This document shows, piece by piece, positions 1 through 64,000 of a stretch of DNA of 64,000 nucleotides; position 1 is the first letter of the stretch, and the number at the start of each line of letters is the position of its first letter. The notes beneath the pieces were generated by a model. That model worked only from the letters and a program-made list of their open reading frames with translations. It was not told the origin of the DNA and did no database searches. Both the position numbers and the translations under genes were made by a program. The stretch is from Rhizobium terrae. Its GTDB lineage: Bacteria > Pseudomonadota > Alphaproteobacteria > Rhizobiales > Rhizobiaceae. The stretch is from positions 310,001 to 374,000 of the forward strand of contig NZ_QJKM01000005.1 in the NCBI RefSeq assembly GCF_003425685.1. The letters are read 5' to 3'.

Positions 1-811
1 AATCCAGTCCGCCGGAGAGATAGGAGCCGACCGGCACGTCGGCGCGCATCCTGAGCCGCACCGCGTCGGTCAGGAGGGCGCGCAGCTCCTCTTCCTTTGC
101 CGGCTGTTCGGAGCCCCCGGGTTCACCTGCATCCGGGAAATCGAGCGTCCAGTAGGGCCTGATATCGGTCTGTCCACCCTTCGCGACCATCAGGTGTCCG
201 GGTTCCAGTTCGAAAATCCCTTTGAAGGCAGTGCGAGGCGGGATCGGGGCCCAGAGGGTGAATATCTGGTCGAGTGCGACCGGATCGAGCTCCGCCTCGA
301 CGCCAGGCACCTGCAGCAGGGCCTTCACTTCGGAGGCGAAATAAAGCGTGCCCTTGTGGTGAGTGTAGAAGAGTGGACGCACGCCCATGCGGTCGCGGGC
401 GAGGATCAGCCGGCGCGCCAGGCCATCCCAGATGGCGAAGGCATAATCGCCGTTGAGACGCGAGAGGCAGGCTTCGCCATAAGTCGCATAAAGCTGCAGC
501 AGGACCTCGGTGTCGCTGCCGGTTCTGAATACGACGCCACGCGATTTCAGCTCGTTGCGCAGTTCGACGTAGTTGAAGATTTCGCCGTTGAAGGCGATGG
601 TGTAGCGGCCGCTCGCCTCGGTCATCGGCTGCTGGCCGTCGGCTAGCCCGACGATCGAAAGCCGCACATGCGCAAGCCCTATGCCGGGTGTGGCGAACAC
701 GCCTTGCCCGTCCGGTCCGCGATGGGCAATCGCATCCGCCATGGAGGCCACCAAAGTTTCCGGAGAACCGGAAAAACATGCTTCACCAAGGAAGCCGGCA
801 AAACCGCACAT
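1..811 (-). CDS. asnB: Asparagine synthetase (glutamine-hydrolysing), N-terminal part, cut by window edge
   Basis: Makes asparagine from aspartate, ATP and glutamine in the cytoplasm. The frame starts with MCGFAGFL, so Cys2 is the glutaminase nucleophile exposed after Met removal. The class II glutamine amidotransferase domain follows, with HRGPDGQG and FNGEIFNY motifs. The window ends at residue 270, exactly within the synthetase PP-loop (SGGLD at 266-270), so the C-terminal synthetase domain lies outside. The start is fixed by the obligatory Cys2. The family is about 590-640 residues, so under half is visible. It could be a paralogue used in exopolysaccharide or peptide modification rather than housekeeping AsnB; context outside the window would decide. 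Confidence 0.9.
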   Translation of the reverse strand, partial: MCGFAGFLGEACFSGSPETLVASMADAIAHRGPDGQGVFATPGIGLAHVRLSIVGLADGQQPMTEASGRYTIAFNGEIFNYVELRNELKSRGVVFRTGSDTEVLLQLYATYGEACLSRLNGDYAFAIWDGLARRLILARDRMGVRPLFYTHHKGTLYFASEVKALLQVPGVEAELDPVALDQIFTLWAPIPPRTAFKGIFELEPGHLMVAKGGQTDIRPYWTLDFPDAGEPGGSEQPAKEEELRALLTDAVRLRMRADVPVGSYLSGGLD

Positions 812-913
812 CTGTTTCCATCATGAACAGGGACATTCAATCCGTTCATAGACCGAAAAGCTTGCCGTTCCCCTTAAACGACCGGTAAAATTTGAACTGT
901 GTGCAAAAGAGGT

Positions 914-2281
914 TCAGGTCGCCTGCATGCCGAGGATGACGGTCGGCCAGAATTCCGAGACCGTCGGATGGATCGGAACCGCCCAGCGCAATTGGTCGTA
1001 GGTGGCCCCCGCATTCATCATATCGAGTACGCCGTGGATCGACTCGTCGCCGCCGGTGCCGAGGATTGCGGCGCCCAGGATTTTTCGCGTTTCCGCGTCG
1101 GCGATGAATTTCATCAGGCCCTGCGTCTCGCCCTTTTCGACGGCGCGGCCGACCTTCGTCATCGGCAGCCGGCTGACCAGAATCTTCCTGCCGGATTTAC
1201 CGGCTTCGGTCTCGCTCATGCCGACGCGACCAAGCGGCGGGTCGATATAGAGCGCGTAACCGAGCAGCCTGTCGGACACCTTGCGGTTCTCGCCGTCGAA
1301 AAGGTTCGCCGCGACGATCTCGAAATCGTTGTAGGCCGTGTGGGTGAAGGCGCCCTTGCCGTTGCAGTCGCCAAGCGCCCAGATGCCCTGGACACTGGTG
1401 GCGAGATGGTCGTCGACCTTGATATAGCCACGGGCATCCGTCTCGACGCCTGCCTTGTCCAGGCCGAGATCGTCGGTATTGGGGCGGCGGCCGACGGCGA
1501 GCAGCAGATCGGAGCCGATCACTTCGGACTTGCCGGCGCCCACATGGACCGCGACACCGTCTTCGTGCTTGCGGAACCGGATGTCGTCCGCGCCGGTGAT
1601 GACCGTCACGCCTTCCGCTTCCAGAATGCTGCGGATCGCGTCGGAAATGTCTTCGTCCTCGCGACTGACCAGGCGTGGACCTTTTTCCACGACGGTCACT
1701 TCGGCGCCGAAACGCCGATACATCTGCGCGAATTCCAGCCCGATATAGCTGCCACCGATGACGAGCAGGTGCTTCGGCACCCGATCGAGCAAAACGATAT
1801 CGCTGTTGGTCATGTAGGGAACGTCGTTTATGCCCGGGAAATCCGGGATCACGGCCCGGCCGCCGACATTCAGGAAGATCTGCGGCGCGGTCAGGATTTC
1901 GTCGCCGACGCGCACGGTATTCCTGTCCTCGAAACGCGCGTGGCCGCGGATCAGCGCGCAGTTCGGCATGCCTTCGAGCCAGCTTTCGTTGCCGTGGCGG
2001 GAATCAAGCGTCACCTTATGGGAACGCTGCATCACCGTCTTCATGTCGATCTTCACCGGGCTTTCCAGCATCACGCCGTATGCGGCGCCGCGGCGGGCGA
2101 GATGGGCCGCATAGGCGCTGGCGACGAGCGTCTTGGTGGGCTTGCAGCCGGTGTTGACGCAGGTGCCGCCCACATGCTTGCGCTCGATGATCGCCACCGT
2201 CTTGCCGGCGTCGTTGAAACGCCCGGCGAGCGAGGGACCGGCCTGGCCGGCCCCGATGATGATCGCGTCGAAGGTTTTCAT
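914..2281 (-). CDS. Mercuric reductase-like FAD-dependent pyridine nucleotide-disulfide oxidoreductase
   Basis: A 455-residue class I flavoprotein disulfide reductase. An N-terminal FAD Rossmann motif (GAGQAG, residues 10-15) precedes the redox-active pair Cys41/Cys46 in GGTCVNTGCKPTK. A second Rossmann motif (GGSYIG) binds NAD(P)H, the second FAD motif ends in ALGD, and the C-terminal dimerisation domain carries HPTVSE. It lacks the N-terminal heavy-metal domain and the C-terminal Cys pair expected of true MerA, so mercury reduction is doubtful. The substrate is unknown. The start is the ATG giving MKTFDAIIIG. It lies 8 bases after the upstream DUF4126 gene, so the two probably share a transcript. 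Confidence 0.85.
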   Translation of the reverse strand: MKTFDAIIIGAGQAGPSLAGRFNDAGKTVAIIERKHVGGTCVNTGCKPTKTLVASAYAAHLARRGAAYGVMLESPVKIDMKTVMQRSHKVTLDSRHGNESWLEGMPNCALIRGHARFEDRNTVRVGDEILTAPQIFLNVGGRAVIPDFPGINDVPYMTNSDIVLLDRVPKHLLVIGGSYIGLEFAQMYRRFGAEVTVVEKGPRLVSREDEDISDAIRSILEAEGVTVITGADDIRFRKHEDGVAVHVGAGKSEVIGSDLLLAVGRRPNTDDLGLDKAGVETDARGYIKVDDHLATSVQGIWALGDCNGKGAFTHTAYNDFEIVAANLFDGENRKVSDRLLGYALYIDPPLGRVGMSETEAGKSGRKILVSRLPMTKVGRAVEKGETQGLMKFIADAETRKILGAAILGTGGDESIHGVLDMMNAGATYDQLRWAVPIHPTVSEFWPTVILGMQAT

Positions 2282-2289
2282 CGGATGCC

Positions 2290-2772
2290 TCAAGCGGGAA
2301 TGGAGGCGATGATGAGATAGGCGCCGATGATGGCGACGGCGTCTTCGATGAAGGCGGCCGGCGGATCCTTGCCGAAGCTGGCGGCCAGCTTGGCGCGGGC
2401 GGCAGCGCCACCATAGGTGCCGATCGCGGCGCCGATGATGCCGGCGATCACGCCGATGATGAGGGAGGTCATCCCCATGGCCGCTAAACCCGGCACGCCC
2501 AACGCGGCACCCGTGAACGCCCCCATGAGCAGGCGGGCGCCGAACTGCTGCGGCACCTTGCGGCTCGGCGTCGAGGGAAGCTGGTCGGTCACGAGTTCGA
2601 CGATCGCCAGAATGGTGAAGATGCCGACGGCCCAGACGGATCCCATGAAGGCGAGCCAGGAGCCGGCGAGGGGAAGCCAGCCGAGATAGGCGGCCCAGGC
2701 GATGGCGGCGGGTGCCGTCATGGCACGCAGGCCGGCGATGATGCCGATGAGAAGTGCAAGCAAATAGATCAT
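2290..2772 (-). CDS. DUF4126-family small membrane protein
   Basis: A 160-residue, very hydrophobic protein with about four membrane segments rich in Gly and Ala. The sequence (IAGLRAMTAPAAIAWAAYLG near the N-terminus, then a glycine-rich IIGAAIGTYGG segment) fits the DUF4126 family of unknown function. The start is taken at MIYLLALLIG because the upstream in-frame Met lacks membrane character. It is the first gene of a two-gene minus-strand unit with the flavoprotein, which hints at a shared redox or membrane role, but nothing in the sequence names it. Confidence 0.7.
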   Translation of the reverse strand: MIYLLALLIGIIAGLRAMTAPAAIAWAAYLGWLPLAGSWLAFMGSVWAVGIFTILAIVELVTDQLPSTPSRKVPQQFGARLLMGAFTGAALGVPGLAAMGMTSLIIGVIAGIIGAAIGTYGGAAARAKLAASFGKDPPAAFIEDAVAIIGAYLIIASIPA

Positions 2773-3042
2773 CAAACCCCCTATGCCGCACCATTGCGGC
2801 TTACCCCGCTGTTGCACCCCAGATCGAAATCGTGATCGGTTTCGAAGTCAAGCGGTACGGGAACATTATTACGGGAATACGAGCCCTGCTTGCGTAATTC
2901 CACCGCCGGTGGGAAAGGCTCCGCGAAACCCGAGGCCGGTTGCACCGCTCTCCCGCGGCAATACGCAAGATTTGATGGAAATCGCCGGGACAGCATTTAG
3001 AATGCATGAAGTGCCAGCAAGGCGAAGGAAGAGCCGCATCTG

Positions 3043-4869
3043 TTGAAATACCGTATCCTATTGGCATTGATCTTAGCCGTTGCGATCGGCCTGGCGCTGA
3101 CCCTCAAGGGCAGCGAGGTGGTTGCGCGCGGCTACATGAAGGAGGCGGCCGCGCAGGCGGGCACCACGTTGAGGCTTGCGGTCTCCGCGCTCGACGGCCA
3201 CCTGAAACGATACGAGGCGCTGCCCGCGCTGATCGCCGACCAGAACAATATCGAAGCGCTCATCTTCGACCCGAAGAACGAGGGTCTGCGCGCCCGCACC
3301 AATGCCTATCTCAAGGAAATCAACGCGCTTCTGACCTCGTCGGACATCTACGTGATGACGATGGACGGCGAGACGATCGCCGCCAGCAACTACGATTCCC
3401 CGGTCTCCTTCATCGGCGAGAATTTCATTTACCGCCCCTATTTCCAGGAGGCGGCGAGGGGCCAGCAGTCGCGGTTCTACGCGCTCGGTACGACGTCGCT
3501 GAAGCGCGGCTATTATTTCGGGTCGCCCATCGAAATCGACGGCGTCATCCGCGGCGTCATCGTCTTCAAGGTGGATATCGACTCGATCGAGGAGAGCTGG
3601 AAGGGCGGCGACGACCGGATCTTCGTTTCCGACCCGGAAGGCATCATCTTCATGACCGGCAGTCCGGAATGGCTCTATGCGAGCATCAGGCCGCTGACGG
3701 CCGATCGCATCGCCCGGACCGAAGCCTCGCGCCGTTATGCAGACGCGAAACTGCGCGAACTGCCGGTCAGGCCAGGCTCGTTTGCGGGCTACGACGTCAT
3801 GAGCATCGCCGATGGCGGCGCGGAAAAAGAATATCTCGTCCTCTCGCAGCCGATGCCGGAGGCGGGCTGGACCGTCAACGTGCTGATGGACACGAGTTCG
3901 GTGCGCATCCAGGCCAACACGGCGATCGTGGCCATCCTCCTGACGCTCTGCCTTGCGGGTCTGGCGGCGGCGATCATCGTTCAGCGCCGGGCCCGGCTCA
4001 GCGAGCGCATGCAGCTGCAGGCCGAAGCCCGCAACGAACTCGAACGGCGGGTGATCGAGCGCACCGCCGATCTCGCCCGCGTCAACAGCCGCATCGAGGA
4101 GGAGATCGCCGAGCGGCGACTTACCGAACAGCGCCTGCGCCAGACCCAGGCGGATCTCATCCAGGCCGGCAAGCTCGCCGGGCTCGGGCAGATGTCGGCC
4201 GCCCTTTCCCACGAACTCAACCAGCCGCTCGCCGCCGCCAAGACCTATGCGGAGACGACCGGCGTGCTGATCGATCTCGGCCGCACGGAAGAGGCGAGCG
4301 ACAATGTGCGGCGCATTTCGGCGCTGATCGACCGTATGGCCTCGATCAGCAGGCACCTGCGCAACTTCGCCCGCAAGCCGAACGAAAAGCTCGGTCCGGT
4401 CGGCATCGAGGATGTCATGCGCGACACGCTGGAGATCGTCGCCGTCCGCCTCAAGGCCGCGGACGCCATTCTGGAAATGGAGATCGATCCTGCCGTTCCG
4501 GCGGTGAGGGCGGGTGCGGTCCGCCTCCAGCAGGTTCTGGTCAACATCATCACCAATGCGGCCGATGCGGTGGAAGGCCTCGACGACCGGCGTATCACCG
4601 TCTCGGCCAGACAGGTCGGCGACAAGGTGCTCGTTTCGGTACGCGATCGCGGCCCGGGCGTAGCGGCCGCCATCCGCGAGCGGATCTTCGATCCGTTCTT
4701 CACCACCAAGGGCGTCGGCAAGGGTCTCGGTCTCGGACTTTCGATCTCCTACAACATCATCAAGGATTTCGGCGGCAGCCTTTCCGTCCAGGATCATCCG
4801 GAGGGCGGAGCGGTCTTCCTGATCGAACTCGACATCGCCGACGGCAGTCTTCTGGAGGCGGCGGAGTGA
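3043..4869 (+). CDS. dctB: C4-dicarboxylate-type sensor histidine kinase DctB
   Basis: A 608-residue membrane sensor. A TM helix (residues 5-22) is followed by a large periplasmic double-PDC sensor region (about 25-290) and a second TM helix (295-315). A coiled-coil linker leads to the HisKA domain with the phosphorylated His390 in SHELNQPLAAAK, then an HATPase domain with NIITNAADAVEG and a DRGPGV G1 box. The start is TTG with a GGCGAAGGAAGAG ribosome-binding stretch upstream. Its stop overlaps the dctD GTG start (GTGA), so the two are translationally coupled. The family senses C4-dicarboxylates such as succinate. Here the neighbouring transporter is TctCBA rather than DctA, so the real ligand may be a different carboxylate. 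Confidence 0.85.
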   Translation: MKYRILLALILAVAIGLALTLKGSEVVARGYMKEAAAQAGTTLRLAVSALDGHLKRYEALPALIADQNNIEALIFDPKNEGLRARTNAYLKEINALLTSSDIYVMTMDGETIAASNYDSPVSFIGENFIYRPYFQEAARGQQSRFYALGTTSLKRGYYFGSPIEIDGVIRGVIVFKVDIDSIEESWKGGDDRIFVSDPEGIIFMTGSPEWLYASIRPLTADRIARTEASRRYADAKLRELPVRPGSFAGYDVMSIADGGAEKEYLVLSQPMPEAGWTVNVLMDTSSVRIQANTAIVAILLTLCLAGLAAAIIVQRRARLSERMQLQAEARNELERRVIERTADLARVNSRIEEEIAERRLTEQRLRQTQADLIQAGKLAGLGQMSAALSHELNQPLAAAKTYAETTGVLIDLGRTEEASDNVRRISALIDRMASISRHLRNFARKPNEKLGPVGIEDVMRDTLEIVAVRLKAADAILEMEIDPAVPAVRAGAVRLQQVLVNIITNAADAVEGLDDRRITVSARQVGDKVLVSVRDRGPGVAAAIRERIFDPFFTTKGVGKGLGLGLSISYNIIKDFGGSLSVQDHPEGGAVFLIELDIADGSLLEAAE

Positions 4870-6251
4870 GCGGACAGAGGGTTCTCCTGGTCGACGACGA
4901 AGAGGAACTGCGGCGTTCCACCGCGCAGGCGCTCGAACTTTTCGGCCTCGACGTCCAGACCTTCTCGAATGCCGACCATGTGCTGGAACTTGCCGGCTTC
5001 GGCTTCGACGGGGTGGTGGTCAGCGACATCCGCATGCCCGGCATGGACGGCATGACGCTCTTGCAGAAGATCCGCGAGCTTGACGCGGAAATCCCGGTCA
5101 TCCTGGTGACCGGTCACGGCGACGTGCAGCTCGCCGTCAAGGCGATGCGGGAAGGGGCTTACGACTTCCTCGAAAAACCGTTCACGCCGCAGCATCTTGC
5201 CGGCATCATCCGCCGCGCGCTCGACCGCCGCGGCCTGGTGCTCGAAAACCGCAGGCTTCGGGCTGTTGCTGGAAAACGCGACGACGTCGAGGCCCGGCTT
5301 CCGGGCCGCACCCAGGTCATGGTCGACCTCAGGTACCGTATCCGTGCCATCGGCGCGGCCGATGCGGATACGCTGATCATCGGCGAAACGGGCGTCGGCA
5401 AGGAAGTGGTGGCGCGGGCGCTGCACGACATCAGCACGCGCGCCAACCGGCCGTTCATCGCCATCAACTGCGCGGCGCTGCCGGAAAACCTGATCGAGAG
5501 CGAGCTTTTCGGTCACGAGGCAGGCGCCTTTCCGGGCGCGATCAGACCGCGCTACGGCAAGTTCGAGCATGGCCGTGGCGGTACGATCCTGCTCGACGAG
5601 ATCGGCTCGATGCCGGTCGACCTGCAGGCGAAATTCCTGCGCGTCCTGCAGGAGCGGGTGATCACCCGCCTCGGCTCCAACGAGACCGTGTCGCTCGACG
5701 TGCGCTTCATCGCCACCAGCAAGGTGGACCTGGAAGCCGAGGTGGCCGCAGGACGTTTCCGTGCCGACCTCTTCTACCGGCTCAATGTGGCGACCATCCA
5801 TGTGCCGTCGCTCATGCAGCGGCGGGCGGACATTCCGCTGCTTTTCCTGCAGCTCGTCAGGGAAGCCGCGGCACGTTACGGCCGCGAGGACATGGACGTG
5901 CCGGCCGACGTCATCTCGGCGATCGCCCAGCGCGACTGGCCGGGCAATGTGCGCGAGCTCCGCAACGCCGCCGACCGCCTTGTGCTCGGCCTCGATCCGA
6001 AACCCGGCGAAACGGGCGGTTCGGGGAAGGACGGTTCCAGGGATGGGGCAGGGCGGTTGGCCGATAAGGTCGCCGCCTTCGAACGCAACATCATCGCCGG
6101 CGAGATCGCAGCACATGGCGGCGCGCTCCGTCCCGTCTACGAATCCCTCGGCATTTCTCGCAAGACGCTTTACGAGAAGATGCAGAAATACGGACTCGAC
6201 AAGAAACTGCTCGGTTTCGAAAACTTGCTGCACGACGACCGGGACGGTTGA
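4866..6251 (+). CDS. dctD: Sigma-54-dependent response regulator DctD
   Basis: A 461-residue NtrC-family activator. The receiver domain has phospho-acceptor Asp54 (VVSDIRMPG). The AAA+ domain carries Walker A GETGVGKE (173-180) and Walker B ILLDEI (241-246). A Fis-type helix-turn-helix sits at the C-terminus (GISRKTLYEKMQKYGL). The sigma-54 contact loop reads GAFPGA at 220-225, with Pro in place of the usual Thr. The GTG start overlaps the dctB stop. Two palindromes and a sigma-54-like promoter lie downstream, before tctC, so it probably activates that transporter operon. A long open frame upstream in the same phase runs antiphase through dctB and is not part of this protein. Confidence 0.87.
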   Translation: MSGQRVLLVDDEEELRRSTAQALELFGLDVQTFSNADHVLELAGFGFDGVVVSDIRMPGMDGMTLLQKIRELDAEIPVILVTGHGDVQLAVKAMREGAYDFLEKPFTPQHLAGIIRRALDRRGLVLENRRLRAVAGKRDDVEARLPGRTQVMVDLRYRIRAIGAADADTLIIGETGVGKEVVARALHDISTRANRPFIAINCAALPENLIESELFGHEAGAFPGAIRPRYGKFEHGRGGTILLDEIGSMPVDLQAKFLRVLQERVITRLGSNETVSLDVRFIATSKVDLEAEVAAGRFRADLFYRLNVATIHVPSLMQRRADIPLLFLQLVREAAARYGREDMDVPADVISAIAQRDWPGNVRELRNAADRLVLGLDPKPGETGGSGKDGSRDGAGRLADKVAAFERNIIAGEIAAHGGALRPVYESLGISRKTLYEKMQKYGLDKKLLGFENLLHDDRDG

Positions 6252-6343
6252 TGCCCGGGACGAACCTTTCCCGCCGTCATTCCTCTGGCAAGCACGGCGA
6301 TGAGATCATTTTCGATCCGCTTAGAGTAGCGTGATTGCGGGAA

Positions 6344-6361
6344 TGGGTGGAAATCCACCCA
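6344..6361. promoter_or_regulatory. Probable DctD binding site (distal palindrome)
   Basis: TGGGTGGAAATCCACCCA is an 18-bp perfect palindrome with 8-bp arms and a 2-base centre, in the dctD-tctC gap. It resembles the GC-rich dyads DctD binds upstream of dctA in rhizobia (family knowledge). Binding here is inferred. Confidence 0.6.
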
Positions 6362-6375
6362 CGCTTTTCCCGCAT

Positions 6376-6393
6376 TGTTTCCGAATCCACCCA
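6376..6393. promoter_or_regulatory. Probable DctD binding site (proximal, imperfect)
   Basis: TGTTTCCGAATCCACCCA keeps the right half (ATCCACCCA) of the distal dyad exactly and has a degenerate left half. The centres are 32 bp apart, about three helical turns, so bound dimers would lie on the same DNA face. It ends only 5 bases before the sigma-54-like promoter. Confidence 0.5.
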
Positions 6394-6397
6394 TGCT

Positions 6398-6414
6398 GCG
6401 GCGCGGCATTTGCA
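6398..6414 (+). promoter_or_regulatory. Sigma-54-like promoter for tctCBA
   Basis: The sequence GCGGCGCGGCATTTGCA has the invariant GG (6400-6401) and GC (6412-6413) dinucleotides separated by exactly 10 bases. It also matches the consensus C, C, G and TT positions between them. The expected transcription start is near 6425, about 118 bases before the tctC ATG. Confidence 0.6.
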
Positions 6415-6542
6415 GAAAAGCTCAAATAAGACTTTCGCAACGATTGCGCGTGTTTCGCGCCTGACGGCAAATGGCCCGCAGGCTGGCGCCGGAGGAGACT
6501 TGCGCGCCTGCTGTGCCATACGTTTCATCCAGGAGGACCCCG

Positions 6543-7526
6543 ATGAAAATCCTGAACGCCATTCTCGGCGCAACCGCCCTTGCGGCGCTTTCGCTGGTTT
6601 CCACCGTTGCCAATGCAGCGGGTTTTCCCGAACGCCAGATCACCATGATCGTGCCGTTTGCGGCCGGCGGTCCGACCGATACGGTCGCCCGTCTCGTCGC
6701 CGAAGCCATGTCGAAGGACCTCGGTCAGCAGGTCATCGTCGAAAATGTCGGCGGCGCCGGCGGTACGCTGGGCGCTGCCCGTGTCGCGAATGCGGAAAAG
6801 GACGGCTATACGATCCTGCTCCACCACATCGGCATGGCGACCAGCAACACGCTCTACCGCAAGCTGCCCTACAAGACGCTTGAGGCTTTCGACTATATCG
6901 GTCTCGTCACCGACGTTCCGATGACGCTGCTCGCCCGCAAGGATATGCCGGCCGACGACCTCAAGGGCCTCGTCGAATATGCCAAGGCCAACAAGGACAA
7001 GGTCACCGTCGCCAATGCCGGCATCGGCGCCGCTTCGCATCTTTGCGGCATGCTGTTCATGAGCTCGATCCAGACCGCGCTCGTCACCGTCCCCTACAAG
7101 GGCACCGGCCCGGCGATGACCGATCTGCTCGGCGGCCAGGTCGACATCATGTGCGACCAGACGACCAACACGACGAAGCAGATCCAGGGCAAGACGGTGA
7201 AAGCTTACGCTGTCACCTCGCCGAAACGCCTCGACGTCCTGAAGGACCTGCCGACCGTCAAGGAAGCCGGTCTGCCGCAGATGGAAGTCGGTATCTGGCA
7301 CGGCATGTATGCTCCGAAGGGCGCGCCGAAGGAAGCGATCGACAAGCTCAACAAGGCGCTGAAGGTCGCTCTCAAGGACACCAATGTCGGCGCCCGCTTC
7401 GCCGAACTCGGCACGACTCCTTCGCCGGATGCCGATGCCACGCCGGAAGCGCTGAAGGCCAAGCTCGAAGGCGAGATCGCGCGCTGGAAGCCGGTCATCG
7501 AAGCTGCCGGCCAGTACGCGGACTGA
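6543..7526 (+). CDS. tctC: Tripartite tricarboxylate transporter substrate-binding protein
   Basis: A 327-residue periplasmic binding protein of the Bug/TctC family. A signal peptide (about residues 1-25, cleavage near VANA-AG) precedes the mature start FPERQITMIVPFAAGGPTDTVAR, the typical ligand-loop motif. It delivers a carboxylated substrate to TctAB in the inner membrane. The start is the ATG after a strong AGGAGG (6531-6536). A palindromic repeat element follows the stop, before tctB. Regulation by DctBD and sigma-54 is suggested by the upstream sites. Citrate is the classical TctC ligand, but the family is broad and the substrate cannot be read from sequence. Confidence 0.85.
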   Translation: MKILNAILGATALAALSLVSTVANAAGFPERQITMIVPFAAGGPTDTVARLVAEAMSKDLGQQVIVENVGGAGGTLGAARVANAEKDGYTILLHHIGMATSNTLYRKLPYKTLEAFDYIGLVTDVPMTLLARKDMPADDLKGLVEYAKANKDKVTVANAGIGAASHLCGMLFMSSIQTALVTVPYKGTGPAMTDLLGGQVDIMCDQTTNTTKQIQGKTVKAYAVTSPKRLDVLKDLPTVKEAGLPQMEVGIWHGMYAPKGAPKEAIDKLNKALKVALKDTNVGARFAELGTTPSPDADATPEALKAKLEGEIARWKPVIEAAGQYAD

Positions 7527-7540
7527 AACGCGATCCTTAA

Positions 7541-7670
7541 CCCCTCACCCTCTCCCCGCTTGCGGGGAGAGGGGACGTGCCCCACCCATCGTTTGTTGCC
7601 GAGGGAGCCGGTGCGGCACGCTCCTTCTCCCCGCGAGCGGAGAGAAGTTCCCGGTAGCGGGACGAGGGGC
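7541..7670. repeat. Palindromic mosaic repeat (RIME-like) between tctC and tctB
   Basis: The element is bounded by CCCCTCACC and GACGAGGGG. It contains two strong hairpins, CTCTCCCCGC/GCGGGGAGAG and CTTCTCCCCGC/GCGGAGAGAAG. The same family recurs at 59712-59822. Elements like this are common in rhizobial intergenic DNA. It sits at the binding-protein/permease junction. Confidence 0.75.
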
Positions 7671-7714
7671 ATCTTGCACGCCGAATTTGCATCTCCATCC
7701 TCTACGGAGACACC

Positions 7715-8176
7715 ATGAATTCCCTGAAAGTCGATACGACCAATCTCATCTGCGGGCTGCTGCTGATCGCCACGGGCCTCTTTTTCGCCCTCGAATCCCT
7801 TGATCTCGAACTAGGCACGGCGCTGCGCATGGGGCCGGGCTATTTCCCGTTCATTCTCGCCTGCGTGCTCATCCTGCTCGGTGGGATCGTCCTCGGCCAG
7901 GCGGTCAGGGTACAGGGCGAACCGATCGGGGCGATCGCCTGGCGCGGCATGGTCTTCATCCTGCCGGCACCGATCATCTTCGGGCTCACCGTGCGCGGGC
8001 TCGGCTTCGTGCCTGCGGTCTTTATCTGCGCGCTCGTTGCCGCCTTCGCGTCGCAGCGCATGAAACCGCTGACCGCTGTCGCGCTTTCCGCGGCGCTGAC
8101 CGTGTTTTCGCTGCTCGTGTTCAGTTATGGCCTCGGCCTGCCATTCCGCACCTTCGGGCCTTGGCTGGGCTTTTAG
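7715..8176 (+). CDS. tctB: Tripartite tricarboxylate transporter small membrane subunit
   Basis: A 153-residue protein with four predicted membrane helices, matching the TctB family in length and in the MGPGYFPFILA motif after the first helix. It partners TctA in the inner membrane as the small permease subunit. It lies between tctC and tctA in the same direction. The gap to tctA is 25 bases and carries a ribosome-binding site. Confidence 0.82.
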   Translation: MNSLKVDTTNLICGLLLIATGLFFALESLDLELGTALRMGPGYFPFILACVLILLGGIVLGQAVRVQGEPIGAIAWRGMVFILPAPIIFGLTVRGLGFVPAVFICALVAAFASQRMKPLTAVALSAALTVFSLLVFSYGLGLPFRTFGPWLGF

Positions 8177-8201
8177 GCTCGGCTTCTAAGGATTTTGAGC
8201 C

Positions 8202-9707
8202 ATGGATCTCTTCAGCAATCTCGCGCTCGGCTTTTCGACCGCGACCTCCCTTGAAAACCTGTTCTTCTGCCTGATCGGCGTGCTGCTCGGAACGCTGATC
8301 GGCGTGCTCCCCGGCATCGGCGCGACGGCGACGATCGCCATGCTTCTGCCGATCACCTTCCAGCTCGAGCCAGTCTCGTCGCTGATCATGCTGGCCGGCA
8401 TCTATTACGGCGCCCAATACGGCGGTTCGACCACGGCGATCCTCATCAACATGCCGGGCGAATCCTCGTCCGCCGTTACCGCCATCGATGGTTACCAGAT
8501 GGCCCGCAAGGGCAAGGCGGGCGCGGCGCTTGCGATCGCCGCCATCGGCTCGTTCTTCGCCGGCACGGTTTCGACCTTCCTGGTGGCGATCTTCGCGCCG
8601 CCGCTGACGCAGATCGCGCTGCAGTTCGGCGCCGCCGAATATTTCTCGCTGATGGTCGTCGGCCTCGTATCGTCGATCGCCTTGGCGCATGGTTCGATCG
8701 TCAAGGCGCTTGCCATGGTGGCGCTCGGCCTGCTGCTCGGCCTTGTCGGCACCGACATTTATACCGGCACGCCGCGCTTCACCCTCGGCATCCGCGAGTA
8801 TGCGGACGGACTGAACTTCGTCGCGGTCGCCGTCGGGGTCTTCGGCATCGCGGAAATCCTGCGCAACCTCGAAAGCGAAAAGACCCGTTCGGTGCTGATG
8901 TCCAAGGTCAGCGGACTCCTGCCGTCGAAGGAGGATTTCAGGGCGATGATCGCGCCGGTGCTACGCGGTACGGTAATCGGCTCCATCCTCGGCATCCTGC
9001 CGGGCGGCGGCGCGATCCTTGCCGCGTTCGCGTCCTATACGGTCGAAAAGAAGGTCTCGAAGCATCCGGAGGAATTCGGCCACGGCGCCGTCGCCGGCGT
9101 TGCCGGCCCGGAATCGGCCAATAACGCCGGCGCCCAGACCTCGTTCATCCCGCTGCTCACACTCGGCATTCCGGCCAATCCGGTCATGGCGCTGATGGTC
9201 GGCGCGATGATCATCCAGGGCATCGTGCCCGGCCCGAACGTTGCCACCGAACAGCCGGCGCTCTTCTGGGGTATCATCGCCTCGATGTGGATCGGCAACC
9301 TGATGCTGGTCGTGCTCAACCTGCCGCTGATCGGGCTGTGGGTAAAGCTCCTGACGATCCCGTATTATGTCCTCTTCCCGATCATCATGGCGTTCTGCGC
9401 CATCGGGGTCTACAGCGTCAATTCGAACGTCTACGACCTCTATTCCGTCGCCTTCTTCGGTCTCATCGGCTACGTGCTGTCGAAACTGCGCTGCGAGCCC
9501 GCCCCGCTGCTGCTCGGTTTCGTCCTCGGCCCGCTGCTGGAAGAGAACCTGAGACGGGCGATGATCCTTTCGCGCGGCGATCCGAGCACGTTCGTTACGC
9601 GTCCGATCAGCGCGGCCCTCCTCTTCTTCGCTGCACTCGTTCTTGTCATCGTCTTCCTGCCGAGCGTCAAGAAGAAGCGCGAGGAAGTCTTCGTGGAAGA
9701 GGATTGA
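8202..9707 (+). CDS. tctA: Tripartite tricarboxylate transporter large permease
   Basis: A 501-residue membrane protein with about 11-12 helices. The conserved TctA motifs are present: GVLPGIGATATIAMLLPITF near residues 29-48, YYGAQYGGSTTAIL, then the second repeat with GILPGGGAILAAFASY and GVAGPESANNAGAQTSFIPLLTLGIP. It forms the transport channel that takes substrate from TctC. Length and motif order are normal for the family, so the operon tctCBA appears intact. Confidence 0.9.
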   Translation: MDLFSNLALGFSTATSLENLFFCLIGVLLGTLIGVLPGIGATATIAMLLPITFQLEPVSSLIMLAGIYYGAQYGGSTTAILINMPGESSSAVTAIDGYQMARKGKAGAALAIAAIGSFFAGTVSTFLVAIFAPPLTQIALQFGAAEYFSLMVVGLVSSIALAHGSIVKALAMVALGLLLGLVGTDIYTGTPRFTLGIREYADGLNFVAVAVGVFGIAEILRNLESEKTRSVLMSKVSGLLPSKEDFRAMIAPVLRGTVIGSILGILPGGGAILAAFASYTVEKKVSKHPEEFGHGAVAGVAGPESANNAGAQTSFIPLLTLGIPANPVMALMVGAMIIQGIVPGPNVATEQPALFWGIIASMWIGNLMLVVLNLPLIGLWVKLLTIPYYVLFPIIMAFCAIGVYSVNSNVYDLYSVAFFGLIGYVLSKLRCEPAPLLLGFVLGPLLEENLRRAMILSRGDPSTFVTRPISAALLFFAALVLVIVFLPSVKKKREEVFVEED

Positions 9708-9801
9708 GAAGCCGCGGACAGCGTCGCGCGACCAAGTCCCGCGCGACGCTGAAACCTTTCGCAATCTTCCTGACGGGATTGCGCGACAACGCTTCAGGCG
9801 G

Positions 9802-10866
9802 TCATACCGTCTGGAGCGCTTGCAGTTCAGCCACCGGAGCCCGCCCGGCTATGTGCTTCAGAAGCAGCCGGCCCATCAGAAGACCGGCCTCGGTCAGGTC
9901 CTCGTAGATCGTCTCGACACGAGGCCGGATCTGGTCGAACAGGCCGGACGTCTGTTTGGCGACCAGATGCACGTCGCTGCCGAGTTCAAGACCGCGGTCA
10001 TAAGCGGACGCCATCACCGCGAGCGCCGATACCTCGCCGCCGCAGATATAGCCGTCCGGCCGCTCCGGCTCTCCCATCCTTTTATAGACATAGTCGCGAA
10101 TGTCGTCGGACTTGCTGTCCAGCGTCACGCCCGTGGCGATTTCGAACCCGACGCCTTCCTCGCGCACGGCCGTCATGAAGCCGTGGCGCATATGATGGGC
10201 GAAGGTAAAGCGGTCCGGCGGCAGGATGATCGACAGCTTTTTCGCGCCGGCGGCGATGAGTTTGCGGGCCGCCTGATAGGCGAAGCCGTAATTGTCGTAA
10301 TCGACAAACGGGTGGGCGGTCGCGAGCTCCGTGCGGCCATGACAGATGAACGGAAAATTGTTTTCCATCAAAAGCTTGACGCGTTCGTCGGAGGGCTCGG
10401 TGCGGGTGAAGATGATGCCGTCGGCCATGCGGTTGCGCATGATGTGGCGCACCGGATCGATCTGCGGCGTGTTCAGAAAATGCGGGGTGATGACAAGGTG
10501 GTAGGCGGTGCCGCGCAATGCCTCTGTCAGCCCGTTGATCATCGAGGTGGCGTAACCGAGGATTTCTTCGTGCGGATCGAGCACGAGGCTGATGACATTG
10601 GTGCGGCCGGTGCGCAGGCGCTGCGCGGCGCGGTCAGGCAGGTAGCCGATCTCTTCCGCCACCTGCCTGACCCGCAGCCGCGTCTCAAGCGCGATCTGCG
10701 GCGCGTCGGCCAGCGCGCGCGACACGGTGGTGACGGCAAGCCCCGTCAGTTCGGCGATCGTCTTCAGGGTTGGCTTCGCACCAGTGCCGGCCTTTTCGGT
10801 TCCCCGGGCCGGCATCGCCCGCCGACTCTTGTTCTCCCCCTTGTCCTCTGGGTCCTCCAGCGACAT
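9802..10866 (-). CDS. LacI-family transcriptional regulator of the adjacent sugar ABC importer
   Basis: A 354-residue repressor-type protein. The LacI helix-turn-helix is at about residues 34-56 (LKTIAELTGLAVTTVSRALAD), after a charged N-terminal extension of about 30 residues that is longer than usual. A periplasmic-binding-protein-like sugar-sensing domain follows. It is divergent from the sugar-binding-protein gene. Two copies of a TATATCGTT-type operator-like element lie between them, one beside each gene, so it probably represses the importer and itself. The inducer is likely a sugar or sugar phosphate carried by that system. Confidence 0.85.
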   Translation of the reverse strand: MSLEDPEDKGENKSRRAMPARGTEKAGTGAKPTLKTIAELTGLAVTTVSRALADAPQIALETRLRVRQVAEEIGYLPDRAAQRLRTGRTNVISLVLDPHEEILGYATSMINGLTEALRGTAYHLVITPHFLNTPQIDPVRHIMRNRMADGIIFTRTEPSDERVKLLMENNFPFICHGRTELATAHPFVDYDNYGFAYQAARKLIAAGAKKLSIILPPDRFTFAHHMRHGFMTAVREEGVGFEIATGVTLDSKSDDIRDYVYKRMGEPERPDGYICGGEVSALAVMASAYDRGLELGSDVHLVAKQTSGLFDQIRPRVETIYEDLTEAGLLMGRLLLKHIAGRAPVAELQALQTV

Positions 10867-10911
10867 ATCCTCATCTCCTCCATGCAGGCTCCGGAACCGG
10901 AGCGAGCCTCA

Positions 10912-10927
10912 TCTATATCGTTGCAAA
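10912..10927. promoter_or_regulatory. Second LacI operator-like copy near the regulator gene
   Basis: TCTATATCGTTGCAAA matches 13 of 16 bases of the perfect dyad at 11067-11082. It lies about 45 bases upstream of the lacI-type start, where it could mediate autoregulation. Confidence 0.4.
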
Positions 10928-11051
10928 TTTTTTCAAAGGCGCCAGAAATTTTTCTCGCTTCCCGAGGAAAATTTGGAAGCGTTTTAAATTTGCGATATTT
11001 TTCATGATGTTAATGGGAAATTTCGACTCTGTAAAAAACTCCCTGGGCGGG

Positions 11052-11081
11052 TTGACACTACCCGCATTTATATCGTTATAA
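11052..11081 (+). promoter_or_regulatory. Sigma-70-type promoter of the sugar importer
   Basis: A consensus -35 TTGACA (11052-11057) is followed, 18 bases later, by TTATAA as the -10 element. The dyad at 11067-11082 covers the -10 region, the expected layout for LacI-family repression. Confidence 0.55.
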
Positions 11082-11082
11082 A
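11067..11082. promoter_or_regulatory. Probable LacI-family operator
   Basis: TTTATATCGTTATAAA is a dyad with perfect 6-bp arms (TTTATA/TATAAA) around TCGT. It overlaps the -10 element of the importer promoter. Confidence 0.5.
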
Positions 11083-11126
11083 TCCCGATATCCGGAGAGG
11101 AGCCCGGATGCAAAGGGAGATTCTCA

Positions 11127-12383
11127 ATGAAGATTCGAATGATTGCCAAACTCGCCGCCGGTGCGGCTCTTATCGCGATGACGGCCGGTGCCGCCAAGGC
11201 CGCCGAGCAGGTCGAAGTCCTGCATTGGTGGACTTCCGGCGGTGAAGCGGCCGCCCTCAACGTCTTGAAGGAAAACCTGCAGAAGCAGGGCGTCGCCTGG
11301 AAGGACATGCCGGTTGCCGGCGGTGCAGGCTCCGCTGCCATGACCGCGCTTCGCGCCCGTGTGACGGCCGGTGATCCGCCGACCGCCGTCCAGCTGCTCG
11401 GCTTCGACCTCCGCGACTGGGCGGAAATGGGTGTTGCCGCAAACCTCGACGACCTCGCCAAGAAGGAAGGCTGGGACAAGGTAATTCCGATCGCCCTCCA
11501 GAACTTCTCGAAGTATGACGGCCACTGGATCGCCGCTCCGGTCAATATCCACTCCACCAACTGGCTGTGGATCAACAAGGCGGCTCTCGACAAGGCTGGC
11601 GGTAAGGTTCCGACCAATATCACCGAACTCATCGCCATGCTCGACGCCTTCAAGGCGCAGGGCCTCACCGCTCTCGCTCACGGCGGCGTTCCGTGGCAGG
11701 ACGGCACGCTCTGGGAAGCCGTCGTTCTGTCGACCGGCGGTCCGGACTTCTACAAGAAGGCCGTTCTCGATCTCGACCCGGCGGCTCTTTCCGGCGACAC
11801 GATGAAGAAGGTTTTCGACACCATGTCGAAGCTGCGCACCTATTTCGATCCGAACTTCTCGGGCCGCGAATGGAACCTGTCGACGGCCATGGTCATCGAA
11901 GGCAAGGCCGGCGCACAGGAAATGGGCGACTGGTCCAAGGGTGAGTGGCTGCGCGCCAACAAGAAGCCGGGCGCCGACTTCGTCTGCATCCGCTTCCCGG
12001 GCACCCAGGGGTCCGTCCTCTTCAACGCCGACCAGTTCATGATGTTCGACGTGGGCGGTGACGCCGAAAAGGCGCAGATGAAGATGGCGTCCGCCGTCGA
12101 GGATCCGGCCTTCCAGATCGCCTTCAACACGGTCAAGGGTTCGGTCCCGGCCCGTACCGACGTCTCGAACGAAAAGTTCGACGATTGCGGCAAGAAGGGC
12201 ATGGCGGATCTCGCCGAAGCCTCTTCCAAGGGCACGCTGATGGGCTCGCTTGCCCATGGTTACGCTCAGCCGGCGGCCATCAAGGAAGCCATGCTTGACG
12301 TCATCACCCAGCACCTGAATGGCCAGTTGACGACCGACGCAGCGCTGAAGCGCTTGCCGGAAGCAGTCAAGGCTGCGAAGTAA
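11127..12383 (+). CDS. Sugar ABC transporter substrate-binding protein (glucose/mannose type)
   Basis: A 418-residue periplasmic protein. The signal peptide ends near AGAAKA-AEQ (residue 26), then [17 protein letters not shown] opens the mature protein as in extracellular solute-binding family 1 glucose/mannose receptors (GtsA-like). It captures a monosaccharide for the two downstream permeases and the ATPase. A GGAGAGGAG-like stretch and AAAGGGAGA precede the ATG. The gene is followed by a long palindromic repeat before the permease genes. Assignment to glucose or mannose rests on resemblance of the whole chain, not on mapped ligand residues. Confidence 0.82.
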
Positions 12384-12426
12384 GTAGCTTTGCATGAATG
12401 GGTGAGGGGGTTGCCTGACGGCGATC

Positions 12427-12606
12427 CCCTCACTTGCAATTTCCAGCACTTAGCTTTCAGCTAAGATGCTGAAATTGCTTTCTCTCCCACAAAGGGAGAG
12501 ATAAGGATGCCGCGCCGCCGCCGTCCTACCTCTCCCTTGGTGGGAGAGGTTACAAAATCAGCATCTTAGCTGAAAGCTAAGTGCTAGATTTTGTTGGTGA
12601 GGGGGT
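12427..12606. repeat. Long nested palindromic element between binding-protein and permease genes
   Basis: A perfect 28-bp inverted repeat (12445-12472 and 12558-12585) encloses about 85 bases that hold further hairpins (CTCTCCC/GGGAGAG, TCTCCCTTGGTGGGAGA). CCCCTCAC and GTGAGGGG bound the whole. Each 28-bp arm contains its own small dyad (TTAGCTTTCAGCTAA). It lies inside the importer operon. Confidence 0.8.
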
Positions 12607-12656
12607 AAGCTTGGCTTTCTGATAGCTGTTATTTCTCCTGCCCCCACCCGGAGGTC

Positions 12657-13598
12657 ATGATGACGACAATCGAGCCGGTGCCCGCCCTGACACCCGAGGG
12701 GACGCCGCAGAGACAGGGCCGCACCTTTGCGGACGGGTTGCGCAATGCACTGCCGAAGATCGTGCTGGCGCCCTCATTCGCGGTGATCCTGGTTTTCGTC
12801 TACGGCTTCATCCTCTGGACCGTCTACCTGTCGTTCACGACCTCGCGCATCCTGCCGGTCTACAAATGGGGCGGGTTCGACGCCTATTATCGCCTCTGGT
12901 CGCAGCCGAACTGGTATGTGGCGATGCAGAACCTGGCGATCTTCGGCATCCTTTATATCGGTATCTGCATCGCGCTCGGCCTGTTCATCGCCATTTTGAT
13001 GGACCAGCGCATCCGTGCTGAAGGCGTGCTCCGTCCGATCTTCCTTTATCCGATGGCGCTGTCCTTCGTCGTCACGGGTACCGCTTGGAAGTGGTTCCTG
13101 AACCCCGGTCTCGGGCTTGAGCACACGATGCACAATCTCGGCTGGACGAGCTTCAAGTTCGACTGGCTGGTGAACCCGAACATGGCGATCTATACCGTCG
13201 TCATCGCCGGCGTCTGGCAGGCGTCCGGTTTCGTGATGGCGATGTTTCTTGCAGGCCTTCGCGGCATCGATGGCGAGATCGTCAAGGCGGCGCAGATCGA
13301 CGGCGCCTCCAACATCGCCATCTACCGCCGCATCATCATTCCGCTGCTGCGGCCGATCTTCCTGTCGGCTTTCATCGTGCTGGCGCATATGGCGATCAAG
13401 TCCTACGACCTGGTCATCGCGCTCACCGGCGGCGGGCCGGGCAATGCGACCGAACTGCCGTCCACCTTCATGTATTCCTACACGTTCAACCGCAACCAGA
13501 TGAATGTCGGCTCGGCGAGCGCGGTGATGATGCTGATGGGCATTACCGCAATCATCGTGCCCTACCTCTATTCTGAACTGCGGGAGAGGAAGCAATGA
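12657..13598 (+). CDS. Sugar ABC transporter permease 1
   Basis: A 313-residue inner-membrane protein with six predicted helices of the MalF/UgpA type. The EAA-like cytoplasmic loop is visible as EIVKAAQIDGASNIAIYRRIIIPLLRP, which contacts the ATPase. A GGAGG sits 5 bases before the tandem ATGATG start. Its stop overlaps the next gene by four bases (ATGA), so the two permeases are translationally coupled and work as a heterodimer with the glucose/mannose-type binding protein. Confidence 0.85.
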   Translation: MMTTIEPVPALTPEGTPQRQGRTFADGLRNALPKIVLAPSFAVILVFVYGFILWTVYLSFTTSRILPVYKWGGFDAYYRLWSQPNWYVAMQNLAIFGILYIGICIALGLFIAILMDQRIRAEGVLRPIFLYPMALSFVVTGTAWKWFLNPGLGLEHTMHNLGWTSFKFDWLVNPNMAIYTVVIAGVWQASGFVMAMFLAGLRGIDGEIVKAAQIDGASNIAIYRRIIIPLLRPIFLSAFIVLAHMAIKSYDLVIALTGGGPGNATELPSTFMYSYTFNRNQMNVGSASAVMMLMGITAIIVPYLYSELRERKQ

Positions 13599-14476
13599 GC
13601 GCCGCAAACGAAACCGTCAGCGCCGGCCAGGCCCGCACCGCCCGCTATTTCATCTATGCGGCCTTGATTGTGCTGGCACTGGTCTATCTGTTGCCGCTCT
13701 ACGTCATGCTGACGACGTCCTTGAAATCGCTTGACGAAATCCGCGGCGGCGACATGCTGGCGCTGCCGAAGGACCCGTCGATCGCCGCCTGGGTGAAGGC
13801 CTGGGGCGAGGCCTGCATCGGCGTCTCCTGCGTCGGTATCAAAGGGTATTTCTGGAACTCCATCAAGATGGTGGTGCCGGCGGTGATCATCTCGACGCTG
13901 CTCGGCGCGCTGAACGGCTACGTACTCACCAAGTGGCGCTTCCCGGGCCACAAGATCGTCTTCGGCATGATGCTGTTCGCCTGCTTCATCCCGTTCCAGG
14001 CCGTGCTCATCCCGATGGCGCGCCTGCTCGGCCTGATGGGCCTGTCGAACTCGACGACCGGCCTTGTCATGGTGCACGTGATCTACGGTCTCGGCTTCAC
14101 GACGCTGTTCTTCCGCAACTATTACGAAGCCTTTCCGGACGAACTCATCAAGGCGGCGATGATCGACGGCGCCGGCTTCTTCCGGATCTTCTGGCGCATC
14201 CTGCTGCCGACCTCCGGGCCGATCATCGTCGTCACGATCATCTACCAGTTCACCAATATCTGGAACGACTTCCTGTTCGGCGTATCCTTCTCGGGCGGTG
14301 CATCCTCGCCGATGACGGTAGCGCTGAACAACCTCGTCTCCTCCTCCACCGGCGTCAAGGAATACAATGTCGACATGGCGGCCGCCATCTTCGCCGCCCT
14401 GCCGACCCTGTTCGTCTATATCGTCGCCGGACGCTATTTCGTGCGCGGCCTGATGGCCGGCGCCGTGAAGGGATAA
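13595..14476 (+). CDS. Sugar ABC transporter permease 2
   Basis: A 293-residue inner-membrane protein of the MalG/UgpE type with six predicted helices. The EAA loop reads ELIKAAMIDGAGFFRIFWRILLP. It begins inside the stop codon of permease 1 and is followed after 6 bases by the ATPase gene. It pairs with permease 1 to form the translocation pore. Confidence 0.85.
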   Translation: MSAANETVSAGQARTARYFIYAALIVLALVYLLPLYVMLTTSLKSLDEIRGGDMLALPKDPSIAAWVKAWGEACIGVSCVGIKGYFWNSIKMVVPAVIISTLLGALNGYVLTKWRFPGHKIVFGMMLFACFIPFQAVLIPMARLLGLMGLSNSTTGLVMVHVIYGLGFTTLFFRNYYEAFPDELIKAAMIDGAGFFRIFWRILLPTSGPIIVVTIIYQFTNIWNDFLFGVSFSGGASSPMTVALNNLVSSSTGVKEYNVDMAAAIFAALPTLFVYIVAGRYFVRGLMAGAVKG

Positions 14477-14482
14477 CCGCAC

Positions 14483-15589
<1,107 letters not shown>

Positions 15590-15667
15590 TGCGGCCCGAG
15601 CGGCACTTCACGTAAGATGCTGCGCCTTATTTTTAACAAGCGATAACAACTGCTTATAGATCCGTGG

Positions 15668-15693
15668 GGAACCAATCCTCACGGACTGGTGTT
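15668..15693 (+). promoter_or_regulatory. EcfG-type stress promoter of treZ (GGAAC-N18-GTT)
   Basis: GGAAC at 15668-15672 and GTT at 15691-15693 are separated by 18 bases. The expected start, about 7 bases on, leaves a leader of roughly 25 bases before the treZ ATG. Confidence 0.6.
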
Positions 15694-15724
15694 CCCTTGG
15701 ACCTGTTGGAACCAAGGAGATGTC

Positions 15725-17584
15725 ATGTCCCTGACCCGAGATTTCACGCAGTTCGATTCACGCAACGAAGCCTCCGTGCGCCCTTTCGAGCGTGCTTTCC
15801 CCAAGTTCTGGGGCGCCGAATATCTAGGTAACGGAGAGGTCACCTTTCGTTTGTGGATGCCTGAGGCGGAACGCCTGCGTGTGCGGATCGCCGACCGCAA
15901 TCGGGAAATGCTGCCAGCCGGCGACGGCTGGTTCACACTGACCACGGAAGATGTTGCGCCGGGCACATCCTATCGGTTCGTGATGCCTGACGGCGTCGCC
16001 ATGCCGGATCCGGCTTCGCGCGCCCAGCATGGCGGTATCGACGGACCTTCGATCGTCATCGATCCCACCTTCTTTCGCTGGCATGCGACCGACTGGCAGG
16101 GCCACGCCTGGGAGGAGGCGATCCTCTACGAGATCCATATCGGCACTTTTACGCCTGAAGGCACCTTTCTCGCCGCGATCGGCAGGTTGCGGGAACTGGC
16201 GGACCTCGGCATCACCGTGCTGCAGCTCATGCCGGTCAATCAGTTTCCGGGCGAGCGCGGCTGGGGTTACGATGGCGTGCTGCCCTATGCACCGCATCAT
16301 GCCTACGGTTCGCCCGACGACATGAAGGCTTTCGTCGACGCTGCGCACCGGCATGGGCTGTCGGTGATGCTCGATGTGGTCTACAATCATTTCGGTCCGC
16401 TCGGCAACCTGTTCGATCGTTATGTGCCGTCCTTCTTCGATCCCGAGCGGACGACGCCCTGGGGGCCGGCGATCAATTTCGCCCAGCCCCAAGTGCGACG
16501 TTTCTTCATCGAGAACGCCCTCTACTGGCTGGAGGAATACAATCTCGACGGGTTGCGCCTCGATGCCGTCGATCAGATCAATGACGACGCTTCGGACGTT
16601 CACTTCCTGACCGAGCTGGCGCAACGGGTCCGCCGCGAAGTGGCGGGACGCCGGCGGCATCTCGTCATGGAGGACCACCGCAACATCACCGGTTATCTGG
16701 AACGAAACCGCACTGGCGAGGCACTTCTTTATGAGGCCGGATGGAATCACGATGTCCATCATGCGGCGCATGTGATCGCCACCGGCGAGACGACGGGATA
16801 TGTGGAGATTTTTGCCGAGCGGCCGGTCGCAAAGCTCGCGCGGGGCTTGGCGGAGGGTTTTATCTATCAGGGCGAGGCATCGCCAAAGGGAGAGGCGCGT
16901 GGAGAGCGCAGCGGTCATCTGCCGCCCTCGGCCTTCATCAATTTCCTGCAGAACCACGACCAGGTCGGCAATCGCGCCGAAGGCGAGCGGCTGATTTCGC
17001 TTGCCGATCCGCGGATGCTGCGCGTCATGACGGCGATGCTGATCCTCTCGCCGCAGATTCCCATGCTGTTCATGGGCGAGGATTACGGCGAGGTTCGCAG
17101 CTTCCGCTTCTTCAGCGATTACGAGGGAGAGCTGGCCCGGGCGGTCTGGCACAACCGGATCAACGAGGCCGCCAGTTTCGGCGGCATTCCGGCGGGCGTT
17201 TCGAACCCGGAAGATATAGCCGATCCCAATCGGCCGGAGACGTTCGAGCGTTCAAAACTCGGCTGGGACCACGCCTGGTCCCTGGAAGGACAATCGTTCC
17301 GGGATCGTCTCGCCGTCCTCATCGCCAAGCGCCAGGAACATGTGGTTCCAGGCCTGCGTTTCGCGCCCCCCCATTCGGGCCAGACGCTGCAGGCCGAGGA
17401 GGGCATCGTCGCGATCGACTGGCGGCTGGGAGACCGGCTACTTCAGCTTCGAGCCAATCTGTCGACGGCGGCCAAGCCGGTTCCGTCCGTTTCCGGCATG
17501 GTCTTTCATGCCGAAGCGTCCGGGCTCGAGGACGGGAGACTGCTTCCGGGCCTCTCGATGGCGATGGCAGTATCGGTCGATTGA
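15725..17584 (+). CDS. treZ: Maltooligosyl trehalose trehalohydrolase (GH13)
   Basis: A 619-residue GH13 enzyme expected to release trehalose from maltooligosyl-trehalose in the cytoplasm. An N-terminal CBM48-like domain (about 25-110) is followed by the barrel with LYEIHIGTFTPEGTF, DVVYNHFGPLGNL, nucleophile Asp280 (GLRLDAVD), acid/base Glu316 (VMEDHRN) and FLQNHDQVGNR. The length suits TreZ. The start ATG follows AAGGAG. A stress-type promoter precedes it, fitting trehalose as an osmoprotectant. TreY, the expected partner, is not in the window. A related branching-type activity cannot be excluded. Confidence 0.83.
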   Translation: MSLTRDFTQFDSRNEASVRPFERAFPKFWGAEYLGNGEVTFRLWMPEAERLRVRIADRNREMLPAGDGWFTLTTEDVAPGTSYRFVMPDGVAMPDPASRAQHGGIDGPSIVIDPTFFRWHATDWQGHAWEEAILYEIHIGTFTPEGTFLAAIGRLRELADLGITVLQLMPVNQFPGERGWGYDGVLPYAPHHAYGSPDDMKAFVDAAHRHGLSVMLDVVYNHFGPLGNLFDRYVPSFFDPERTTPWGPAINFAQPQVRRFFIENALYWLEEYNLDGLRLDAVDQINDDASDVHFLTELAQRVRREVAGRRRHLVMEDHRNITGYLERNRTGEALLYEAGWNHDVHHAAHVIATGETTGYVEIFAERPVAKLARGLAEGFIYQGEASPKGEARGERSGHLPPSAFINFLQNHDQVGNRAEGERLISLADPRMLRVMTAMLILSPQIPMLFMGEDYGEVRSFRFFSDYEGELARAVWHNRINEAASFGGIPAGVSNPEDIADPNRPETFERSKLGWDHAWSLEGQSFRDRLAVLIAKRQEHVVPGLRFAPPHSGQTLQAEEGIVAIDWRLGDRLLQLRANLSTAAKPVPSVSGMVFHAEASGLEDGRLLPGLSMAMAVSVD

Positions 17585-17607
17585 TTGGCCGCCGATCCCA
17601 AAAGGCC

Positions 17608-17632
17608 GGAACAAACCCTGCTGGCCGGGGTT
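17608..17632 (+). promoter_or_regulatory. EcfG-type stress promoter of the BON gene (N17)
   Basis: GGAAC (17608-17612), 17 bases, GTT (17630-17632), ending 68 bases before the BON-domain start codon. Confidence 0.65.
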
Positions 17633-17700
17633 CGGATGGTGTCCCGTCGGCGCGGGATTCCATCCAGTCGAGGGACCAATCCAGATTGAGGAGACAGACA

Positions 17701-18543
17701 ATGGCTAACGGAAATTATTCCCAGTCAGGCGGGTATCGCAATGACCGCAGGCGCGACGAGCGCGATTTCTCTCGTGACGATTCCACATTCTCTCGCGAAG
17801 GTGGCCACGAGCCCTCCAGCGAATACCGGCCGGGCGACACCGGTTATGTACGCGGTTTCGGCGACCAGCAGCGCGATGGCGACAATACTTTCGGCGGCCG
17901 CGAGGAAAGCGACCGCTCGCGCTTCTCCCGTTATGGCCGCAGCGAACAATGGGCGGGCGACGATTTCGGATATGGCGATACGGAACGGTCGCGCGCCTGG
18001 GCCCGCGAATCCTACAGGGGCAACCCGTCCTCGTTCAGCTACGAGCCCGGCCGCAATCGCTCCGGACAGTCCTTCGGCGACCGCTACGGTTATGGTTCCG
18101 ACCAACGCGACAGCTTTGGAAACCGGTATGGTTATGGCGGCGAGAATCGTTCCCGATCCTCGGATGAGCATGGCCGCAAGCGCTCGTTCATGGAGCGGGC
18201 CGGCGACGAGGTCTCCTCCTGGCTTGGCGACGAGGAAGCCGAACAGCGGCGCATGATGGATGCCCATCGCGGCAAAGGCCCCAAGGGCTATCAGCGTTCC
18301 GACGCCCGCATCGAAGAAGATGTCAATGATCGATTGAGCGACGATCCCATCCTCGACGCGTCGAACATCACCGTGACGGTGAAGGAAGGAGAAGTGACGC
18401 TCGACGGCTTCATTTCGAGCCGTTGGGACAAGCGTCGGGCAGAAGATCTGGTAGACGGCATTTCCGGAGTTCGGCACGTGCAGAACAACCTGCGTGTCAA
18501 CAATATTTCCACCAATACCCTGAGCGGATCGACAACCATCTGA
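17701..18543 (+). CDS. BON-domain protein with a long Arg/Gly/Tyr-rich low-complexity region
   Basis: A 280-residue protein. Residues 1-170 are low complexity, rich in Arg, Ser, Gly, Asp and Tyr with repeated RYGYG-like units and no signal peptide. Residues about 205-270 form one BON domain (ARIEEDVNDRLSDDP ... VTVKEGEVTLDGFISSRWDKRRAEDLVDGISGVRHVQNNLRV). BON domains bind membranes or other surfaces, and stress-induced cytoplasmic or periplasmic versions are common in rhizobia. It follows treZ by 116 bases with its own stress-type promoter. The disordered N-terminus is longer than in most family members. Exact function unknown. Confidence 0.75.
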   Translation: MANGNYSQSGGYRNDRRRDERDFSRDDSTFSREGGHEPSSEYRPGDTGYVRGFGDQQRDGDNTFGGREESDRSRFSRYGRSEQWAGDDFGYGDTERSRAWARESYRGNPSSFSYEPGRNRSGQSFGDRYGYGSDQRDSFGNRYGYGGENRSRSSDEHGRKRSFMERAGDEVSSWLGDEEAEQRRMMDAHRGKGPKGYQRSDARIEEDVNDRLSDDPILDASNITVTVKEGEVTLDGFISSRWDKRRAEDLVDGISGVRHVQNNLRVNNISTNTLSGSTTI

Positions 18544-18560
18544 TCTCCGCGCCATCGGTA

Positions 18561-18591
18561 ACCAGGGTCGCCCTTTCCGGGGCGGCCCGGT
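18561..18591 (+). terminator. Hairpin after the BON gene, possible terminator
   Basis: GGGTCGCCC pairs with GGGCGGCCC around TTTCCG, 20 bases after the stop. No clear U-run follows, so termination is uncertain. Confidence 0.35.
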
Positions 18592-18764
18592 TGTGCACGA
18601 AATGACATTCCGCCTGTTGCCAAGACATATCGCAGGCAATCAATCCTTGGCCCGGCTCCCAAAACCAGTTAGAACAGACCCGCTATTTATATTAGCAAAG
18701 GGCGGGATACTGATATGAGCATACCGGCAGGTGGCACGGGCACCTGGGTGTTTCTTTGAGGTAA

Positions 18765-20474
18765 ATGCGCGGAATGTTTAGGATTTCGCGTTTTTTTCCA
18801 ACGGCGCCCATCGGCGCTTACCTGGTCGCCCTCACGGCCGGCGTCGCACTGCCTTTGCTGATCTTTGTCGGTTATCTGATGATGGAGCTGGAGTCCAACG
18901 AGCGGGAAATCCTTGCGAACGAGACGGCCGAGGATGCCCAGCTCATCGCGCGTTCGGTTGATCGCGAACTTCAGGACATGGCAACCACCCTCAGGCTGCT
19001 GGTGACGTCGCCGGAGCTCGAACGGGGCGATCTGCGGGCCTTCCACAACCGGACGCAAAACAGCCTGCGATCCAATTCGCTCTACGTGCTTGTCGTCAAT
19101 CGGGACGGTCAGCAGCGGCTCAACACCCGCGTTCCCTTCGATACGCAGCTCGGCAAGATGTCCAATGTCGCGTCATTGGAATCTGTCCTCAAGACAGGCG
19201 TCACCGAAGTTTCCAACGTCTTTTTCGGCGTGACCAGCGGCAAGCATGTGTTCAACGTCACCATGCCGCTGCCCAAGGAGATTTCGTATTCCGGCTCTGC
19301 GATGATCATCACGCAGAATGCCGAGGACCTGCAGAAGCTCATCTCGACGGAGGGGCTTCCAACAGGCTGGACCATGGCGGTCGTCGACGGCTCCGGACAT
19401 GTGGTGACGTCGCTCGGCGCAGGTGCGCTGCCGCCCGGTACGGCTTTTCCCGCCAACACGCTGAAGCTGATGACCGGTTTCAAGGGTACGATCGAGGATG
19501 TGGATGGCGATCTGAAGCAGATGTACGGCTATGCGCAGATTACCGGCTGGACCTGGAAGGCCGTTGTCTGGGGGCCGATCGACGCGGCGCAGGCGAGCAT
19601 CCTGACCACCTGGCGGCAGTTGATTGCCGGCGGAGTCATCTTCCTCGCCGTCGGCATGCTGATCGCCTGGCTGGTCGGGCGCCAGCTTCGCATTCCGATC
19701 CGGCAGATCGCCGAGATGGCCGAGCGGATCGGCCGTGGCGAAATCGTTTCTCCGGTGCAGACCAAGATCCGCGAAGCCAACCAGGTGGCGATCGCTCTTT
19801 CGAACGCATCCTTCGACCGCAGCCAGGCAGAAGACCGCATCCATCTCATCCTGCACGAACTCGTCCACCGCACCAAGAACATCCTGACGCTGGTGCAGGC
19901 GATGATGCGCCAGCTCGCCCGGCAAGACACGACGATGGAGGAGTTCCAGAAGGCGATCGGCAACCGCCTGCAAGGGCTCGGAAAATCGATCGAGGCGCTG
20001 GCGAAGGAACAATGGGCGGGCGTTTCGATCCGCCGGGTGGTAGAAATCCACATGAGCACGTTTGCGGAAGTCGCCGATCGTGTCGAATTGCAGGGCCTGG
20101 ATTTCACGCTCAAGGCGGAAGCGGTGCAGAACCTCGGCCTCGTCCTGCACGAACTCGCCACCAATTCCGTCAAATACGGTGCGCTTTCCGTGCCGCAGGG
20201 CAAGGTGCACATCACTTGGAAGGACGTGGTGGACGAAAAGGAAGAGGAGCCCCTGCTTCGCCTCATCTGGGAGGAAAGGGACGGGCCGTCCGTGCGCGAA
20301 CCTTCCCGTACCGGTTTCGGCACGACGATCATCAAGCGTCATGCATCGGCCGCCTTCCGGGGGCATGTGGATGTAAATTTCCATCCCGCAGGTCTTTGCT
20401 GGATCCTGACCGCTCCCCGCGCCGCATTCGAACGCGGGGAAGGCGGCGACACGCTTGCGGATATAGCAATCTGA
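18765..20474 (+). CDS. HWE-family sensor histidine kinase with extracytoplasmic sensor
   Basis: A 569-residue membrane kinase. TM1 (about 20-42), an extracytoplasmic Cache-like region (45-275), TM2 (about 285-305), a HAMP segment (LRIPIRQIAEMAERIGRGE) and an HWE kinase core follow in order. Core motifs are the His in HELVHRTKNILTLV, LGLVLHELATNSVKYGALS and GFGTTII, with the WEERDGP of HWE ATPase domains. HWE kinases often feed the PhyR/NepR/EcfG stress pathway. Its place among stress-type promoters makes that plausible here, but no PhyR is in the window. The ATG follows GAGGTAA. No stress promoter is seen directly upstream. Confidence 0.82.
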   Translation: MRGMFRISRFFPTAPIGAYLVALTAGVALPLLIFVGYLMMELESNEREILANETAEDAQLIARSVDRELQDMATTLRLLVTSPELERGDLRAFHNRTQNSLRSNSLYVLVVNRDGQQRLNTRVPFDTQLGKMSNVASLESVLKTGVTEVSNVFFGVTSGKHVFNVTMPLPKEISYSGSAMIITQNAEDLQKLISTEGLPTGWTMAVVDGSGHVVTSLGAGALPPGTAFPANTLKLMTGFKGTIEDVDGDLKQMYGYAQITGWTWKAVVWGPIDAAQASILTTWRQLIAGGVIFLAVGMLIAWLVGRQLRIPIRQIAEMAERIGRGEIVSPVQTKIREANQVAIALSNASFDRSQAEDRIHLILHELVHRTKNILTLVQAMMRQLARQDTTMEEFQKAIGNRLQGLGKSIEALAKEQWAGVSIRRVVEIHMSTFAEVADRVELQGLDFTLKAEAVQNLGLVLHELATNSVKYGALSVPQGKVHITWKDVVDEKEEEPLLRLIWEERDGPSVREPSRTGFGTTIIKRHASAAFRGHVDVNFHPAGLCWILTAPRAAFERGEGGDTLADIAI

Positions 20475-20494
20475 TCTCAATGGCCATCGGTGCC

Positions 20495-20519
20495 GGAACG
20501 AAGCAGCGTTCCCGCCGTT
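20495..20519 (+). promoter_or_regulatory. EcfG-type stress promoter of topoisomerase IB (N17)
   Basis: GGAAC (20495-20499), 17 bases, GTT (20517-20519). Only 9 bases separate it from the ATG, so the transcript would have almost no leader. Confidence 0.6.
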
Positions 20520-20528
20520 AAAGCGCCC

Positions 20529-21575
20529 ATGGACGCACTGATTAGCCCGATCGATGTCGATCAAAATTCCCTTGAAATCATCGGCCTCACCTACGTTTCC
20601 GATACGGAGCCCGGCATCCGGCGCCTGCGTCGCGGCAAGGGTTTCTGCTATCGCCTGCCAGATGGAAAGCTCCTTGCCGATGAGGAGGAAAGGCGCAGGA
20701 TCGCGGCGCTCGGTCTGCCGCCGGCCTACGAAAATGTCTGGATCTGCCTCGATCCGCGCGGCCATCTGCAGGCGACAGGCTATGATTCCCGCGGCCGCAA
20801 GCAGTATCGCTACCACGCGGACTGGCAGAATTTCCGCAGTGAGCGCAAGTTCGATCAGTTGCTGCGGTTTGGCGAGGCACTGCCGCGCATTCGCAACAAG
20901 GCGAGACGGGATTTGGCCGCCGGGCTCGACAAATCCGATGCAGTGATCGCCGCCCTCGTGTCGCTGATGGATGCGACGCACCTGCGCGTCGGCAATCGGG
21001 CCTATGCGCGGGAAAACAGGACCTATGGGGCGACGACGCTGCTCAAGCGTCACATGATGCTGTCCGGCGACGCGATCATGCTGCGCTTCACAGCCAAGGG
21101 CGGCAAGCGGGTACGGCATACGTTGAAGCATCCGCGCCTGCAGCACATTCTTGAAGAGATCGCCGACCTGCCGGGGCGGCAGCTGTTTTCCTGGCCGGAC
21201 GAGCAAGGCGTACCGCGCCCGGTCGATTCGGGACGTCTGAACGCTTATCTCGCCAAGGCGGCCGGATTTCCGGTATCGGCCAAGACTTTCCGCACCTGGG
21301 GCGGCAGTCTGGCGGCCTTTATGGCAGCCTGGCATCACGTGAAGGCGGGAGGCGGCCGTCCCAGGATCCGGACGATGGCGAAAGCGGCGGCGGAAGCCTT
21401 GCACAACACGCCGGCCGTCTGCCGGTCGAGCTATATCCATCCCGCCATTCTCTCGCTTTCGCAAGACATATCGCTGCTGGAGAAGGTGATGGCGGAACGG
21501 CCGATGGTGAACGGCTCGAAAGGATTGCGCGCCGACGAACGGCGCCTGCTGGCATTTCTGCGGGAGGTCGCCTGA
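20529..21575 (+). CDS. DNA topoisomerase IB (eukaryotic/poxvirus-like)
   Basis: A 348-residue monomeric type IB topoisomerase that relaxes supercoils through a 3'-phosphotyrosyl link. Visible family features are an N-terminal domain (GIRRLRRGKGFCYRLPDGK), the catalytic core with RNKARRDL, LMDATHLRVGNRAYARENRTYGATTLL and FTAKGGKRVRHTL, and the nucleophile Tyr in CRSSYIHP. Length is normal for bacterial TopIB. The ATG at 20529 is preferred over the one 39 bases upstream because that one falls before the stress promoter. No Shine-Dalgarno is visible. It probably belongs to the stress and DNA-damage group around it. Confidence 0.85.
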   Translation: MDALISPIDVDQNSLEIIGLTYVSDTEPGIRRLRRGKGFCYRLPDGKLLADEEERRRIAALGLPPAYENVWICLDPRGHLQATGYDSRGRKQYRYHADWQNFRSERKFDQLLRFGEALPRIRNKARRDLAAGLDKSDAVIAALVSLMDATHLRVGNRAYARENRTYGATTLLKRHMMLSGDAIMLRFTAKGGKRVRHTLKHPRLQHILEEIADLPGRQLFSWPDEQGVPRPVDSGRLNAYLAKAAGFPVSAKTFRTWGGSLAAFMAAWHHVKAGGGRPRIRTMAKAAAEALHNTPAVCRSSYIHPAILSLSQDISLLEKVMAERPMVNGSKGLRADERRLLAFLREVA

Positions 21576-21632
21576 ACTCTCGCGACAGCCGCCCGCGAGG
21601 AGCAGCGGGCGGCCGGAGCCGGGCCTCCGAAA

Positions 21633-22193
21633 TCAGGCCGCCCGGCGGTTATGGCGCCCTTCCTTCACTTCCTCCACGATCTTATCGACAAACTGCTTCA
21701 AGTCCTTGGGAGAGCGCGAGGTGATGATGCCGTTGTCGACGACGACTGCTTCGTCTTTCCACGAGGCGCCCGCATTGCGGACATCGCTGCGGATCGAAGG
21801 ATAGGACGTGGCCTTGCGGCCCCGCAACGCATCGGCCTCGACGAGAAGCCAGGGGCCATGGCAGATCGCTGCCACCGGCTTGCCGCTTTTGACGAAGTCG
21901 CGCACCACTTTCACCGCATCCTCGTTGACGCGCAGCAGATCGGGGTTGATCTGACCGCCCGGCAGTACGAGCGCATCGAATTCTTCGGCCTTGACGTTCC
22001 TGGCCTCGATATCGACCGGAACGGTATCGCCCCAGTTCTTTTCGTCCCAGCTCTTGATTTCGCCGGCTTTGATGGATGCGATCTTCACGTTTGCACCGCG
22101 CTTTTTGAGCTCCTCAAGTGGAACGCGCAGCTCCGAGCGCTCGTAACCGTCCGTCGCGAGGATCAGAATGGTGGCGGACTCGATTGCGGTCAT
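21633..22193 (-). CDS. DJ-1/PfpI-family protein (PfpI-like protease or deglycase)
   Basis: A 186-residue class I glutamine-amidotransferase-like protein. It contains ILATDGYERSELRVPLEELKKRG at the start, the nucleophile elbow VAAICHGPWLL with its Cys, and an upstream Glu in the conserved place. Such proteins act as general stress proteins, proteases or deglycases. It lies 116 bases downstream of a small stress-promoter gene on the same strand and may be read from that promoter. The ATG follows AAGGAGACA. Confidence 0.85.
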   Translation of the reverse strand: MTAIESATILILATDGYERSELRVPLEELKKRGANVKIASIKAGEIKSWDEKNWGDTVPVDIEARNVKAEEFDALVLPGGQINPDLLRVNEDAVKVVRDFVKSGKPVAAICHGPWLLVEADALRGRKATSYPSIRSDVRNAGASWKDEAVVVDNGIITSRSPKDLKQFVDKIVEEVKEGRHNRRAA

Positions 22194-22309
22194 GCTTGTC
22201 TCCTTCGCTCTTCAGTTTCTTGCTCCGGCCCGGGAAGTGCCGTGAGTCCGGGTGGACGCGCGGCACTTCAATGCCTTGAATCGTCTCACTGTGACTTCGG
22301 GGCCGTACG

Positions 22310-22507
22310 TCAGAGGCGGCCGGTAGAAAGGTCCCGGCCGTTGATCGAGGCCGGCACGCTGATTTCCTCACGGGGCGACTTGGGCAGCGGCAGAACCACT
22401 GCTTCAGGCACGACGACCTGCAGCTCTTCCGGATGGGCCACGGCAAAGGTCTTTTTCTGGTTCGTGCCGATCAGCCTGTTTCTCAGCATCTTGAAAAAGT
22501 GTCGCAT
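22310..22507 (-). CDS. Small conserved-looking hypothetical protein (65 aa)
   Basis: A short basic protein beginning MRHFFKMLRNRLIGTN and continuing with a Val/Pro-rich stretch (LQVVVPEAVVLPLPKSPRE). The ATG is taken because GGGAGA lies at suitable distance; a longer in-frame extension would overlap the promoter. A stress-type promoter ends about 54 bases upstream. No domain recognised and no signal peptide. It leads a probable two-gene unit with the PfpI gene. Confidence 0.5.
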   Translation of the reverse strand: MRHFFKMLRNRLIGTNQKKTFAVAHPEELQVVVPEAVVLPLPKSPREEISVPASINGRDLSTGRL

Positions 22508-22560
22508 GATGAAATCTCCCGTCGCGAAACGAGGGCATCCTGCCCTCTCACACAGGGGCA

Positions 22561-22585
22561 AACCCGTCGCCTCCGGATTCGTTCC
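22561..22585 (-). promoter_or_regulatory. EcfG-type stress promoter, minus strand (N17)
   Basis: On the minus strand GGAAC (22585-22581), 17 bases, GTT (22563-22561). It reads toward the 65-residue gene and pfpI, and is divergent from the coxB promoter 40 bases away. Confidence 0.65.
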
Positions 22586-22625
22586 AAGTTTTTCTCCTTC
22601 CGTTACACAAAGTTATGCGCCTTTT

Positions 22626-22650
22626 GGAACAAAACCCTGGGTAGGGCGTT
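22626..22650 (+). promoter_or_regulatory. EcfG-type stress promoter of the caa3 oxidase operon (N17)
   Basis: GGAAC (22626-22630), 17 bases, GTT (22648-22650), followed by the coxB-type gene about 55 bases on. Confidence 0.65.
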
Positions 22651-22704
22651 TGGCGCCGAATGTTCTCGCGGCCTGCGGCTGCGGCAACCAACGGGTCGGG
22701 CCGA

Positions 22705-23772
22705 ATGAATAATGACCGCTTGACCGGCGCCTGCCGGCCAATCCGATCAGAAAAAAATTGCGGCCCTCCGGCCTTCCAGAGCAGATGCCGGCGTTTCATC
22801 CGTCCATTCATTTCAAGCCTTCTTTCCTGTCCGTTTCTTATCGCCTGTTCGGGCGTCCAGTCGACGCTTGATCCGGCCGGCCGCGAAGCGGCGGATGTGG
22901 CGGCGCTGTTCCTCGCCATGCTCGCCGGGGCGGTCGTGATCTGGGCCGGCGTCGCCGGCCTGCTCTTTTATGCCGCCCGCCAGAAACGGGGCCATTCGGA
23001 GAAGGGTGCGGGCCAACTCATTCTGTGGGGCGGGGCGATTTTTCCGACCGTCGTGCTCGCCGCGCTGCTTTCCTATACCGTCTGGCTGATGCCGAATGTG
23101 CGGCCCTGGTTCCAGGGAGAGGAGGGCCGTATGCGAATCGAGGTGACCGGCGAACAGTTCTGGTGGCGGGTACGCTATCTGGAGGAGGGTGGAAATGTCG
23201 CCTTCGAGACCGCCAACGAGGTGCGCCTTCCGATCGGCGAGCGCGTCGTCTTTTCCCTGAAAACGCCCGATGTCATCCATTCCTTCTGGATTCCCGTGCT
23301 CGGCGGCAAGATGGACATGATTCCCGGCCGTGAAAACCGGCTGACGCTGCTCGCCGAAAAGCCCGGTACCTATCGCGGCGTCTGCGCCGAGTTCTGCGGC
23401 GCGTCGCATGCGCTCATGGCGTTTACCGTGCATGCCGTGGAGAAACCGGCCTTCGAGACGTGGATGACGGCGCGTCGGGCATCGTCCGGAGCGCAGGACG
23501 CGGAAGGGCTGGCGCTTTTTCTGAAACACGGCTGTTCTGCCTGTCATGCCATCTCAGGCACCGAGGCGCAGGGCAGGATCGGCCCTGATCTCACCGCCTT
23601 CGGCGAACGCGGTTCGGTTGCAGCCGGTACGCTGCCCAACCTTGAAGAACATATCGCCCGGTTCATCCGCGATCCCGACCGGATCAAGCCGAAAGTGCTC
23701 ATGCCCCATTTTTCTATGCTGCCAGAAGCGGAAACCGATCGTATCGCCGCCTACCTGAAAGGGCTCAAATGA
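22705..23772 (+). CDS. coxB: caa3-type cytochrome c oxidase subunit II fused to cytochrome c
   Basis: A 355-residue subunit II. A lipoprotein-like signal (LLSCPFLIAC-SG) and two TM helices precede the cupredoxin domain with the CuA set (CAEFCGASHALM). A C-terminal class I cytochrome c domain has CSACH and a distal Met near LMPHFSM. Electrons pass from cytochrome c through CuA to subunit I. The start is uncertain: this ATG leaves about 45 residues before the lipobox, and an earlier ATG at 22660 would give a near-leaderless message. The next gene starts 4 bases before the end of this one (ATGA). Confidence 0.8.
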   Translation: MNNDRLTGACRPIRSEKNCGPPAFQSRCRRFIRPFISSLLSCPFLIACSGVQSTLDPAGREAADVAALFLAMLAGAVVIWAGVAGLLFYAARQKRGHSEKGAGQLILWGGAIFPTVVLAALLSYTVWLMPNVRPWFQGEEGRMRIEVTGEQFWWRVRYLEEGGNVAFETANEVRLPIGERVVFSLKTPDVIHSFWIPVLGGKMDMIPGRENRLTLLAEKPGTYRGVCAEFCGASHALMAFTVHAVEKPAFETWMTARRASSGAQDAEGLALFLKHGCSACHAISGTEAQGRIGPDLTAFGERGSVAAGTLPNLEEHIARFIRDPDRIKPKVLMPHFSMLPEAETDRIAAYLKGLK

Positions 23773-26282
23773 CAGTGGAGCTCGGCAATTTTTCGCCGGA
23801 AGAAAGGGCAGCGCAGGAGGAACGGCTCCGCAAGGTGTGGCAGACGCCGAAAGGCATCCGCTACTGGACCTCGGTCAACAACAGCGAGATCGGCCTCTGG
23901 TACGGCGTCACCGCGTTTGTATTCATGCTGTTCGCCGGTCTGCTCGGGCTTTTGATGCGCGTGCAGCTCGCGGTACCGGAAAACGACTTCATCTCCGCCG
24001 AACTCTTCAACCAGGCCTTCACGCTGCACGGCACGGTGATGATGTTCCTGTTCGCCGTGCCGATCTTCGAGGCGGTGGCGATCTTCCTTTTGCCCTCCAT
24101 GCTCGGTGCCCGTGAACTGCCGTTCCCGCGGCTTTCCGCCTTCGGCTTCTGGAGCTTTCTCATCGGCGGCATTTTCGTCTGCGGCTCGATCTTCTTCAAC
24201 GCGGCGCCGAATGCCGGGTGGTTCATGTATCCGCCGCTTGCTACCGACAAGCAATATTCCGGCATCGGCGCGGATATCTGGCTTCTGGGCTTGTCCTTCA
24301 TCGAGGTGGCGTCGATCGCCGCCGCCGTCGAGATCATCGTCGGCATCATGAAATGCCGGGCACCCGGCATGCGCATCAACCTGATGCCGATGTTCGCCTG
24401 GTATCTGCTGATCGTCGCCGGCATGATCCTCTTCGCCTTCCCGCCGCTGATCGCCGGCGACATCCTCTTCGAGATGGAGCGGATGTTCGACTGGCCGTTC
24501 TTCGATGTGAGGCGCGGCGGCGATCCGCTCCTCTGGCAGCATCTTTTCTGGATTTTCGGCCATCCGGAAGTCTACATCATCTTCTTACCCGCAATCGCGC
24601 TGATGGCGATGATCGTGCCGACCTTCTCGCAGCGGCCGATTGTCGGATATTCGTGGATCGTGCTCGCCGCCGTCGGCACCGGGTTCCTCAGCTTCGGGCT
24701 CTGGGTCCACCACATGTTCACCACCGGACTGCCGCAGATCTCGCTCGCCTTCTTTTCGGCGGCATCGGAGGCAGTGGCGATCCCGACCGGCGTGCAGATC
24801 TTCGTCTTCATCGCCACCATGCTGGCAGGTCGGGTGATCTTTTCCGTGCCGATGCTATTCGGCACCGGCGGGCTGATCATCTTCGTGATCGGCGGGCTGA
24901 CGGGTGTCATGGTGGCGCTGGTGCCGTTCGACTGGCAGGCGCATGACACCTATTTCGTCGTCGCCCACCTGCATTACGTGCTGATCGGCGGCATGCTCTT
25001 TCCGGTCGTCGCCGGCATCTATTATTATTTTCCCTTCGTGACGGGAAAGAAGCTCAGCGATGCATGGGGCAAGGTCGCCTTCTGGCTGATGTTTGCCGGT
25101 TTCAACATCGCCTTCTTTCCCATGCATTTTTCCGGCCTGCGCGGGATGCCGCGGCGCGTCTTCACCTATCCGGAAAATATCGGCTGGGATTGGTTCAACC
25201 TCGTCTCGACCATCGGCGCTTTCGTCTTCGCCGCCGGTATCGCGACCTTCGTCGTCGACATTCTTCGGCCGAAACCGGAACCCAAGGAACGCAATCTCAA
25301 CCCGTGGAACTCGGGCACGCTGGAATGGACCAACGACCCTTCCGAAAGCTGGGGCATGCGCTCGGTGCCGATCATCACCAGCCGCTATCCGCTTTGGGAC
25401 CAGCCGGACCTGCAGGCGGATATCGAGGCCGGGCGCTATTATCTGCCCGACGCCAGATCTGGCAAGCGTGAGACACTTGTCACCTCCGTGCTGGACGCCG
25501 AGCCGATCCAGTGTCTGCGGGTCGGCGGCGTTTCCCATGTGACGATCATCGCGGCCACGGCGCTCGGCGGCGTGTTCATCGCGCTCACCTTCCACTGGTG
25601 GATCACGACGGTTATCTGCGCCGTCATCACCTTCGCCGCCATCATCATCTGGCTCTGGACCGGCACCGCACCGATCCCCGAAGCGCCGGAAACGGATGTC
25701 GGGCTCGGCCTGAAACTGCCGATCTATGTCTCCGGCCCGGCCTCGGTCGGCTGGTGGGCGATGTTCATCACCATGGTCGGCGACGGCACAGCCTTCGCAA
25801 GCCTGATCTTCGGTTATTTCTTCTATTGGACGATCCACGACGATTTCGCCGTTGCCGCCGGGCCGGGCGTCTTCTGGCCGATGGTGGCGCTGGTGCTCTT
25901 CGTCATCGCCTGGGGCCTCACGCTGCTGACCCGTGAATTGAACGAGCGGTGGCCGCTCGGCGCTCGTGTCGCGCTGGTGGCTGCTTTCCTCGCCACCGTC
26001 GCCGCGTCGCTGGCGGGTCTTGCCGGCCCTTATATGTACGGCATGGATCCCACTTCGCATGTCTATCCGGCGATCGTCTGGATCGTGGCGATCTGGACCG
26101 TCGCCCACGGCGCTGTCGGAGCGATCATGCAGGCCTATTGCCTGGCGCGGAGCCTTGCAGGCCTCATGACCGCCGAATACGACCAGGATATCCGCAATGT
26201 CGCGCTCTACTGGCATTTCATGGGCGTCACCGCCGTCGTCACCTTCGCCGTGATCGGCCTCTTTCCCTTGGTGGCGTCATGA
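23769..26282 (+). CDS. coxA: Cytochrome c oxidase subunit I-III fusion
   Basis: An 837-residue inner-membrane protein that overlaps coxB by 4 bases. Residues about 1-560 are the haem-copper subunit I: LHGTVMMFLFAVP, the CuB/haem motif WIFGHPEVYIIFLP, the His pair WVHHMFTTG, and HYVLIGG for the haem ligands. Residues about 600-837 form a subunit III-like half with WWAMFITMVGDGTAFASLIFGYFFYW. I-III fusions are typical of caa3-type terminal oxidases. With coxB-cytochrome c it should reduce oxygen to water at the end of the respiratory chain, probably as a stress-time branch given the upstream promoter. Confidence 0.87.
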   Translation: MTVELGNFSPEERAAQEERLRKVWQTPKGIRYWTSVNNSEIGLWYGVTAFVFMLFAGLLGLLMRVQLAVPENDFISAELFNQAFTLHGTVMMFLFAVPIFEAVAIFLLPSMLGARELPFPRLSAFGFWSFLIGGIFVCGSIFFNAAPNAGWFMYPPLATDKQYSGIGADIWLLGLSFIEVASIAAAVEIIVGIMKCRAPGMRINLMPMFAWYLLIVAGMILFAFPPLIAGDILFEMERMFDWPFFDVRRGGDPLLWQHLFWIFGHPEVYIIFLPAIALMAMIVPTFSQRPIVGYSWIVLAAVGTGFLSFGLWVHHMFTTGLPQISLAFFSAASEAVAIPTGVQIFVFIATMLAGRVIFSVPMLFGTGGLIIFVIGGLTGVMVALVPFDWQAHDTYFVVAHLHYVLIGGMLFPVVAGIYYYFPFVTGKKLSDAWGKVAFWLMFAGFNIAFFPMHFSGLRGMPRRVFTYPENIGWDWFNLVSTIGAFVFAAGIATFVVDILRPKPEPKERNLNPWNSGTLEWTNDPSESWGMRSVPIITSRYPLWDQPDLQADIEAGRYYLPDARSGKRETLVTSVLDAEPIQCLRVGGVSHVTIIAATALGGVFIALTFHWWITTVICAVITFAAIIIWLWTGTAPIPEAPETDVGLGLKLPIYVSGPASVGWWAMFITMVGDGTAFASLIFGYFFYWTIHDDFAVAAGPGVFWPMVALVLFVIAWGLTLLTRELNERWPLGARVALVAAFLATVAASLAGLAGPYMYGMDPTSHVYPAIVWIVAIWTVAHGAVGAIMQAYCLARSLAGLMTAEYDQDIRNVALYWHFMGVTAVVTFAVIGLFPLVAS

Positions 26283-26662
26283 AGAGCTTCATCCCGAAGG
26301 AAGTCGAAACGCTCTGGACGCTGTTCACGGCGCCGACCGTCTGGGCGCTGCATTTCGTCGTCTGCTACGCGACGGTGGCGGTGTTCTGCGCCAAGCGTCT
26401 GCCGGCCTCGTTCACCTTCGACGACGTTCGCGTCGTGCTTGTCGTCGTGACTTTACTGGCGCTGGCGATGATCGTGCTTTCCGCCTTTCTCGCCTGGCGG
26501 CAATGGGGCTTCGGTTCCGGAGATCCCCCGCATGACGAACCCACGCGTGAGGACCGGCGGTATTTTCAGGGCTTTGCGACGTTGCTGCTCTCCGGCCTCA
26601 GCTTTGCCGCCGTCGCCTATGCTGCAATCCCGCTGATCTTCATCGCGGAGTGCCAGCCATGA
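26279..26662 (+). CDS. Hypothetical membrane protein of the caa3 operon
   Basis: A 127-residue protein with three predicted TM helices (about 18-38, 50-75, 100-122), starting MKSFIPKEVETLWTLFTAPTVWALHF. Both ends overlap neighbours by ATGA junctions, so it is tightly coupled to the oxidase and its assembly gene. The sequence and position suggest an accessory or subunit IV-like role, but no named domain is recognised. Confidence 0.65.
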   Translation: MKSFIPKEVETLWTLFTAPTVWALHFVVCYATVAVFCAKRLPASFTFDDVRVVLVVVTLLALAMIVLSAFLAWRQWGFGSGDPPHDEPTREDRRYFQGFATLLLSGLSFAAVAYAAIPLIFIAECQP

Positions 26663-27483
26663 AGGAAGATGGACAGGAGGCGGGGCCATCATCCATTCTC
26701 CTCCCTTGCGGAGGAGATGCCGGCAGGCAGAGGAGGGTGGTTCCATACACTCTATCGTCGGACTCGCTGAACCACCCCCCTCTGTCGCCTCCGCTGACAT
26801 CTCCCCCGCAAGGGGAGAAAGGAAGGGCGCATGCTGCTCCGCCTCGATCTCCGACGCCGAGGCAAGCTGTTCTGATTATCGGCTTGATCGTGCTTTTCGC
26901 CCTCTGGCTAGGCCTTCTCCCCTTGGCCGACCGAACATCCTTCTCCGTCCATATGATCGTCCACATGGGCGTCGTCGCCGGCGCTGCTCCGTTGATAGCG
27001 ATTGGCCTTTCCGGAACCCGTTTCGATTTCACCGACGGCCGGACCTGGCTCACCCCCATCACCGCTTCTGTCATCGAACTCTTCGCCGTCTGGACCTGGC
27101 ATATCCCCGCGCTCCGAGCCCTGTCAGAAACATCCCCGATCATCGCCGTCCTGGAGCAGGCCATTTTCCTCGGCGCCGGCCTCACCCTCTGGCTCTCCTG
27201 CCTCGGCGGGGCCGCATCCGGCCGCAAGGAGCGGCGGCTGGCCGGTACGTTCGGCCTGATCTTCACCTCCATGCACATGACGCTGATCGGCGCGCTGCTT
27301 TCCCTTTCGCCGCGCCCGCTTTACGGTGAAGGGGAGGTGAGCTGCCTTGGCGTGCCCCTCTCCGCCCTGGCGGATCAACAGGTCGGCGGCGTAGTGATGC
27401 TTTTCGTCGGCGCGATCGTTTATCTCGCCGGCGGCGTGGGGCTTCTTGCCCGCATGCTGAATGCACCGGTTCCGGACCGATAG
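26659..27483 (+). CDS. ctaG: caa3-type oxidase assembly factor CtaG, with a repeat inserted in its N-terminus
   Basis: A 274-residue membrane protein. From about residue 68 (RQAVLIIGLIVLFALWLGLLP) it matches the caa3_CtaG family: HMIVHMGVVAGAAPLIAIGL, WTWHIPALRAL and FTSMHMTLIGALL, with conserved His residues likely to handle copper. Residues about 14-53 are encoded by a palindromic repeat that keeps the frame open and adds Pro- and Gly-rich sequence absent from normal CtaG. It starts within the stop of the preceding gene. The mature protein may begin after the repeat; no good internal ATG is obvious. Confidence 0.72.
   Translation: MKEDGQEAGPSSILLPCGGDAGRQRRVVPYTLSSDSLNHPPLSPPLTSPPQGEKGRAHAAPPRSPTPRQAVLIIGLIVLFALWLGLLPLADRTSFSVHMIVHMGVVAGAAPLIAIGLSGTRFDFTDGRTWLTPITASVIELFAVWTWHIPALRALSETSPIIAVLEQAIFLGAGLTLWLSCLGGAASGRKERRLAGTFGLIFTSMHMTLIGALLSLSPRPLYGEGEVSCLGVPLSALADQQVGGVVMLFVGAIVYLAGGVGLLARMLNAPVPDR
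26698..26817. repeat. Palindromic repeat inside the ctaG coding region
   Basis: Imperfect inverted arms of about 46-49 bases (26698-26743 and 26769-26817) carry CTTGCGG...GGAGATG and its complement, and meet around GGTGGTTC/GAACCACC. The element begins about 39 bases after the ctaG ATG and stays in frame. Confidence 0.7.
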
Positions 27484-27494
27484 GAGGAAGGGCG

Positions 27495-28559
27495 ATGACG
27501 ATCCGCTGGAAATATCTGGCCATTTTGGTGATCGTGGCGCCGCTCCTCGGCTTCGGCTTCGCCTGGTCGGGGCTGATGAGCGTCAGGGCGAGCACCGGCC
27601 ACTGGGCGGCGACCGACTGGTTCCTGCATTGGGTGATGGGGAATTCGGTGCGCACCGCCGCGCTTTCCGTGGATGCTCCGCCGCTCGACAATCCGGCGCT
27701 GGTGCCGCCCGCCGCCGGCCATTTCGAGACAGGCTGCGCCATCTGTCACGGTTCGCCGTCGCAGGCGCGTTCGGCCGCCGTACTCGCCATGCTGCCGCCA
27801 CCGCCGGACCTGAAGACCGTCGTGCCGACCTGGAGCGACGCGCAGCTCTTCGAGATCGTCAAGCACGGCGTCCGTTTCACCGGCATGCCCGCCTGGCCGG
27901 CGCAGATGCGCGACGACGAGGTGTGGGACATGGTCGCCTTCCTGCGCAAGCTGCCGGACATGGACAGCGATGCCTATCTGCGGGCCTCCGGCCTGCACGG
28001 CATCGGCAAGGCCGGCGAGGTCTCGCCGCTGCCGATCACCTGCGAGAGCTGTCATTCGGAAAGGCGGCTCGAGGCCGCGAGCGTCATCCCGCGGCTCGCG
28101 GGCCAGTCGGAGGCCTATCTGCTGAATAGCCTGCGGGCCTATGCCCATGGCGAGCGGGCGAGCGGCATCATGCAGGTCGCTGTCGGAACGCTGCCGGAAG
28201 AGAGTTTGCCGGAACTTGCAGCCTACTATGCCAAACAGGCGCGGCCGCAGAGGCCGGCCCTGCCGGCGGATGCACAGCTTACGGAAAAAGGCCGCGAGAT
28301 CGCGGAAAAGGGAAGAGCGGCAGACAAAATTCCCGCCTGCCTCAGTTGCCACGAAAAGCCCGGCGGCAATCCCGCCTATCCGCGCATCTCGGGTCAGAGC
28401 GCTCCTTATCTGGAGCGCCAGCTTCGCCTCTTCCATGCAGGGGTCAGAGGCGGTTCCTCGTTCAGCCATCTGATGACCGAGGCGGCGAAAAACCTGAAGG
28501 AGGATGATTTTGCCGTTCTCGCGGCCTTTTTTGCCAGCCGCGAGAACGGCGGACCCTGA
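27495..28559 (+). CDS. Membrane-anchored tri-haem cytochrome c
   Basis: A 354-residue protein with an N-terminal membrane anchor (residues 7-28) and three CxxCH sites: CAICH (81-85), CESCH (183-187) and CLSCH (282-286). A candidate axial Met lies in FTGMPAW (131). The first domain resembles a mono-haem class I cytochrome c; the last two together resemble a c4-type di-haem protein. It is 11 bases after ctaG in the same direction, so it is probably an electron donor to the caa3 oxidase. Haem attachment places it outside the cytoplasm. Confidence 0.8.
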   Translation: MTIRWKYLAILVIVAPLLGFGFAWSGLMSVRASTGHWAATDWFLHWVMGNSVRTAALSVDAPPLDNPALVPPAAGHFETGCAICHGSPSQARSAAVLAMLPPPPDLKTVVPTWSDAQLFEIVKHGVRFTGMPAWPAQMRDDEVWDMVAFLRKLPDMDSDAYLRASGLHGIGKAGEVSPLPITCESCHSERRLEAASVIPRLAGQSEAYLLNSLRAYAHGERASGIMQVAVGTLPEESLPELAAYYAKQARPQRPALPADAQLTEKGREIAEKGRAADKIPACLSCHEKPGGNPAYPRISGQSAPYLERQLRLFHAGVRGGSSFSHLMTEAAKNLKEDDFAVLAAFFASRENGGP

Positions 28560-28620
28560 CCCGTCAAATCGTGATCAAGGCCACGCCTCCTCCCCAGGAG
28601 CCCGAAACCAAGCCCTGTGT

Positions 28621-28698
28621 CTAGACGGGGATGACCATCATGTAACAGGCCGCGATCACCAGCACGAAGCCTGCCGCTTCCACCCATTCTCTGACCAT
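28621..28698 (-). CDS. 25-residue membrane microprotein with its own stress promoter
   Basis: The frame encodes MVREWVEAAGFVLVIAACYM followed by MVIPV, a single hydrophobic helix with a charged N-terminus. The start is chosen because GGAGG lies 7 bases before it; an in-frame ATG 12 bases upstream contains that GGAGG and is less likely. A minus-strand GGAAC-N17-GTT promoter ends about 30 bases upstream, giving a leader near 22 bases. No homologue recognised. Promoter, ribosome-binding site and hydrophobic ORF in the right order argue that it is real. Confidence 0.5.
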   Translation of the reverse strand: MVREWVEAAGFVLVIAACYMMVIPV

Positions 28699-28727
28699 CG
28701 TCGCCTCCATCGCTTCGGTCGTGAATG

Positions 28728-28752
28728 AACGCAGGAGCCACATACTAGTTCC
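28728..28752 (-). promoter_or_regulatory. EcfG-type stress promoter of the microprotein (N17)
   Basis: Minus-strand GGAAC (28752-28748), 17 bases, GTT (28730-28728). Confidence 0.6.
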
Positions 28753-28815
28753 ACGAAATGGCCATAAACGTGGCGGGCCTGCCTTAAATGTGATCGAGCA
28801 TGGTTAACGTCCTGT

Positions 28816-29082
28816 CTACGGGCCGTCGGCCTCGGCTCTGGCGCGGGCCGCTTCGAGTATGGCACGCACCTCGCGCGCGGCGGAGTTCTCGATCGCGAAG
28901 GCTCCTTCGGGGTTGAGGCCCGGATCCTCCTCGTTGTCCTTGAATGTGGCGTCGTCGCGGAGTCTTCTCAGGAAGGAGGTGATGGTCACTTCGCCGCCGA
29001 TCATCGCCGCCAGCATCTCGATCAGCAGTTCGCGATGGGCATTGAGCCTGCCCTCCAGTTCATGCGGTGTCATCGTCGACAT
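28816..29082 (-). CDS. Hypothetical cytoplasmic protein (88 aa)
   Basis: A charged, mostly helical 88-residue protein starting MSTMTPHELEGRLNAHRELL and ending in an Ala/Arg-rich helix. The ATG follows GGAGGAG. It is divergent from the next small gene across 117 bases. No domain recognised and no stress promoter seen on its strand. Confidence 0.6.
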   Translation of the reverse strand: MSTMTPHELEGRLNAHRELLIEMLAAMIGGEVTITSFLRRLRDDATFKDNEEDPGLNPEGAFAIENSAAREVRAILEAARARAEADGP

Positions 29083-29145
29083 GGAATCTCCTCCGCTGTT
29101 TGCCTGTTCTCCCCGGTTAAAGAGATAGGGGACGGTTTCGGGGAG

Positions 29146-29170
29146 GGAACAATCCACCCGACCGAAAGTT
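29146..29170 (+). promoter_or_regulatory. EcfG-type stress promoter (N17)
   Basis: GGAAC (29146-29150), 17 bases, GTT (29168-29170), 29 bases before the ATG at 29200. Confidence 0.65.
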
Positions 29171-29199
29171 GAACTTCCATCAACGAGATGGAGGCAGTC

Positions 29200-29487
29200 A
29201 TGGCGGAGTTTGCCAGAACAGACGGCGACAGACCGGAACGCGATGTACGCGATCGGCTGATCCTTGCCCTCTACGCCCAGCTGAAAGCCGAGCGACAGAC
29301 ACGCGAGGCGCTGGAATATGCCATCCGCAACGGCGCGCTTGCGCCTGAAGTGCTGGAGGCGATCGCCAGCGACCCCATTCCGGCGGCAGCGGCGGAAGAT
29401 GTCGCCGCGGTCGAGAAAGTCATCGCGCTCGACGCCCATCGGCGGCAGGCCGCAGTCGGCAGGTTTACCGGAGAAGACAAGCCATGA
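29200..29487 (+). CDS. Hypothetical stress-promoter protein (95 aa)
   Basis: A charged helical protein starting MAEFARTDGDRPERDVRDRL, with ALYAQLKAERQTREALEYAI. The ATG at 29200 is preferred to one 12 bases upstream because GGAGG lies 5 bases before it. It overlaps the following lipoprotein gene by 4 bases (ATGA). No known domain. It probably leads an operon of itself, the lipoprotein and perhaps glgX. Confidence 0.6.
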   Translation: MAEFARTDGDRPERDVRDRLILALYAQLKAERQTREALEYAIRNGALAPEVLEAIASDPIPAAAAEDVAAVEKVIALDAHRRQAAVGRFTGEDKP

Positions 29488-29729
29488 AGCATTTGATCAT
29501 GATCCTTTCGACCCTCGTGCTGTTGAGCGGCTGCAGTGACGACAGCGAAAAACAGAGCGATCCCATCAACAACACGCCGCCGCCCCAGCCCAGCAATACG
29601 GCGCCAGTCGACCGCAGCCCGACGCCGCAAAGCGGCACGGGCGGACAGAGTCCGACGACCTCGCCCTCCGGCACGACGAATACGGCGCCGGGCAACAACC
29701 CACCGCCGGCAGCCACCGGAAAACCATAA
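29484..29729 (+). CDS. Small Pro/Thr/Ser-rich lipoprotein
   Basis: An 81-residue protein. The signal peptide MKHLIMILSTLVLLSGC ends in a lipobox LLSGC, so Cys17 should be lipidated. The rest is a disordered Pro/Thr/Ser/Asn/Gly region with no fold. It is translationally coupled to the gene before it and lies 70 bases before glgX. Function unknown; the tail may span the periplasm. Confidence 0.7.
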   Translation: MKHLIMILSTLVLLSGCSDDSEKQSDPINNTPPPQPSNTAPVDRSPTPQSGTGGQSPTTSPSGTTNTAPGNNPPPAATGKP

Positions 29730-29799
29730 TTTCATCCGCTCCCGGGAACGAAATGCTGTGCCGCACCATTATCCCGCGAATCTTTCAATCGGGTGCGGC

Positions 29800-31878
29800 A
29801 TGGACACAAAATCGAACCATTTTGTCATCGAACCCGGCTCCTGGCTTCGGCTCGGAGCCAATTTTGACGGTGAGGGCGTCAATTTCGCGATATTTTCCGC
29901 GCATGCGGAACGTGTCGAACTCTGCCTTTATGATCCAAGCGGGAAGATAGAAATCGCCCGGCTGGAGCTTCCGGAATATACCCACGAGATCTGGCACGGC
30001 TATATCCCCGGCCTGAAGCCGGGGGCGCTTTACGGCTTCCGTGTCCATGGCCCCTACGATCCGGAAAACGGCCACCGGTTCAATCCGAACAAATTGCTGA
30101 TCGATCCTTACGCTCGCGAACTGGTCGGCGACGTCGAGTGGAACGAGGCGCATTTTGCCTACGACCTGCTGCATCCGGACAAGGATCTCACGTTCGACGA
30201 ACGGGACAGCGGTCCCTTCTTGCCGAAATGCCGGGTAATCGACCCAGACGAATTCGACTGGCAGGACCAGAACCGCCCGAATATCCCCTGGCCTCATGCG
30301 GTCGTCTACGAGACGCATGTGAAAGGTTTTACCCAGCTCAACCCGGCCATTCCGGAGACGCTGCGCGGCACGTTCGAAGGCATGAGCCACAAGGCCTCCG
30401 TGGATTATATCAAGAGCCTCGGCATCACCTCCGTGGAGCTGATGCCCGTCCATTATTTCCCCGACGACCAGCACCTGCTCGACAAGGGTCTCCGTAATTT
30501 CTGGGGCTACAACACGCTTGGCTTCTTCGCGGCGGCTCCGCGCTATTACGGCCCGCGCGGCATCCAGGGTTTTCGGGACATGGTGCGAGCCTTCCACGAC
30601 GCCGGCATCGAGGTGATCCTCGACGTGGTCTATAACCACACGGCGGAGGGCAACGAGCTCGGGCCGACGCTTTCGTTCAAGGGCATCGACAACTTTTCCT
30701 ATTACCGAACGATGCCGGACCAGCACCGCTACTATATCAACGACACGGGCACCGGCAACACGGTCAATACCTCCCATCCGCGCGTGCTGCAGCTCATCAT
30801 GGACTCGCTGCGCTACTGGGTGGAGTCCATGCATGTCGATGGTTTCCGTTTCGATCTCGGTACCATTCTCGGCCGCGAACCGCAGGGTTTCGACCAGCGC
30901 GGCGGTTTCTTCGACGCGATGACGCAGGACCCGGTACTCTCCAGGGTGAAACTGATCGGCGAGCCCTGGGATATCGGCCCCGGCGGTTATCAGGTCGGGG
31001 GATTCCCGCCCGGCTGGGCCGAATGGAACGACAAGTACCGCGATACGGTGCGCGAATACTGGAAGGGCACCAATGTCTCGACCGATTTCGCCGCCCGCCT
31101 GCTCGGTTCCGGCGACCTCTACGACCAGCGCGGCCGGCGCCCCTGGGCGAGCGTCAACTTCATTGCCGCCCATGACGGTTTCACGCTGAACGACCTCGTC
31201 TCCTATAACGAGAAACACAACGAGGCCAACGGCGAGGACAACAACGACGGTCACAACGACAACCGCAGCTACAACTATGGCGCTGAAGGTCCGACCGAGG
31301 ACGAGGGCATCAATGGGGTGCGCGACCGCCAGAAGCGCAATTTCCTCGCCACGCTGTTCTTTTCGCATGGCACGCCGATGCTGCTTGCCGGCGACGAGTT
31401 CGGCCGCAGCCAGATGGGCAACAACAACGGCTATTGCCAGGACAGCGACATTTCCTGGGTCCATTGGGAGAACCTGCCGGAGACCTGCGAGGAATTGCGC
31501 GCTTTCACCCGCCATATCATCAAGCTGCGCCGCGAACAGCCGCTCTTGAGGCGGGAGAACTGGCGCGACGGGCTCGACATCAAGTGGTTCAACGCCGGCG
31601 GCGGCTTCCAGACGCCCGAACAATGGGATGAGGGTTCGACGCTCGGCCTCTATATCGGCCGCCCCGATCTGCGGGAAGAGGAAGGCATCTGGCATGACGT
31701 GCTGATGCTCTTCAATCCCTTCGAAGGCACCGTGCCTTTCCGCATCCCGCAATTCGGCGAGGGCGGCTGGGTGCTGGAACTGACCACGTCCGATCTTGCA
31801 AAGCGCGGGTTGCGGATTACCAAGGAAAAGGACTTCGAGCTCGAAGGCCGCAGCCTGGTGCTTTTCAGGCGGCCGTGA
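29800..31878 (+). CDS. glgX: Glycogen debranching enzyme GlgX
   Basis: A 692-residue GH13 isoamylase-type enzyme that removes alpha-1,6 branches from glycogen remnants. An N-terminal CBM48 domain (RLGANFDGEGVNFAIFSAHAERVELCLYD) precedes the barrel with VVYETHVKGFTQLNP, DVVYNHTAEGNELGP, nucleophile Asp in DGFRFDLGT, acid/base Glu in LIGEPWDIG, and NFIAAHDGFTLNDLVSY. The start at MDTKSNHF is chosen because CBM48 follows directly; no strong Shine-Dalgarno is visible. It converges on glgA across a shared terminator, so glycogen breakdown and synthesis genes sit tail to tail. Confidence 0.9.
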   Translation: MDTKSNHFVIEPGSWLRLGANFDGEGVNFAIFSAHAERVELCLYDPSGKIEIARLELPEYTHEIWHGYIPGLKPGALYGFRVHGPYDPENGHRFNPNKLLIDPYARELVGDVEWNEAHFAYDLLHPDKDLTFDERDSGPFLPKCRVIDPDEFDWQDQNRPNIPWPHAVVYETHVKGFTQLNPAIPETLRGTFEGMSHKASVDYIKSLGITSVELMPVHYFPDDQHLLDKGLRNFWGYNTLGFFAAAPRYYGPRGIQGFRDMVRAFHDAGIEVILDVVYNHTAEGNELGPTLSFKGIDNFSYYRTMPDQHRYYINDTGTGNTVNTSHPRVLQLIMDSLRYWVESMHVDGFRFDLGTILGREPQGFDQRGGFFDAMTQDPVLSRVKLIGEPWDIGPGGYQVGGFPPGWAEWNDKYRDTVREYWKGTNVSTDFAARLLGSGDLYDQRGRRPWASVNFIAAHDGFTLNDLVSYNEKHNEANGEDNNDGHNDNRSYNYGAEGPTEDEGINGVRDRQKRNFLATLFFSHGTPMLLAGDEFGRSQMGNNNGYCQDSDISWVHWENLPETCEELRAFTRHIIKLRREQPLLRRENWRDGLDIKWFNAGGGFQTPEQWDEGSTLGLYIGRPDLREEEGIWHDVLMLFNPFEGTVPFRIPQFGEGGWVLELTTSDLAKRGLRITKEKDFELEGRSLVLFRRP

Positions 31879-31895
31879 AGTGGTCTTCCCGTTGC

Positions 31896-31926
31896 AAAAA
31901 AACCGGCCGTTACGGCCGGTTTTTTC
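31896..31926. terminator. Bidirectional terminator between glgX and glgA
   Basis: AACCGGCCG-TTA-CGGCCGGTT is flanked by an A-run on the left and a T-run on the right, so it can stop transcripts from both convergent genes. Confidence 0.85.
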
Positions 31927-31951
31927 GTGGATGTCCGAGATCGAAGAGGGG

Positions 31952-33529
31952 TTACAGCACTGCCCGGCGGATATCGGCGGCCGGCGCGACGACCTGTCCC
32001 GACTTGCGCACGAGGTTTGCGTAGACAGCGGCATATTGCTGGGCGCTGCGCTCCCAGGAAAATTTCGCCTTCATACCCTGGTTCTGCAGCCGCGCCCACA
32101 TTTTGGGATCCTGGTAGGCGTGCAGTGCGCGGCGCAGCGCCAGCCGCAGCCCGTCCGTCGTCACCGGGTGGAACTGGAAGCCGGTCGCGACCCGCGCCGA
32201 CATTGCCGCGTCATTGGCGTCGATGATCGTCTCCGACAGGCCGCCGGTGCGCGAGACGACCGGCACGCAGCCGTAGCGCAGGGCATAAAGCTGGGTGAGG
32301 CCGCAGGGCTCGAAGCGCGATGGCTGGACGATCGCGTCCGAGCCGCCATGAATGAGATGCGCCGTCGGTTCGTCGTAGCCGACATGCACCGCCATGCGGC
32401 CCGCAAAGCGGGAGGCGGTGTTCAGAAGCGCCTGCTCTATGTCCTTGTCGCCCTGGCCGAAGACGATCACCATGCCGCCGTTGTTGACGACCTCGTCGGC
32501 CGTTTCCGCGAACATGTCGAAACCCTTCTGCCAGGTCAGCCGGCTGACGGCTGAAAAAACCGGCCCTTCATGAGATGCGTCGAGGCCGAACAGTTCCAGC
32601 AGGACGGCCCGGTTCTCGCGCTTGCGGCGCAGGCTGCCGACGTCGTAGTTGCGGGGCAGATGCGGGTCGGTGGAGGGATCCCAGATATCGAGGTCGATGC
32701 CGTTGACGATGCCGCGGAGCACCGAAACGCGAGCGTTCAGCACGCCGTCCATGCCCATGCCGAAACGCGGTGTGAGGATTTCGCGGGCATAGGTGGGGCT
32801 GACGGTGGTGATCGCGTCGGCCGTCTGCAGCCCTCCCTTCAGAAAGCTGATGTCTCCGAAATATTCCAGCCGGTCCATGGAATAGGCATGCGGCGGAAGA
32901 CCGAGATGATCCAGCAGCTCGGCGCCACACTGGCCCTGGAAGGCGAGATTGTGGATCGTCAGCACGACGGGCGTCATGCAGTTCCGTTCGCGCATGTAGA
33001 CCGAGGTCAGCGCCGATTGCCAGTCGTGGGTATGGACAAGTTCGGGAACCCAGCCGGGTAGAACGCCGTCGGCGATCTCCGCGGCCGCCAGCGACAGCGC
33101 GGCAAACCTCTTCCAGTTGTCCGGATGGTCGGCGCCACGCTCATCGACATAAGGACCTCCCGGCCGGTCGTAAAGAGACGGGGCATCGAGCACGAAGAGG
33201 CTCAGTCCTTCGAAGCGGGTGTGCAGCAGCGAGGCCTTTTCGCCCAGCAGGTCCTCGAACGTGACAAGCGGCGTGGCGCTTTTGAGCTGTTCCATCACCT
33301 TGGGATAGCCGGGAATGAGCGTCGTCGTTTCTATACCCAGCGCGGCAAGCGCCTTGGGGAGGGAGCCGGTGACGTCGGCAAGGCCGCCGGTCTTCACGAG
33401 CGGAAAGATTTCCGAAGTTACGGACAGAACCCTCATCTGCGGCAAGGCTCGCTTTTCGGGGCCTATCCCCACTTCCCGATCCGGCGTTCCGCGCTGGGCA
33501 TCGTCAATCGAGACGTAAGCGTTCATCAT
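31952..33529 (-). CDS. glgA: Glycogen synthase (ADP-glucose)
   Basis: A 525-residue GT5 enzyme that extends alpha-1,4 glucan from ADP-glucose. The N-terminal [16 protein letters not shown] substrate loop is present, with HTHDW, and the C-terminal half has [11 protein letters not shown] and the [18 protein letters not shown] catalytic segment. The first in-frame GTG lies in the ribosome-binding region, so the ATG preceded by GGAGGAAGG is used. Its N-terminus carries an extra segment of about 25 residues before [16 protein letters not shown] stress-type promoter sits upstream. GlgB and GlgC are not in the window. Confidence 0.88.
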
Positions 33530-33564
33530 GCCTTCCTCCGCCACGGGTCATTGGCACCCTTCCG

Positions 33565-33590
33565 AACGTTCAGGCCTTGGGCAACGTTCC
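33565..33590 (-). promoter_or_regulatory. EcfG-type stress promoter of glgA (N18)
   Basis: Minus-strand GGAAC (33590-33586), 18 bases, GTT (33567-33565), 35 bases before the glgA ATG. Confidence 0.6.
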
Positions 33591-33727
33591 AACGGTGGCG
33601 CGGATTCAGGCGGAGATCAAACACGCAAGCCATTTTTTATTTTTCCAGGCAAAGAAATCCGTCATCGCGGCAAGACGTGCCACCGCGATTGATAAAACCG
33701 GTTTTTGATACAATGGTGCCGGGGCTT

Positions 33728-34090
33728 CTACTCGCCGACCGGAACCTTCTTGGAGCGTCGCTTGGCCGGCTCGACGGATTCGGGCATCGCCGCCGGAGGC
33801 TTCGAATTCGTCTTTGCTGATGATGCGGCCTTAGCCGGCGCTTTCGCAGTCAGCGTTTTTACAGCCGGTGCCTTCGATGAAGACGCAGCCTTTGGCGCTG
33901 TTCCCGGAGGTTTTATCGCGGCTGAGGTCTTCCTGCCCCTGGCAGCGCCTGAAGAAGGAACCGGACCGAGCGTCGCGTATTCGAGCTTCGCCCTTTCCCA
34001 ATGCTCCCTATCTTTGCCGGCAGGATAACCTTCCTCTTCCCACAAAGCGTAAGCACGCTTTCTGATCCACTCGTCTTCGGATTCTGCCAT
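33728..34090 (-). CDS. DUF2934 protein with Lys/Ala/Pro-rich tail
   Basis: A 120-residue protein. Residues 1-35 (MAESEDEWIRKRAYALWEEE ... REHWERA) match the short DUF2934 motif. The rest is a Lys/Ala/Pro/Ser-rich basic tail like those of histone H1-type proteins, possibly DNA-binding. The ATG follows GGAGACAATA. A stress-type promoter ends about 28 bases upstream and is divergent from the next gene's promoter. Function unknown. Confidence 0.7.
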   Translation of the reverse strand: MAESEDEWIRKRAYALWEEEGYPAGKDREHWERAKLEYATLGPVPSSGAARGRKTSAAIKPPGTAPKAASSSKAPAVKTLTAKAPAKAASSAKTNSKPPAAMPESVEPAKRRSKKVPVGE

Positions 34091-34117
34091 TATTGTCTCC
34101 ATTCGCCCGGTCGTCCA

Positions 34118-34142
34118 AACGGATGCCACGCGGAAAAGTTCC
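34118..34142 (-). promoter_or_regulatory. EcfG-type stress promoter of the DUF2934 gene (N17)
   Basis: Minus-strand GGAAC (34142-34138), 17 bases, GTT (34120-34118). Confidence 0.65.
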
Positions 34143-34211
34143 ATGAAGAAAACGAAAATCACAACACGGCCAAGGGGGAACGCGGCCACTCAAAAAAACG
34201 ACTTCCCATGC

Positions 34212-34236
34212 GGAACTTTTTGCAGTCCAGAAGGTT
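34212..34236 (+). promoter_or_regulatory. EcfG-type stress promoter (N17)
   Basis: GGAAC (34212-34216), 17 bases, GTT (34234-34236), 28 bases before the ATG at 34265. Confidence 0.65.
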
Positions 34237-34264
34237 TATCGCCGCCGGGAAGGAGACACATCCA

Positions 34265-34513
34265 ATGGAAAAATACTGCGATATCGTTCCGCACGCAACC
34301 GGCTGGGTCTATGTAATCGACGGAGTTCAGTCTGCGTCTTATTACCACACCTATGACCTCGCCATGAACGCCGCACATGCACATCTTGCCCGGATCGGTG
34401 CATCCGGCGACAAGGTTTTCCGACGCCAGGCGCCGAACGGGGAGATGCTGCCCGTGTCGATGCTTGCCAAGGGCCTGCCGGGATCGGTTTTGAGGGTTTC
34501 GCTTTCAGCCTGA
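34265..34513 (+). CDS. DUF2188-like small protein
   Basis: An 82-residue protein. IVPHATGWVYVIDGVQSASY, then DLAMNAAHAHLARIG and VFRRQAPNGEML, reproduce the beta-beta-helix-beta pattern of DUF2188 proteins, though the match is loose. The ATG follows GGGAAGGAGA. It has its own stress-type promoter. Family function unknown. Confidence 0.6.
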   Translation: MEKYCDIVPHATGWVYVIDGVQSASYYHTYDLAMNAAHAHLARIGASGDKVFRRQAPNGEMLPVSMLAKGLPGSVLRVSLSA

Positions 34514-34677
34514 CCCTGTCGGGTCGATTACGTCGGACAGACCGTCCGGTGATGCAAGAAGATGATGCAAGGTGATGCAAGAAGAAGCCCGGTCGAAGTC
34601 CGGGCTTTTCCGTTGGGCGCATTTTCCTTGCTTGAAAAGAGGCGCGGGCTTGGCCGCGCCTCCTCCGGCACGAGGCG

Positions 34678-35175
34678 TCAGGCGGCCTTCTGGGCCGCGA
34701 CGTTGACGGCGGATTTTGCGAGCGCGGTCAGGCTTTCGTCGGTCTTGCTTTCCTCGGCGAGCGTCTGTTCGAGGAGGGTGACCGCGTCCTTCAGGCCGAG
34801 CTGCTGGGCCCAGGAGCGCAGTGTGCCGTAGCGGCTGATCTCGTAGTGCTCGACGGCCTGGGCGGCTGCCAGCAGGCCGGCGTCGAGGGCCGGATTGCCC
34901 TTGAATTCTTCGAGAATTTCCTCGCCTTCCTCGATGATGCCGTCGATTGCCGGGCAGGTCTTGCCCTGGGCGCGCTTGCCGATGATCTCGAAGACCTGCT
35001 TCAGACGTTCGATCTGGCCTTCGGTCTCGTCGCGGTGTTTTTCAAAAGCAGCCTTGAGCTTCTGATCCTGCGCGCCGCGTGCCATCTTCGGCAACGCCTT
35101 CACGATCTGGCGCTCGGCGTAATAGATGTCCTTGAGGGTCTCGTGGAAAAGATCGTCGAGGGTCTTCGTGGCCAT
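34678..35175 (-). CDS. DUF892 ferritin-like protein (YciE/YciF type)
   Basis: A 165-residue, all-helical protein starting MATKTLDDLFHETLKDIYYA. Conserved acidic and His residues include YYAERQI, HRDETEGQIERL and AVEHYEISRYGTL, spaced as in the ferritin-like di-metal fold of DUF892. Stress induction is usual for the family. The ATG follows GGAGAG. An N18 stress-type promoter lies about 50 bases upstream. The role may be metal or peroxide handling (inference). Confidence 0.83.
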   Translation of the reverse strand: MATKTLDDLFHETLKDIYYAERQIVKALPKMARGAQDQKLKAAFEKHRDETEGQIERLKQVFEIIGKRAQGKTCPAIDGIIEEGEEILEEFKGNPALDAGLLAAAQAVEHYEISRYGTLRSWAQQLGLKDAVTLLEQTLAEESKTDESLTALAKSAVNVAAQKAA

Positions 35176-35226
35176 TGCTCTCTCCTTGGTTTTTGAAATA
35201 TCGAGGCGGGGATCTCCCGCCGCATT

Positions 35227-35252
35227 AACAACCGAAGGGCGTTTATGGTTCC
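35227..35252 (-). promoter_or_regulatory. EcfG-type stress promoter of the DUF892 gene (N18)
   Basis: Minus-strand GGAAC (35252-35248), 18 bases, GTT (35229-35227). Confidence 0.6.
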
Positions 35253-35314
35253 CGACCCATCGGGTTGTCGTCAGCCGGAGGTCGCCATTCCCCGACACGG
35301 TCTGCCCGTCCGGT

Positions 35315-35902
35315 TCATTCCTCCCACCAGTTCAGGAGGCCTTCGGTATCCGTCAGCCGAAGCTGGTTGGAGAAACGCCTGCCGAACAGCGCAAGCGAGG
35401 CGTCGTGGGTTTCGTCGGACGTGCTGCAGATCGCGTCGCTGACGACGATGATCGCATAACCGAGATCCACGGCGCCGAGCACCGCCGCCAGGACGCAGAC
35501 ATCCGTTTCGCCACCGCTGACGACCAGCGTGGTGACGCCTTGCGCCTGGAGGAAGTGGTGAAGACGACCGTCGAGCCAGGGAGAATAGGTCATCTTGTCG
35601 AAGACCGTGGCCGGAGGCACCAGCGCGCGCAACTCAGGGAGGATATCCACCATCGGATCGCCGAGTTCGCTCCGCGTCATCATCGACCATTTCTCATAAT
35701 AGCCCCGCCAGCTGCCGTTGGCGTCCGACGGTGTCTTCGGCGTCACGAAGCGCGTGAAGACGGTCTTTTCCGGATGACGGCCGGCAATTACCGCAACGGT
35801 CTCGCGGACCCGCTGCATCCAGGGAATGTGCCAGGGCGTAAGTTCCGCGAACATGCGCTGCATGTCGATGCACAGGTGCCGGCAACGACGGGGATCTTCC
35901 AT
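35315..35902 (-). CDS. Isochorismatase-family cysteine hydrolase
   Basis: A 195-residue hydrolase. Catalytic candidates are Asp13 in CIDMQRMF, the Lys in FDKMTYSPW and the Cys in SGGETDVCVLAAVLGAVDLGY, the standard Asp-Lys-Cys triad of the family. Related enzymes cleave nicotinamide, ureidoacrylate or isochorismate; the substrate cannot be read here. The ATG follows GGAGAAAAGC. It shares a palindromic stress-type promoter element with the divergent small gene. Confidence 0.8.
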   Translation of the reverse strand: MEDPRRCRHLCIDMQRMFAELTPWHIPWMQRVRETVAVIAGRHPEKTVFTRFVTPKTPSDANGSWRGYYEKWSMMTRSELGDPMVDILPELRALVPPATVFDKMTYSPWLDGRLHHFLQAQGVTTLVVSGGETDVCVLAAVLGAVDLGYAIIVVSDAICSTSDETHDASLALFGRRFSNQLRLTDTEGLLNWWEE

Positions 35903-35944
35903 GCTTTTCTCCGCTTCTTCCCCCTTCGTTCCAAGGGCGGAGGA

Positions 35945-35972
35945 GGAACTGGCGGGCCGATCGAAATGTTCC
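35945..35972. promoter_or_regulatory. Palindromic, possibly bidirectional EcfG-type promoter (GGAAC-N18-GTTCC)
   Basis: GGAAC (35945-35949) and GTTCC (35968-35972) give a complete -35/-10 set on both strands, with 18 bases between GGAAC and GTT in either direction. Minus-strand reading leads to the isochorismatase gene after about 38 bases. Confidence 0.55.
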
Positions 35973-35985
35973 GGCGCGCTAATAC

Positions 35986-36011
35986 GGAACGGTCGCCTCG
36001 GTCATCGCGTT
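35986..36011 (+). promoter_or_regulatory. EcfG-type stress promoter (N18)
   Basis: GGAAC (35986-35990), 18 bases, GTT (36009-36011), 40 bases before the ATG at 36052. It is a second plus-strand candidate, better placed than the palindromic site. Confidence 0.55.
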
Positions 36012-36051
36012 GACGCTTCGACCGGAGCATCGTGCTCTAAGGGAGAATGAC

Positions 36052-36393
36052 ATGCAGGACAGGTTGAAGGTCTATCGGCTGGTGCCGATCGCGCGGGCGG
36101 ACGACCCCAATTGGCAGAACGCCCGAGCCCGTGGCGAGGCGCATGGCGAAGTAATCGTGAGGGCGAAGACCACGGGCGACGCCCGTCTCGTCGCCAGCCA
36201 GGCGGAACTCGATTTCATGGAAATCGACGCCGCGCCGTCCGAAGGCAATTCCACCGAAATGGCAAGCGCCTTCCGCAGCGAAAAACTCTATACGGTGATC
36301 GAGGACAACAGCGGCCGGTTCGCACAAAACGGACCACGAGGCGTGATCGGCGGCCGGGTGCCTGTCGACAACATTATCTCGACCCAGCTGTGA
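36052..36393 (+). CDS. Hypothetical stress-promoter protein (113 aa)
   Basis: Starts MQDRLKVYRLVPIARADDPN and ends GVIGGRVPVDNIISTQL. It is a soluble, mixed alpha/beta-looking protein with no recognised domain. Residues about 20-45 (QNARARGEAHGEVIVRAKTTGDARLVAS) look like a small sheet. The ATG follows GGGAGAATGAC. It has its own stress-type promoter. Confidence 0.6.
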   Translation: MQDRLKVYRLVPIARADDPNWQNARARGEAHGEVIVRAKTTGDARLVASQAELDFMEIDAAPSEGNSTEMASAFRSEKLYTVIEDNSGRFAQNGPRGVIGGRVPVDNIISTQL

Positions 36394-36417
36394 AGATTGG
36401 CGGTCGGCCGATTGCCG

Positions 36418-36597
36418 TCAGCCAGCCGTGCCGTCGGCCTTTTCGTTGAGAGCCTTCTGCAGTTCGCGCGCCAGTTCAAGCAGGCGGTCGGGAACGTCTT
36501 CCTTCTCGATCTCGCTCAGCAGGACGGAAACCTGACGGTTGACCCGCCGCCCAAACCTGATTTCCTGTTCCGCAACCGGAGTGCTGTCTTTCGCCAT
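36418..36597 (-). CDS. 59-residue NepR-like small protein (candidate anti-sigma factor)
   Basis: The frame starts MAKDSTPVAEQEIRFGRRVN and continues through two helices to EDVPDRLLELARELQKALNE. NepR anti-sigma factors are about 60 residues and carry a helix, a conserved (E)PVPDR-type turn and a second Leu-rich helix. The VPDR turn and second helix match well, but the first helix is about four residues longer than usual. AGAGG precedes the ATG. NepR sequesters EcfG until phosphorylated PhyR releases it; an EcfG gene lies 5 kb away. It could instead be an unrelated small helical protein. Confidence 0.45.
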   Translation of the reverse strand: MAKDSTPVAEQEIRFGRRVNRQVSVLLSEIEKEDVPDRLLELARELQKALNEKADGTAG

Positions 36598-36737
36598 CCC
36601 GACCTCTGACGTAATCGATGTTCGGCTACCCTTGCCGAAGCCATTATCCGCCCTGCCAAAAACCTATTCCGTCTCCTTACAGCAATATGGTCCACTTCGG
36701 GTATCCCGAAAAAGTCACAGAGGACAATGAATAGGCG

Positions 36738-36763
36738 ACTTCCTATCCAGGAAGCCGCCTCAT
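36738..36763. other. Hairpin in the 36.6-36.8 kb gap
   Basis: GGCGACTTCCT and AGGAAGCCGCC pair around ATCC with one mismatch. It could end a short untranslated transcript or the minus-strand gene at 36798. No clear U-run is seen. Confidence 0.3.
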
Positions 36764-36797
36764 TTGTTCCCGATCGATTTTCGGCAACAGGCTGAAA

Positions 36798-37899
<1,102 letters not shown>

Positions 37900-37911
37900 G
37901 GCAGGCTCGCT

Positions 37912-37957
37912 TATCGTCCATATGCGACAGGGCTATCGCATATGGACGATAGCCCTG
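37912..37957. other. Overlapping alternative hairpins between ku1 and ligD
   Basis: TATCGTCCATATGCGA (37912-37927) pairs perfectly with 37936-37951. An overlapping pair, CAGGGCTATCG (37928-37938) with CGATAGCCCTG (37947-37957), uses the same right arm, so only one can form at a time. No U-run follows; a terminator role for the convergent genes is possible. Confidence 0.6.
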
Positions 37958-37990
37958 CCCGCAAGAGGAGATGGGAGCAAGGCGCGCCGC

Positions 37991-40495
37991 CTACTTCTTC
38001 CCCTTGAATTCGATCGGCCTTTCCGCCTTGCGAAAATCCCCCCATGGGTCCTTCTCCTGCTGGGCAATCCGCGCCACGGCGTTGCCCACCGTGAAGTAAT
38101 TCGGCCCGATCGCGCCGCCGAGTTCGTCCCATTCGACCGGCATCGAGACCGGGGCACCGGGGCGGGCGCGGGTGGAGTAGGGGGCGACGGCGGTGTTGCC
38201 GCGGCCGTTCCTCAGATAATCGATCAGGATCTTGCCCTTGCGTTTCGACTTGGTGATGGTCGAGACGTACCTGTCCGGATCGTCGCCGGCCATGCCGTCG
38301 GCGAGCGCCTTCATCGCCGCCTTCACCTCCGGCCATTCCGCCTTGGGCTTCACCGGGGCGACGACATGCAGGCCCTTGCCGCCCGAGGTCTTCACGAAGG
38401 CGACGAGGCCCATCTCCTCGAAACGGCGTTTCACCTCGTGCGCGGCGGCAATGATATCCGTCCAGGAGACGCCTTCGCCCGGATCGAGGTCTATGTTGAC
38501 CATGTCCGGCTTTTCCCAGTCGCCGAGGTTCGATCCCCAGGGATGGATTTCCAGCGTCCCGCCCTGCACGAGGCCGAGCAGTCCGTCGAGATCGCGGATG
38601 GTGATATCCTCTTCGGCGGGATCGGCCGGGTCCTTGACCAGGACCGCGTTCCTGGTCATGCCTTTCCAGCCGTGCTTCTGGAAGAACAGTTGACCGTTGA
38701 TGCCGTCCGGACCGCGGATCAGCGCCAGCGGCCGGTTGACCACGAAAGGCGCCATCAGCCGCCAGACCTCGGTGTAATAGTCGGCAAGGCCTGCCTTGGT
38801 CACGCCGGCATCCGGCCAGTAGACCCGGTCGGGATGGGTGAGATTGACCGTCCGTTTCGGCGGCTTCGGCGCTTCGGCTGCATTCACGGGTACGCCCTCC
38901 CGGACGATATCCTTTGGGTCCTTGTCTTCCCGCAGGCCCCGGAAGGAGGCGTGCCGGATATGGGCGTCCGCCGTCCAGCCGCGGAACTCCACTTCCGCCA
39001 CCAGTTCGGGCTTGATGAACACCACATCCTTCTTTTCCACCCCGGCGAGCTTTTCGTCAAACGGGCTCTTGTCGGTTCGCAGATCGTCGAGGCGCCTGAA
39101 GAGCGATTGCGCCACCGCATTCGAATACCCGGTGCCGACCCGCCCGGCATGCCGCAGCTTGCCCTTTTCGTAATAGCCCATGACCAGCGAACCGATAGCC
39201 TTGGAATTGACGGAGGAGGGGACGTAACCGGCGACCACGAATTCCTGCCGTGCGGAACATTTCGACTTTACCCAATCACGACCGCGGCCGGATCGATAGG
39301 GGGCGTCGGCGACTTTGGAGATGATCCCTTCCAGGCTGAGGCGGCAGGCGTGTTTCAGCACCAGCCCGCCCTCGTCGCCGAAATGTTCGCTGTAGCGCAG
39401 GGCAGGGCCGATGCCGGTCAGGAGCTTCTCCAAAGTCTCTTTGCGTTTGAGAAGCGTCATCCCGGTCAGGTCATAACCGTCGAGATGGAGCAGATCGAAA
39501 GCATAAAAGGTGAACCGGTCATCGCGGCCCTCGCTCAGGTCCTCCTGCAGGAGCGAAAAATCCGTCGCGCCGGAACCGGCCTCGACTGCGACTTCGCCGT
39601 CGATGATCGCCTCCGAGACGTCGAGTTTTTCGAATTCCGCGATGATTTCATCGCCGAATTTGTGCGTCCAATCGAGGCCTGTGCGGGTGAGCAGTGTCAC
39701 CCTGCCGTCGGCGATACGGGCCAGCAGGCGATAGCCGTCGAGCTTGATCTCATGGATCCAGCGCTTGCCGGAGGGCGCATTCTTCACCAGCGTCGCCAGT
39801 TGCGGATCGACGAAATCCGGAAGTCCGGCCTTCCTTGCGCCCTTGATCTTCGAGACCGGAATATCGGCCCTTTCAGGCTCCGGTGCGGTCTTGACGCTGG
39901 CCTTCACCGCTCGTTTCTTCGCCGCCGGCTTGCGGCCCCAGATGGCGTCGAGCGTCCTGCCCGATTTCACCGAAAGCGGCAGCTCGTCCAGAATGTCCCT
40001 GTCGCCTTCGGCACGGGCGAACTCGTCCTCGCCTTTGATCAGCAGCCAGTTCTCGCGCTTCTCGCCTTGCTTCCGGCCCATGCGGATCAGGTGCCAGCGG
40101 CCTTCCAGCTTCTCGCCCTTCAGCTCGAATTCCATATGCCCCTTCTTATAGGCCTTGTGCGGATCGCCGACCGGCTCCCAGCTGCCGCGGTCCCACAGAA
40201 GCACGGCACCGGCGCCGTAATTGCCTTCGGGGATCGTGCCTTCGAAACCGCCGTAATCGAGCGGATGGTCCTCGACATGCACGGCCAGCCGTTTTTCGCC
40301 GGGCACCAGGCTCGGGCCGCGCGTCACGGCCCAGCTTTTCAGCACGCCGTCCATTTCCAGCCGGAAATCGTAATGCAGGCGGGTCGCGTCATGTTTCTGG
40401 ATGACGAAACTGTTGCCGCTCGCCTTGGCTTTCTTCCCGCGCGGTTCGGGAGAGGCCTTGAAATTCCGCTTCTGGTTATAGGTTTCGAGCGCCAT
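37991..40495 (-). CDS. ligD: ATP-dependent DNA ligase LigD (PE-ligase-polymerase)
   Basis: An 834-residue multifunctional end-joining enzyme. The N-terminal phosphoesterase domain is at about 30-150 (HYDFRLEMDGVLKSWAVTRG, HVEDHPLDYGGFEGTIPEGN). The ligase domain is at about 225-510, with adenylated Lys251 in HEIKLDGYR. The C-terminal primase-polymerase domain is at about 545-830, with NIDLDPGEG metal ligands and KTSGGKGLHVV. Domain order PE-LIG-POL is the usual one outside mycobacteria. Its ATG comes 2 bases after the ku2 stop, forming a ku2-ligD operon. Confidence 0.93.
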   Translation of the reverse strand: MALETYNQKRNFKASPEPRGKKAKASGNSFVIQKHDATRLHYDFRLEMDGVLKSWAVTRGPSLVPGEKRLAVHVEDHPLDYGGFEGTIPEGNYGAGAVLLWDRGSWEPVGDPHKAYKKGHMEFELKGEKLEGRWHLIRMGRKQGEKRENWLLIKGEDEFARAEGDRDILDELPLSVKSGRTLDAIWGRKPAAKKRAVKASVKTAPEPERADIPVSKIKGARKAGLPDFVDPQLATLVKNAPSGKRWIHEIKLDGYRLLARIADGRVTLLTRTGLDWTHKFGDEIIAEFEKLDVSEAIIDGEVAVEAGSGATDFSLLQEDLSEGRDDRFTFYAFDLLHLDGYDLTGMTLLKRKETLEKLLTGIGPALRYSEHFGDEGGLVLKHACRLSLEGIISKVADAPYRSGRGRDWVKSKCSARQEFVVAGYVPSSVNSKAIGSLVMGYYEKGKLRHAGRVGTGYSNAVAQSLFRRLDDLRTDKSPFDEKLAGVEKKDVVFIKPELVAEVEFRGWTADAHIRHASFRGLREDKDPKDIVREGVPVNAAEAPKPPKRTVNLTHPDRVYWPDAGVTKAGLADYYTEVWRLMAPFVVNRPLALIRGPDGINGQLFFQKHGWKGMTRNAVLVKDPADPAEEDITIRDLDGLLGLVQGGTLEIHPWGSNLGDWEKPDMVNIDLDPGEGVSWTDIIAAAHEVKRRFEEMGLVAFVKTSGGKGLHVVAPVKPKAEWPEVKAAMKALADGMAGDDPDRYVSTITKSKRKGKILIDYLRNGRGNTAVAPYSTRARPGAPVSMPVEWDELGGAIGPNYFTVGNAVARIAQQEKDPWGDFRKAERPIEFKGKK

Positions 40496-40497
40496 GA

Positions 40498-41394
40498 TCA
40501 GCCGGCCTTTCTGTGAGCCGCCTTTCCGGAGGCGGCGGTCTTACGCGATACGGTTTTCCCGGCTCGGGCCTTCGTTCCAGCAGTCTTTTTTTTCGCCGTT
40601 TTCTTCGAGGACGCCGAACTTCCGGCGCTCTGACGCAGGGCATCGAGGAGGCTCGAAACCGTCTGCGGTTGCGGCGCCGGCTTCCTGCGGATCTTGCGGC
40701 CTTCGATCTTCGCCTTGATCAGTTCGGCGAGTGCCGCCTCGTAGCGGTCGTCGAACTCCGTCGGATCGAACGTGCCCTTCTTCGTGCCGATGATATGCTC
40801 GGCGAGATCGAGCATTTCGCCTTCGATCCTGAAGGTCTTGATGTCGGAAAAGATCTCCTTCGCCGGGCGCACCTCGTAGTCGTAGTTCAGGGTACTGGCG
40901 ACCATCCCCTCGTCGCTCGGGCGGATGAGCAGGGTCCTGAGGCGCCGGAAAAGAACGGTGCGGGCGAGGGCCGCGACATCCTTTTCCTTCAGGCTCCGGC
41001 GGATCAGGTCGAAAACGTCGGCGGCCGCCCTGTCGGCCGGCGCCAGGTAATACGGACGGTCGAGATAGATCGTATCGACCCCGTCGCAGGGAATGAATGT
41101 TTCGAGCTCCAGCGTCTTGTCGCTCTCCGGCAGGGCCGCCTTCACCTCGTCCGGCTCCAGGACGACGTATTGCCCGCTGGCAACCTCGTAACCCTTGACG
41201 ATGTCGTCGCCCTCGACCACCTTGCCGGTGTCGGCATCCAGCATTTCCCGGTGAACCCGGTTGCCGGTCTTGCGGTTGATGATGTGGAAGCTGACGCGGT
41301 CCGACGTGGAGGCCGCCGTATAGAGGGCCACGGGGCAGTTCAGCTCTCCGATCTTCAGGAAGCCTTTCCAGTTTGCGCGCGGTGTCACGATCAT
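40498..41394 (-). CDS. ku: Ku DNA end-binding protein, copy 2 (operon with ligD)
   Basis: A 298-residue Ku. The core begins ANWKGFLKIGELNCPVALYTA and includes FHIINRKTGNRVHREMLDAD. The C-terminal tail (about 235-298) is long and very Lys/Ala/Ser-rich (SSKKTAKKKTAGTKARAGKT), typical of Ku DNA-binding tails. It is the partner of the ligD gene directly downstream. A stress-type promoter lies about 20 bases upstream, divergent from ecfG. Rhizobia often carry several Ku genes; this one is the likely main LigD partner. Confidence 0.9.
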   Translation of the reverse strand: MIVTPRANWKGFLKIGELNCPVALYTAASTSDRVSFHIINRKTGNRVHREMLDADTGKVVEGDDIVKGYEVASGQYVVLEPDEVKAALPESDKTLELETFIPCDGVDTIYLDRPYYLAPADRAAADVFDLIRRSLKEKDVAALARTVLFRRLRTLLIRPSDEGMVASTLNYDYEVRPAKEIFSDIKTFRIEGEMLDLAEHIIGTKKGTFDPTEFDDRYEAALAELIKAKIEGRKIRRKPAPQPQTVSSLLDALRQSAGSSASSKKTAKKKTAGTKARAGKTVSRKTAASGKAAHRKAG

Positions 41395-41414
41395 AACTCC
41401 GTGAAAACCCTATC

Positions 41415-41440
41415 AACCGGCCATCGGGCGGCTTTGTTCC
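41415..41440 (-). promoter_or_regulatory. EcfG-type stress promoter of ku2-ligD (N18)
   Basis: Minus-strand GGAAC (41440-41436), 18 bases, GTT (41417-41415), leaving a leader of about 14 bases. Confidence 0.65.
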
Positions 41441-41471
41441 GTCACGAACCTGAACGGCCGTTCATCTTGCG

Positions 41472-41497
41472 GGAACCAAATGCGCAAGGCGTGCGTT
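41472..41497 (+). promoter_or_regulatory. EcfG-type promoter of the sigma factor gene (autoregulation, N18)
   Basis: GGAAC (41472-41476), 18 bases, GTT (41495-41497), 46 bases before the GTG start of the sigma gene. Confidence 0.65.
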
Positions 41498-41543
41498 TGC
41501 CACCGAATTCCAGCCATGAAGACTTTGGGAGAGGTAGGCAACG

Positions 41544-42050
41544 GTGTCTGAATCACAGTTGAATGGTGATCCTGCACGTGCAGACATAGTGAGGCTCATT
41601 CCGGCTCTCCGCGCATTTGCTCGTACTTTCTGCCGCAATCCGACCGATGCGGACGATCTCGTACAGGAAACGCTGATGAAAGCGCTTGCGAACCTCGACA
41701 AGTTCGAGCCGGGCACCAAGCTGAAGAGCTGGCTCTTCACCATCATGCGCAACACGTTCTACACGCGTGCAAAAGTGCTGGGCCGCGAGGCGCCGGGCAT
41801 AGAGGAAAACGTGTCGGGCGACACGCCGATTGCCGCAAACCAGGAAACGGCGGCGCGGGCGCGGGAGGTGCAGCGGGCGCTGCAGAAACTGCCGCCGCAT
41901 TACCGCGAGGTTCTGACCCTGGTCGCGATCCTCGGCGAGAGCTACGAGGCGGCGGCGGAGATCTGCGATTGCGCGGTCGGAACGGTCAAAAGCCGGCTCA
42001 ACAGGGCACGCCATCAGATCCTGCAGGAATTGGGAGAAGAGGCGAACTGA
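41544..42050 (+). CDS. ecfG: EcfG-family ECF sigma factor (general stress response)
   Basis: A 168-residue sigma factor with only regions 2 and 4. Region 2 has RLIPALRAFARTFCRNPTDADDLVQETLMKAL and FEPGTKLKSWLFTIMRN, the EcfG signature. Region 4 has LPPHYREVLTLVAILGESYEAAAEICDCAVGTVKSRLNRAR. GTG start with GGGAGAGG upstream. No PhyR is encoded beside it, so it is probably a secondary EcfG copy rather than the one in the classical phyR-nepR-ecfG locus. Its own promoter matches the motif it should recognise, implying positive autoregulation. Confidence 0.85.
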   Translation: MSESQLNGDPARADIVRLIPALRAFARTFCRNPTDADDLVQETLMKALANLDKFEPGTKLKSWLFTIMRNTFYTRAKVLGREAPGIEENVSGDTPIAANQETAARAREVQRALQKLPPHYREVLTLVAILGESYEAAAEICDCAVGTVKSRLNRARHQILQELGEEAN

Positions 42051-42089
42051 ACCATGACGGTCCAGCCGCCCACGCATGTGGAGGTCACG

Positions 42090-42158
42090 ATGAAATTCAC
42101 CTTGATTGCGGCAGCAATCGTCCTTGCGACGATCGCGCCGGTTTTCGCGTTTATCTGA
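42090..42158 (+). CDS. 22-residue hydrophobic ORF downstream of ecfG
   Basis: Encodes MKFTLIAAAIVLATIAPVFA plus FI, a single TM helix or a bare signal-like peptide. GGAGG lies 7 bases before the ATG. It begins 39 bases after the ecfG stop, so it could ride on the same transcript. An in-frame ATG at 42054 would give 34 residues but lacks a ribosome-binding site. Confidence 0.4.
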   Translation: MKFTLIAAAIVLATIAPVFAFI

Positions 42159-42165
42159 ATCCGGC

Positions 42166-42891
42166 TCACGCCGGGTCCTCGTCGAGTTCCGGATAATGCC
42201 GGAATATGCCCGACTCGTTGAATGCGAGCCGGCGCTTCGACGCGAGATACGCCTCGATGTTGGGCCGCTGGCGAACTTCGTCCCGCAGTTTCGCAAGCCG
42301 GGGGTAATCTCCGTCGAAATTCCGCATGGCACGGGGAAACGCATAGGCGAGGCCTTCGGCGAGCTGGAAGAGCGACAGGTCCACATAGCTCAGCCCGTCT
42401 CCCACCGCATGGCCGCTCTTTGAGGGATTGGCCTCGATGATGCGGTTGAAATACCTCATGAATTTCGGCACCCGATGTTTCAGGAACGCCGCCGAACGAG
42501 CCTTCGCCTCGGGCTTCTGGTCCTCATAATAGTCGTTGGTGCTGATCGGGTGATGCGTATCGTGAACCTCCATGACGAAGTCCGCGATCGTCAGCTGCAG
42601 GCCGTGGGCGAAGATGCGGCTCTTCTCGTCTTCCGGCACGAGACCAAGTTTCGGGCCGAGATAATGCAGGATGTTCGCCACATGCGAGACGATGAGGTCC
42701 CCGTCCTTCAGGAAGGGCGGCGCGAACGGCATGTCGTGGCCGTGCCTGCCGTGAATATAGTCCATCATCTTCGGCGTGCCGCGGTCGCCGCGGGCGACAT
42801 CGACATAGTCGGCGCCGGCTTCTTCGAGCGCCAGCCGCACATATTCGCCGCGGCCCTGAAGGCCGTCCCAGTAATAAAGCTCGTAAGTCAT
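42166..42891 (-). CDS. Glutathione S-transferase
   Basis: A 241-residue GST. The N-terminal thioredoxin-like domain (MTYELYYWDGLQGRGEYVRLALEEAG) has the GRGE pattern of mu/sigma-like enzymes, with the cis-Pro region near MPFAPPFLKDGDLIVSHVANIL. The C-terminal helical domain includes DGLSYVDLSLFQL. It starts 2 bases after the UdgX stop, so both share the udgX stress promoter. Likely detoxifies electrophiles; substrate unknown. Confidence 0.82.
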   Translation of the reverse strand: MTYELYYWDGLQGRGEYVRLALEEAGADYVDVARGDRGTPKMMDYIHGRHGHDMPFAPPFLKDGDLIVSHVANILHYLGPKLGLVPEDEKSRIFAHGLQLTIADFVMEVHDTHHPISTNDYYEDQKPEAKARSAAFLKHRVPKFMRYFNRIIEANPSKSGHAVGDGLSYVDLSLFQLAEGLAYAFPRAMRNFDGDYPRLAKLRDEVRQRPNIEAYLASKRRLAFNESGIFRHYPELDEDPA

Positions 42892-42893
42892 TT

Positions 42894-43529
42894 TCACTCC
42901 AGAAACTCTGCAATCTTTTCCAGGTCCTCGACAAAACGGGCGCGGTTCATCTCCGCATCCGGCTGATCGAGGGTCCGCAACAAAGCGGAAGGGTGGATGG
43001 TCACCAGAACCGGCAAGCCGTCCGGCGATCGCAACACCGTGCCGCGGTCGCGGGTGACTTTCGCCTGCCGCCCGAGCAAGGCATAGAGCGCGGTGGCACC
43101 AAGCGCCACCGCAAGCGTCGGTCTCACGAGGCGTAATTCCGCCGCCAGCCACCAGGCGCAGGCCTGCACTTCGCCGGCATTCGGCTTGGAATGGATGCGG
43201 CGCTTGCCGCGCGGCGTGAACTTGAAATGTTTGACCGCGTTGGTGACGTAACAGAGGTCGCGGTCTATCCCCGCCTCGTCGAGGCAGCGGTCGAGCAGCT
43301 TGCCCGCCGGCCCAACGAAGGGTTTTCCCGCAAGATCTTCCTTGTCTCCCGGCTGTTCCCCGACGAACAGCACTTTCGCCTTGGCCGGCCCTTCGCCGAA
43401 GACCAGATGCGTGGCGTTCCTGTAGAGATCGCAGCGGGTGCAGCCTTCCGCCTGCCGCTGGACTTCCGGCAACCTTCCGCCGTCTGCGCCCGGTGTCTCG
43501 AAGGCCGGTCCCTTGCGCGATGTCAGCAT
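42894..43529 (-). CDS. udgX: UdgX-type uracil-DNA glycosylase
   Basis: A 211-residue family 4-like glycosylase. It has the iron-sulphur Cys30/Cys33 pair, the GEQPGDKEDLAGKPFVGPAG active-site segment, and the UdgX-specific loop KRRIH at 109-113 in TPRGKRRIHSKPN. In UdgX the loop His attacks the abasic sugar and binds DNA covalently, so His113 is the expected linker. It lies in an operon with the GST gene and under a stress-type promoter, and adds base-damage handling to the Ku/LigD set. The start at MLTSRKGP is chosen because the longer frame runs through the promoter. Confidence 0.85.
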   Translation of the reverse strand: MLTSRKGPAFETPGADGGRLPEVQRQAEGCTRCDLYRNATHLVFGEGPAKAKVLFVGEQPGDKEDLAGKPFVGPAGKLLDRCLDEAGIDRDLCYVTNAVKHFKFTPRGKRRIHSKPNAGEVQACAWWLAAELRLVRPTLAVALGATALYALLGRQAKVTRDRGTVLRSPDGLPVLVTIHPSALLRTLDQPDAEMNRARFVEDLEKIAEFLE

Positions 43530-43555
43530 GATTTCAGCTCCTGTCGAAGCTTCAA

Positions 43556-43581
43556 AACCGGCTTGCCCGTGTGACGGTTCC
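43556..43581 (-). promoter_or_regulatory. EcfG-type stress promoter of udgX-gst (N18)
   Basis: Minus-strand GGAAC (43581-43577), 18 bases, GTT (43558-43556), 27 bases before the udgX ATG. Confidence 0.65.
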
Positions 43582-43610
43582 TTTAAATTTGCATGGCGGG
43601 AACAAGAGCT

Positions 43611-43636
43611 GGAACTTTTGCGCAAATCTTTTTGTT
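43611..43636 (+). promoter_or_regulatory. EcfG-type stress promoter of the glucose dehydrogenase (N18)
   Basis: GGAAC (43611-43615), 18 bases, GTT (43634-43636), about 63 bases before the gcd ATG. Confidence 0.6.
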
Positions 43637-43699
43637 GAAGGCGCGGGTGCGAGGGTTCCCGCGCGCCGAAATCCTCGTTCGGGACAAGGTTCTTCCAAT

Positions 43700-46042
43700 A
43701 TGGCGATCAAGATCACCGCGATCCTCCTTACATTGATCGGGCTCGCGCTGGCGGTCGGCGGCGGCCAGCTGCTGCTGCTCGGCGGCGGCCCCTATTATCT
43801 CCTCTGCGGTCTCGGGTTCCTGCTGACGGCCATTCTGCTCTTCCTCCGGAATGCCATCGCGCTCCGGGTCTATGCAGTGCTGGTGCTGGCATCGCTTGCC
43901 TGGGCGATCTGGGAGGTGGGCTTCGACTGGTGGCAGCTCGGTCCGCGCGGCGGGGTGATCATCGTGCTCGGCCTCTGGCTCCTGACGCCCTGGATCCGCC
44001 GTCCCCTTGGTTTTTCCAGCCCAACCGGAATGCGGTATGGGGCAAGCACCACGCCGCTGGCGCTCTCGCTCGTCATCGCGATCGCCGTTGCGGTCTTCTC
44101 GATGTTTATCGATCCGCTCGATCAAAGCGGCGAACTGCCCAATCAATCCGTCGCTGCGGCCCCGCCGATGGGCGGCAACGTGCCGCCCGGCGAATGGCAC
44201 CAGTACGGCCGCACTCCCTATGGCCAGCGCTACTCGCCGCTCGACCAGGTGAATGTCGACAATGTCGCCAGGCTGACCGAGGTCTGGCGCTACCAGACCG
44301 GCGACGTGAAGCGGCCGGACGATGTGGGCGAGACCACCTATCAGGTGACGCCGCTGAAGGTCGGCAACTCGCTCTATCTCTGCACGCCGCACAATCTCGC
44401 CATTGCGCTCGATGCGACGACCGGCAAGGAGAAATGGAAATACGACCCGAATTCCGGCATGAACCCGGACCGGCAGCACCAGACCTGCCGCGGCGTCAGC
44501 TACTATAAGGATCAGGCGGCAGCGCCCGGCAGCCCCTGTGCCGAGCGCGTCTACCTGCCGACCTCCGATGCGCGGCTCATCGCGCTCGATGCCGCGAACG
44601 GTCAGGTCTGCCCCTCGTTCGCCGACAAGGGCACGCTGCTCTTGACCGCCGGCATGCAGTACAATCCGGCCGGTTATTATTATTCCACCTCGCCGCCGGC
44701 GATCACCGGCAACAAGATCATCATCGGCGGAGCGGTGAACGACAACTATTCCACCCAGTCTCAATCCGGCGTCATCCGCGCCTATGACGTGAATTCCGGT
44801 CAGCTCCTCTGGAACTGGGATTCCGGCAACCCGGGCCAGACCCAGCCGCTCCAGCCCGGCCAGACCTACACCACCAACTCCCCGAACAGCTGGTCGGTGT
44901 TCAGCGTCGACGAGGAACTCGGCCTCGTCTACATCCCGCTCGGCAACCAGGTGCCCGACCAGCTCGGCATGGGTCGCAGCGAGAATGTCGAGAAATACTC
45001 GTCGTCGATCGTGGCGCTCGACATCCATACCGGCGCGGACAAATGGGTGCGCCAGACGGTGCATCACGATCTCTGGGACATGGACGTGCCGGCCCAGCCC
45101 GTGCTGCTCAACCTCACAAGACCGGACAATACGGTCGTGCCGGCGCTGGTCGGCCCCACCAAGCAGGGCGATATCTACGTGCTCGACCGGCGGACCGGAG
45201 AACCGATCATTCCGGTGACCGAAGAGCCGGCCCCGTCCGGCGCGATCCCCGAGGACCGCACCGCACCCACGCAGCCGACGTCGGCGCTGACCTTCAAGCC
45301 GCGGCCGCTCCAGGAAAAGGAGATGTGGGGCATTACCATGTTCGACCAGATGGTCTGCCGCATCCGGTTCCACCAATATAATTATCTCGGCCGCTACACG
45401 CCGCCGTCGCTCGGAGGCTCGATCATCTATCCCGGCAATTTCGGCACGTTCAACTGGGGCAGCGTCGCGGTCGACCCGGAACGGCAGGTGATGTTCGGCA
45501 TGCCGACCTATCTCGCCTTCACTTCCAGGCTGGTTCCCCGTGCGGATATACCGCCGAGAAGCCAGGATCAAAAGGGCAGCGAGCAGGGCCTCAACCGCAA
45601 CGAGGGTGCGCCCTATGGCGTCTATATGGGACCGTTCCTCGGTCCCCTGCAGATCCCCTGCCAGGCGCCGCCCTGGGGTTATGTCGCGGGTGCGGACCTC
45701 AGGACCGGCAAGATCGCCTACAAGCACCGGAACGGCACGGTCTACGACATGACGCCGCTGCCGCTGCCCTTCAAGGTGGGCGTGCCGGGCATCGGCGGTC
45801 CGATGATCACCAAGGGCGGCGTTGCCTTCCTCGGGGCCGCGGTCGACAATTACCTGCGGGCCTACAATCTCACCGACGGCAAGGAACTCTGGAGGGCACG
45901 GCTTCCCGCCGGCGGCCAGGCGACCCCAATGACCTATGCGGTCGAGGACGGCCGCCAGTTCGTCGTGATGGTTGCCGGAGGGCACGGTTCGGTCGGCACC
46001 AAGCCGGGAGATTACGTGATCGCCTATGCCCTGCCGCGGTGA
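43700..46042 (+). CDS. gcd: Membrane-bound PQQ-dependent glucose dehydrogenase
   Basis: A 780-residue quinoprotein. Five N-terminal TM helices (about 1-145) anchor it. The periplasmic eight-bladed PQQ propeller follows, with EWHQYGRTPYGQRYSPLDQV, VHHDLWDMDVPAQPVL, TKQGDIYVLDRRTGEP and the C-terminal GGQATPMTYAVEDGRQFVVM. It oxidises glucose to gluconolactone and passes electrons to ubiquinone. No pqq biosynthesis genes are in the window. The ribosome-binding site is weak. The stress-type promoter shared back to back with udgX is unexpected for a sugar oxidase. Confidence 0.88.
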   Translation: MAIKITAILLTLIGLALAVGGGQLLLLGGGPYYLLCGLGFLLTAILLFLRNAIALRVYAVLVLASLAWAIWEVGFDWWQLGPRGGVIIVLGLWLLTPWIRRPLGFSSPTGMRYGASTTPLALSLVIAIAVAVFSMFIDPLDQSGELPNQSVAAAPPMGGNVPPGEWHQYGRTPYGQRYSPLDQVNVDNVARLTEVWRYQTGDVKRPDDVGETTYQVTPLKVGNSLYLCTPHNLAIALDATTGKEKWKYDPNSGMNPDRQHQTCRGVSYYKDQAAAPGSPCAERVYLPTSDARLIALDAANGQVCPSFADKGTLLLTAGMQYNPAGYYYSTSPPAITGNKIIIGGAVNDNYSTQSQSGVIRAYDVNSGQLLWNWDSGNPGQTQPLQPGQTYTTNSPNSWSVFSVDEELGLVYIPLGNQVPDQLGMGRSENVEKYSSSIVALDIHTGADKWVRQTVHHDLWDMDVPAQPVLLNLTRPDNTVVPALVGPTKQGDIYVLDRRTGEPIIPVTEEPAPSGAIPEDRTAPTQPTSALTFKPRPLQEKEMWGITMFDQMVCRIRFHQYNYLGRYTPPSLGGSIIYPGNFGTFNWGSVAVDPERQVMFGMPTYLAFTSRLVPRADIPPRSQDQKGSEQGLNRNEGAPYGVYMGPFLGPLQIPCQAPPWGYVAGADLRTGKIAYKHRNGTVYDMTPLPLPFKVGVPGIGGPMITKGGVAFLGAAVDNYLRAYNLTDGKELWRARLPAGGQATPMTYAVEDGRQFVVMVAGGHGSVGTKPGDYVIAYALPR

Positions 46043-46134
46043 TCATCCGGCCGGTGGGAAAGGCTCGGGAGTTCTCCGCCCGGGCCTCTTTGCCTTTCGT
46101 CGGTCGTCGAAACCGTTCGTGGCGGTAGTTATCG

Positions 46135-46437
46135 TCACAGCGGCCTTGGAGCATTATTGAAGAAGGACGGCGCCATGGACCGGACTTCGTTGCGGACCGA
46201 CGTGACACCCGCGACGCCGCGTGCCACCTCTTCGGCCCGATCGATTTCCTCCGGCACCTGAACCATGCCGGCGAGCGTCACCTCGCCGCCTTTTGCCGTC
46301 ACCGTCACGTCGCTGGCATCGACGCCGCCTGCCGAGGCAAGCGCATCGGAGACGGCGCCTTCCAGCGTGGCGCGGGCAGGGAATTCCGCCTCCACCTCCG
46401 GCGGCGTCTCGTGAAAATGCTGATGTTTGAAGACCAT
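46135..46437 (-). CDS. Single BON-domain protein
   Basis: A 100-residue soluble protein starting MVFKHQHFHETPPEVEAEFP. One BON domain spans about 25-90 (SDALASAGGVDASDVTVTAKGGEVTLAGMVQVPEEIDRAEEVARGVAGVTSVRNEVR). It lacks a signal peptide. A degenerate stress-type site (GAAAC-N18-GTT, minus strand 46491-46466) lies upstream. Related in fold only to the larger BON protein at 17.7 kb. Confidence 0.75.
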   Translation of the reverse strand: MVFKHQHFHETPPEVEAEFPARATLEGAVSDALASAGGVDASDVTVTAKGGEVTLAGMVQVPEEIDRAEEVARGVAGVTSVRNEVRSMAPSFFNNAPRPL

Positions 46438-46489
46438 TGTCGTTCTCCGTTTTTGACGAGCGGACAACGTGCAAGCAGCGGGGATTGTT

Positions 46490-48436
46490 TCAGGGCGCGC
46501 CGTTCAGCACGGCGTTGATGATGTCCTGAAGCTGGTTCTGCGAGAAGGGTTTGGGCAGCCGCGGCAGGCGGTTGTCGCCGCCGACGGGCAGTTCGGCGTA
46601 GCCGGTCGCCAGCACCACCGGCAGGTCCGGCCATTCCTCCTGGATCTTGGTCGCCAGTTCGGAGCCGGTCATGCGCGGCATCGAATGGTCGGTGATCACG
46701 AGATCGATCCGATGCGCCCCGCTTTTCAGTTCCTTCAATGCGTCGGCGCCGCTATAGCTTTCGATCACCGTGTGGCCGAGATCCTCGAGCATCAGCGCCG
46801 TGTTCATCAGCACCAGCGCATCGTCATCGACGGCGAGGATGGTGAAATTCCGCTTGGGGGCTTCGGCGGCGGGTGTCGGCATGGAGGTCTCCGAAGACTG
46901 CGGACAGTCGCTTTCATCCGCGGCGGGGAGGTAGAGCGAAACCGTCGTGCCTTTCCCCTTCCTGCTTTCGATTTCCAGCTTGCCGCCGGATTGTTCGGTC
47001 AGGCCCTGGACCATGGAAAGGCCGAGTCCGGTTCCCTTGCCGACGCCTTTCGTGGTGAAGAACGGCGTCGTTGCCTGGGCAAGCGTTTCCTCGTCCATGC
47101 CTTCGCCGGTATCGGCGACCGAAAGCCTGACGTAGGGGCCGGGTTTCAGCTTCTCCGATCGTTCGTCCGCTACATATTCTTCGGCACCGATAGTGATGGT
47201 GCCGCCGTTCGCCATGGCATCGCGGGCATTGACGACGAGGTTGAGAAGCGCGGTTTCGAGCTGCACCGGATCGCTGACGATACGTTCCATGCGGTCGGGG
47301 AGGCGATTTTCGAGATGCGTGGTGGCGCCAAGCGTCGGCTGCACGAAATCCAGCATGCCCTTCACGAGGCCCGGCACGTCGATCGCCTGGATGTTGAGTT
47401 CCTGCCGGCGCGAAAAGGCAAGCATGCGCTGGGTCAGTGCCGCGCCGCGTTCGGCGCCCTGGATCGCGTTGTCCAGCAGGGAGGTCAGCGTCGGGTCGGC
47501 CGGAAGCCGTTTTCTCAGGATTTCCAGGCTGCCGAGGATCGCCATCAGGAGGTTGTTGAAGTCATGCGCTATGCCGCCGGTCAGCTGGCCGATCGCCTCC
47601 ATCTTCTGCGATTGAAAAAGTTCTTCCCGCGCCTTTGCCAGCGCCTGCTGCGTTTCGACCTTCTCGGTGATGTCGCGGGTGATCTTGGCGAAGCCCAGCA
47701 GTTCGCCGTTCTCGCCGTGGATGGCGTCGATGATGACGTGCGCCCAGAAGCGGCTGCCGTCCTTGCGCTGGCGCAGGCCTTCCCTCTCGAAGCGGCCTTC
47801 GCGCCTTGCGGTTTCGAGGCTGCGTCCCGGTTCGCCGCGCTCGCGGTCCTCGGGCGTATAGAATTGCGAGAAATGCCTGCCGACGATTTCGCTCGCATCA
47901 TAACCCTTGATACGTTGGGCGCCGACGTTCCAACTGCTGACATAACCGTCCGGATCGAGCATGTAGAGCGCGTAGTCGGTGACGCCCTGCACCAGGAGCT
48001 GGAACTGCTGTTCGCTGCGCCTCAGGTCCGCTTCCGCGGCCTTGCGCTCGGTCAGGTCGCGGGTCACCTTGGCGAAGCCCAGAAGTTCGCCGGCCCGGCC
48101 CCAGATCGGATCTATCACCGCATGCGCCCAGAACCGGGTGCCGTCCTTGCGGATGCGCCAGCCTTCGCTTTCGAAGCGGCCTTCGGTCGCAGCCAGCCGC
48201 AACGCAGTTTCGGGTGCTCGCGCCAGCCGTTCTTCCGTCGTGTAGAATCGGGAAAAATGCTCGCCGAGGATTTCCCAGGCCTCGTATCCCTTGAAGCGCT
48301 GGGCTCCGGGATTCCAGCTTGCGACCCTGCCGTCGATGTCGAGCATATAAATGGCATAATCTGTAATCGCATCGACCAGGAGACGATAACGCTCCTCATC
48401 CAGTAACGATACGTCGTAACTTTGCGGCACACTCAT
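46490..48436 (-). CDS. PAS-PAS hybrid histidine kinase with C-terminal receiver
   Basis: A 648-residue soluble hybrid kinase. Two nearly identical PAS/PAC modules (about 15-135 and 140-260) share FWAH and GELLGFAKVTRD/GELLGFAKITRD motifs. The HisKA domain has its His in GGIAHDFNNLLMAILGSLE. The HATPase domain includes NLVVNARDAM and GKGTGLGLSMVQGL. The receiver (about 525-645) has ILAVDDDALVLMN and phospho-acceptor Asp in LVITDHSMPRMTG. There is no TM helix, so it senses a cytoplasmic signal, perhaps light or redox through PAS. The PAS duplication looks recent. Confidence 0.87.
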   Translation of the reverse strand: MSVPQSYDVSLLDEERYRLLVDAITDYAIYMLDIDGRVASWNPGAQRFKGYEAWEILGEHFSRFYTTEERLARAPETALRLAATEGRFESEGWRIRKDGTRFWAHAVIDPIWGRAGELLGFAKVTRDLTERKAAEADLRRSEQQFQLLVQGVTDYALYMLDPDGYVSSWNVGAQRIKGYDASEIVGRHFSQFYTPEDRERGEPGRSLETARREGRFEREGLRQRKDGSRFWAHVIIDAIHGENGELLGFAKITRDITEKVETQQALAKAREELFQSQKMEAIGQLTGGIAHDFNNLLMAILGSLEILRKRLPADPTLTSLLDNAIQGAERGAALTQRMLAFSRRQELNIQAIDVPGLVKGMLDFVQPTLGATTHLENRLPDRMERIVSDPVQLETALLNLVVNARDAMANGGTITIGAEEYVADERSEKLKPGPYVRLSVADTGEGMDEETLAQATTPFFTTKGVGKGTGLGLSMVQGLTEQSGGKLEIESRKGKGTTVSLYLPAADESDCPQSSETSMPTPAAEAPKRNFTILAVDDDALVLMNTALMLEDLGHTVIESYSGADALKELKSGAHRIDLVITDHSMPRMTGSELATKIQEEWPDLPVVLATGYAELPVGGDNRLPRLPKPFSQNQLQDIINAVLNGAP

Positions 48437-48578
48437 GAACTGTCCCCGGCTGCGTCATACGCAGTTCAACGCAGTATAATCGTCGTATCCCATTTTGGTT
48501 CCAAAGGGACGCAGATTTTTTACGCTATCCGATGCCGAGTCGGGACGGATTGACAGATGACGCTTTTTGCTTTACGAC

Positions 48579-48600
48579 TGACGAAAAATGAAAATCGTCA
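48579..48600. promoter_or_regulatory. Inverted repeat before the TetR gene, candidate operator
   Basis: TGACG (48579-48583) and CGTCA (48596-48600) flank an AT-rich 12-base spacer, 27 bases before the tetR-type ATG. Autoregulation is plausible but untested. Confidence 0.3.
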
Positions 48601-48626
48601 CACATTAAACGAAAGTCATCAACATT

Positions 48627-49229
48627 ATGGACGCGAACGAGCAGACCCTGGATTCGACGAGGCAGGACAACGTCAACCGCATCCTCGATGCGGCCGAGCG
48701 CCTCTTCAAGCACTACGGCTATACCAAGACCAACGTCGCCGACATCGCTAAGGACCTCGGCATGTCGCCGGCCAATATCTACCGCTTCTTCTCTTCCAAG
48801 GCGGATATCCACAAGGCGCTGGCGCATCGGATGCTGGAAGCCAGCCGCGCCGTGGCACGTGCCAATGCGGCTCGTCCGGTCAGTGCGACGGAGCGCCTGC
48901 GCGACCATTTCCTGCAACAGCACCGGATCACGGTGGAAACCTTCCTGCATGAAAACAAGGTCCACGAGATGGTGGTCGTTGCCATGGAGGAGCAGTGGTC
49001 CGTCGTCGAGGATCATATCAAGCAGTTGCAGGCGATCGTCGCCGGCATCATCCGCGAGGGTATCGCCGCCGGCGAATTTCGTGAGCAGGATGCCGTTCTT
49101 GCCTCGGAATGCATGTGTGCCACCGTCGTCACGCTCTGCCATCCGCAGATCGTCGCGGAATGCCTGATCGAAGACCGGCGCATGACGCCGGCCGATCTCG
49201 TCGAATTCGCCCTCAGGGCCCTCAAGTAA
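48627..49229 (+). CDS. TetR-family regulator of the adjacent RND efflux pair
   Basis: A 200-residue regulator. The N-terminal helix-turn-helix reads RILDAAERLFKHYGYTKTNV then IAKDLGMSPANIYRFFSSKADIH. The C-terminal ligand domain is helical with Cys residues (ECMCATVVTLCHPQIVAECL). It lies 72 bases upstream of the efflux adaptor gene in the same direction, so it probably represses an operon that includes itself. Confidence 0.83.
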   Translation: MDANEQTLDSTRQDNVNRILDAAERLFKHYGYTKTNVADIAKDLGMSPANIYRFFSSKADIHKALAHRMLEASRAVARANAARPVSATERLRDHFLQQHRITVETFLHENKVHEMVVVAMEEQWSVVEDHIKQLQAIVAGIIREGIAAGEFREQDAVLASECMCATVVTLCHPQIVAECLIEDRRMTPADLVEFALRALK

Positions 49230-49301
49230 ACACCGGCGCCCGCTCCCACTGTTTGACAGGGGGCGCCTTCATCGAAAACCCGCCATCAGGAGTGCGGAGC
49301 C

Positions 49302-50459
49302 ATGTCTTTCGAAAAGACCAGACGTCATGCATCGTTCGTCATCAAGGGCCTTCTCGCTGCCGCCGCGCTCGGCGCGCTGACGGCGTGCTCGGAAGAGAAG
49401 AAGGTCGAAGCCCCGGAAATCATCCGTCCCGTCAAGGTTATGCAGGTCGCCGCTCCGGACCAGGGCCGCAAGCTCGAATATTCCGGCTCCGTTCGGGCTC
49501 GCACGGAAATGAACCTCGGCTTCCGCGTCGCCGGCAAGATCACCGAACGGCTGGTGGATATCGGCGAACGCGTGAAGCCGGGCGATGTGCTGGCCCGGCT
49601 CGATTCGGTCGATTATCAGCTCGCGGTGCGTCGCGCCGAGGCCGATCTCGCCTCCGCGACCAAGCAGGTGGAAATCTCCGGCCTTGCACGCCGCCGCGCT
49701 GAAGCGCTGGTTGCCAAGGACGTCGCCTCTCAGGCGCAGCTCGAACAGGCGCAGCTTGCCAGCGATCAGGCCGTCTCGGTGCGCCAGTCGGCCCAGTCGG
49801 CGCTCGACCAGGCCCGAAACCAGGTTGCCTATACCGAACTCAAGGCCGATCAGAACGGCATCGTCACGACGATCGGCGCCGACGTGGGCCAGGTCGTCAG
49901 CGCCGGTACGCCGGTCGTTTCCGTCGCCATCGACGGCGAAAAGGAAGTGCAGGTCGCCGTACCCGAAATGGACGTCGCCGATTTCAAGCCCGGCAAGACC
50001 GTCAAGGTCCGCTTCTGGTCCGCGACCGATCTCGTGCTCGACGGCAAGGTCCGCGAGGTCGCCGGCAGTGCCGACGCGCAGTCGCGCACCTTTGCGGTCC
50101 GCGTCAGCCTGCCGGAAGATGGCCGCGTGCTGCTCGGCATGACTGCTACCGTCGCCGCCGTGCAGGACAATTCGGTCCCGACCTGGTCGATACCGCTCGC
50201 AGCACTCGCCAAGAAGGGCGAGCAGCCGGTGGTCTGGATCGTCGATCGCCAGAAGAGCGTGGTGAATTCCCGCGCCGTCAAGGTCGCCGACTTCTCCGAG
50301 GAAGGGGTGCGTGTTTCCGAAGGTGTGGCCAAGGGCGACCTCGTCGTCTCGGCCGGTACGCAGTTCATGAAGGAAGACATGAAGGTCAAGCTGCCGGAAA
50401 CCGTCGCCTCCCGCTTCGGAGCCGTCAGCAGCCAGACCACAGCCTCCATCCAGCCCTGA
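49302..50459 (+). CDS. RND efflux periplasmic adaptor (membrane fusion lipoprotein)
   Basis: A 385-residue adaptor. The signal peptide ends in a lipobox (LGALTAC), so Cys27 or so is lipidated. Lipoyl halves flank a short hairpin: SGSVRARTEMNLGFRVAGKITERLVDIGERVKPGDVLARLD and TELKADQNGIVTTIGADVGQVV. A beta-barrel and membrane-proximal domain follow. It connects the RND pump to an outer-membrane channel, which is not encoded here. Confidence 0.87.
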   Translation: MSFEKTRRHASFVIKGLLAAAALGALTACSEEKKVEAPEIIRPVKVMQVAAPDQGRKLEYSGSVRARTEMNLGFRVAGKITERLVDIGERVKPGDVLARLDSVDYQLAVRRAEADLASATKQVEISGLARRRAEALVAKDVASQAQLEQAQLASDQAVSVRQSAQSALDQARNQVAYTELKADQNGIVTTIGADVGQVVSAGTPVVSVAIDGEKEVQVAVPEMDVADFKPGKTVKVRFWSATDLVLDGKVREVAGSADAQSRTFAVRVSLPEDGRVLLGMTATVAAVQDNSVPTWSIPLAALAKKGEQPVVWIVDRQKSVVNSRAVKVADFSEEGVRVSEGVAKGDLVVSAGTQFMKEDMKVKLPETVASRFGAVSSQTTASIQP

Positions 50460-50544
50460 GCCCCAAGCGCCTCTTCGTTTTTTCGCAATTCCTGATGGAA
50501 ACCGCCATGCGCTTTCCGGGAATTGCTCCAGAAGGACCACGACC

Positions 50545-53500
50545 ATGAGTTCCTCTCATCAGGCCAATCCCTTGGACAAGGGTGGATTCAACCTGTCCCG
50601 CTGGGCGATCGGCCATCCCAGCATCGCCCGCTTCCTGTTCGGTCTCATTATCGTCATGGGTGCGCTCGGCATCATGAACATGGGCCAGAAGGAAGATCCG
50701 GACTTCACCTTCCGCGTCATGGTCGTGCAGACCATCTGGCCGGGCGCGTCCATTCAGGACATGCAGGACCAGGTCGTCAACAAGATCGAGCGCAAGCTGC
50801 AGGAAACGCCGCATCTCGACTGGGTCAAGTCGTACACCCGCGCCGGCTTCGCGATCACCACGATCCAGATCAAGGGCGACACGAACACGGCTGAGGTCAA
50901 CGACGCCTTCTACCAGGTGCGCAAGAAGATCGGCGACATCCGTCAGGACCTGCCGTCCGGCCTGCTCGGTCCCTATTTCAACGACGAGTTCGGCGACACG
51001 TATATCACGCTCAACGCGATCGTCGGCGACGGCTACAGCTATCCGGAACTCAAGCAGTTCGCAATCCAGGCGCGCGACATGCTGATCGCCACGCCCGGCG
51101 TCGAAAAGGCCGTCATCCTCGGCGACCAGCCGCAGAAGATCTTCATCGACGTCTCCTCCAAGGCGCTCGCCGAGCGTGGGCTTACCGTTCTGAGCATCCG
51201 CGACGCGCTTGCAGGCCAGAACGACGTGGATCCCGGCGGCACGGTCCAGACCTCGGACCGCTCGGTGCGGATTTCCGTCGAGGGCGGGCTGACGACACCG
51301 GAGGACATTCGCGAGCTGCGGCTGAAGGCCGGCAACCAGGTCATCCGTCTCGGCGACATCGCTACCGTCAGGCAAGGCCTCGAAGACCCGTTCCAGCGCA
51401 AGTACCGCTTCAACGGCCACGACAGCGTGCAGCTCGGCGTCGTCATGGCGAAGGGCTTCAAGGTCACCGATGTCGGCCATGCCGTCGAGGAGACATACAA
51501 GCGCTTCGAGCAGACCCTGCCGGTCGGCGTCGAGGTCCAGCAGATCTCCAACCAGCCGGAGGTCGTCACAGAAGCGGTCGGCGAATTTACCCAGGCGCTA
51601 ACGGAAGCCCTTGTCATCGTGCTCATCGTCTCGCTGATCTCGATCGGCTGGCGGTCGGGCATCGTGATTGCGATCGCCATCCCGCTCGTCCTCGCCGCGA
51701 CGCTCGCCATCATGTACTACATGGGCATCGAACTGCAGCGCATCTCGCTCGGCGCTCTCATCATCGCGCTCGGCCTGCTCGTCGATGATGCGATGATCGT
51801 GGTCGAGATGATGGAAAGAAAGCTGGAAGAGGGGCTGCACCGCCTCGATGCAGCGAGCTTCGCCTATTCCTCGACGGCCTTCCCAATGCTGACCGGCACG
51901 CTGATCACCACCGCCGGCTTCATCCCGGTCGGTTTCGCCGAATCCACTGCCGGCGAGTACGTGCGCTCGCTGTTCTTCGTCGTGGGTATCGCCCTCGTCG
52001 TGTCGTGGTTCGTGGCGGTCTATTTCACGCCATGGCTCGGCTATATGATCCTCAAGCAGCGGCCGCATGCCGGCACCCACCATGACGCCTACGACACCCG
52101 GTTCTACAGGCGGCTTCGCTCGACGGTCGGCTGGGCCGTCCGCCACCGGATCATCGTGCTCGCCCTGACGATCGCCGCCTTCTTCGGCAGCCTCTGGTCC
52201 TTCCAGTTCATTCCGCAGAGCTTCTTCCCGCAGTCGTCGCGCCCGGAAATCCTGGTCGACATGTGGCTGCCGGAGGGAACCGCGATCGAGGAAGTCGAAC
52301 GCCAGGCGAAGGCGCTTGAAGACAAGATCCTGCCCGATCAGGACAAGACCTTCGTCGCCACCTATATCGGCGAAGGCGCGCCGCGCTTCTTCCTGCCGCT
52401 CGACCAGCAGCTCCGCAACCCGAACTATGCGCAGCTCCTCGTCATGGCGAAGGACGTCGAGGCCCGCGAACGGCTGATCGTCAAGCTGCGCGACACGCTT
52501 GCGAAGGATTTCCCGACCGTGCGCGGCAAGGTCGACCGCCTCTTCCTCGGCCCGCCGACCGGCTGGGCGGTGCAGATGCGCGTCACCGGTCCGGAGAAGG
52601 CGGAAGTGCGCCGCATCGCCGACCAGGTGAAGGAACGTTACCAGCAGCAGCCGCTGTTCGGCGCGATCCACGACGACTGGATGGAGCCGGTCACGGGCAT
52701 GAAGCTCGTCATCGACCAGGACCGCGCCCGCGCGCTCGGCGTCACCTCGCAACGCATCCGCCAGGTGCTGCAGGCCGCCACCAACGGCGCTCCGGTCAGC
52801 GACTTCCGCGATGGCGAGGAGACGGTCTCGATCGTCGTCCGCGAGCCGGACGCGACCCGTGACCTGCTGTCGGCCGTGCAGTCGGTCTATATCCCGACGG
52901 ATTTCGGCGGCTTCGTGCCGGTCTCGCAGGTTGCCAAGGTCGAGCCTGTGCTGGAGCAGGGCATCGAATGGCGGCGCGACCGCCTGCCGACGATCACCGT
53001 CAAGGCGACGCTGCCGGACGGCGTCGAGCCGACCCAGGTGGCGCTCAACGTCTACAACAGCATGGCAGATCTGCGCGCGGCGCTGCCTGCCGGCTACAGC
53101 GTCGAGATCCAGGGCGGCGCGGAGGATGCGGCCGAAAGCCAGAACTCGATCGCCGCCAAGGCGCCGATCATGCTGCTCGTCATCCTTGTTCTCCTGATGG
53201 TCCAGCTGCAGCATTTCGGCAAGGCGATGCTGGTGCTCGCCACCGGCCCGCTCGGCATCATCGGCGCGGCGATGGCACTGCTCATCACCGGCGCGCCCTT
53301 CGGCTTCGTAGCGATCCTCGGCGTCATCGCCCTGCTCGGCATCATCATCCGCAACTCGATCATCCTCGTCGACCAGATCGACCAGGACATCGCGGCGGGC
53401 ATGGACCGGGCGGAGGCGATCGTCGGCGCGGCCGTCCGCCGTTTCCGGCCGATCACGCTGACGGCGCTCACCGCCGTGCTGGCGCTGATCCCGATCTCCC

Positions 53501-53709
53501 GCGGCGCGTTCTGGGGCCCGCTCGCCTATGCGATGATGGGCGGCATCCTGGTCGCGACCGTGCTCACCATCCTCGTCCTGCCGGCCGGTTATGCCCTGTT
53601 CTTCGGCCGCGACAGGAAAAAGAAGACGGACGACAAGGACGACCGGACGCCTGCCAATCAGGCCGACCTGTTCGAAAGCCGCCCCGACCTGCCGATCGCG
53701 GCAGAGTGA
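50545..53709 (+). CDS. RND efflux transporter
   Basis: A 1054-residue, 12-TM proton-driven exporter. Features are the two large periplasmic loops, the TM4 relay LGLLVDDAMIVVEMMERKL with paired Asp, and ALLGIIIRNSIILVDQIDQD in TM10. Periplasmic sequences such as GVEKAVILGDQPQKIFIDV fit the hydrophobic/amphiphilic efflux branch. The C-terminal end overlaps the 3' end of the convergent LysR gene by 52 bases. Substrate unknown. Confidence 0.9.
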   Translation: MSSSHQANPLDKGGFNLSRWAIGHPSIARFLFGLIIVMGALGIMNMGQKEDPDFTFRVMVVQTIWPGASIQDMQDQVVNKIERKLQETPHLDWVKSYTRAGFAITTIQIKGDTNTAEVNDAFYQVRKKIGDIRQDLPSGLLGPYFNDEFGDTYITLNAIVGDGYSYPELKQFAIQARDMLIATPGVEKAVILGDQPQKIFIDVSSKALAERGLTVLSIRDALAGQNDVDPGGTVQTSDRSVRISVEGGLTTPEDIRELRLKAGNQVIRLGDIATVRQGLEDPFQRKYRFNGHDSVQLGVVMAKGFKVTDVGHAVEETYKRFEQTLPVGVEVQQISNQPEVVTEAVGEFTQALTEALVIVLIVSLISIGWRSGIVIAIAIPLVLAATLAIMYYMGIELQRISLGALIIALGLLVDDAMIVVEMMERKLEEGLHRLDAASFAYSSTAFPMLTGTLITTAGFIPVGFAESTAGEYVRSLFFVVGIALVVSWFVAVYFTPWLGYMILKQRPHAGTHHDAYDTRFYRRLRSTVGWAVRHRIIVLALTIAAFFGSLWSFQFIPQSFFPQSSRPEILVDMWLPEGTAIEEVERQAKALEDKILPDQDKTFVATYIGEGAPRFFLPLDQQLRNPNYAQLLVMAKDVEARERLIVKLRDTLAKDFPTVRGKVDRLFLGPPTGWAVQMRVTGPEKAEVRRIADQVKERYQQQPLFGAIHDDWMEPVTGMKLVIDQDRARALGVTSQRIRQVLQAATNGAPVSDFRDGEETVSIVVREPDATRDLLSAVQSVYIPTDFGGFVPVSQVAKVEPVLEQGIEWRRDRLPTITVKATLPDGVEPTQVALNVYNSMADLRAALPAGYSVEIQGGAEDAAESQNSIAAKAPIMLLVILVLLMVQLQHFGKAMLVLATGPLGIIGAAMALLITGAPFGFVAILGVIALLGIIIRNSIILVDQIDQDIAAGMDRAEAIVGAAVRRFRPITLTALTAVLALIPISRGAFWGPLAYAMMGGILVATVLTILVLPAGYALFFGRDRKKKTDDKDDRTPANQADLFESRPDLPIAAE

Positions 53710-54644
53710 CGGCGAGCGCCTTCCTCGGGAGCCTGGTAACTCCTGAGGAAGGCGTCCTGATTGTTCCTGACAGCTTCGAAAATATAGTCCGCCACCATGC
53801 GGACGCGCGGTATCTGGCTCAGGTCCCGATGGCACATCAGCCAGTAGGCGCGCCTGAGTTCCACCTCGTCCGGCAACACGATCTCCAGATCCGGCTGCGA
53901 ACGGGTGATGAAGTGCGGCAGCACGCAGAGGCCGAGCCCGTTCAAGGTCGCGGTCAACTGCGCGAAAATGCTGGAGCTCTGGAAGCGCGCCTTGATGCCC
54001 GGATGGACATCCCCGAGATAATCGAGACCCGGCACGAAGATCATGTCCTCGATATAACCGATGAAGGGATGTTCGAGCAGGTCCTGCCGGCTGCGAATCG
54101 GCGCAGCCTGGGAAAGATAAGATTTCGTCGCGTAGACGTTGAGGCTGTAGTCGGTGAGCTTCTCGGTGAGATAGGGGCCGTCTTTCGGCGGATCGAGGGA
54201 GACGGCGATATCCGCCTCCTTGCGCGATAGCGACATGATCTGCTGGATCGTCACCAGTTCGAGCGTGATGTTCGGATGGCTGTCGCAAAAACTGCGGATC
54301 TTGTCGGCGAAGAAGAAATTGGCAAATCCTTCCGGCGTGCTGAGCCTCACCACCCCGCGCTGCGCCGTCGTACCCGACATGAGATCCGCCTGCAGCCGGT
54401 CGGCTTCCGCCTCGATCCTTTCCGCCGCCTCGATGAAGCGCTGGCCGATCGCCGTCAGCACGTAGCCGCGCGGGTTACGCTCGAAAAGCTTCACCTTGAG
54501 GGAGAATTCCAGCCGGTCGATACGCCGCGAAACAGTCGCATGGCTGGTCCTGAGCTGGCGCGCCGCCGTCGACAGCTGTCCGGTGCGGGCGACTGCCAGG
54601 AAATATTGGAGGTCGTCCCAGGTGAAGTTCTGGTTTGTGCTCAA
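53658..54644 (-). CDS. LysR-family regulator
   Basis: A 328-residue regulator. The winged helix-turn-helix is at residues about 8-65 (LQYFLAVARTGQLSTAARQLRTSHATVSRRIDRLE), followed by a periplasmic-binding-like effector domain. It starts with TTG; no close ATG exists and the family motif begins right after. It is divergent from the amino-acid-type ABC operon with a perfect dyad between them, so it is the likely regulator of that operon. Its last 17 codons overlap the RND gene. Confidence 0.82.
   Translation of the reverse strand: MSTNQNFTWDDLQYFLAVARTGQLSTAARQLRTSHATVSRRIDRLEFSLKVKLFERNPRGYVLTAIGQRFIEAAERIEAEADRLQADLMSGTTAQRGVVRLSTPEGFANFFFADKIRSFCDSHPNITLELVTIQQIMSLSRKEADIAVSLDPPKDGPYLTEKLTDYSLNVYATKSYLSQAAPIRSRQDLLEHPFIGYIEDMIFVPGLDYLGDVHPGIKARFQSSSIFAQLTATLNGLGLCVLPHFITRSQPDLEIVLPDEVELRRAYWLMCHRDLSQIPRVRMVADYIFEAVRNNQDAFLRSYQAPEEGARRHSAAIGRSGRLSNRSA
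53717..53754 (+). terminator. Hairpin downstream of the RND gene
   Basis: CGCCTTCCTC (53717-53726) pairs perfectly with GAGGAAGGCG (53745-53754), 8 bases after the RND stop. It lies inside the lysR coding end. There is no clean U-run, so termination strength is uncertain. Confidence 0.45.
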
Positions 54645-54681
54645 AGGGTTCCCGTCTGTTCAAAAACGCACAGATGCTGTT

Positions 54682-54695
54682 TGCAATTAATTGCA
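54682..54695. promoter_or_regulatory. Candidate LysR operator
   Basis: TGCAATTAATTGCA is a perfect 14-bp dyad fitting the LysR T-N11-A box, 38 bases upstream of the lysR start and 122 before the binding-protein ATG. Confidence 0.5.
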
Positions 54696-54816
54696 GCGGC
54701 ATGCTTGCGTCAACGGCAGTTTTCCTGAACCATGCGGTTCTGGAGCTGCCGCTATGAGGAGAGCGGCTCACCAATTTTGAACAGATTGTTTGGCACATTC
54801 TCTGGGAGGAGAAACC

Positions 54817-56043
54817 ATGCGCAAGATCATTTTGACGTCTCTGGTGACATCACTGGCGGCTCTTCTCGCAAGCAGTGCGGCATTCGCCCAAAGCGCCTCA
54901 GGGGGTGCGTCCGACAACAAGGTGAAGATCGGCATCCTCAACGACCAGTCGGGCGTCTATGCCGATTTCGGCGGCAAGTCGTCCGTCGAAGCCGCCAAGA
55001 TGGCGGTCGAGGATTTCGGCGGCAAGGTTCTCGGCCAGCCGGTCGAGATCGTCGATGCCGACCACCAGAACAAGCCGGACATCGCCTCCAACATCGCCCG
55101 CCAGTGGTACGATACCCAGCAGGTCGATGCGATCATGGAACTGACGACCTCGTCCGTGGCGCTTGCGGTTCAGGCGATCGGCAAGGAAAAGAAGAGGATC
55201 GACATCGTCACCGGCGCGGCGACGACCGACCTCACGGGCAAGGCCTGCTCACCCTACGGCTTCCATTGGGCCTATGACACCCATGCATTGGCGGTCGGCA
55301 CCGGTGGCGCGCTGGTCAAGCAGGGCGGCGACAGCTGGTTCTTCCTGACGGCCGACTACGCCTTCGGTTATTCGCTCGAACAGCAGACCGGCGATTTCGT
55401 GAAGTCCTCCGGCGGCAAGATCGTCGGCGCGGTCCGACATCCGCTCGCCACCACCGATTTCTCGTCCTTCCTGCTGCAGGCCCAATCTTCCGGGGCGAAG
55501 GTCGTCGGTCTGGCGAATGCCGGTCTCGACACGTCGAACGCCATCAAGCAGGCGGCCGAATTCGGTATCACTGCCGGCGGGCAGCGCCTCGCGGCGCTGC
55601 TCTTCACGCTGGCCGAGGTGCACGGCCTCGGTCTCCAGGCGGCGCAGGGGCTGACGCTGACGGAAGGTTATTACTGGAACCTCGACGACAAGAGCCGCGA
55701 ATTCGCCAAGAAATTCTTCGCCCGCACCAAGAAGATGCCGAACATGGTCCATAGCGGCACCTATTCGGCGGTCACGCAATATCTGAAGGCGATCCAGAAG
55801 GCCGGCACCGACGACGCGGACGCCGTTTCCAAGGCGCTGCACGAAATGCCGGTGGACGATTTCTTCGCCCGCGGCGGCACGGTCGCCAAGAACGGCCGGA
55901 TGATCCACGACATGTACCTGCTGCAGGTCAAGAAGCCCGGCGAAAGCAAGGAACCCTGGGACTATTTCACCGTGCTCGCCACCATTCCCGGCAAGGACGC
56001 GTATATGGATCCCGCCAAGAGCGGCTGCGATCTGGTGAAGTGA
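54817..56043 (+). CDS. Branched-chain amino-acid-type ABC transporter substrate-binding protein
   Basis: A 408-residue periplasmic receptor. The signal peptide ends near ASSAAFA-QS (residue 25). VKIGILNDQSGVYADFGGKSSVEAAKMAVEDFGG starts the Peripla_BP_6 fold. The start is the ATG after GGGAGGAGA rather than one 27 bases upstream. It overlaps livG by one base. The Liv family binds Leu/Ile/Val, but relatives bind urea, amides or aromatic acids. Nearby valine-catabolism genes favour a branched-chain compound. Confidence 0.82.
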   Translation: MRKIILTSLVTSLAALLASSAAFAQSASGGASDNKVKIGILNDQSGVYADFGGKSSVEAAKMAVEDFGGKVLGQPVEIVDADHQNKPDIASNIARQWYDTQQVDAIMELTTSSVALAVQAIGKEKKRIDIVTGAATTDLTGKACSPYGFHWAYDTHALAVGTGGALVKQGGDSWFFLTADYAFGYSLEQQTGDFVKSSGGKIVGAVRHPLATTDFSSFLLQAQSSGAKVVGLANAGLDTSNAIKQAAEFGITAGGQRLAALLFTLAEVHGLGLQAAQGLTLTEGYYWNLDDKSREFAKKFFARTKKMPNMVHSGTYSAVTQYLKAIQKAGTDDADAVSKALHEMPVDDFFARGGTVAKNGRMIHDMYLLQVKKPGESKEPWDYFTVLATIPGKDAYMDPAKSGCDLVK

Positions 56044-56825
56044 TGGCGGTCACTGCCACAGCGAAACAGGAAGAGCCGCGGGTGGTGTTGTCCGCCCGCG
56101 GCCTCTCGAAAAGCTTCGGCGCCTTCATGGCGGTGAAGAACGTGGACCTCGACGTGCATCACGCGCGCGTCCATGCATTGATCGGCCCGAACGGTGCCGG
56201 GAAGACCACCGTCTTCAACCTGCTCACCAAGTTCCTGCAGCCGACGGCCGGTTCGATCACACTGATGGGGACCGACATCACCCGGACGCCGCCGGACAGG
56301 GTGGCGCGCATGGGCCTCGTGCGCTCTTTCCAGATTTCGGCGGTTTTCCCGCATCTGACGGTGCTCGACAATGTGCGCGTCGCGCTGCAGCGGCCGAGTG
56401 GGCTTTCGACCCAGTTCTGGCTGCCGGTCTCCTCGCTCGACCGGCTGAATGCCCGCGCCGACGAGCTGATCGAGACGGTGGGTCTCAAGCGCGAGCGCAA
56501 TGCGCTGGCTGCCGACCTTTCCTACGGCCGCAAGCGGGTGCTCGAGATCGCCACGACGCTCGCGCTCGATCCGAAGGTGCTGCTGCTGGACGAACCGATG
56601 GCCGGTATGGGGCAAGAGGATATCGGCACCGTCGCCAACATCGTCCGCGAGGTGGCGAAGACCCGCGCCGTGCTGATGGTCGAGCACAATCTGTCGGTCG
56701 TTGCCGACATCTGCCACCACGTGACCGTCCTCCAGCGCGGCGAAATACTCGCCGAGGGCGACTATGCCGCCGTCAGCGCCGACCCGCGGGTTCGCACCGC
56801 CTATATGGGCACGGAGGAGGCCTGA
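56043..56825 (+). CDS. livG: Branched-chain amino-acid-type ABC transporter ATPase LivG
   Basis: A 260-residue ATPase. Walker A is GPNGAGKTT, Walker B KVLLLDEPMAGM, and the signature LSYGRKRVLEIA, the LivG variant of the usual LSGGQ. The ATG overlaps the preceding stop (TGATG). It hydrolyses ATP with LivF at the cytoplasmic face of the LivHM pore. Confidence 0.87.
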   Translation: MAVTATAKQEEPRVVLSARGLSKSFGAFMAVKNVDLDVHHARVHALIGPNGAGKTTVFNLLTKFLQPTAGSITLMGTDITRTPPDRVARMGLVRSFQISAVFPHLTVLDNVRVALQRPSGLSTQFWLPVSSLDRLNARADELIETVGLKRERNALAADLSYGRKRVLEIATTLALDPKVLLLDEPMAGMGQEDIGTVANIVREVAKTRAVLMVEHNLSVVADICHHVTVLQRGEILAEGDYAAVSADPRVRTAYMGTEEA

Positions 56826-56826
56826 G

Positions 56827-57528
<702 letters not shown>

Positions 57529-57581
57529 GTGATGGTCAGAGATGTGGAGTTTGCCCATAGGACACCGGCGGCTGATATTTT

Positions 57582-57703
57582 CTCCGTCATCCCTGTGCTT
57601 GTCACAGGGATCCAACAACCGCGCGTCTGCGCGGTGAATGACTCCTTTCAGCCCAAGGACTTGGGCTGGCTGGATTCCTGTGACAAGCACAGGAATGACG
57701 GAG
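57582..57703. repeat. Palindromic repeat between livF and livH
   Basis: Arms of 33 bases (57582-57614 and 57671-57703), nearly perfect and containing GTGCTTGTCACAGGGAT and its complement, enclose two smaller hairpins (CCGCGC/GCGCGG and GCCCAAGG/CTTGGGC). This is a very common rhizobial intergenic sequence type and lies within an operon. Confidence 0.8.
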
Positions 57704-57803
57704 GGAGAGGCAAGCTCCCAATGATCTACCCCTCAAGGGGGGAGATCGGCACGCTGCGCCGTCTTCCCCACATCGCGGCGACATTGCTCGGGAGCCCCGC
57801 GCC

Positions 57804-58691
57804 ATGACGATGATCTTCGGCATACCGCTCCAGGCCTTTCTTGGGCAGCTGCTGATCGGCCTGATCAACGGTTCCTTCTACGCGCTCTTGAGCCTCGGCT
57901 TGGCGGTCATCTTCGGGCTCTTGCGCGTCATCAACTTCGCACACGGGGCGCAATACATGCTCGGCGCGTTCGCGGCGATGCTGATGCTGCAGTATTTCGG
58001 CGTCAACTACTGGTTCGCGCTGATCTTGGGACCGGTCGTCGTCGGCCTGTTCGGCGCCTTCATCGAACGCACCATGCTGTCCAGGCTCTACGATCTCGAT
58101 CCGCTCTACGGCCTGCTCTTCACCTTCGGACTGGCGCTGACCATCGAGGGCACGTTCCGCTATCTCTACGGCGCTGCCGGCCAGCCCTATTCGGTGCCGG
58201 CGCAGCTTGCCGGCGGCACGAACCTCGGCTTCATGTTCCTGCCCATCTACCGCGGCTGGGTGGTCGTCGTGTCGCTGGTCGCCTGCATCGGCACCTGGCT
58301 GCTGATCGAAAAGACCAAGCTCGGCGCCTATCTGCGTGCGGCGACCGAAAATGCCACCCTCGTCCAGGCGTTCGGCGTCAACGTGCCGATGCTGCTGACC
58401 TTGACGTACGGGCTCGGCGCGGCGCTTGCCGCATTCGCCGGTGTACTGGCGGCGCCGATCTACCAGGTCTCGCCGCTGATGGGGTCGAACATCATCATCG
58501 TCGTCTTCGCGGTGGTCGTGGTCGGCGGCATGGGCTCGATCATGGGGGCGATCCTCACCGGCTACATGCTCGGCATCGCGGAGGGCCTGACAAAGGTATT
58601 CTACCCGGAGGCCTCGAATATCGTCATATTCGTGATCATGGCGATCGTACTCCTGCTTCGGCCGGCAGGCCTTTTCGGACGGGATGCGTGA
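57804..58691 (+). CDS. livH: Branched-chain amino-acid-type ABC permease LivH
   Basis: A 295-residue membrane protein with about eight helices. LLIGLINGSFYALLSLGLAVIFGLLRVINFAHGAQYMLGAF is the conserved LivH start, and GGMGSIMGAILTGYMLGIAEGL the conserved cytoplasmic loop. It overlaps or abuts livM. It forms the translocation channel with LivM. Confidence 0.88.
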   Translation: MTMIFGIPLQAFLGQLLIGLINGSFYALLSLGLAVIFGLLRVINFAHGAQYMLGAFAAMLMLQYFGVNYWFALILGPVVVGLFGAFIERTMLSRLYDLDPLYGLLFTFGLALTIEGTFRYLYGAAGQPYSVPAQLAGGTNLGFMFLPIYRGWVVVVSLVACIGTWLLIEKTKLGAYLRAATENATLVQAFGVNVPMLLTLTYGLGAALAAFAGVLAAPIYQVSPLMGSNIIIVVFAVVVVGGMGSIMGAILTGYMLGIAEGLTKVFYPEASNIVIFVIMAIVLLLRPAGLFGRDA

Positions 58692-58692
58692 G

Positions 58693-59691
58693 ATGAGCGA
58701 GATGACCCAAACCGCTGCCAAACCGCGTATCGAGCGCTCGGCTACCGCTTCCAGGACCTACACGATCTTCGTGATCATCGGTCTCGCGGCTCTGATCCTC
58801 GCGCCGATGTTCTTCTATCCGATCTTCCTGATGAAGCTGCTCTGCTTTGCGCTCTTCGCCTGCGCCTTCAACCTGCTGCTCGGCTACACCGGGCTCCTCT
58901 CCTTCGGCCATGCGACCTTCTTCGGCGGGGCGGCCTATTTCACCGCGCATGTGGTGAAGGAATGGGGCTTTCCGCCGGAACTCGGCATCTTGACCGGCGT
59001 CGCCGGTGCGGCACTGCTCGGTCTGGTCATGGGCTTCTTCGCGATCCGCCGGCAGGGCATCTATTTCGCGATGATCACGCTGGCCCTGTCGCAGATGTTC
59101 TTCTTCTTCTGCCTGCAGGCCAAGTTCACCCAGGGCGAGGACGGCATCCAGTCGGTGCCGCGCGGACACCTGTTCGGCTTCATCGACCTCAACAACTCGA
59201 CCAACATGTATTACTTCGTGCTGGCCGTGTTCGTCATCGGCCTCATCGTCATCTGGCGCTTCATCAACTCTCCCTTCGGCATGATCCTCAAATCGATCCG
59301 CGAGAATGAGAACCGCGCCGTCTCGCTCGGTTATTCGGTCGCCCGCTACAAGCTCGGCGCGTTCGTCATGTCGGCGGCGCTGGCGGGGCTTGCCGGGGGG
59401 CTGAAGGCGCTGGTCTTCCAGTTCGCGACGCTGACGGACGTCGCCTGGCAGATGTCCGGGGAGGTGATCCTGATGACGCTGCTCGGCGGCATCGGCACGC
59501 TGATCGGGCCGATCTTCGGTGCGGGTCTGGTGGTCACCCTGCAGAACTATCTGGCGACCTCGGATTTCCCGGTGACGATCATCACCGGCATCGTCTTCAT
59601 GATCTGCGTGCTGCTCTTCCGGCGGGGCATCATTGGAGAATTCTACGCCTCCCGGCTCGGGCGGAAGCTCGGTTTCGAGCATCGGCGGTGA
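58693..59691 (+). CDS. livM: Branched-chain amino-acid-type ABC permease LivM
   Basis: A 332-residue membrane protein. NLLLGYTGLLSFGHATFFGGAAYF and GGIGTLIGPIFGAGLVV are the family motifs. ATG at 58693 is preferred (GGGA about 10 bases before); another ATG at 58684 overlaps livH by 8 bases. It completes the binding protein-GFHM transporter. Confidence 0.86.
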   Translation: MSEMTQTAAKPRIERSATASRTYTIFVIIGLAALILAPMFFYPIFLMKLLCFALFACAFNLLLGYTGLLSFGHATFFGGAAYFTAHVVKEWGFPPELGILTGVAGAALLGLVMGFFAIRRQGIYFAMITLALSQMFFFFCLQAKFTQGEDGIQSVPRGHLFGFIDLNNSTNMYYFVLAVFVIGLIVIWRFINSPFGMILKSIRENENRAVSLGYSVARYKLGAFVMSAALAGLAGGLKALVFQFATLTDVAWQMSGEVILMTLLGGIGTLIGPIFGAGLVVTLQNYLATSDFPVTIITGIVFMICVLLFRRGIIGEFYASRLGRKLGFEHRR

Positions 59692-59711
59692 TTTACGGAG
59701 AGCGGGTGTTG

Positions 59712-59822
59712 CCCCTCACCCTGGCCCTCTCCCCGCCGGCGGGGAGAGGGGATTTGGAGTTCGCGGCTTGCGTCCTTCTCCCCGTCCAAACGGGGAGAAG
59801 GTGGCGGCAGCCGGATGAGGGG
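59712..59822. repeat. Palindromic mosaic repeat (same family as 7541-7670)
   Basis: CCCCTCACCCT and GGATGAGGGG bound two hairpins (CCTCTCCCCGCC/GGCGGGGAGAGG and CTTCTCCCCGT/ACGGGGAGAAG). It lies between livM and the GMC oxidoreductase gene. Confidence 0.75.
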
Positions 59823-59845
59823 CGGTTTCGGAGTCGCATACGGGA

Positions 59846-61441
59846 ATGGATATCTACGACTACATCGTCATCGGCGCGGGCAGCGCGGGATGCGTTCTGG
59901 CCAACCGGCTGTCGAAGGATCCCGGCAACCGGGTCCTGATCCTCGAAGCGGGCGGCAGCGACAATTACCATTGGGTGCATATCCCCGTCGGTTATCTCTA
60001 CTGCATCAACAATCCGCGCACCGACTGGTGTTTCACCACCGAGAAGGAAGAGGGGCTCAACGGCCGCTCGCTCTCCTATCCGCGCGGAAAGATCCTCGGC
60101 GGCTGCTCGTCGATCAACGGCATGATCTACATGCGCGGCCAGGCTTACGACTATGACATGTGGCGGCAGATGGGCTGCACCGGCTGGGGCTGGGACGACG
60201 TGCTGCCGATCTTCAAGCGATCCCAGGATTTCTACAAGGGCGCCGATGACATGCATGCGGTCGGCGGCGAATGGCGCATCGAAAAGCAGCGCCTCAGCTG
60301 GGCCGTGCTCGACAGTTTCCAGAAGGCGGCGGAAGAGGCCGGCATCCCGATCGTCGACGACTTCAACCGCGGCGACAACGAGGGATCCAGCTATTTCGAC
60401 GTCAACCAGCGCTCCGGCATCCGCTGGAACGCGTCGAAGGCATTTCTTCGCCCGGCCATGAAGCGCGCGAACCTGACGGTGCTCACCAAGGCGCATGTGC
60501 GCCGGCTGATCATCGAGAACGGCGAGGTGAAGGGCGTCGAATTCCAGCACGACGGCGTGACGAAAAAAGCCCAGGCGAGGAAGGAAACCGTGCTGAGCGC
60601 CGGGGCGATCGGCACGCCGCATATTCTCGAACTCTCCGGCGTCGGCCGCGGCGAGGTGCTGCGACAGGCGGGCGTCGAGGTGGTCAAGGAGGTGAAGGGC
60701 GTGGGCGAGAACCTGCAGGATCACCTGCAGCTGCGGCTCGTCTACAAGGTAACCGGAGTGCCGACGCTCAACGAAAAGGCCTCCAGCCTGATCGGCAAGG
60801 CTTCGATTGGCCTCGAATACGTGTTGAAGCGTTCCGGGCCGATGTCGATGGCGCCGAGCCAGCTCGGCATCTTCACGAAATCCGGACCGGACAAGGAGAC
60901 GGCGGATCTCGAATATCACGTCCAGCCCGTGTCCCTCGACAGGTTCGGCGAGCCGGTGCACGCCTTCCCGGCGATGACGGCGAGCGTGTGCAACCTTCGT
61001 CCGGAAAGCCGGGGCTCGGTGCATCTGAAAAGCCCGGATTTTGCCGCGGCACCCGGCATTCACCCCAACTACCTCTCGACTCCCGGCGACCGGGACGTCG
61101 CCGTCAAGTCGATCCGGCTCACCCGCGAGATCGTCAGGAAGCCGGCATTCGCGCGGTATCATCCGGAGGAATACAAGCCCGGTCCCGCTTACGAGACCGA
61201 TGCCGACCTCGAAAAGGCGGCGGGCGATATCGGCACGACGATCTTCCATCCGGTCGGCACCGCCCGCATGGGCGCCGATCCCGACAGCGTCGTCGATCCG
61301 CGGCTGAAAATGCGCGCGCTCGGAAAATTGCGTATCGCCGATGCTTCGATCATGCCCAATATAGTCTCCGGCAACACCAATTCGCCGACGATCATGATCG
61401 CCGAGAAGGCGGCCGAGATGATCCTGGCCGACAATCGCTAG
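59846..61441 (+). CDS. GMC-family FAD-dependent alcohol (choline-like) dehydrogenase
   Basis: A 531-residue flavoprotein. The N-terminal FAD motif is YIVIGAGSAGCVLANRLS. GMC signature 1 reads YPRGKILGGCSSINGMIYMRG, signature 2 GAIGTPHILELSGVG, and the catalytic His/Asn pair sits in HPVGTARMG and SGNTNSPTIMIAEKA. It oxidises an alcohol to an aldehyde, electrons passing to a membrane or quinone acceptor. Substrate unknown; operon context suggests an alcohol or hydroxy acid linked to amino-acid breakdown. Confidence 0.85.
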   Translation: MDIYDYIVIGAGSAGCVLANRLSKDPGNRVLILEAGGSDNYHWVHIPVGYLYCINNPRTDWCFTTEKEEGLNGRSLSYPRGKILGGCSSINGMIYMRGQAYDYDMWRQMGCTGWGWDDVLPIFKRSQDFYKGADDMHAVGGEWRIEKQRLSWAVLDSFQKAAEEAGIPIVDDFNRGDNEGSSYFDVNQRSGIRWNASKAFLRPAMKRANLTVLTKAHVRRLIIENGEVKGVEFQHDGVTKKAQARKETVLSAGAIGTPHILELSGVGRGEVLRQAGVEVVKEVKGVGENLQDHLQLRLVYKVTGVPTLNEKASSLIGKASIGLEYVLKRSGPMSMAPSQLGIFTKSGPDKETADLEYHVQPVSLDRFGEPVHAFPAMTASVCNLRPESRGSVHLKSPDFAAAPGIHPNYLSTPGDRDVAVKSIRLTREIVRKPAFARYHPEEYKPGPAYETDADLEKAAGDIGTTIFHPVGTARMGADPDSVVDPRLKMRALGKLRIADASIMPNIVSGNTNSPTIMIAEKAAEMILADNR

Positions 61442-61477
61442 ACGGGGCGTTCGACAGACGCCGATCCGGAGACCCGC

Positions 61478-62557
61478 ATGACCGATATTCCCATTGAGAG
61501 CGATGAAGTCCTTCTCGACCGCGTCGGCTCGGCGGCCGTCATCCGGCTCAACCGGCCGAAGGCGCTGAACAGCCTGAACCTCTCCATGGTGCGGGTGATG
61601 AAGGCGGCGATGCAGCATTTCGCCGATGATCCGGAGATTTCCTGCGTCATTCTGAAGGGTGAGGGCGACCGGGGGCTCTGCGCCGGCGGCGATATCCGAG
61701 TGATCCACGAGGCAGGCAAGTCGGGCGATCCGGAGGTGACGCGGTTCTGGCGGGAGGAGTTTCCGCTGAACTATGCGGTCTCCCACTATGCCAAGCCGTA
61801 TGTGGCGCTGATGGACGGCATCGTCATGGGCGGCGGCGTCGGTATCGCCTCGCATGGAAAACACCGGATCGTCACGGAACGGACGAAGCTCGCCATGCCG
61901 GAGACGGGTATCGGCTACGTGCCGGATGTGGGGGCCACATGGCTGCTGCCGCGCGCGCCGGGCGAGGCCGGCACCTGGATAGGGTTGACGGGCGAGGTGA
62001 TCGGCGCGGCCGACGCCATCCATGCCGGTCTCGCCGACGCATCGGTACCGTCCGAACGGCTCGGCCCGCTTGTCGAGGTGCTTGGAGAATTGAAGGGGGG
62101 TGCGTCGGACGAGCAGGTGCGGGCGGTGATCGACCGTTTTGCCGTCTTGCCCGGCGAAAGCCAACTCGAGGCGCATCGCGAGATCATCGACCGGGTTTTC
62201 CGTTTCGATACCGTCGAGGAGATTGTGCGGGCGCTCGACAGGGAGGATGATGAATTCTCCAGGAGGACGCGGGACATCGTCATCAAACGCTCACCGACCA
62301 GCCTCAAGCTGGCGCTCAGGATGCTGAGGCTCGGGCGGGAAAGTTCGAGCCTCGTCGAATGCCTGGAGCGGGAATTCACCGTGGGCTCGGAAATCCTTCG
62401 CAACCACGACTTCTACGAAGGAGTCCGGGCGGCGATCATCGACAAGGACCGCAATCCGAAATGGTCTCCGGCGACGCTGGAGGAGGTCGGGGATACGGAC
62501 CTCGACCGCTATTTCGCTACGCGGCATCCGGTGCTGTTTCCGGACCATCGGCTTTGA
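61478..62557 (+). CDS. 3-hydroxyisobutyryl-CoA hydrolase (enoyl-CoA hydratase/isomerase family)
   Basis: A 359-residue crotonase-fold protein. LCAGGDIR and MDGIVMGGGVGIASHGK form the oxyanion hole, and MPETGIGYVPDVGATWLLPR gives the hydrolase-type Glu/Asp pair. Its length of about 350 residues and C-terminal extension are typical of HIBYL-CoA hydrolase rather than plain hydratases. It should release 3-hydroxyisobutyrate in valine breakdown. It is followed by the matching dehydrogenase gene. Confidence 0.8.
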   Translation: MTDIPIESDEVLLDRVGSAAVIRLNRPKALNSLNLSMVRVMKAAMQHFADDPEISCVILKGEGDRGLCAGGDIRVIHEAGKSGDPEVTRFWREEFPLNYAVSHYAKPYVALMDGIVMGGGVGIASHGKHRIVTERTKLAMPETGIGYVPDVGATWLLPRAPGEAGTWIGLTGEVIGAADAIHAGLADASVPSERLGPLVEVLGELKGGASDEQVRAVIDRFAVLPGESQLEAHREIIDRVFRFDTVEEIVRALDREDDEFSRRTRDIVIKRSPTSLKLALRMLRLGRESSSLVECLEREFTVGSEILRNHDFYEGVRAAIIDKDRNPKWSPATLEEVGDTDLDRYFATRHPVLFPDHRL

Positions 62558-62586
62558 ACGACACAAGAACGACGAGGGAGGAAGAC

Positions 62587-63474
62587 ATGACCAAGATCGC
62601 TTTCGTGGGGCTCGGCAATATGGGCGGACCGATGGCCGCCAATCTGGTGAAGGCCGGTCATGACGTGCGCGGCTTCGACCTCTCGGAGGCGTCGGTGAAG
62701 GCCGCGGCCGCGACCGGCGTCAAGGGCGCCGGTGCGCTTGCCGAGGCCGTCAGCGATGCCGAATGCATCATCACCATGCTGCCGAAAGGCCAGCATGTCA
62801 CGGCGGTCTGGACCGATCTCACCACGCTGATCCCGGAGGGCACTCTCGTCATCGACTGCTCGACCATCGACGTGGAAAGTGCGCGCAAGGCGCATGAACT
62901 GGCGGATGTCATGAATTGCATCTCGCTCGACGCGCCCGTCTCCGGCGGCACCGGGGGGGCTGCGGCCGGCACGCTCACCTTCATGGTCGGCGGCACGGAA
63001 GAGGCGTTTACGATGGGCAGGCCGATCCTGGAGGCGATGGGCAGGAAGATCGTCCATTGCGGCGGCGCCGGCGCCGGCCAGGCGGCCAAGATCTGCAACA
63101 ACATGATATTGGGCATTTCGATGATCGGCGTCTGCGAAGCTTTCGGGCTTGCCGAAAAACTCGGGCTTTCGCATCAGGCATTGTTCGACGTCGCCTCGAC
63201 GTCCTCCGGCCAGTGCTGGTCGCTCACCACCTATTGCCCGGTGCCGGGCCCGGTGCCGACCTCACCCGCCAACAACGACTACAAGCCGGGTTTTGCCGCA
63301 GCCCTGATGCTGAAGGACCTGACGCTTTCGCAGGAAGCGGCAAGGCAGTCGGGGGCGGCGACGCCGCTCGGGCGCTATGCAGCGGAACTCTATGCGGAGT
63401 TTGATAGAGCCGGCCATGGGGCGGACGATTTTTCTGCGATCATCCGGATGCTGCGGGAAAAGGCAGTCGTTTAA
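62587..63474 (+). CDS. mmsB: 3-hydroxyisobutyrate dehydrogenase
   Basis: A 295-residue NAD-dependent enzyme. VGLGNMGGPMAANLVKAGH is the NAD motif, DAPVSGGTGGAAAGTLTFMVGG the substrate loop, and the catalytic Lys lies in GAGQAAKICNNMILG. It oxidises 3-hydroxyisobutyrate to methylmalonate semialdehyde. ATG after GGAGGAAGAC. It acts directly after the neighbouring hydrolase; the next enzyme, MmsA, is not in the window. Confidence 0.88.
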   Translation: MTKIAFVGLGNMGGPMAANLVKAGHDVRGFDLSEASVKAAAATGVKGAGALAEAVSDAECIITMLPKGQHVTAVWTDLTTLIPEGTLVIDCSTIDVESARKAHELADVMNCISLDAPVSGGTGGAAAGTLTFMVGGTEEAFTMGRPILEAMGRKIVHCGGAGAGQAAKICNNMILGISMIGVCEAFGLAEKLGLSHQALFDVASTSSGQCWSLTTYCPVPGPVPTSPANNDYKPGFAAALMLKDLTLSQEAARQSGAATPLGRYAAELYAEFDRAGHGADDFSAIIRMLREKAVV

Positions 63475-63928
63475 GTCTTGCCGGCAACACGTTTGTCCAC
63501 GTCCGGCCGACCGGCGTGGTTGGGAGTGGGGCAGGCAGCGGTATGGGGTTTGGGAGGTAGGATTTTCTGCCTGCCCCGGCCGTTTGATGCGATCCTTGGA
63601 GATTTGTCAGTTCCCGTCAGACCGCATTTTGCGACCATCACCGGAAACCGAGGTCCAAGAACCTTGAAGAGGAGGCCGGTTCGCGAACCCGGTTTCCCAT
63701 CCGATGACGTGAGAATTATCGCTCCGGCCGGGAGGGTGGGGACAAACGGCACAGGCCACTCGGTCCAAGCCGTTGACAAATAAGCGGTTTATTTTTCAAT
63801 GACGCCGAAATCGTCCCCGCATGCGGCCTGCCCGGCGGGGCTTTTGTTTGCGTTTGTCTGTCCCGAGCAACGGGAGTAAAATCCACGTCCCCTGGCCGGC
63901 CGGCCATGGACTTGTGATGGAGGAGAAC
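63475..63928. other. Gap without a supported gene
   Basis: About 450 bases separate mmsB from the DUF1059 gene. Open frames on both strands lack ribosome-binding sites and look like chance GC-rich frames. A CCCCGC/GCGGGG stem followed by CTTTTGTTT near 63822-63850 could end a plus-strand transcript. No GGAAC-type promoter with correct spacing was found. Confidence 0.5.
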
Positions 63929-64000
63929 ATGGGCCGCAAATTTATCGACTGCCGCGAATTTCCGAGCGAGATGAACTGCACCATAGCCATCTCGGCCGAC
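63929..64000 (+). CDS. DUF1059 protein, cut by window edge
   Basis: The first 24 codons read MGRKFIDCREFPSEMNCTIA and ISAD. The KFIDCREF opening matches short DUF1059 proteins, which are small (about 60 residues). AGGAGAAC precedes the ATG. The rest lies beyond the window. Function unknown. Confidence 0.6.
   Translation, partial: MGRKFIDCREFPSEMNCTIAISAD

Follow-up and report, generated by a model that had tools for sequence, protein, structure and literature searches.

Our analysis indicates that a 28-kb block (positions 15668-43636) of the Rhizobium terrae contig NZ_QJKM01000005.1 is probably a regulon island of the general stress response of alphaproteobacteria, centred on a sigma gene and working through the switch proposed below. 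Around 19 short transcription units, each with its own predicted EcfG-type promoter, are arranged about a non-canonical ecfG paralogue. Some serve DNA end-joining and repair or the metabolism of trehalose and glycogen, and others encode a caa3-type oxidase, a PQQ dehydrogenase, a DUF892 protein and small proteins. The block lies in the window, i.e. the whole analysed stretch of 64 kb. The motif GGAAC-N17/18-GTT was scanned for exact matches on both strands, and the motif read backwards served as the control. Conservation was tested upstream of matching genes, both in the 19 closest loci ("close") and in 61 more distant ones ("distant"), with five control motifs, one reversed and four wrongly spaced. 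The block contains the following sites and genes:

15668..15693, plus: EcfG-type site before treZ, a near-palindrome matching both strands
15725..17584, plus: treZ-like malto-oligosyltrehalose trehalohydrolase (Alpha-amylase and DUF3459; matches annotated treZ genes)
17608..17632, plus: EcfG-type site before the BON-domain gene
17701..18543, plus: BON-domain protein (Pfam)
18774..20474, plus: HWE-family sensor histidine kinase (dCache below cut-off), without an exact site of its own
20495..20519, plus: EcfG-type site before topIB (in 1/1 close and 4/6 distant matching genes)
20529..21575, plus: DNA topoisomerase IB (Pfam)
22561..22585, minus: EcfG-type site before the 65-aa gene and pfpI (6/6 close)
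21633..22193, minus: DJ-1/PfpI family protein (Pfam)
22310..22507, minus: 65-aa protein without Pfam match
22626..22650, plus: EcfG-type site before the coxB operon
22660..28559, plus: caa3-type oxidase operon (coxB, coxA-C, 127-aa protein, ctaG, cytochrome c)
28728..28752, minus: EcfG-type site before the microprotein (7/7 close)
28621..28710, minus: microprotein of about 29 aa, its start moved to downstream of the site
29146..29170, plus: EcfG-type site before the 29200 gene and glgX
29200..29487, plus: 95-aa protein (29200 gene)
29800..31878, plus: glgX-like debranching enzyme (CBM_48 and Alpha-amylase; matches annotated glgX genes)
33565..33590, minus: EcfG-type site before glgA (8/12 close)
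31952..33529, minus: glgA, glycogen (starch) synthase
34118..34142, minus: EcfG-type site before the DUF2934 gene (19/19 close)
33728..34090, minus: DUF2934 protein
34212..34236, plus: EcfG-type site before the 34265 gene (12/16 close)
34265..34513, plus: 82-aa protein (34265 gene) without Pfam match
35227..35252, minus: EcfG-type site before the DUF892 gene (16/16 close)
34678..35175, minus: DUF892 protein
35947..35972, minus: EcfG-type site before the isochorismatase gene (5/5 close)
35315..35902, minus: isochorismatase-family protein
35986..36011, plus: EcfG-type site before the 36052 gene (9/10 close)
36052..36393, plus: 113-aa protein (36052 gene) without Pfam match
36418..36597, minus: NepR-like small protein, named NepR2 here, a candidate anti-sigma factor
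37026..37051, minus: EcfG-type site before the 36798 gene (13/16 close)
36798..36992, minus: 64-aa protein (36798 gene) without Pfam match
37052..37076, plus: EcfG-type site before ku1 (11/11 close)
37102..37899, plus: Ku protein 1
41415..41440, minus: EcfG-type site before ku2-ligD (11/11 close)
40498..41394, minus: Ku protein 2
37991..40495, minus: LigD (ligase, polymerase, phosphoesterase), behind ku2
41472..41497, plus: EcfG-type site before ecfG (18/19 close, 14/61 distant)
41544..42050, plus: non-canonical EcfG-type sigma factor, 168 aa
43556..43581, minus: EcfG-type site before udgX-gst (6/6 close udgX genes)
42894..43529, minus: uracil-DNA glycosylase superfamily protein (called UdgX after the initial annotation)
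42166..42891, minus: glutathione S-transferase family protein
43611..43636, plus: EcfG-type site before gcd (15/18 close)
43700..46042, plus: PQQ-dependent dehydrogenase (called gcd, likewise after the initial annotation)

The window holds 22 exact motif matches, all within the block, and the remaining 15.6 and 20.3 kb that flank it contain none. Nineteen of the matches are the sites named by the initial annotation, every one of which is present on the coding strand ahead of exactly the gene listed for it, with 9-68 nt between GTT and the start codon. For this measurement we chose the start codons of coxB (22660) and ecfG (41544), where the gene predictor favoured the later 22897 and 41676, and the second in-frame ATG (28710) of the microprotein. 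Two of the other three matches, 15670 minus and 35945 plus, are the reverse faces of near-palindromic sites, the latter also lying 81 nt ahead of the 36052 gene, and the third (17335 plus) is internal to treZ.

The initial annotation had also stated that so many matches would be far rarer by chance, and this is borne out by dinucleotide shuffles of the window, which averaged 2.76 matches and never gave more than 7. The genome-wide count that it had proposed does not level the block with its background: the genome (6.97 Mb) has 358 strand matches (51/Mb), and the density of the block, about 786/Mb, is about 15 times this average. The block is the densest 28-kb interval of the genome (20 merged sites vs 1.37 expected, 345 of the 358 places being used), and the best such interval in 2000 uniform random placements never exceeded 11 sites. 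By the gene predictor, 15 of the 22 sites of the block are in promoter position, and reversed controls number 0; twenty 20-kb stretches at round positions of the same genome hold 12 sites and 18 reversed controls, 2 of each in promoter position.

One could argue that the sites are chance matches or a product of the short intergenic, divergent gene layout, as the genome-wide excess over the reversed motif is small (358 vs 314) and the reversed control even outnumbers the motif genome-wide in several relatives. Indeed, the small excess means that most matches outside the block are probably due to chance. However, the controls are close to zero in the very upstream regions where the motif is frequent. 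In the 19 closest loci the motif was found in 171 of 286 upstream regions, the reversed control in 4 and the wrongly spaced ones in 4, 2, 1 and 7; in the 61 distant loci the motif was found in 65 of 186, the reversed control in 1 and the wrongly spaced ones in 0, 2, 6 and 4. Together with the shuffles and the conservation over the 19 loci, these controls refute a chance origin of the block sites, which we regard as extremely improbable. Genes behind or beside the units serve as negative controls, lacking the motif throughout the 19 loci (ligD 0/11, pfpI 0/6, tetR 0/15, BON2 0/17). The sites before treZ, BON, coxB and 29200 fall outside the loci of this test; the block is syntenic with N. galegae DS1978, which has counterparts of the BON, coxB and 29200 sites (those of BON and 29200 equivalently placed, the coxB one retained where the cox genes are missing) and none of the treZ site. 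Position, the wrong-spacing controls and upstream conservation support the reading of the 19 sites as putative EcfG-type promoters.

The initial annotation was right that the sigma gene within the block is of EcfG type: the protein matches Sigma70 r2 (2.9e-17), r4_2 (6.7e-17) and PhyR_sigma2 (3.3e-13) in Pfam, its best PDB match is 5uxx_A (8e-33), an entry that also contains NepR, and the tree places it with EcfG too. However, it is not the canonical gene, as the canonical phyR-nepR-ecfG locus is found at a distance of 59 kb on the same contig (C45:410.7-412.4 kb). No phyR adjoins the embedded ecfG, and for this reason the protein is classed as a non-canonical EcfG (ECF15) paralogue. The gene is preceded by an EcfG-type promoter site of its own (41472-41497).

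The block also codes for a divergent NepR-like protein, NepR2, which the initial annotation had missed. Its Pfam NepR score of 16.4 bits is under the cut-off of 25.7, and 17 of the 31 members of its family match Pfam NepR weakly (best 1.8e-4); among the members the VPDR form of the (V/I)PDR turn of NepR is mostly kept. A profile search of the genome returned at E up to 1 only NepR2 itself and the canonical nepR (E 0.0047), and the top three of its seven PDB matches are NepR chains (E 0.056-0.57, none significant alone). The gene stands 4.9 kb from the embedded ecfG, and an EcfG-type site was found upstream of 1/19 close and 0/25 distant matching genes. From its sequence, NepR2 may be the binding partner and anti-sigma factor of the EcfG paralogue.

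We infer promoter activity at the sites, their use by EcfG, a feed-forward loop and NepR2 binding, which would work together as follows. Stress would activate the canonical PhyR-NepR-EcfG switch, canonical EcfG would turn on the entire island with the paralogue gene included, and the paralogue would strengthen the same promoters by feed-forward and self-activation, while NepR2, mostly lacking such a promoter, would restrain the paralogue until titrated. In its favour, EcfG dependence has been reported in Sphingomonas melonis for Ku, topoisomerase IB, a trehalohydrolase and glgX (PMC6599016). Against it, studies in Caulobacter and Sphingomonas did not find an interaction of NepR with the second EcfG, as related in the R. 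etli paper (PMC3892343), and only 14 of the 61 distant-locus ecfG genes are preceded by a site.

It is quite conceivable, if somewhat doubtful, that the island is just a part of the ordinary canonical EcfG regulon, in which the paralogue is a target of minor or redundant importance and the sites cluster through a history shared by accessory stress genes instead of through local regulation. Such an account keeps the promoter reading and differs from ours in the role of the island's sigma factor. It fits the canonical phyR-nepR-ecfG on the same contig, and also the finding that overexpression of RpoE5, the other ECF15 factor of S. meliloti and itself activated by canonical RpoE2, raised only one putative target (PMC6180224), from which it follows that the embedded sigma may contribute little. 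Moreover, site clusters exist without a nearby ecfG homologue (in R. terrae, C34 247-274 kb and C45 290-296 kb). Contrastingly, all four EcfG-type genes of the genome are located in clusters, with 12, 9, 7 and 7 sites inside 10 kb where 1 would be expected, while six other ECF homologues have 0-2; in 71 full-length loci the site density is highest at ecfG (852/Mb in the 2 kb on the upstream side, against 289/Mb at -10 to -8 kb, 225/Mb at +8 to +10 kb and 21-99/Mb for control motifs); and the EcfG1 and EcfG2 regulons of R. etli were reported as distinct (PMC3892343).

Returning to the sigma-centred island, the clustering with the sigma gene inside, which had been considered unusual, is real but also occurs beyond this genome. 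Across eighty ecfG loci elsewhere there are 635 sites vs 85 controls, and in 79 of them 623 sites were observed where the density of their own genomes predicts 78.9; 55 of the 79 are denser than their genome at p<0.001 and 24 fall short. One ecfG (L091) has no site nearby, and at another locus (L097) the sites are almost matched by controls, 8 vs 7. Promoter clustering is common and recurs at many ecfG paralogues, but some lack it. Our literature search found no report of promoter clustering around ecfG paralogues.

The block shares with the EcfG/PhyR/NepR general stress response (RpoE2 in Sinorhizobium meliloti) an EcfG-type sigma factor, GGAAC-N17/18-GTT promoters, a NepR-like protein and the regulon genes for Ku, topoisomerase IB, a trehalohydrolase and glgX. 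In the accessible accounts of that response only the phyR-nepR-ecfG core is described as clustered, whereas here many target promoters are packed around a non-canonical ecfG without adjoining phyR. R. etli EcfG2 (plasmid p42f), which we take to be RHE_RS26680, presumably corresponding to PF00052, is likewise a non-canonical EcfG; in the tree the protein groups with EcfG paralogues, and its p42f stretch has 15 sites in 40 kb vs 1 control, including sites before ferritin-like genes. S. meliloti RpoE5 (pSymB), presumably the match at 1405360-1405836, is a non-canonical ECF15 sigma factor with a NepR-like ORF beside it, and the 40 kb of its locus contain 8 sites and 3 controls. That ORF, unannotated, was pointed out in PMC6180224, which in its available text does not mention promoter clustering. 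On the Sinorhizobium plasmids the NepR-like ORF abuts the sigma gene, whereas NepR2 stands apart from it in a denser and longer block. EcfG2 is described, in the available part of PMC8103513, as lacking autoregulation, and for R. etli a single putative NepR is known there, which is chromosomal, ecfG2 being on a plasmid; the block ecfG, in contrast, has a conserved EcfG-type promoter site, and the block holds a NepR-like gene.

As for the origin of the island, which is compatible with either mechanism, ecfG and its EcfG-promoted cargo, often with a NepR-like gene, could possibly form one unit that moves and recombines between chromosomes and plasmids, each unit bringing its own sigma factor. 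In line with this, sites outnumber controls at 10 of the 11 plasmid ecfG loci examined (the exception, L119, has 4 vs 4), including 14 vs 0 on a plasmid typed as conjugative (L124) that carries ligD, glgX, starch synthase and trehalohydrolase; of 34 queries, 12 find a match within 60 kb of Chelatococcus caeni, with the order changed; and the EcfG tree intermixes plasmid and genome-contig copies. On the other hand, no integrase occurs among the block proteins searched with Pfam and there is no break in base composition (GC is 0.60-0.65 within the block and 0.60-0.66 beyond it), so that by these two features the block does not look like a mobile genomic island of the ICE or prophage type. Given also the synteny with N. 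galegae, the island looks long settled in its lineage.

We tentatively suggest that EcfG paralogues across Hyphomicrobiales may be organisers of portable stress regulons, each moving within an island of promoters readable by it and often with a dedicated divergent NepR. The widespread extra EcfG copies have been called not satisfactorily explained (PMC3892343). Portable regulons, if true, would help to account for the several ecfG copies retained by so many alphaproteobacteria, as acquisition of an island would add stress functions plus their regulator. If ecfG paralogues lie in promoter islands of their own, many with a divergent NepR, the questions of the extra copies and of the chromosomal NepR become directly testable, and genes of such islands without an assigned role could be predicted as stress genes from sequence alone. 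This suggests a route by which a general stress response could be extended, or passed on, piece by piece.

All 22 exact matches to GGAAC-N17/18-GTT in the 64-kb window lie inside the block at 15668-43636, compared with a mean of 2.76 matches and a maximum of 7 in shuffles of the window. The 19 sites named in the initial annotation are all present on the coding strand, upstream of exactly the genes to which they had been assigned; of the three remaining matches, one is internal to treZ and the other two arise because near-palindromic sites also match on the opposite strand. At the 19 sites, GTT is separated from the start codon by 9-68 nt, the start codons being our own predictions. The whole genome (6.97 Mb) contains 358 strand hits against 314 for the reversed motif, thus the hits outside the block are probably mostly due to chance. 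The comparison of motif density between block and genome, proposed in the initial annotation, favoured the island, which is about 15 times denser, and twenty 20-kb background stretches hold 12 sites versus 18 reversed controls, as opposed to 22 versus 0 in the block. A near-palindromic site is scored once per strand in the strand-hit counts, the controls being treated likewise; such sites were merged in the densest-window scan and in the comparison of ECF genes within the genome. No other 28-kb stretch of the genome is as dense as the block (20 merged sites versus 1.37 expected, in a scan built on 345 of the 358 genome places), and 2000 uniform random placements yielded no 28-kb window above 11. 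Chance or composition as the source of the sites is ruled out by the shuffles, the reversed motif, the wrong spacings and the background stretches. The Pfam-tested proteins and the base composition of the window gave no sign of a mobile element.

The features of the window that enter the discussion are:
18774-20474: HWE histidine kinase, within the island, flanked by BON and topIB
28621-28743: microprotein ORF, 40 aa
~29850-31880: glgX
36418-36597, minus strand: NepR-like ORF, 59 aa (NepR2)
41544..42050, plus strand: ecfG
46490-48436: PAS histidine kinase with receiver domain, directly beyond the block

Pfam assigns a treZ-like amylase, BON, the HWE kinase, topoisomerase IB and PfpI to the first part of the block, followed by an oxidase operon (coxB/coxA-C/ctaG/cytochrome c), a middle part with a glgX-like enzyme, glgA, DUF2934, DUF892 and an isochorismatase, and an end with two Ku proteins, LigD, the sigma factor, GST, UDG and a PQQ dehydrogenase; several small proteins match no Pfam family. 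Ku, topoisomerase IB, a trehalohydrolase and glgX are EcfG-dependent in Sphingomonas melonis, according to the accessible part of PMC6599016. The HWE kinase could feed signals into the system, since kinases of its class activate the general stress response (PMC12148442, accessible part). The microprotein likely starts at the second in-frame ATG (28710, leaving ~29 residues), as the promoter site overlaps the first one. DNA identity between glgX and plasmid sequences from Cronobacter, Pantoea and Chimaeribacter is ~79-81%, which points to transfer across distantly related bacteria.

The window sigma gene is EcfG-type by sequence and is a non-canonical copy; its closest counterpart elsewhere, among the matches listed, is the 97% identical EcfG of Neorhizobium galegae DS1978, N. 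galegae being a plant symbiont. Ten ECF homologues, including the window ecfG, were found in the genome. The canonical ecfG is located 59 kb from the window gene, at 410.8-411.3 kb of contig C45, and is adjoined by nepR, phyR and an HWE kinase, while two further non-canonical copies (C45:117 kb and 34 kb of contig C21) fall together with the p42f factor of R. etli in a tree that carries long-branch warnings. Counts of merged sites within 10 kb are 12, 9, 7 and 7 for the four EcfG-type genes, with 1 expected, and 1, 2, 0, 0, 1 and 2 for the remaining six ECF homologues. Clustering is therefore not confined to the canonical locus, as the three non-canonical EcfG-type genes also lie in clusters, nor was it seen around ECF genes in general. 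A search for paralogue-specific promoter consensuses found the signal outside the motif too weak to distinguish them. Two clusters have no ecfG homologue near: one at 247-274 kb of contig C34, where 12 merged sites accompany another treZ-like gene and, behind it, an 846-aa gene, which we presume may be treY, and one at C45:290-296 kb, with 7 merged sites, a DUF892 gene, a PLD-domain protein and an endonuclease/phosphatase.

The initial annotation had regarded the clustering around the sigma gene as unusual: it is indeed real in the block; however, it is not peculiar to it and recurs at many ecfG loci. We examined the best 80 of 464 loci by ecfG similarity, a choice in which the motif played no part, and counted 635 sites versus 85 controls in 1.57 Mb, or 365 versus 13 in promoter position only. 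Against own-genome density (sizes rounded to 0.1 Mb; locus L097 was given the genome of L084, with which it has a contig in common), 79 loci together have 623 sites, compared with 78.9 expected; 55 of the loci reach p<0.001 and the other 24 fall short, L091 with zero sites. The 49 loci selected after the counts were known gave 468 versus 50.3 (41/49 at p<0.001), and the other 30, poorer in sites, 155 versus 28.6 (14/30). Site density at the 71 full-length loci is highest at ecfG and declines with distance. In another family, a 60-kb stretch of Chelatococcus caeni contains 25 sites and 0 controls. It is matched, in different order, by 12 of 34 queries (phyR and 33 proteins encoded in the window region; about ten places, because BON1/BON2 and ku1/ku2 have common targets), by 11 of the 15 proteins of C45:115-130 kb and by 4 of the 25 of C45:280-300 kb, compared with 0 or 1 match for each of seven other R. 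terrae stretches. The 34 queries matched one place in 400 kb of background, which was taken from R. terrae and not from C. caeni. A run of about ten genes near ecfG is common to C45:115-130 kb and C. caeni; one is an epimerase by Pfam, and the remainder we take to resemble glycosyltransferases and a thiamine-pyrophosphate enzyme.

The sites are also conserved. Among matching genes, which are best tblastn hits and do not imply orthology, the 19 loci whose ecfG is closest have the motif on the correct strand in 171 of 286 upstream regions, versus 4 for the reversed motif and 4, 2, 1 and 7 for wrong spacings; the 61 more distant loci have it in 65 of 186 (reversed 1; wrong spacings 0, 2, 6 and 4). 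The site is near-universal in the close loci at DUF2934 (19/19), DUF892 (16/16), ku1 and ku2 (11/11 each) and ecfG (18/19); none was found there upstream of ligD behind ku2 (0/11), BON2 (0/17) or tetR (0/15). The treZ end is hardly covered by this test, since it lies outside the 10-kb flanks of most loci. In N. galegae DS1978, synteny with the block extends from BON to tetR, and 40 kb there contain 18 sites versus 2 controls; the search of this stretch did not find full-length treZ, the cox genes or the isochorismatase, and the site at the coxB position is retained, there upstream of the cytochrome c gene. Among the 13 close genes that match the PAS kinase beyond the block, 4 are preceded by an EcfG-type site; the window copy has none.

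Eleven plasmid loci were also counted, nine picked by us from 40 plasmid matches listed, plus those of R. etli and S. meliloti.

Sites and controls at plasmid ecfG loci (L-numbers denote fetched loci)
L115: 15, 1
L116: 15, 1
L117: 4, 0
L118: 7, 2
L119: 4, 4
L120: 13, 0
L121: 7, 1
L122: 11, 0
L123: 20, 2
L124: 14, 0
L145: 8, 3

Sites exceed controls in 10 of the 11, among them R. etli p42f (15 versus 1) and pRACO34Aa, typed as conjugative (14 versus 0), which carries ligD, glgX, a starch synthase and a trehalohydrolase; the exception is E. adhaerens p1 (4 versus 4). On R. tropici CIAT 899 pRtrCIAT899c (L120) an identical 26-base site occurs at 5960, 7148 and 7501, within 1.6 kb, as if the promoter had been duplicated, which is a possible route for new genes into the regulon.

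In the protein family to which NepR2 belongs, a VPDR turn is largely conserved. Pfam NepR weakly matches 17 of 31 family members, window copy counted (best 1.8e-4), and the window protein itself scores below the cut-off. The family profile, made from an alignment of 31 of 50 NepR2 sequences, has only two matches in the genome, NepR2 and the canonical nepR; in PDB, at E up to 10, seven sequences matched, the top three being NepR (E 0.056-0.57). With the window protein as tblastn query, a relative is present in 49 of the 80 ecfG loci; the profile finds a NepR-like ORF near ecfG in 59, a partly circular figure, as the profile was made from 31 of these same sequences. The profile (E up to 1) detected no NepR-like gene beside the C45:117 kb and C21:34 kb paralogues. 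Plasmid records matching NepR2 number 83; 13 of the 20 listed also appear in the ecfG listings, with the match at most 100 nt from the ecfG hit in 12 and ~3 kb off in Martelella. NepR2 is seldom preceded by an EcfG-type site: 1 of 19 copies in the close loci has one, and none of 25 in the distant loci. Loci with a NepR-like gene have 8.6 sites and those without 7.4, from which we claim no difference. The association with EcfG is not wholly new, as a NepR-like ORF adjoining S. meliloti rpoE5 was noted earlier (PMC6180224, accessible part); the accessible part of a review gives a chromosomal protein as the sole putative NepR known in R. etli (PMC8103513).

The EcfG-type promoter, the sigma factor and the cargo genes are already known. 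What appears to be new is the packing of EcfG promoters round ecfG paralogues, repeated within the genome, across genera and on plasmids: the accessible parts of PMC3892343, PMC6599016, PMC4814048, PMC8103513, PMC3616915 and PMC6180224 do not mention it, and a literature search, with subscription journals mostly outside its scope, found no report of it. The case of S. meliloti RpoE5, for which the accessible part of PMC6180224 gives one putative target, speaks against a strong influence of the island sigma. Beyond the sites, their position, conservation and enrichment and the sequence kinship, which the data establish, we propose that the canonical PhyR-NepR-EcfG system would switch the island on, that the island EcfG, its own gene lying behind an EcfG-type promoter, would strengthen island expression, and that NepR2 may fix the threshold of this sigma factor.
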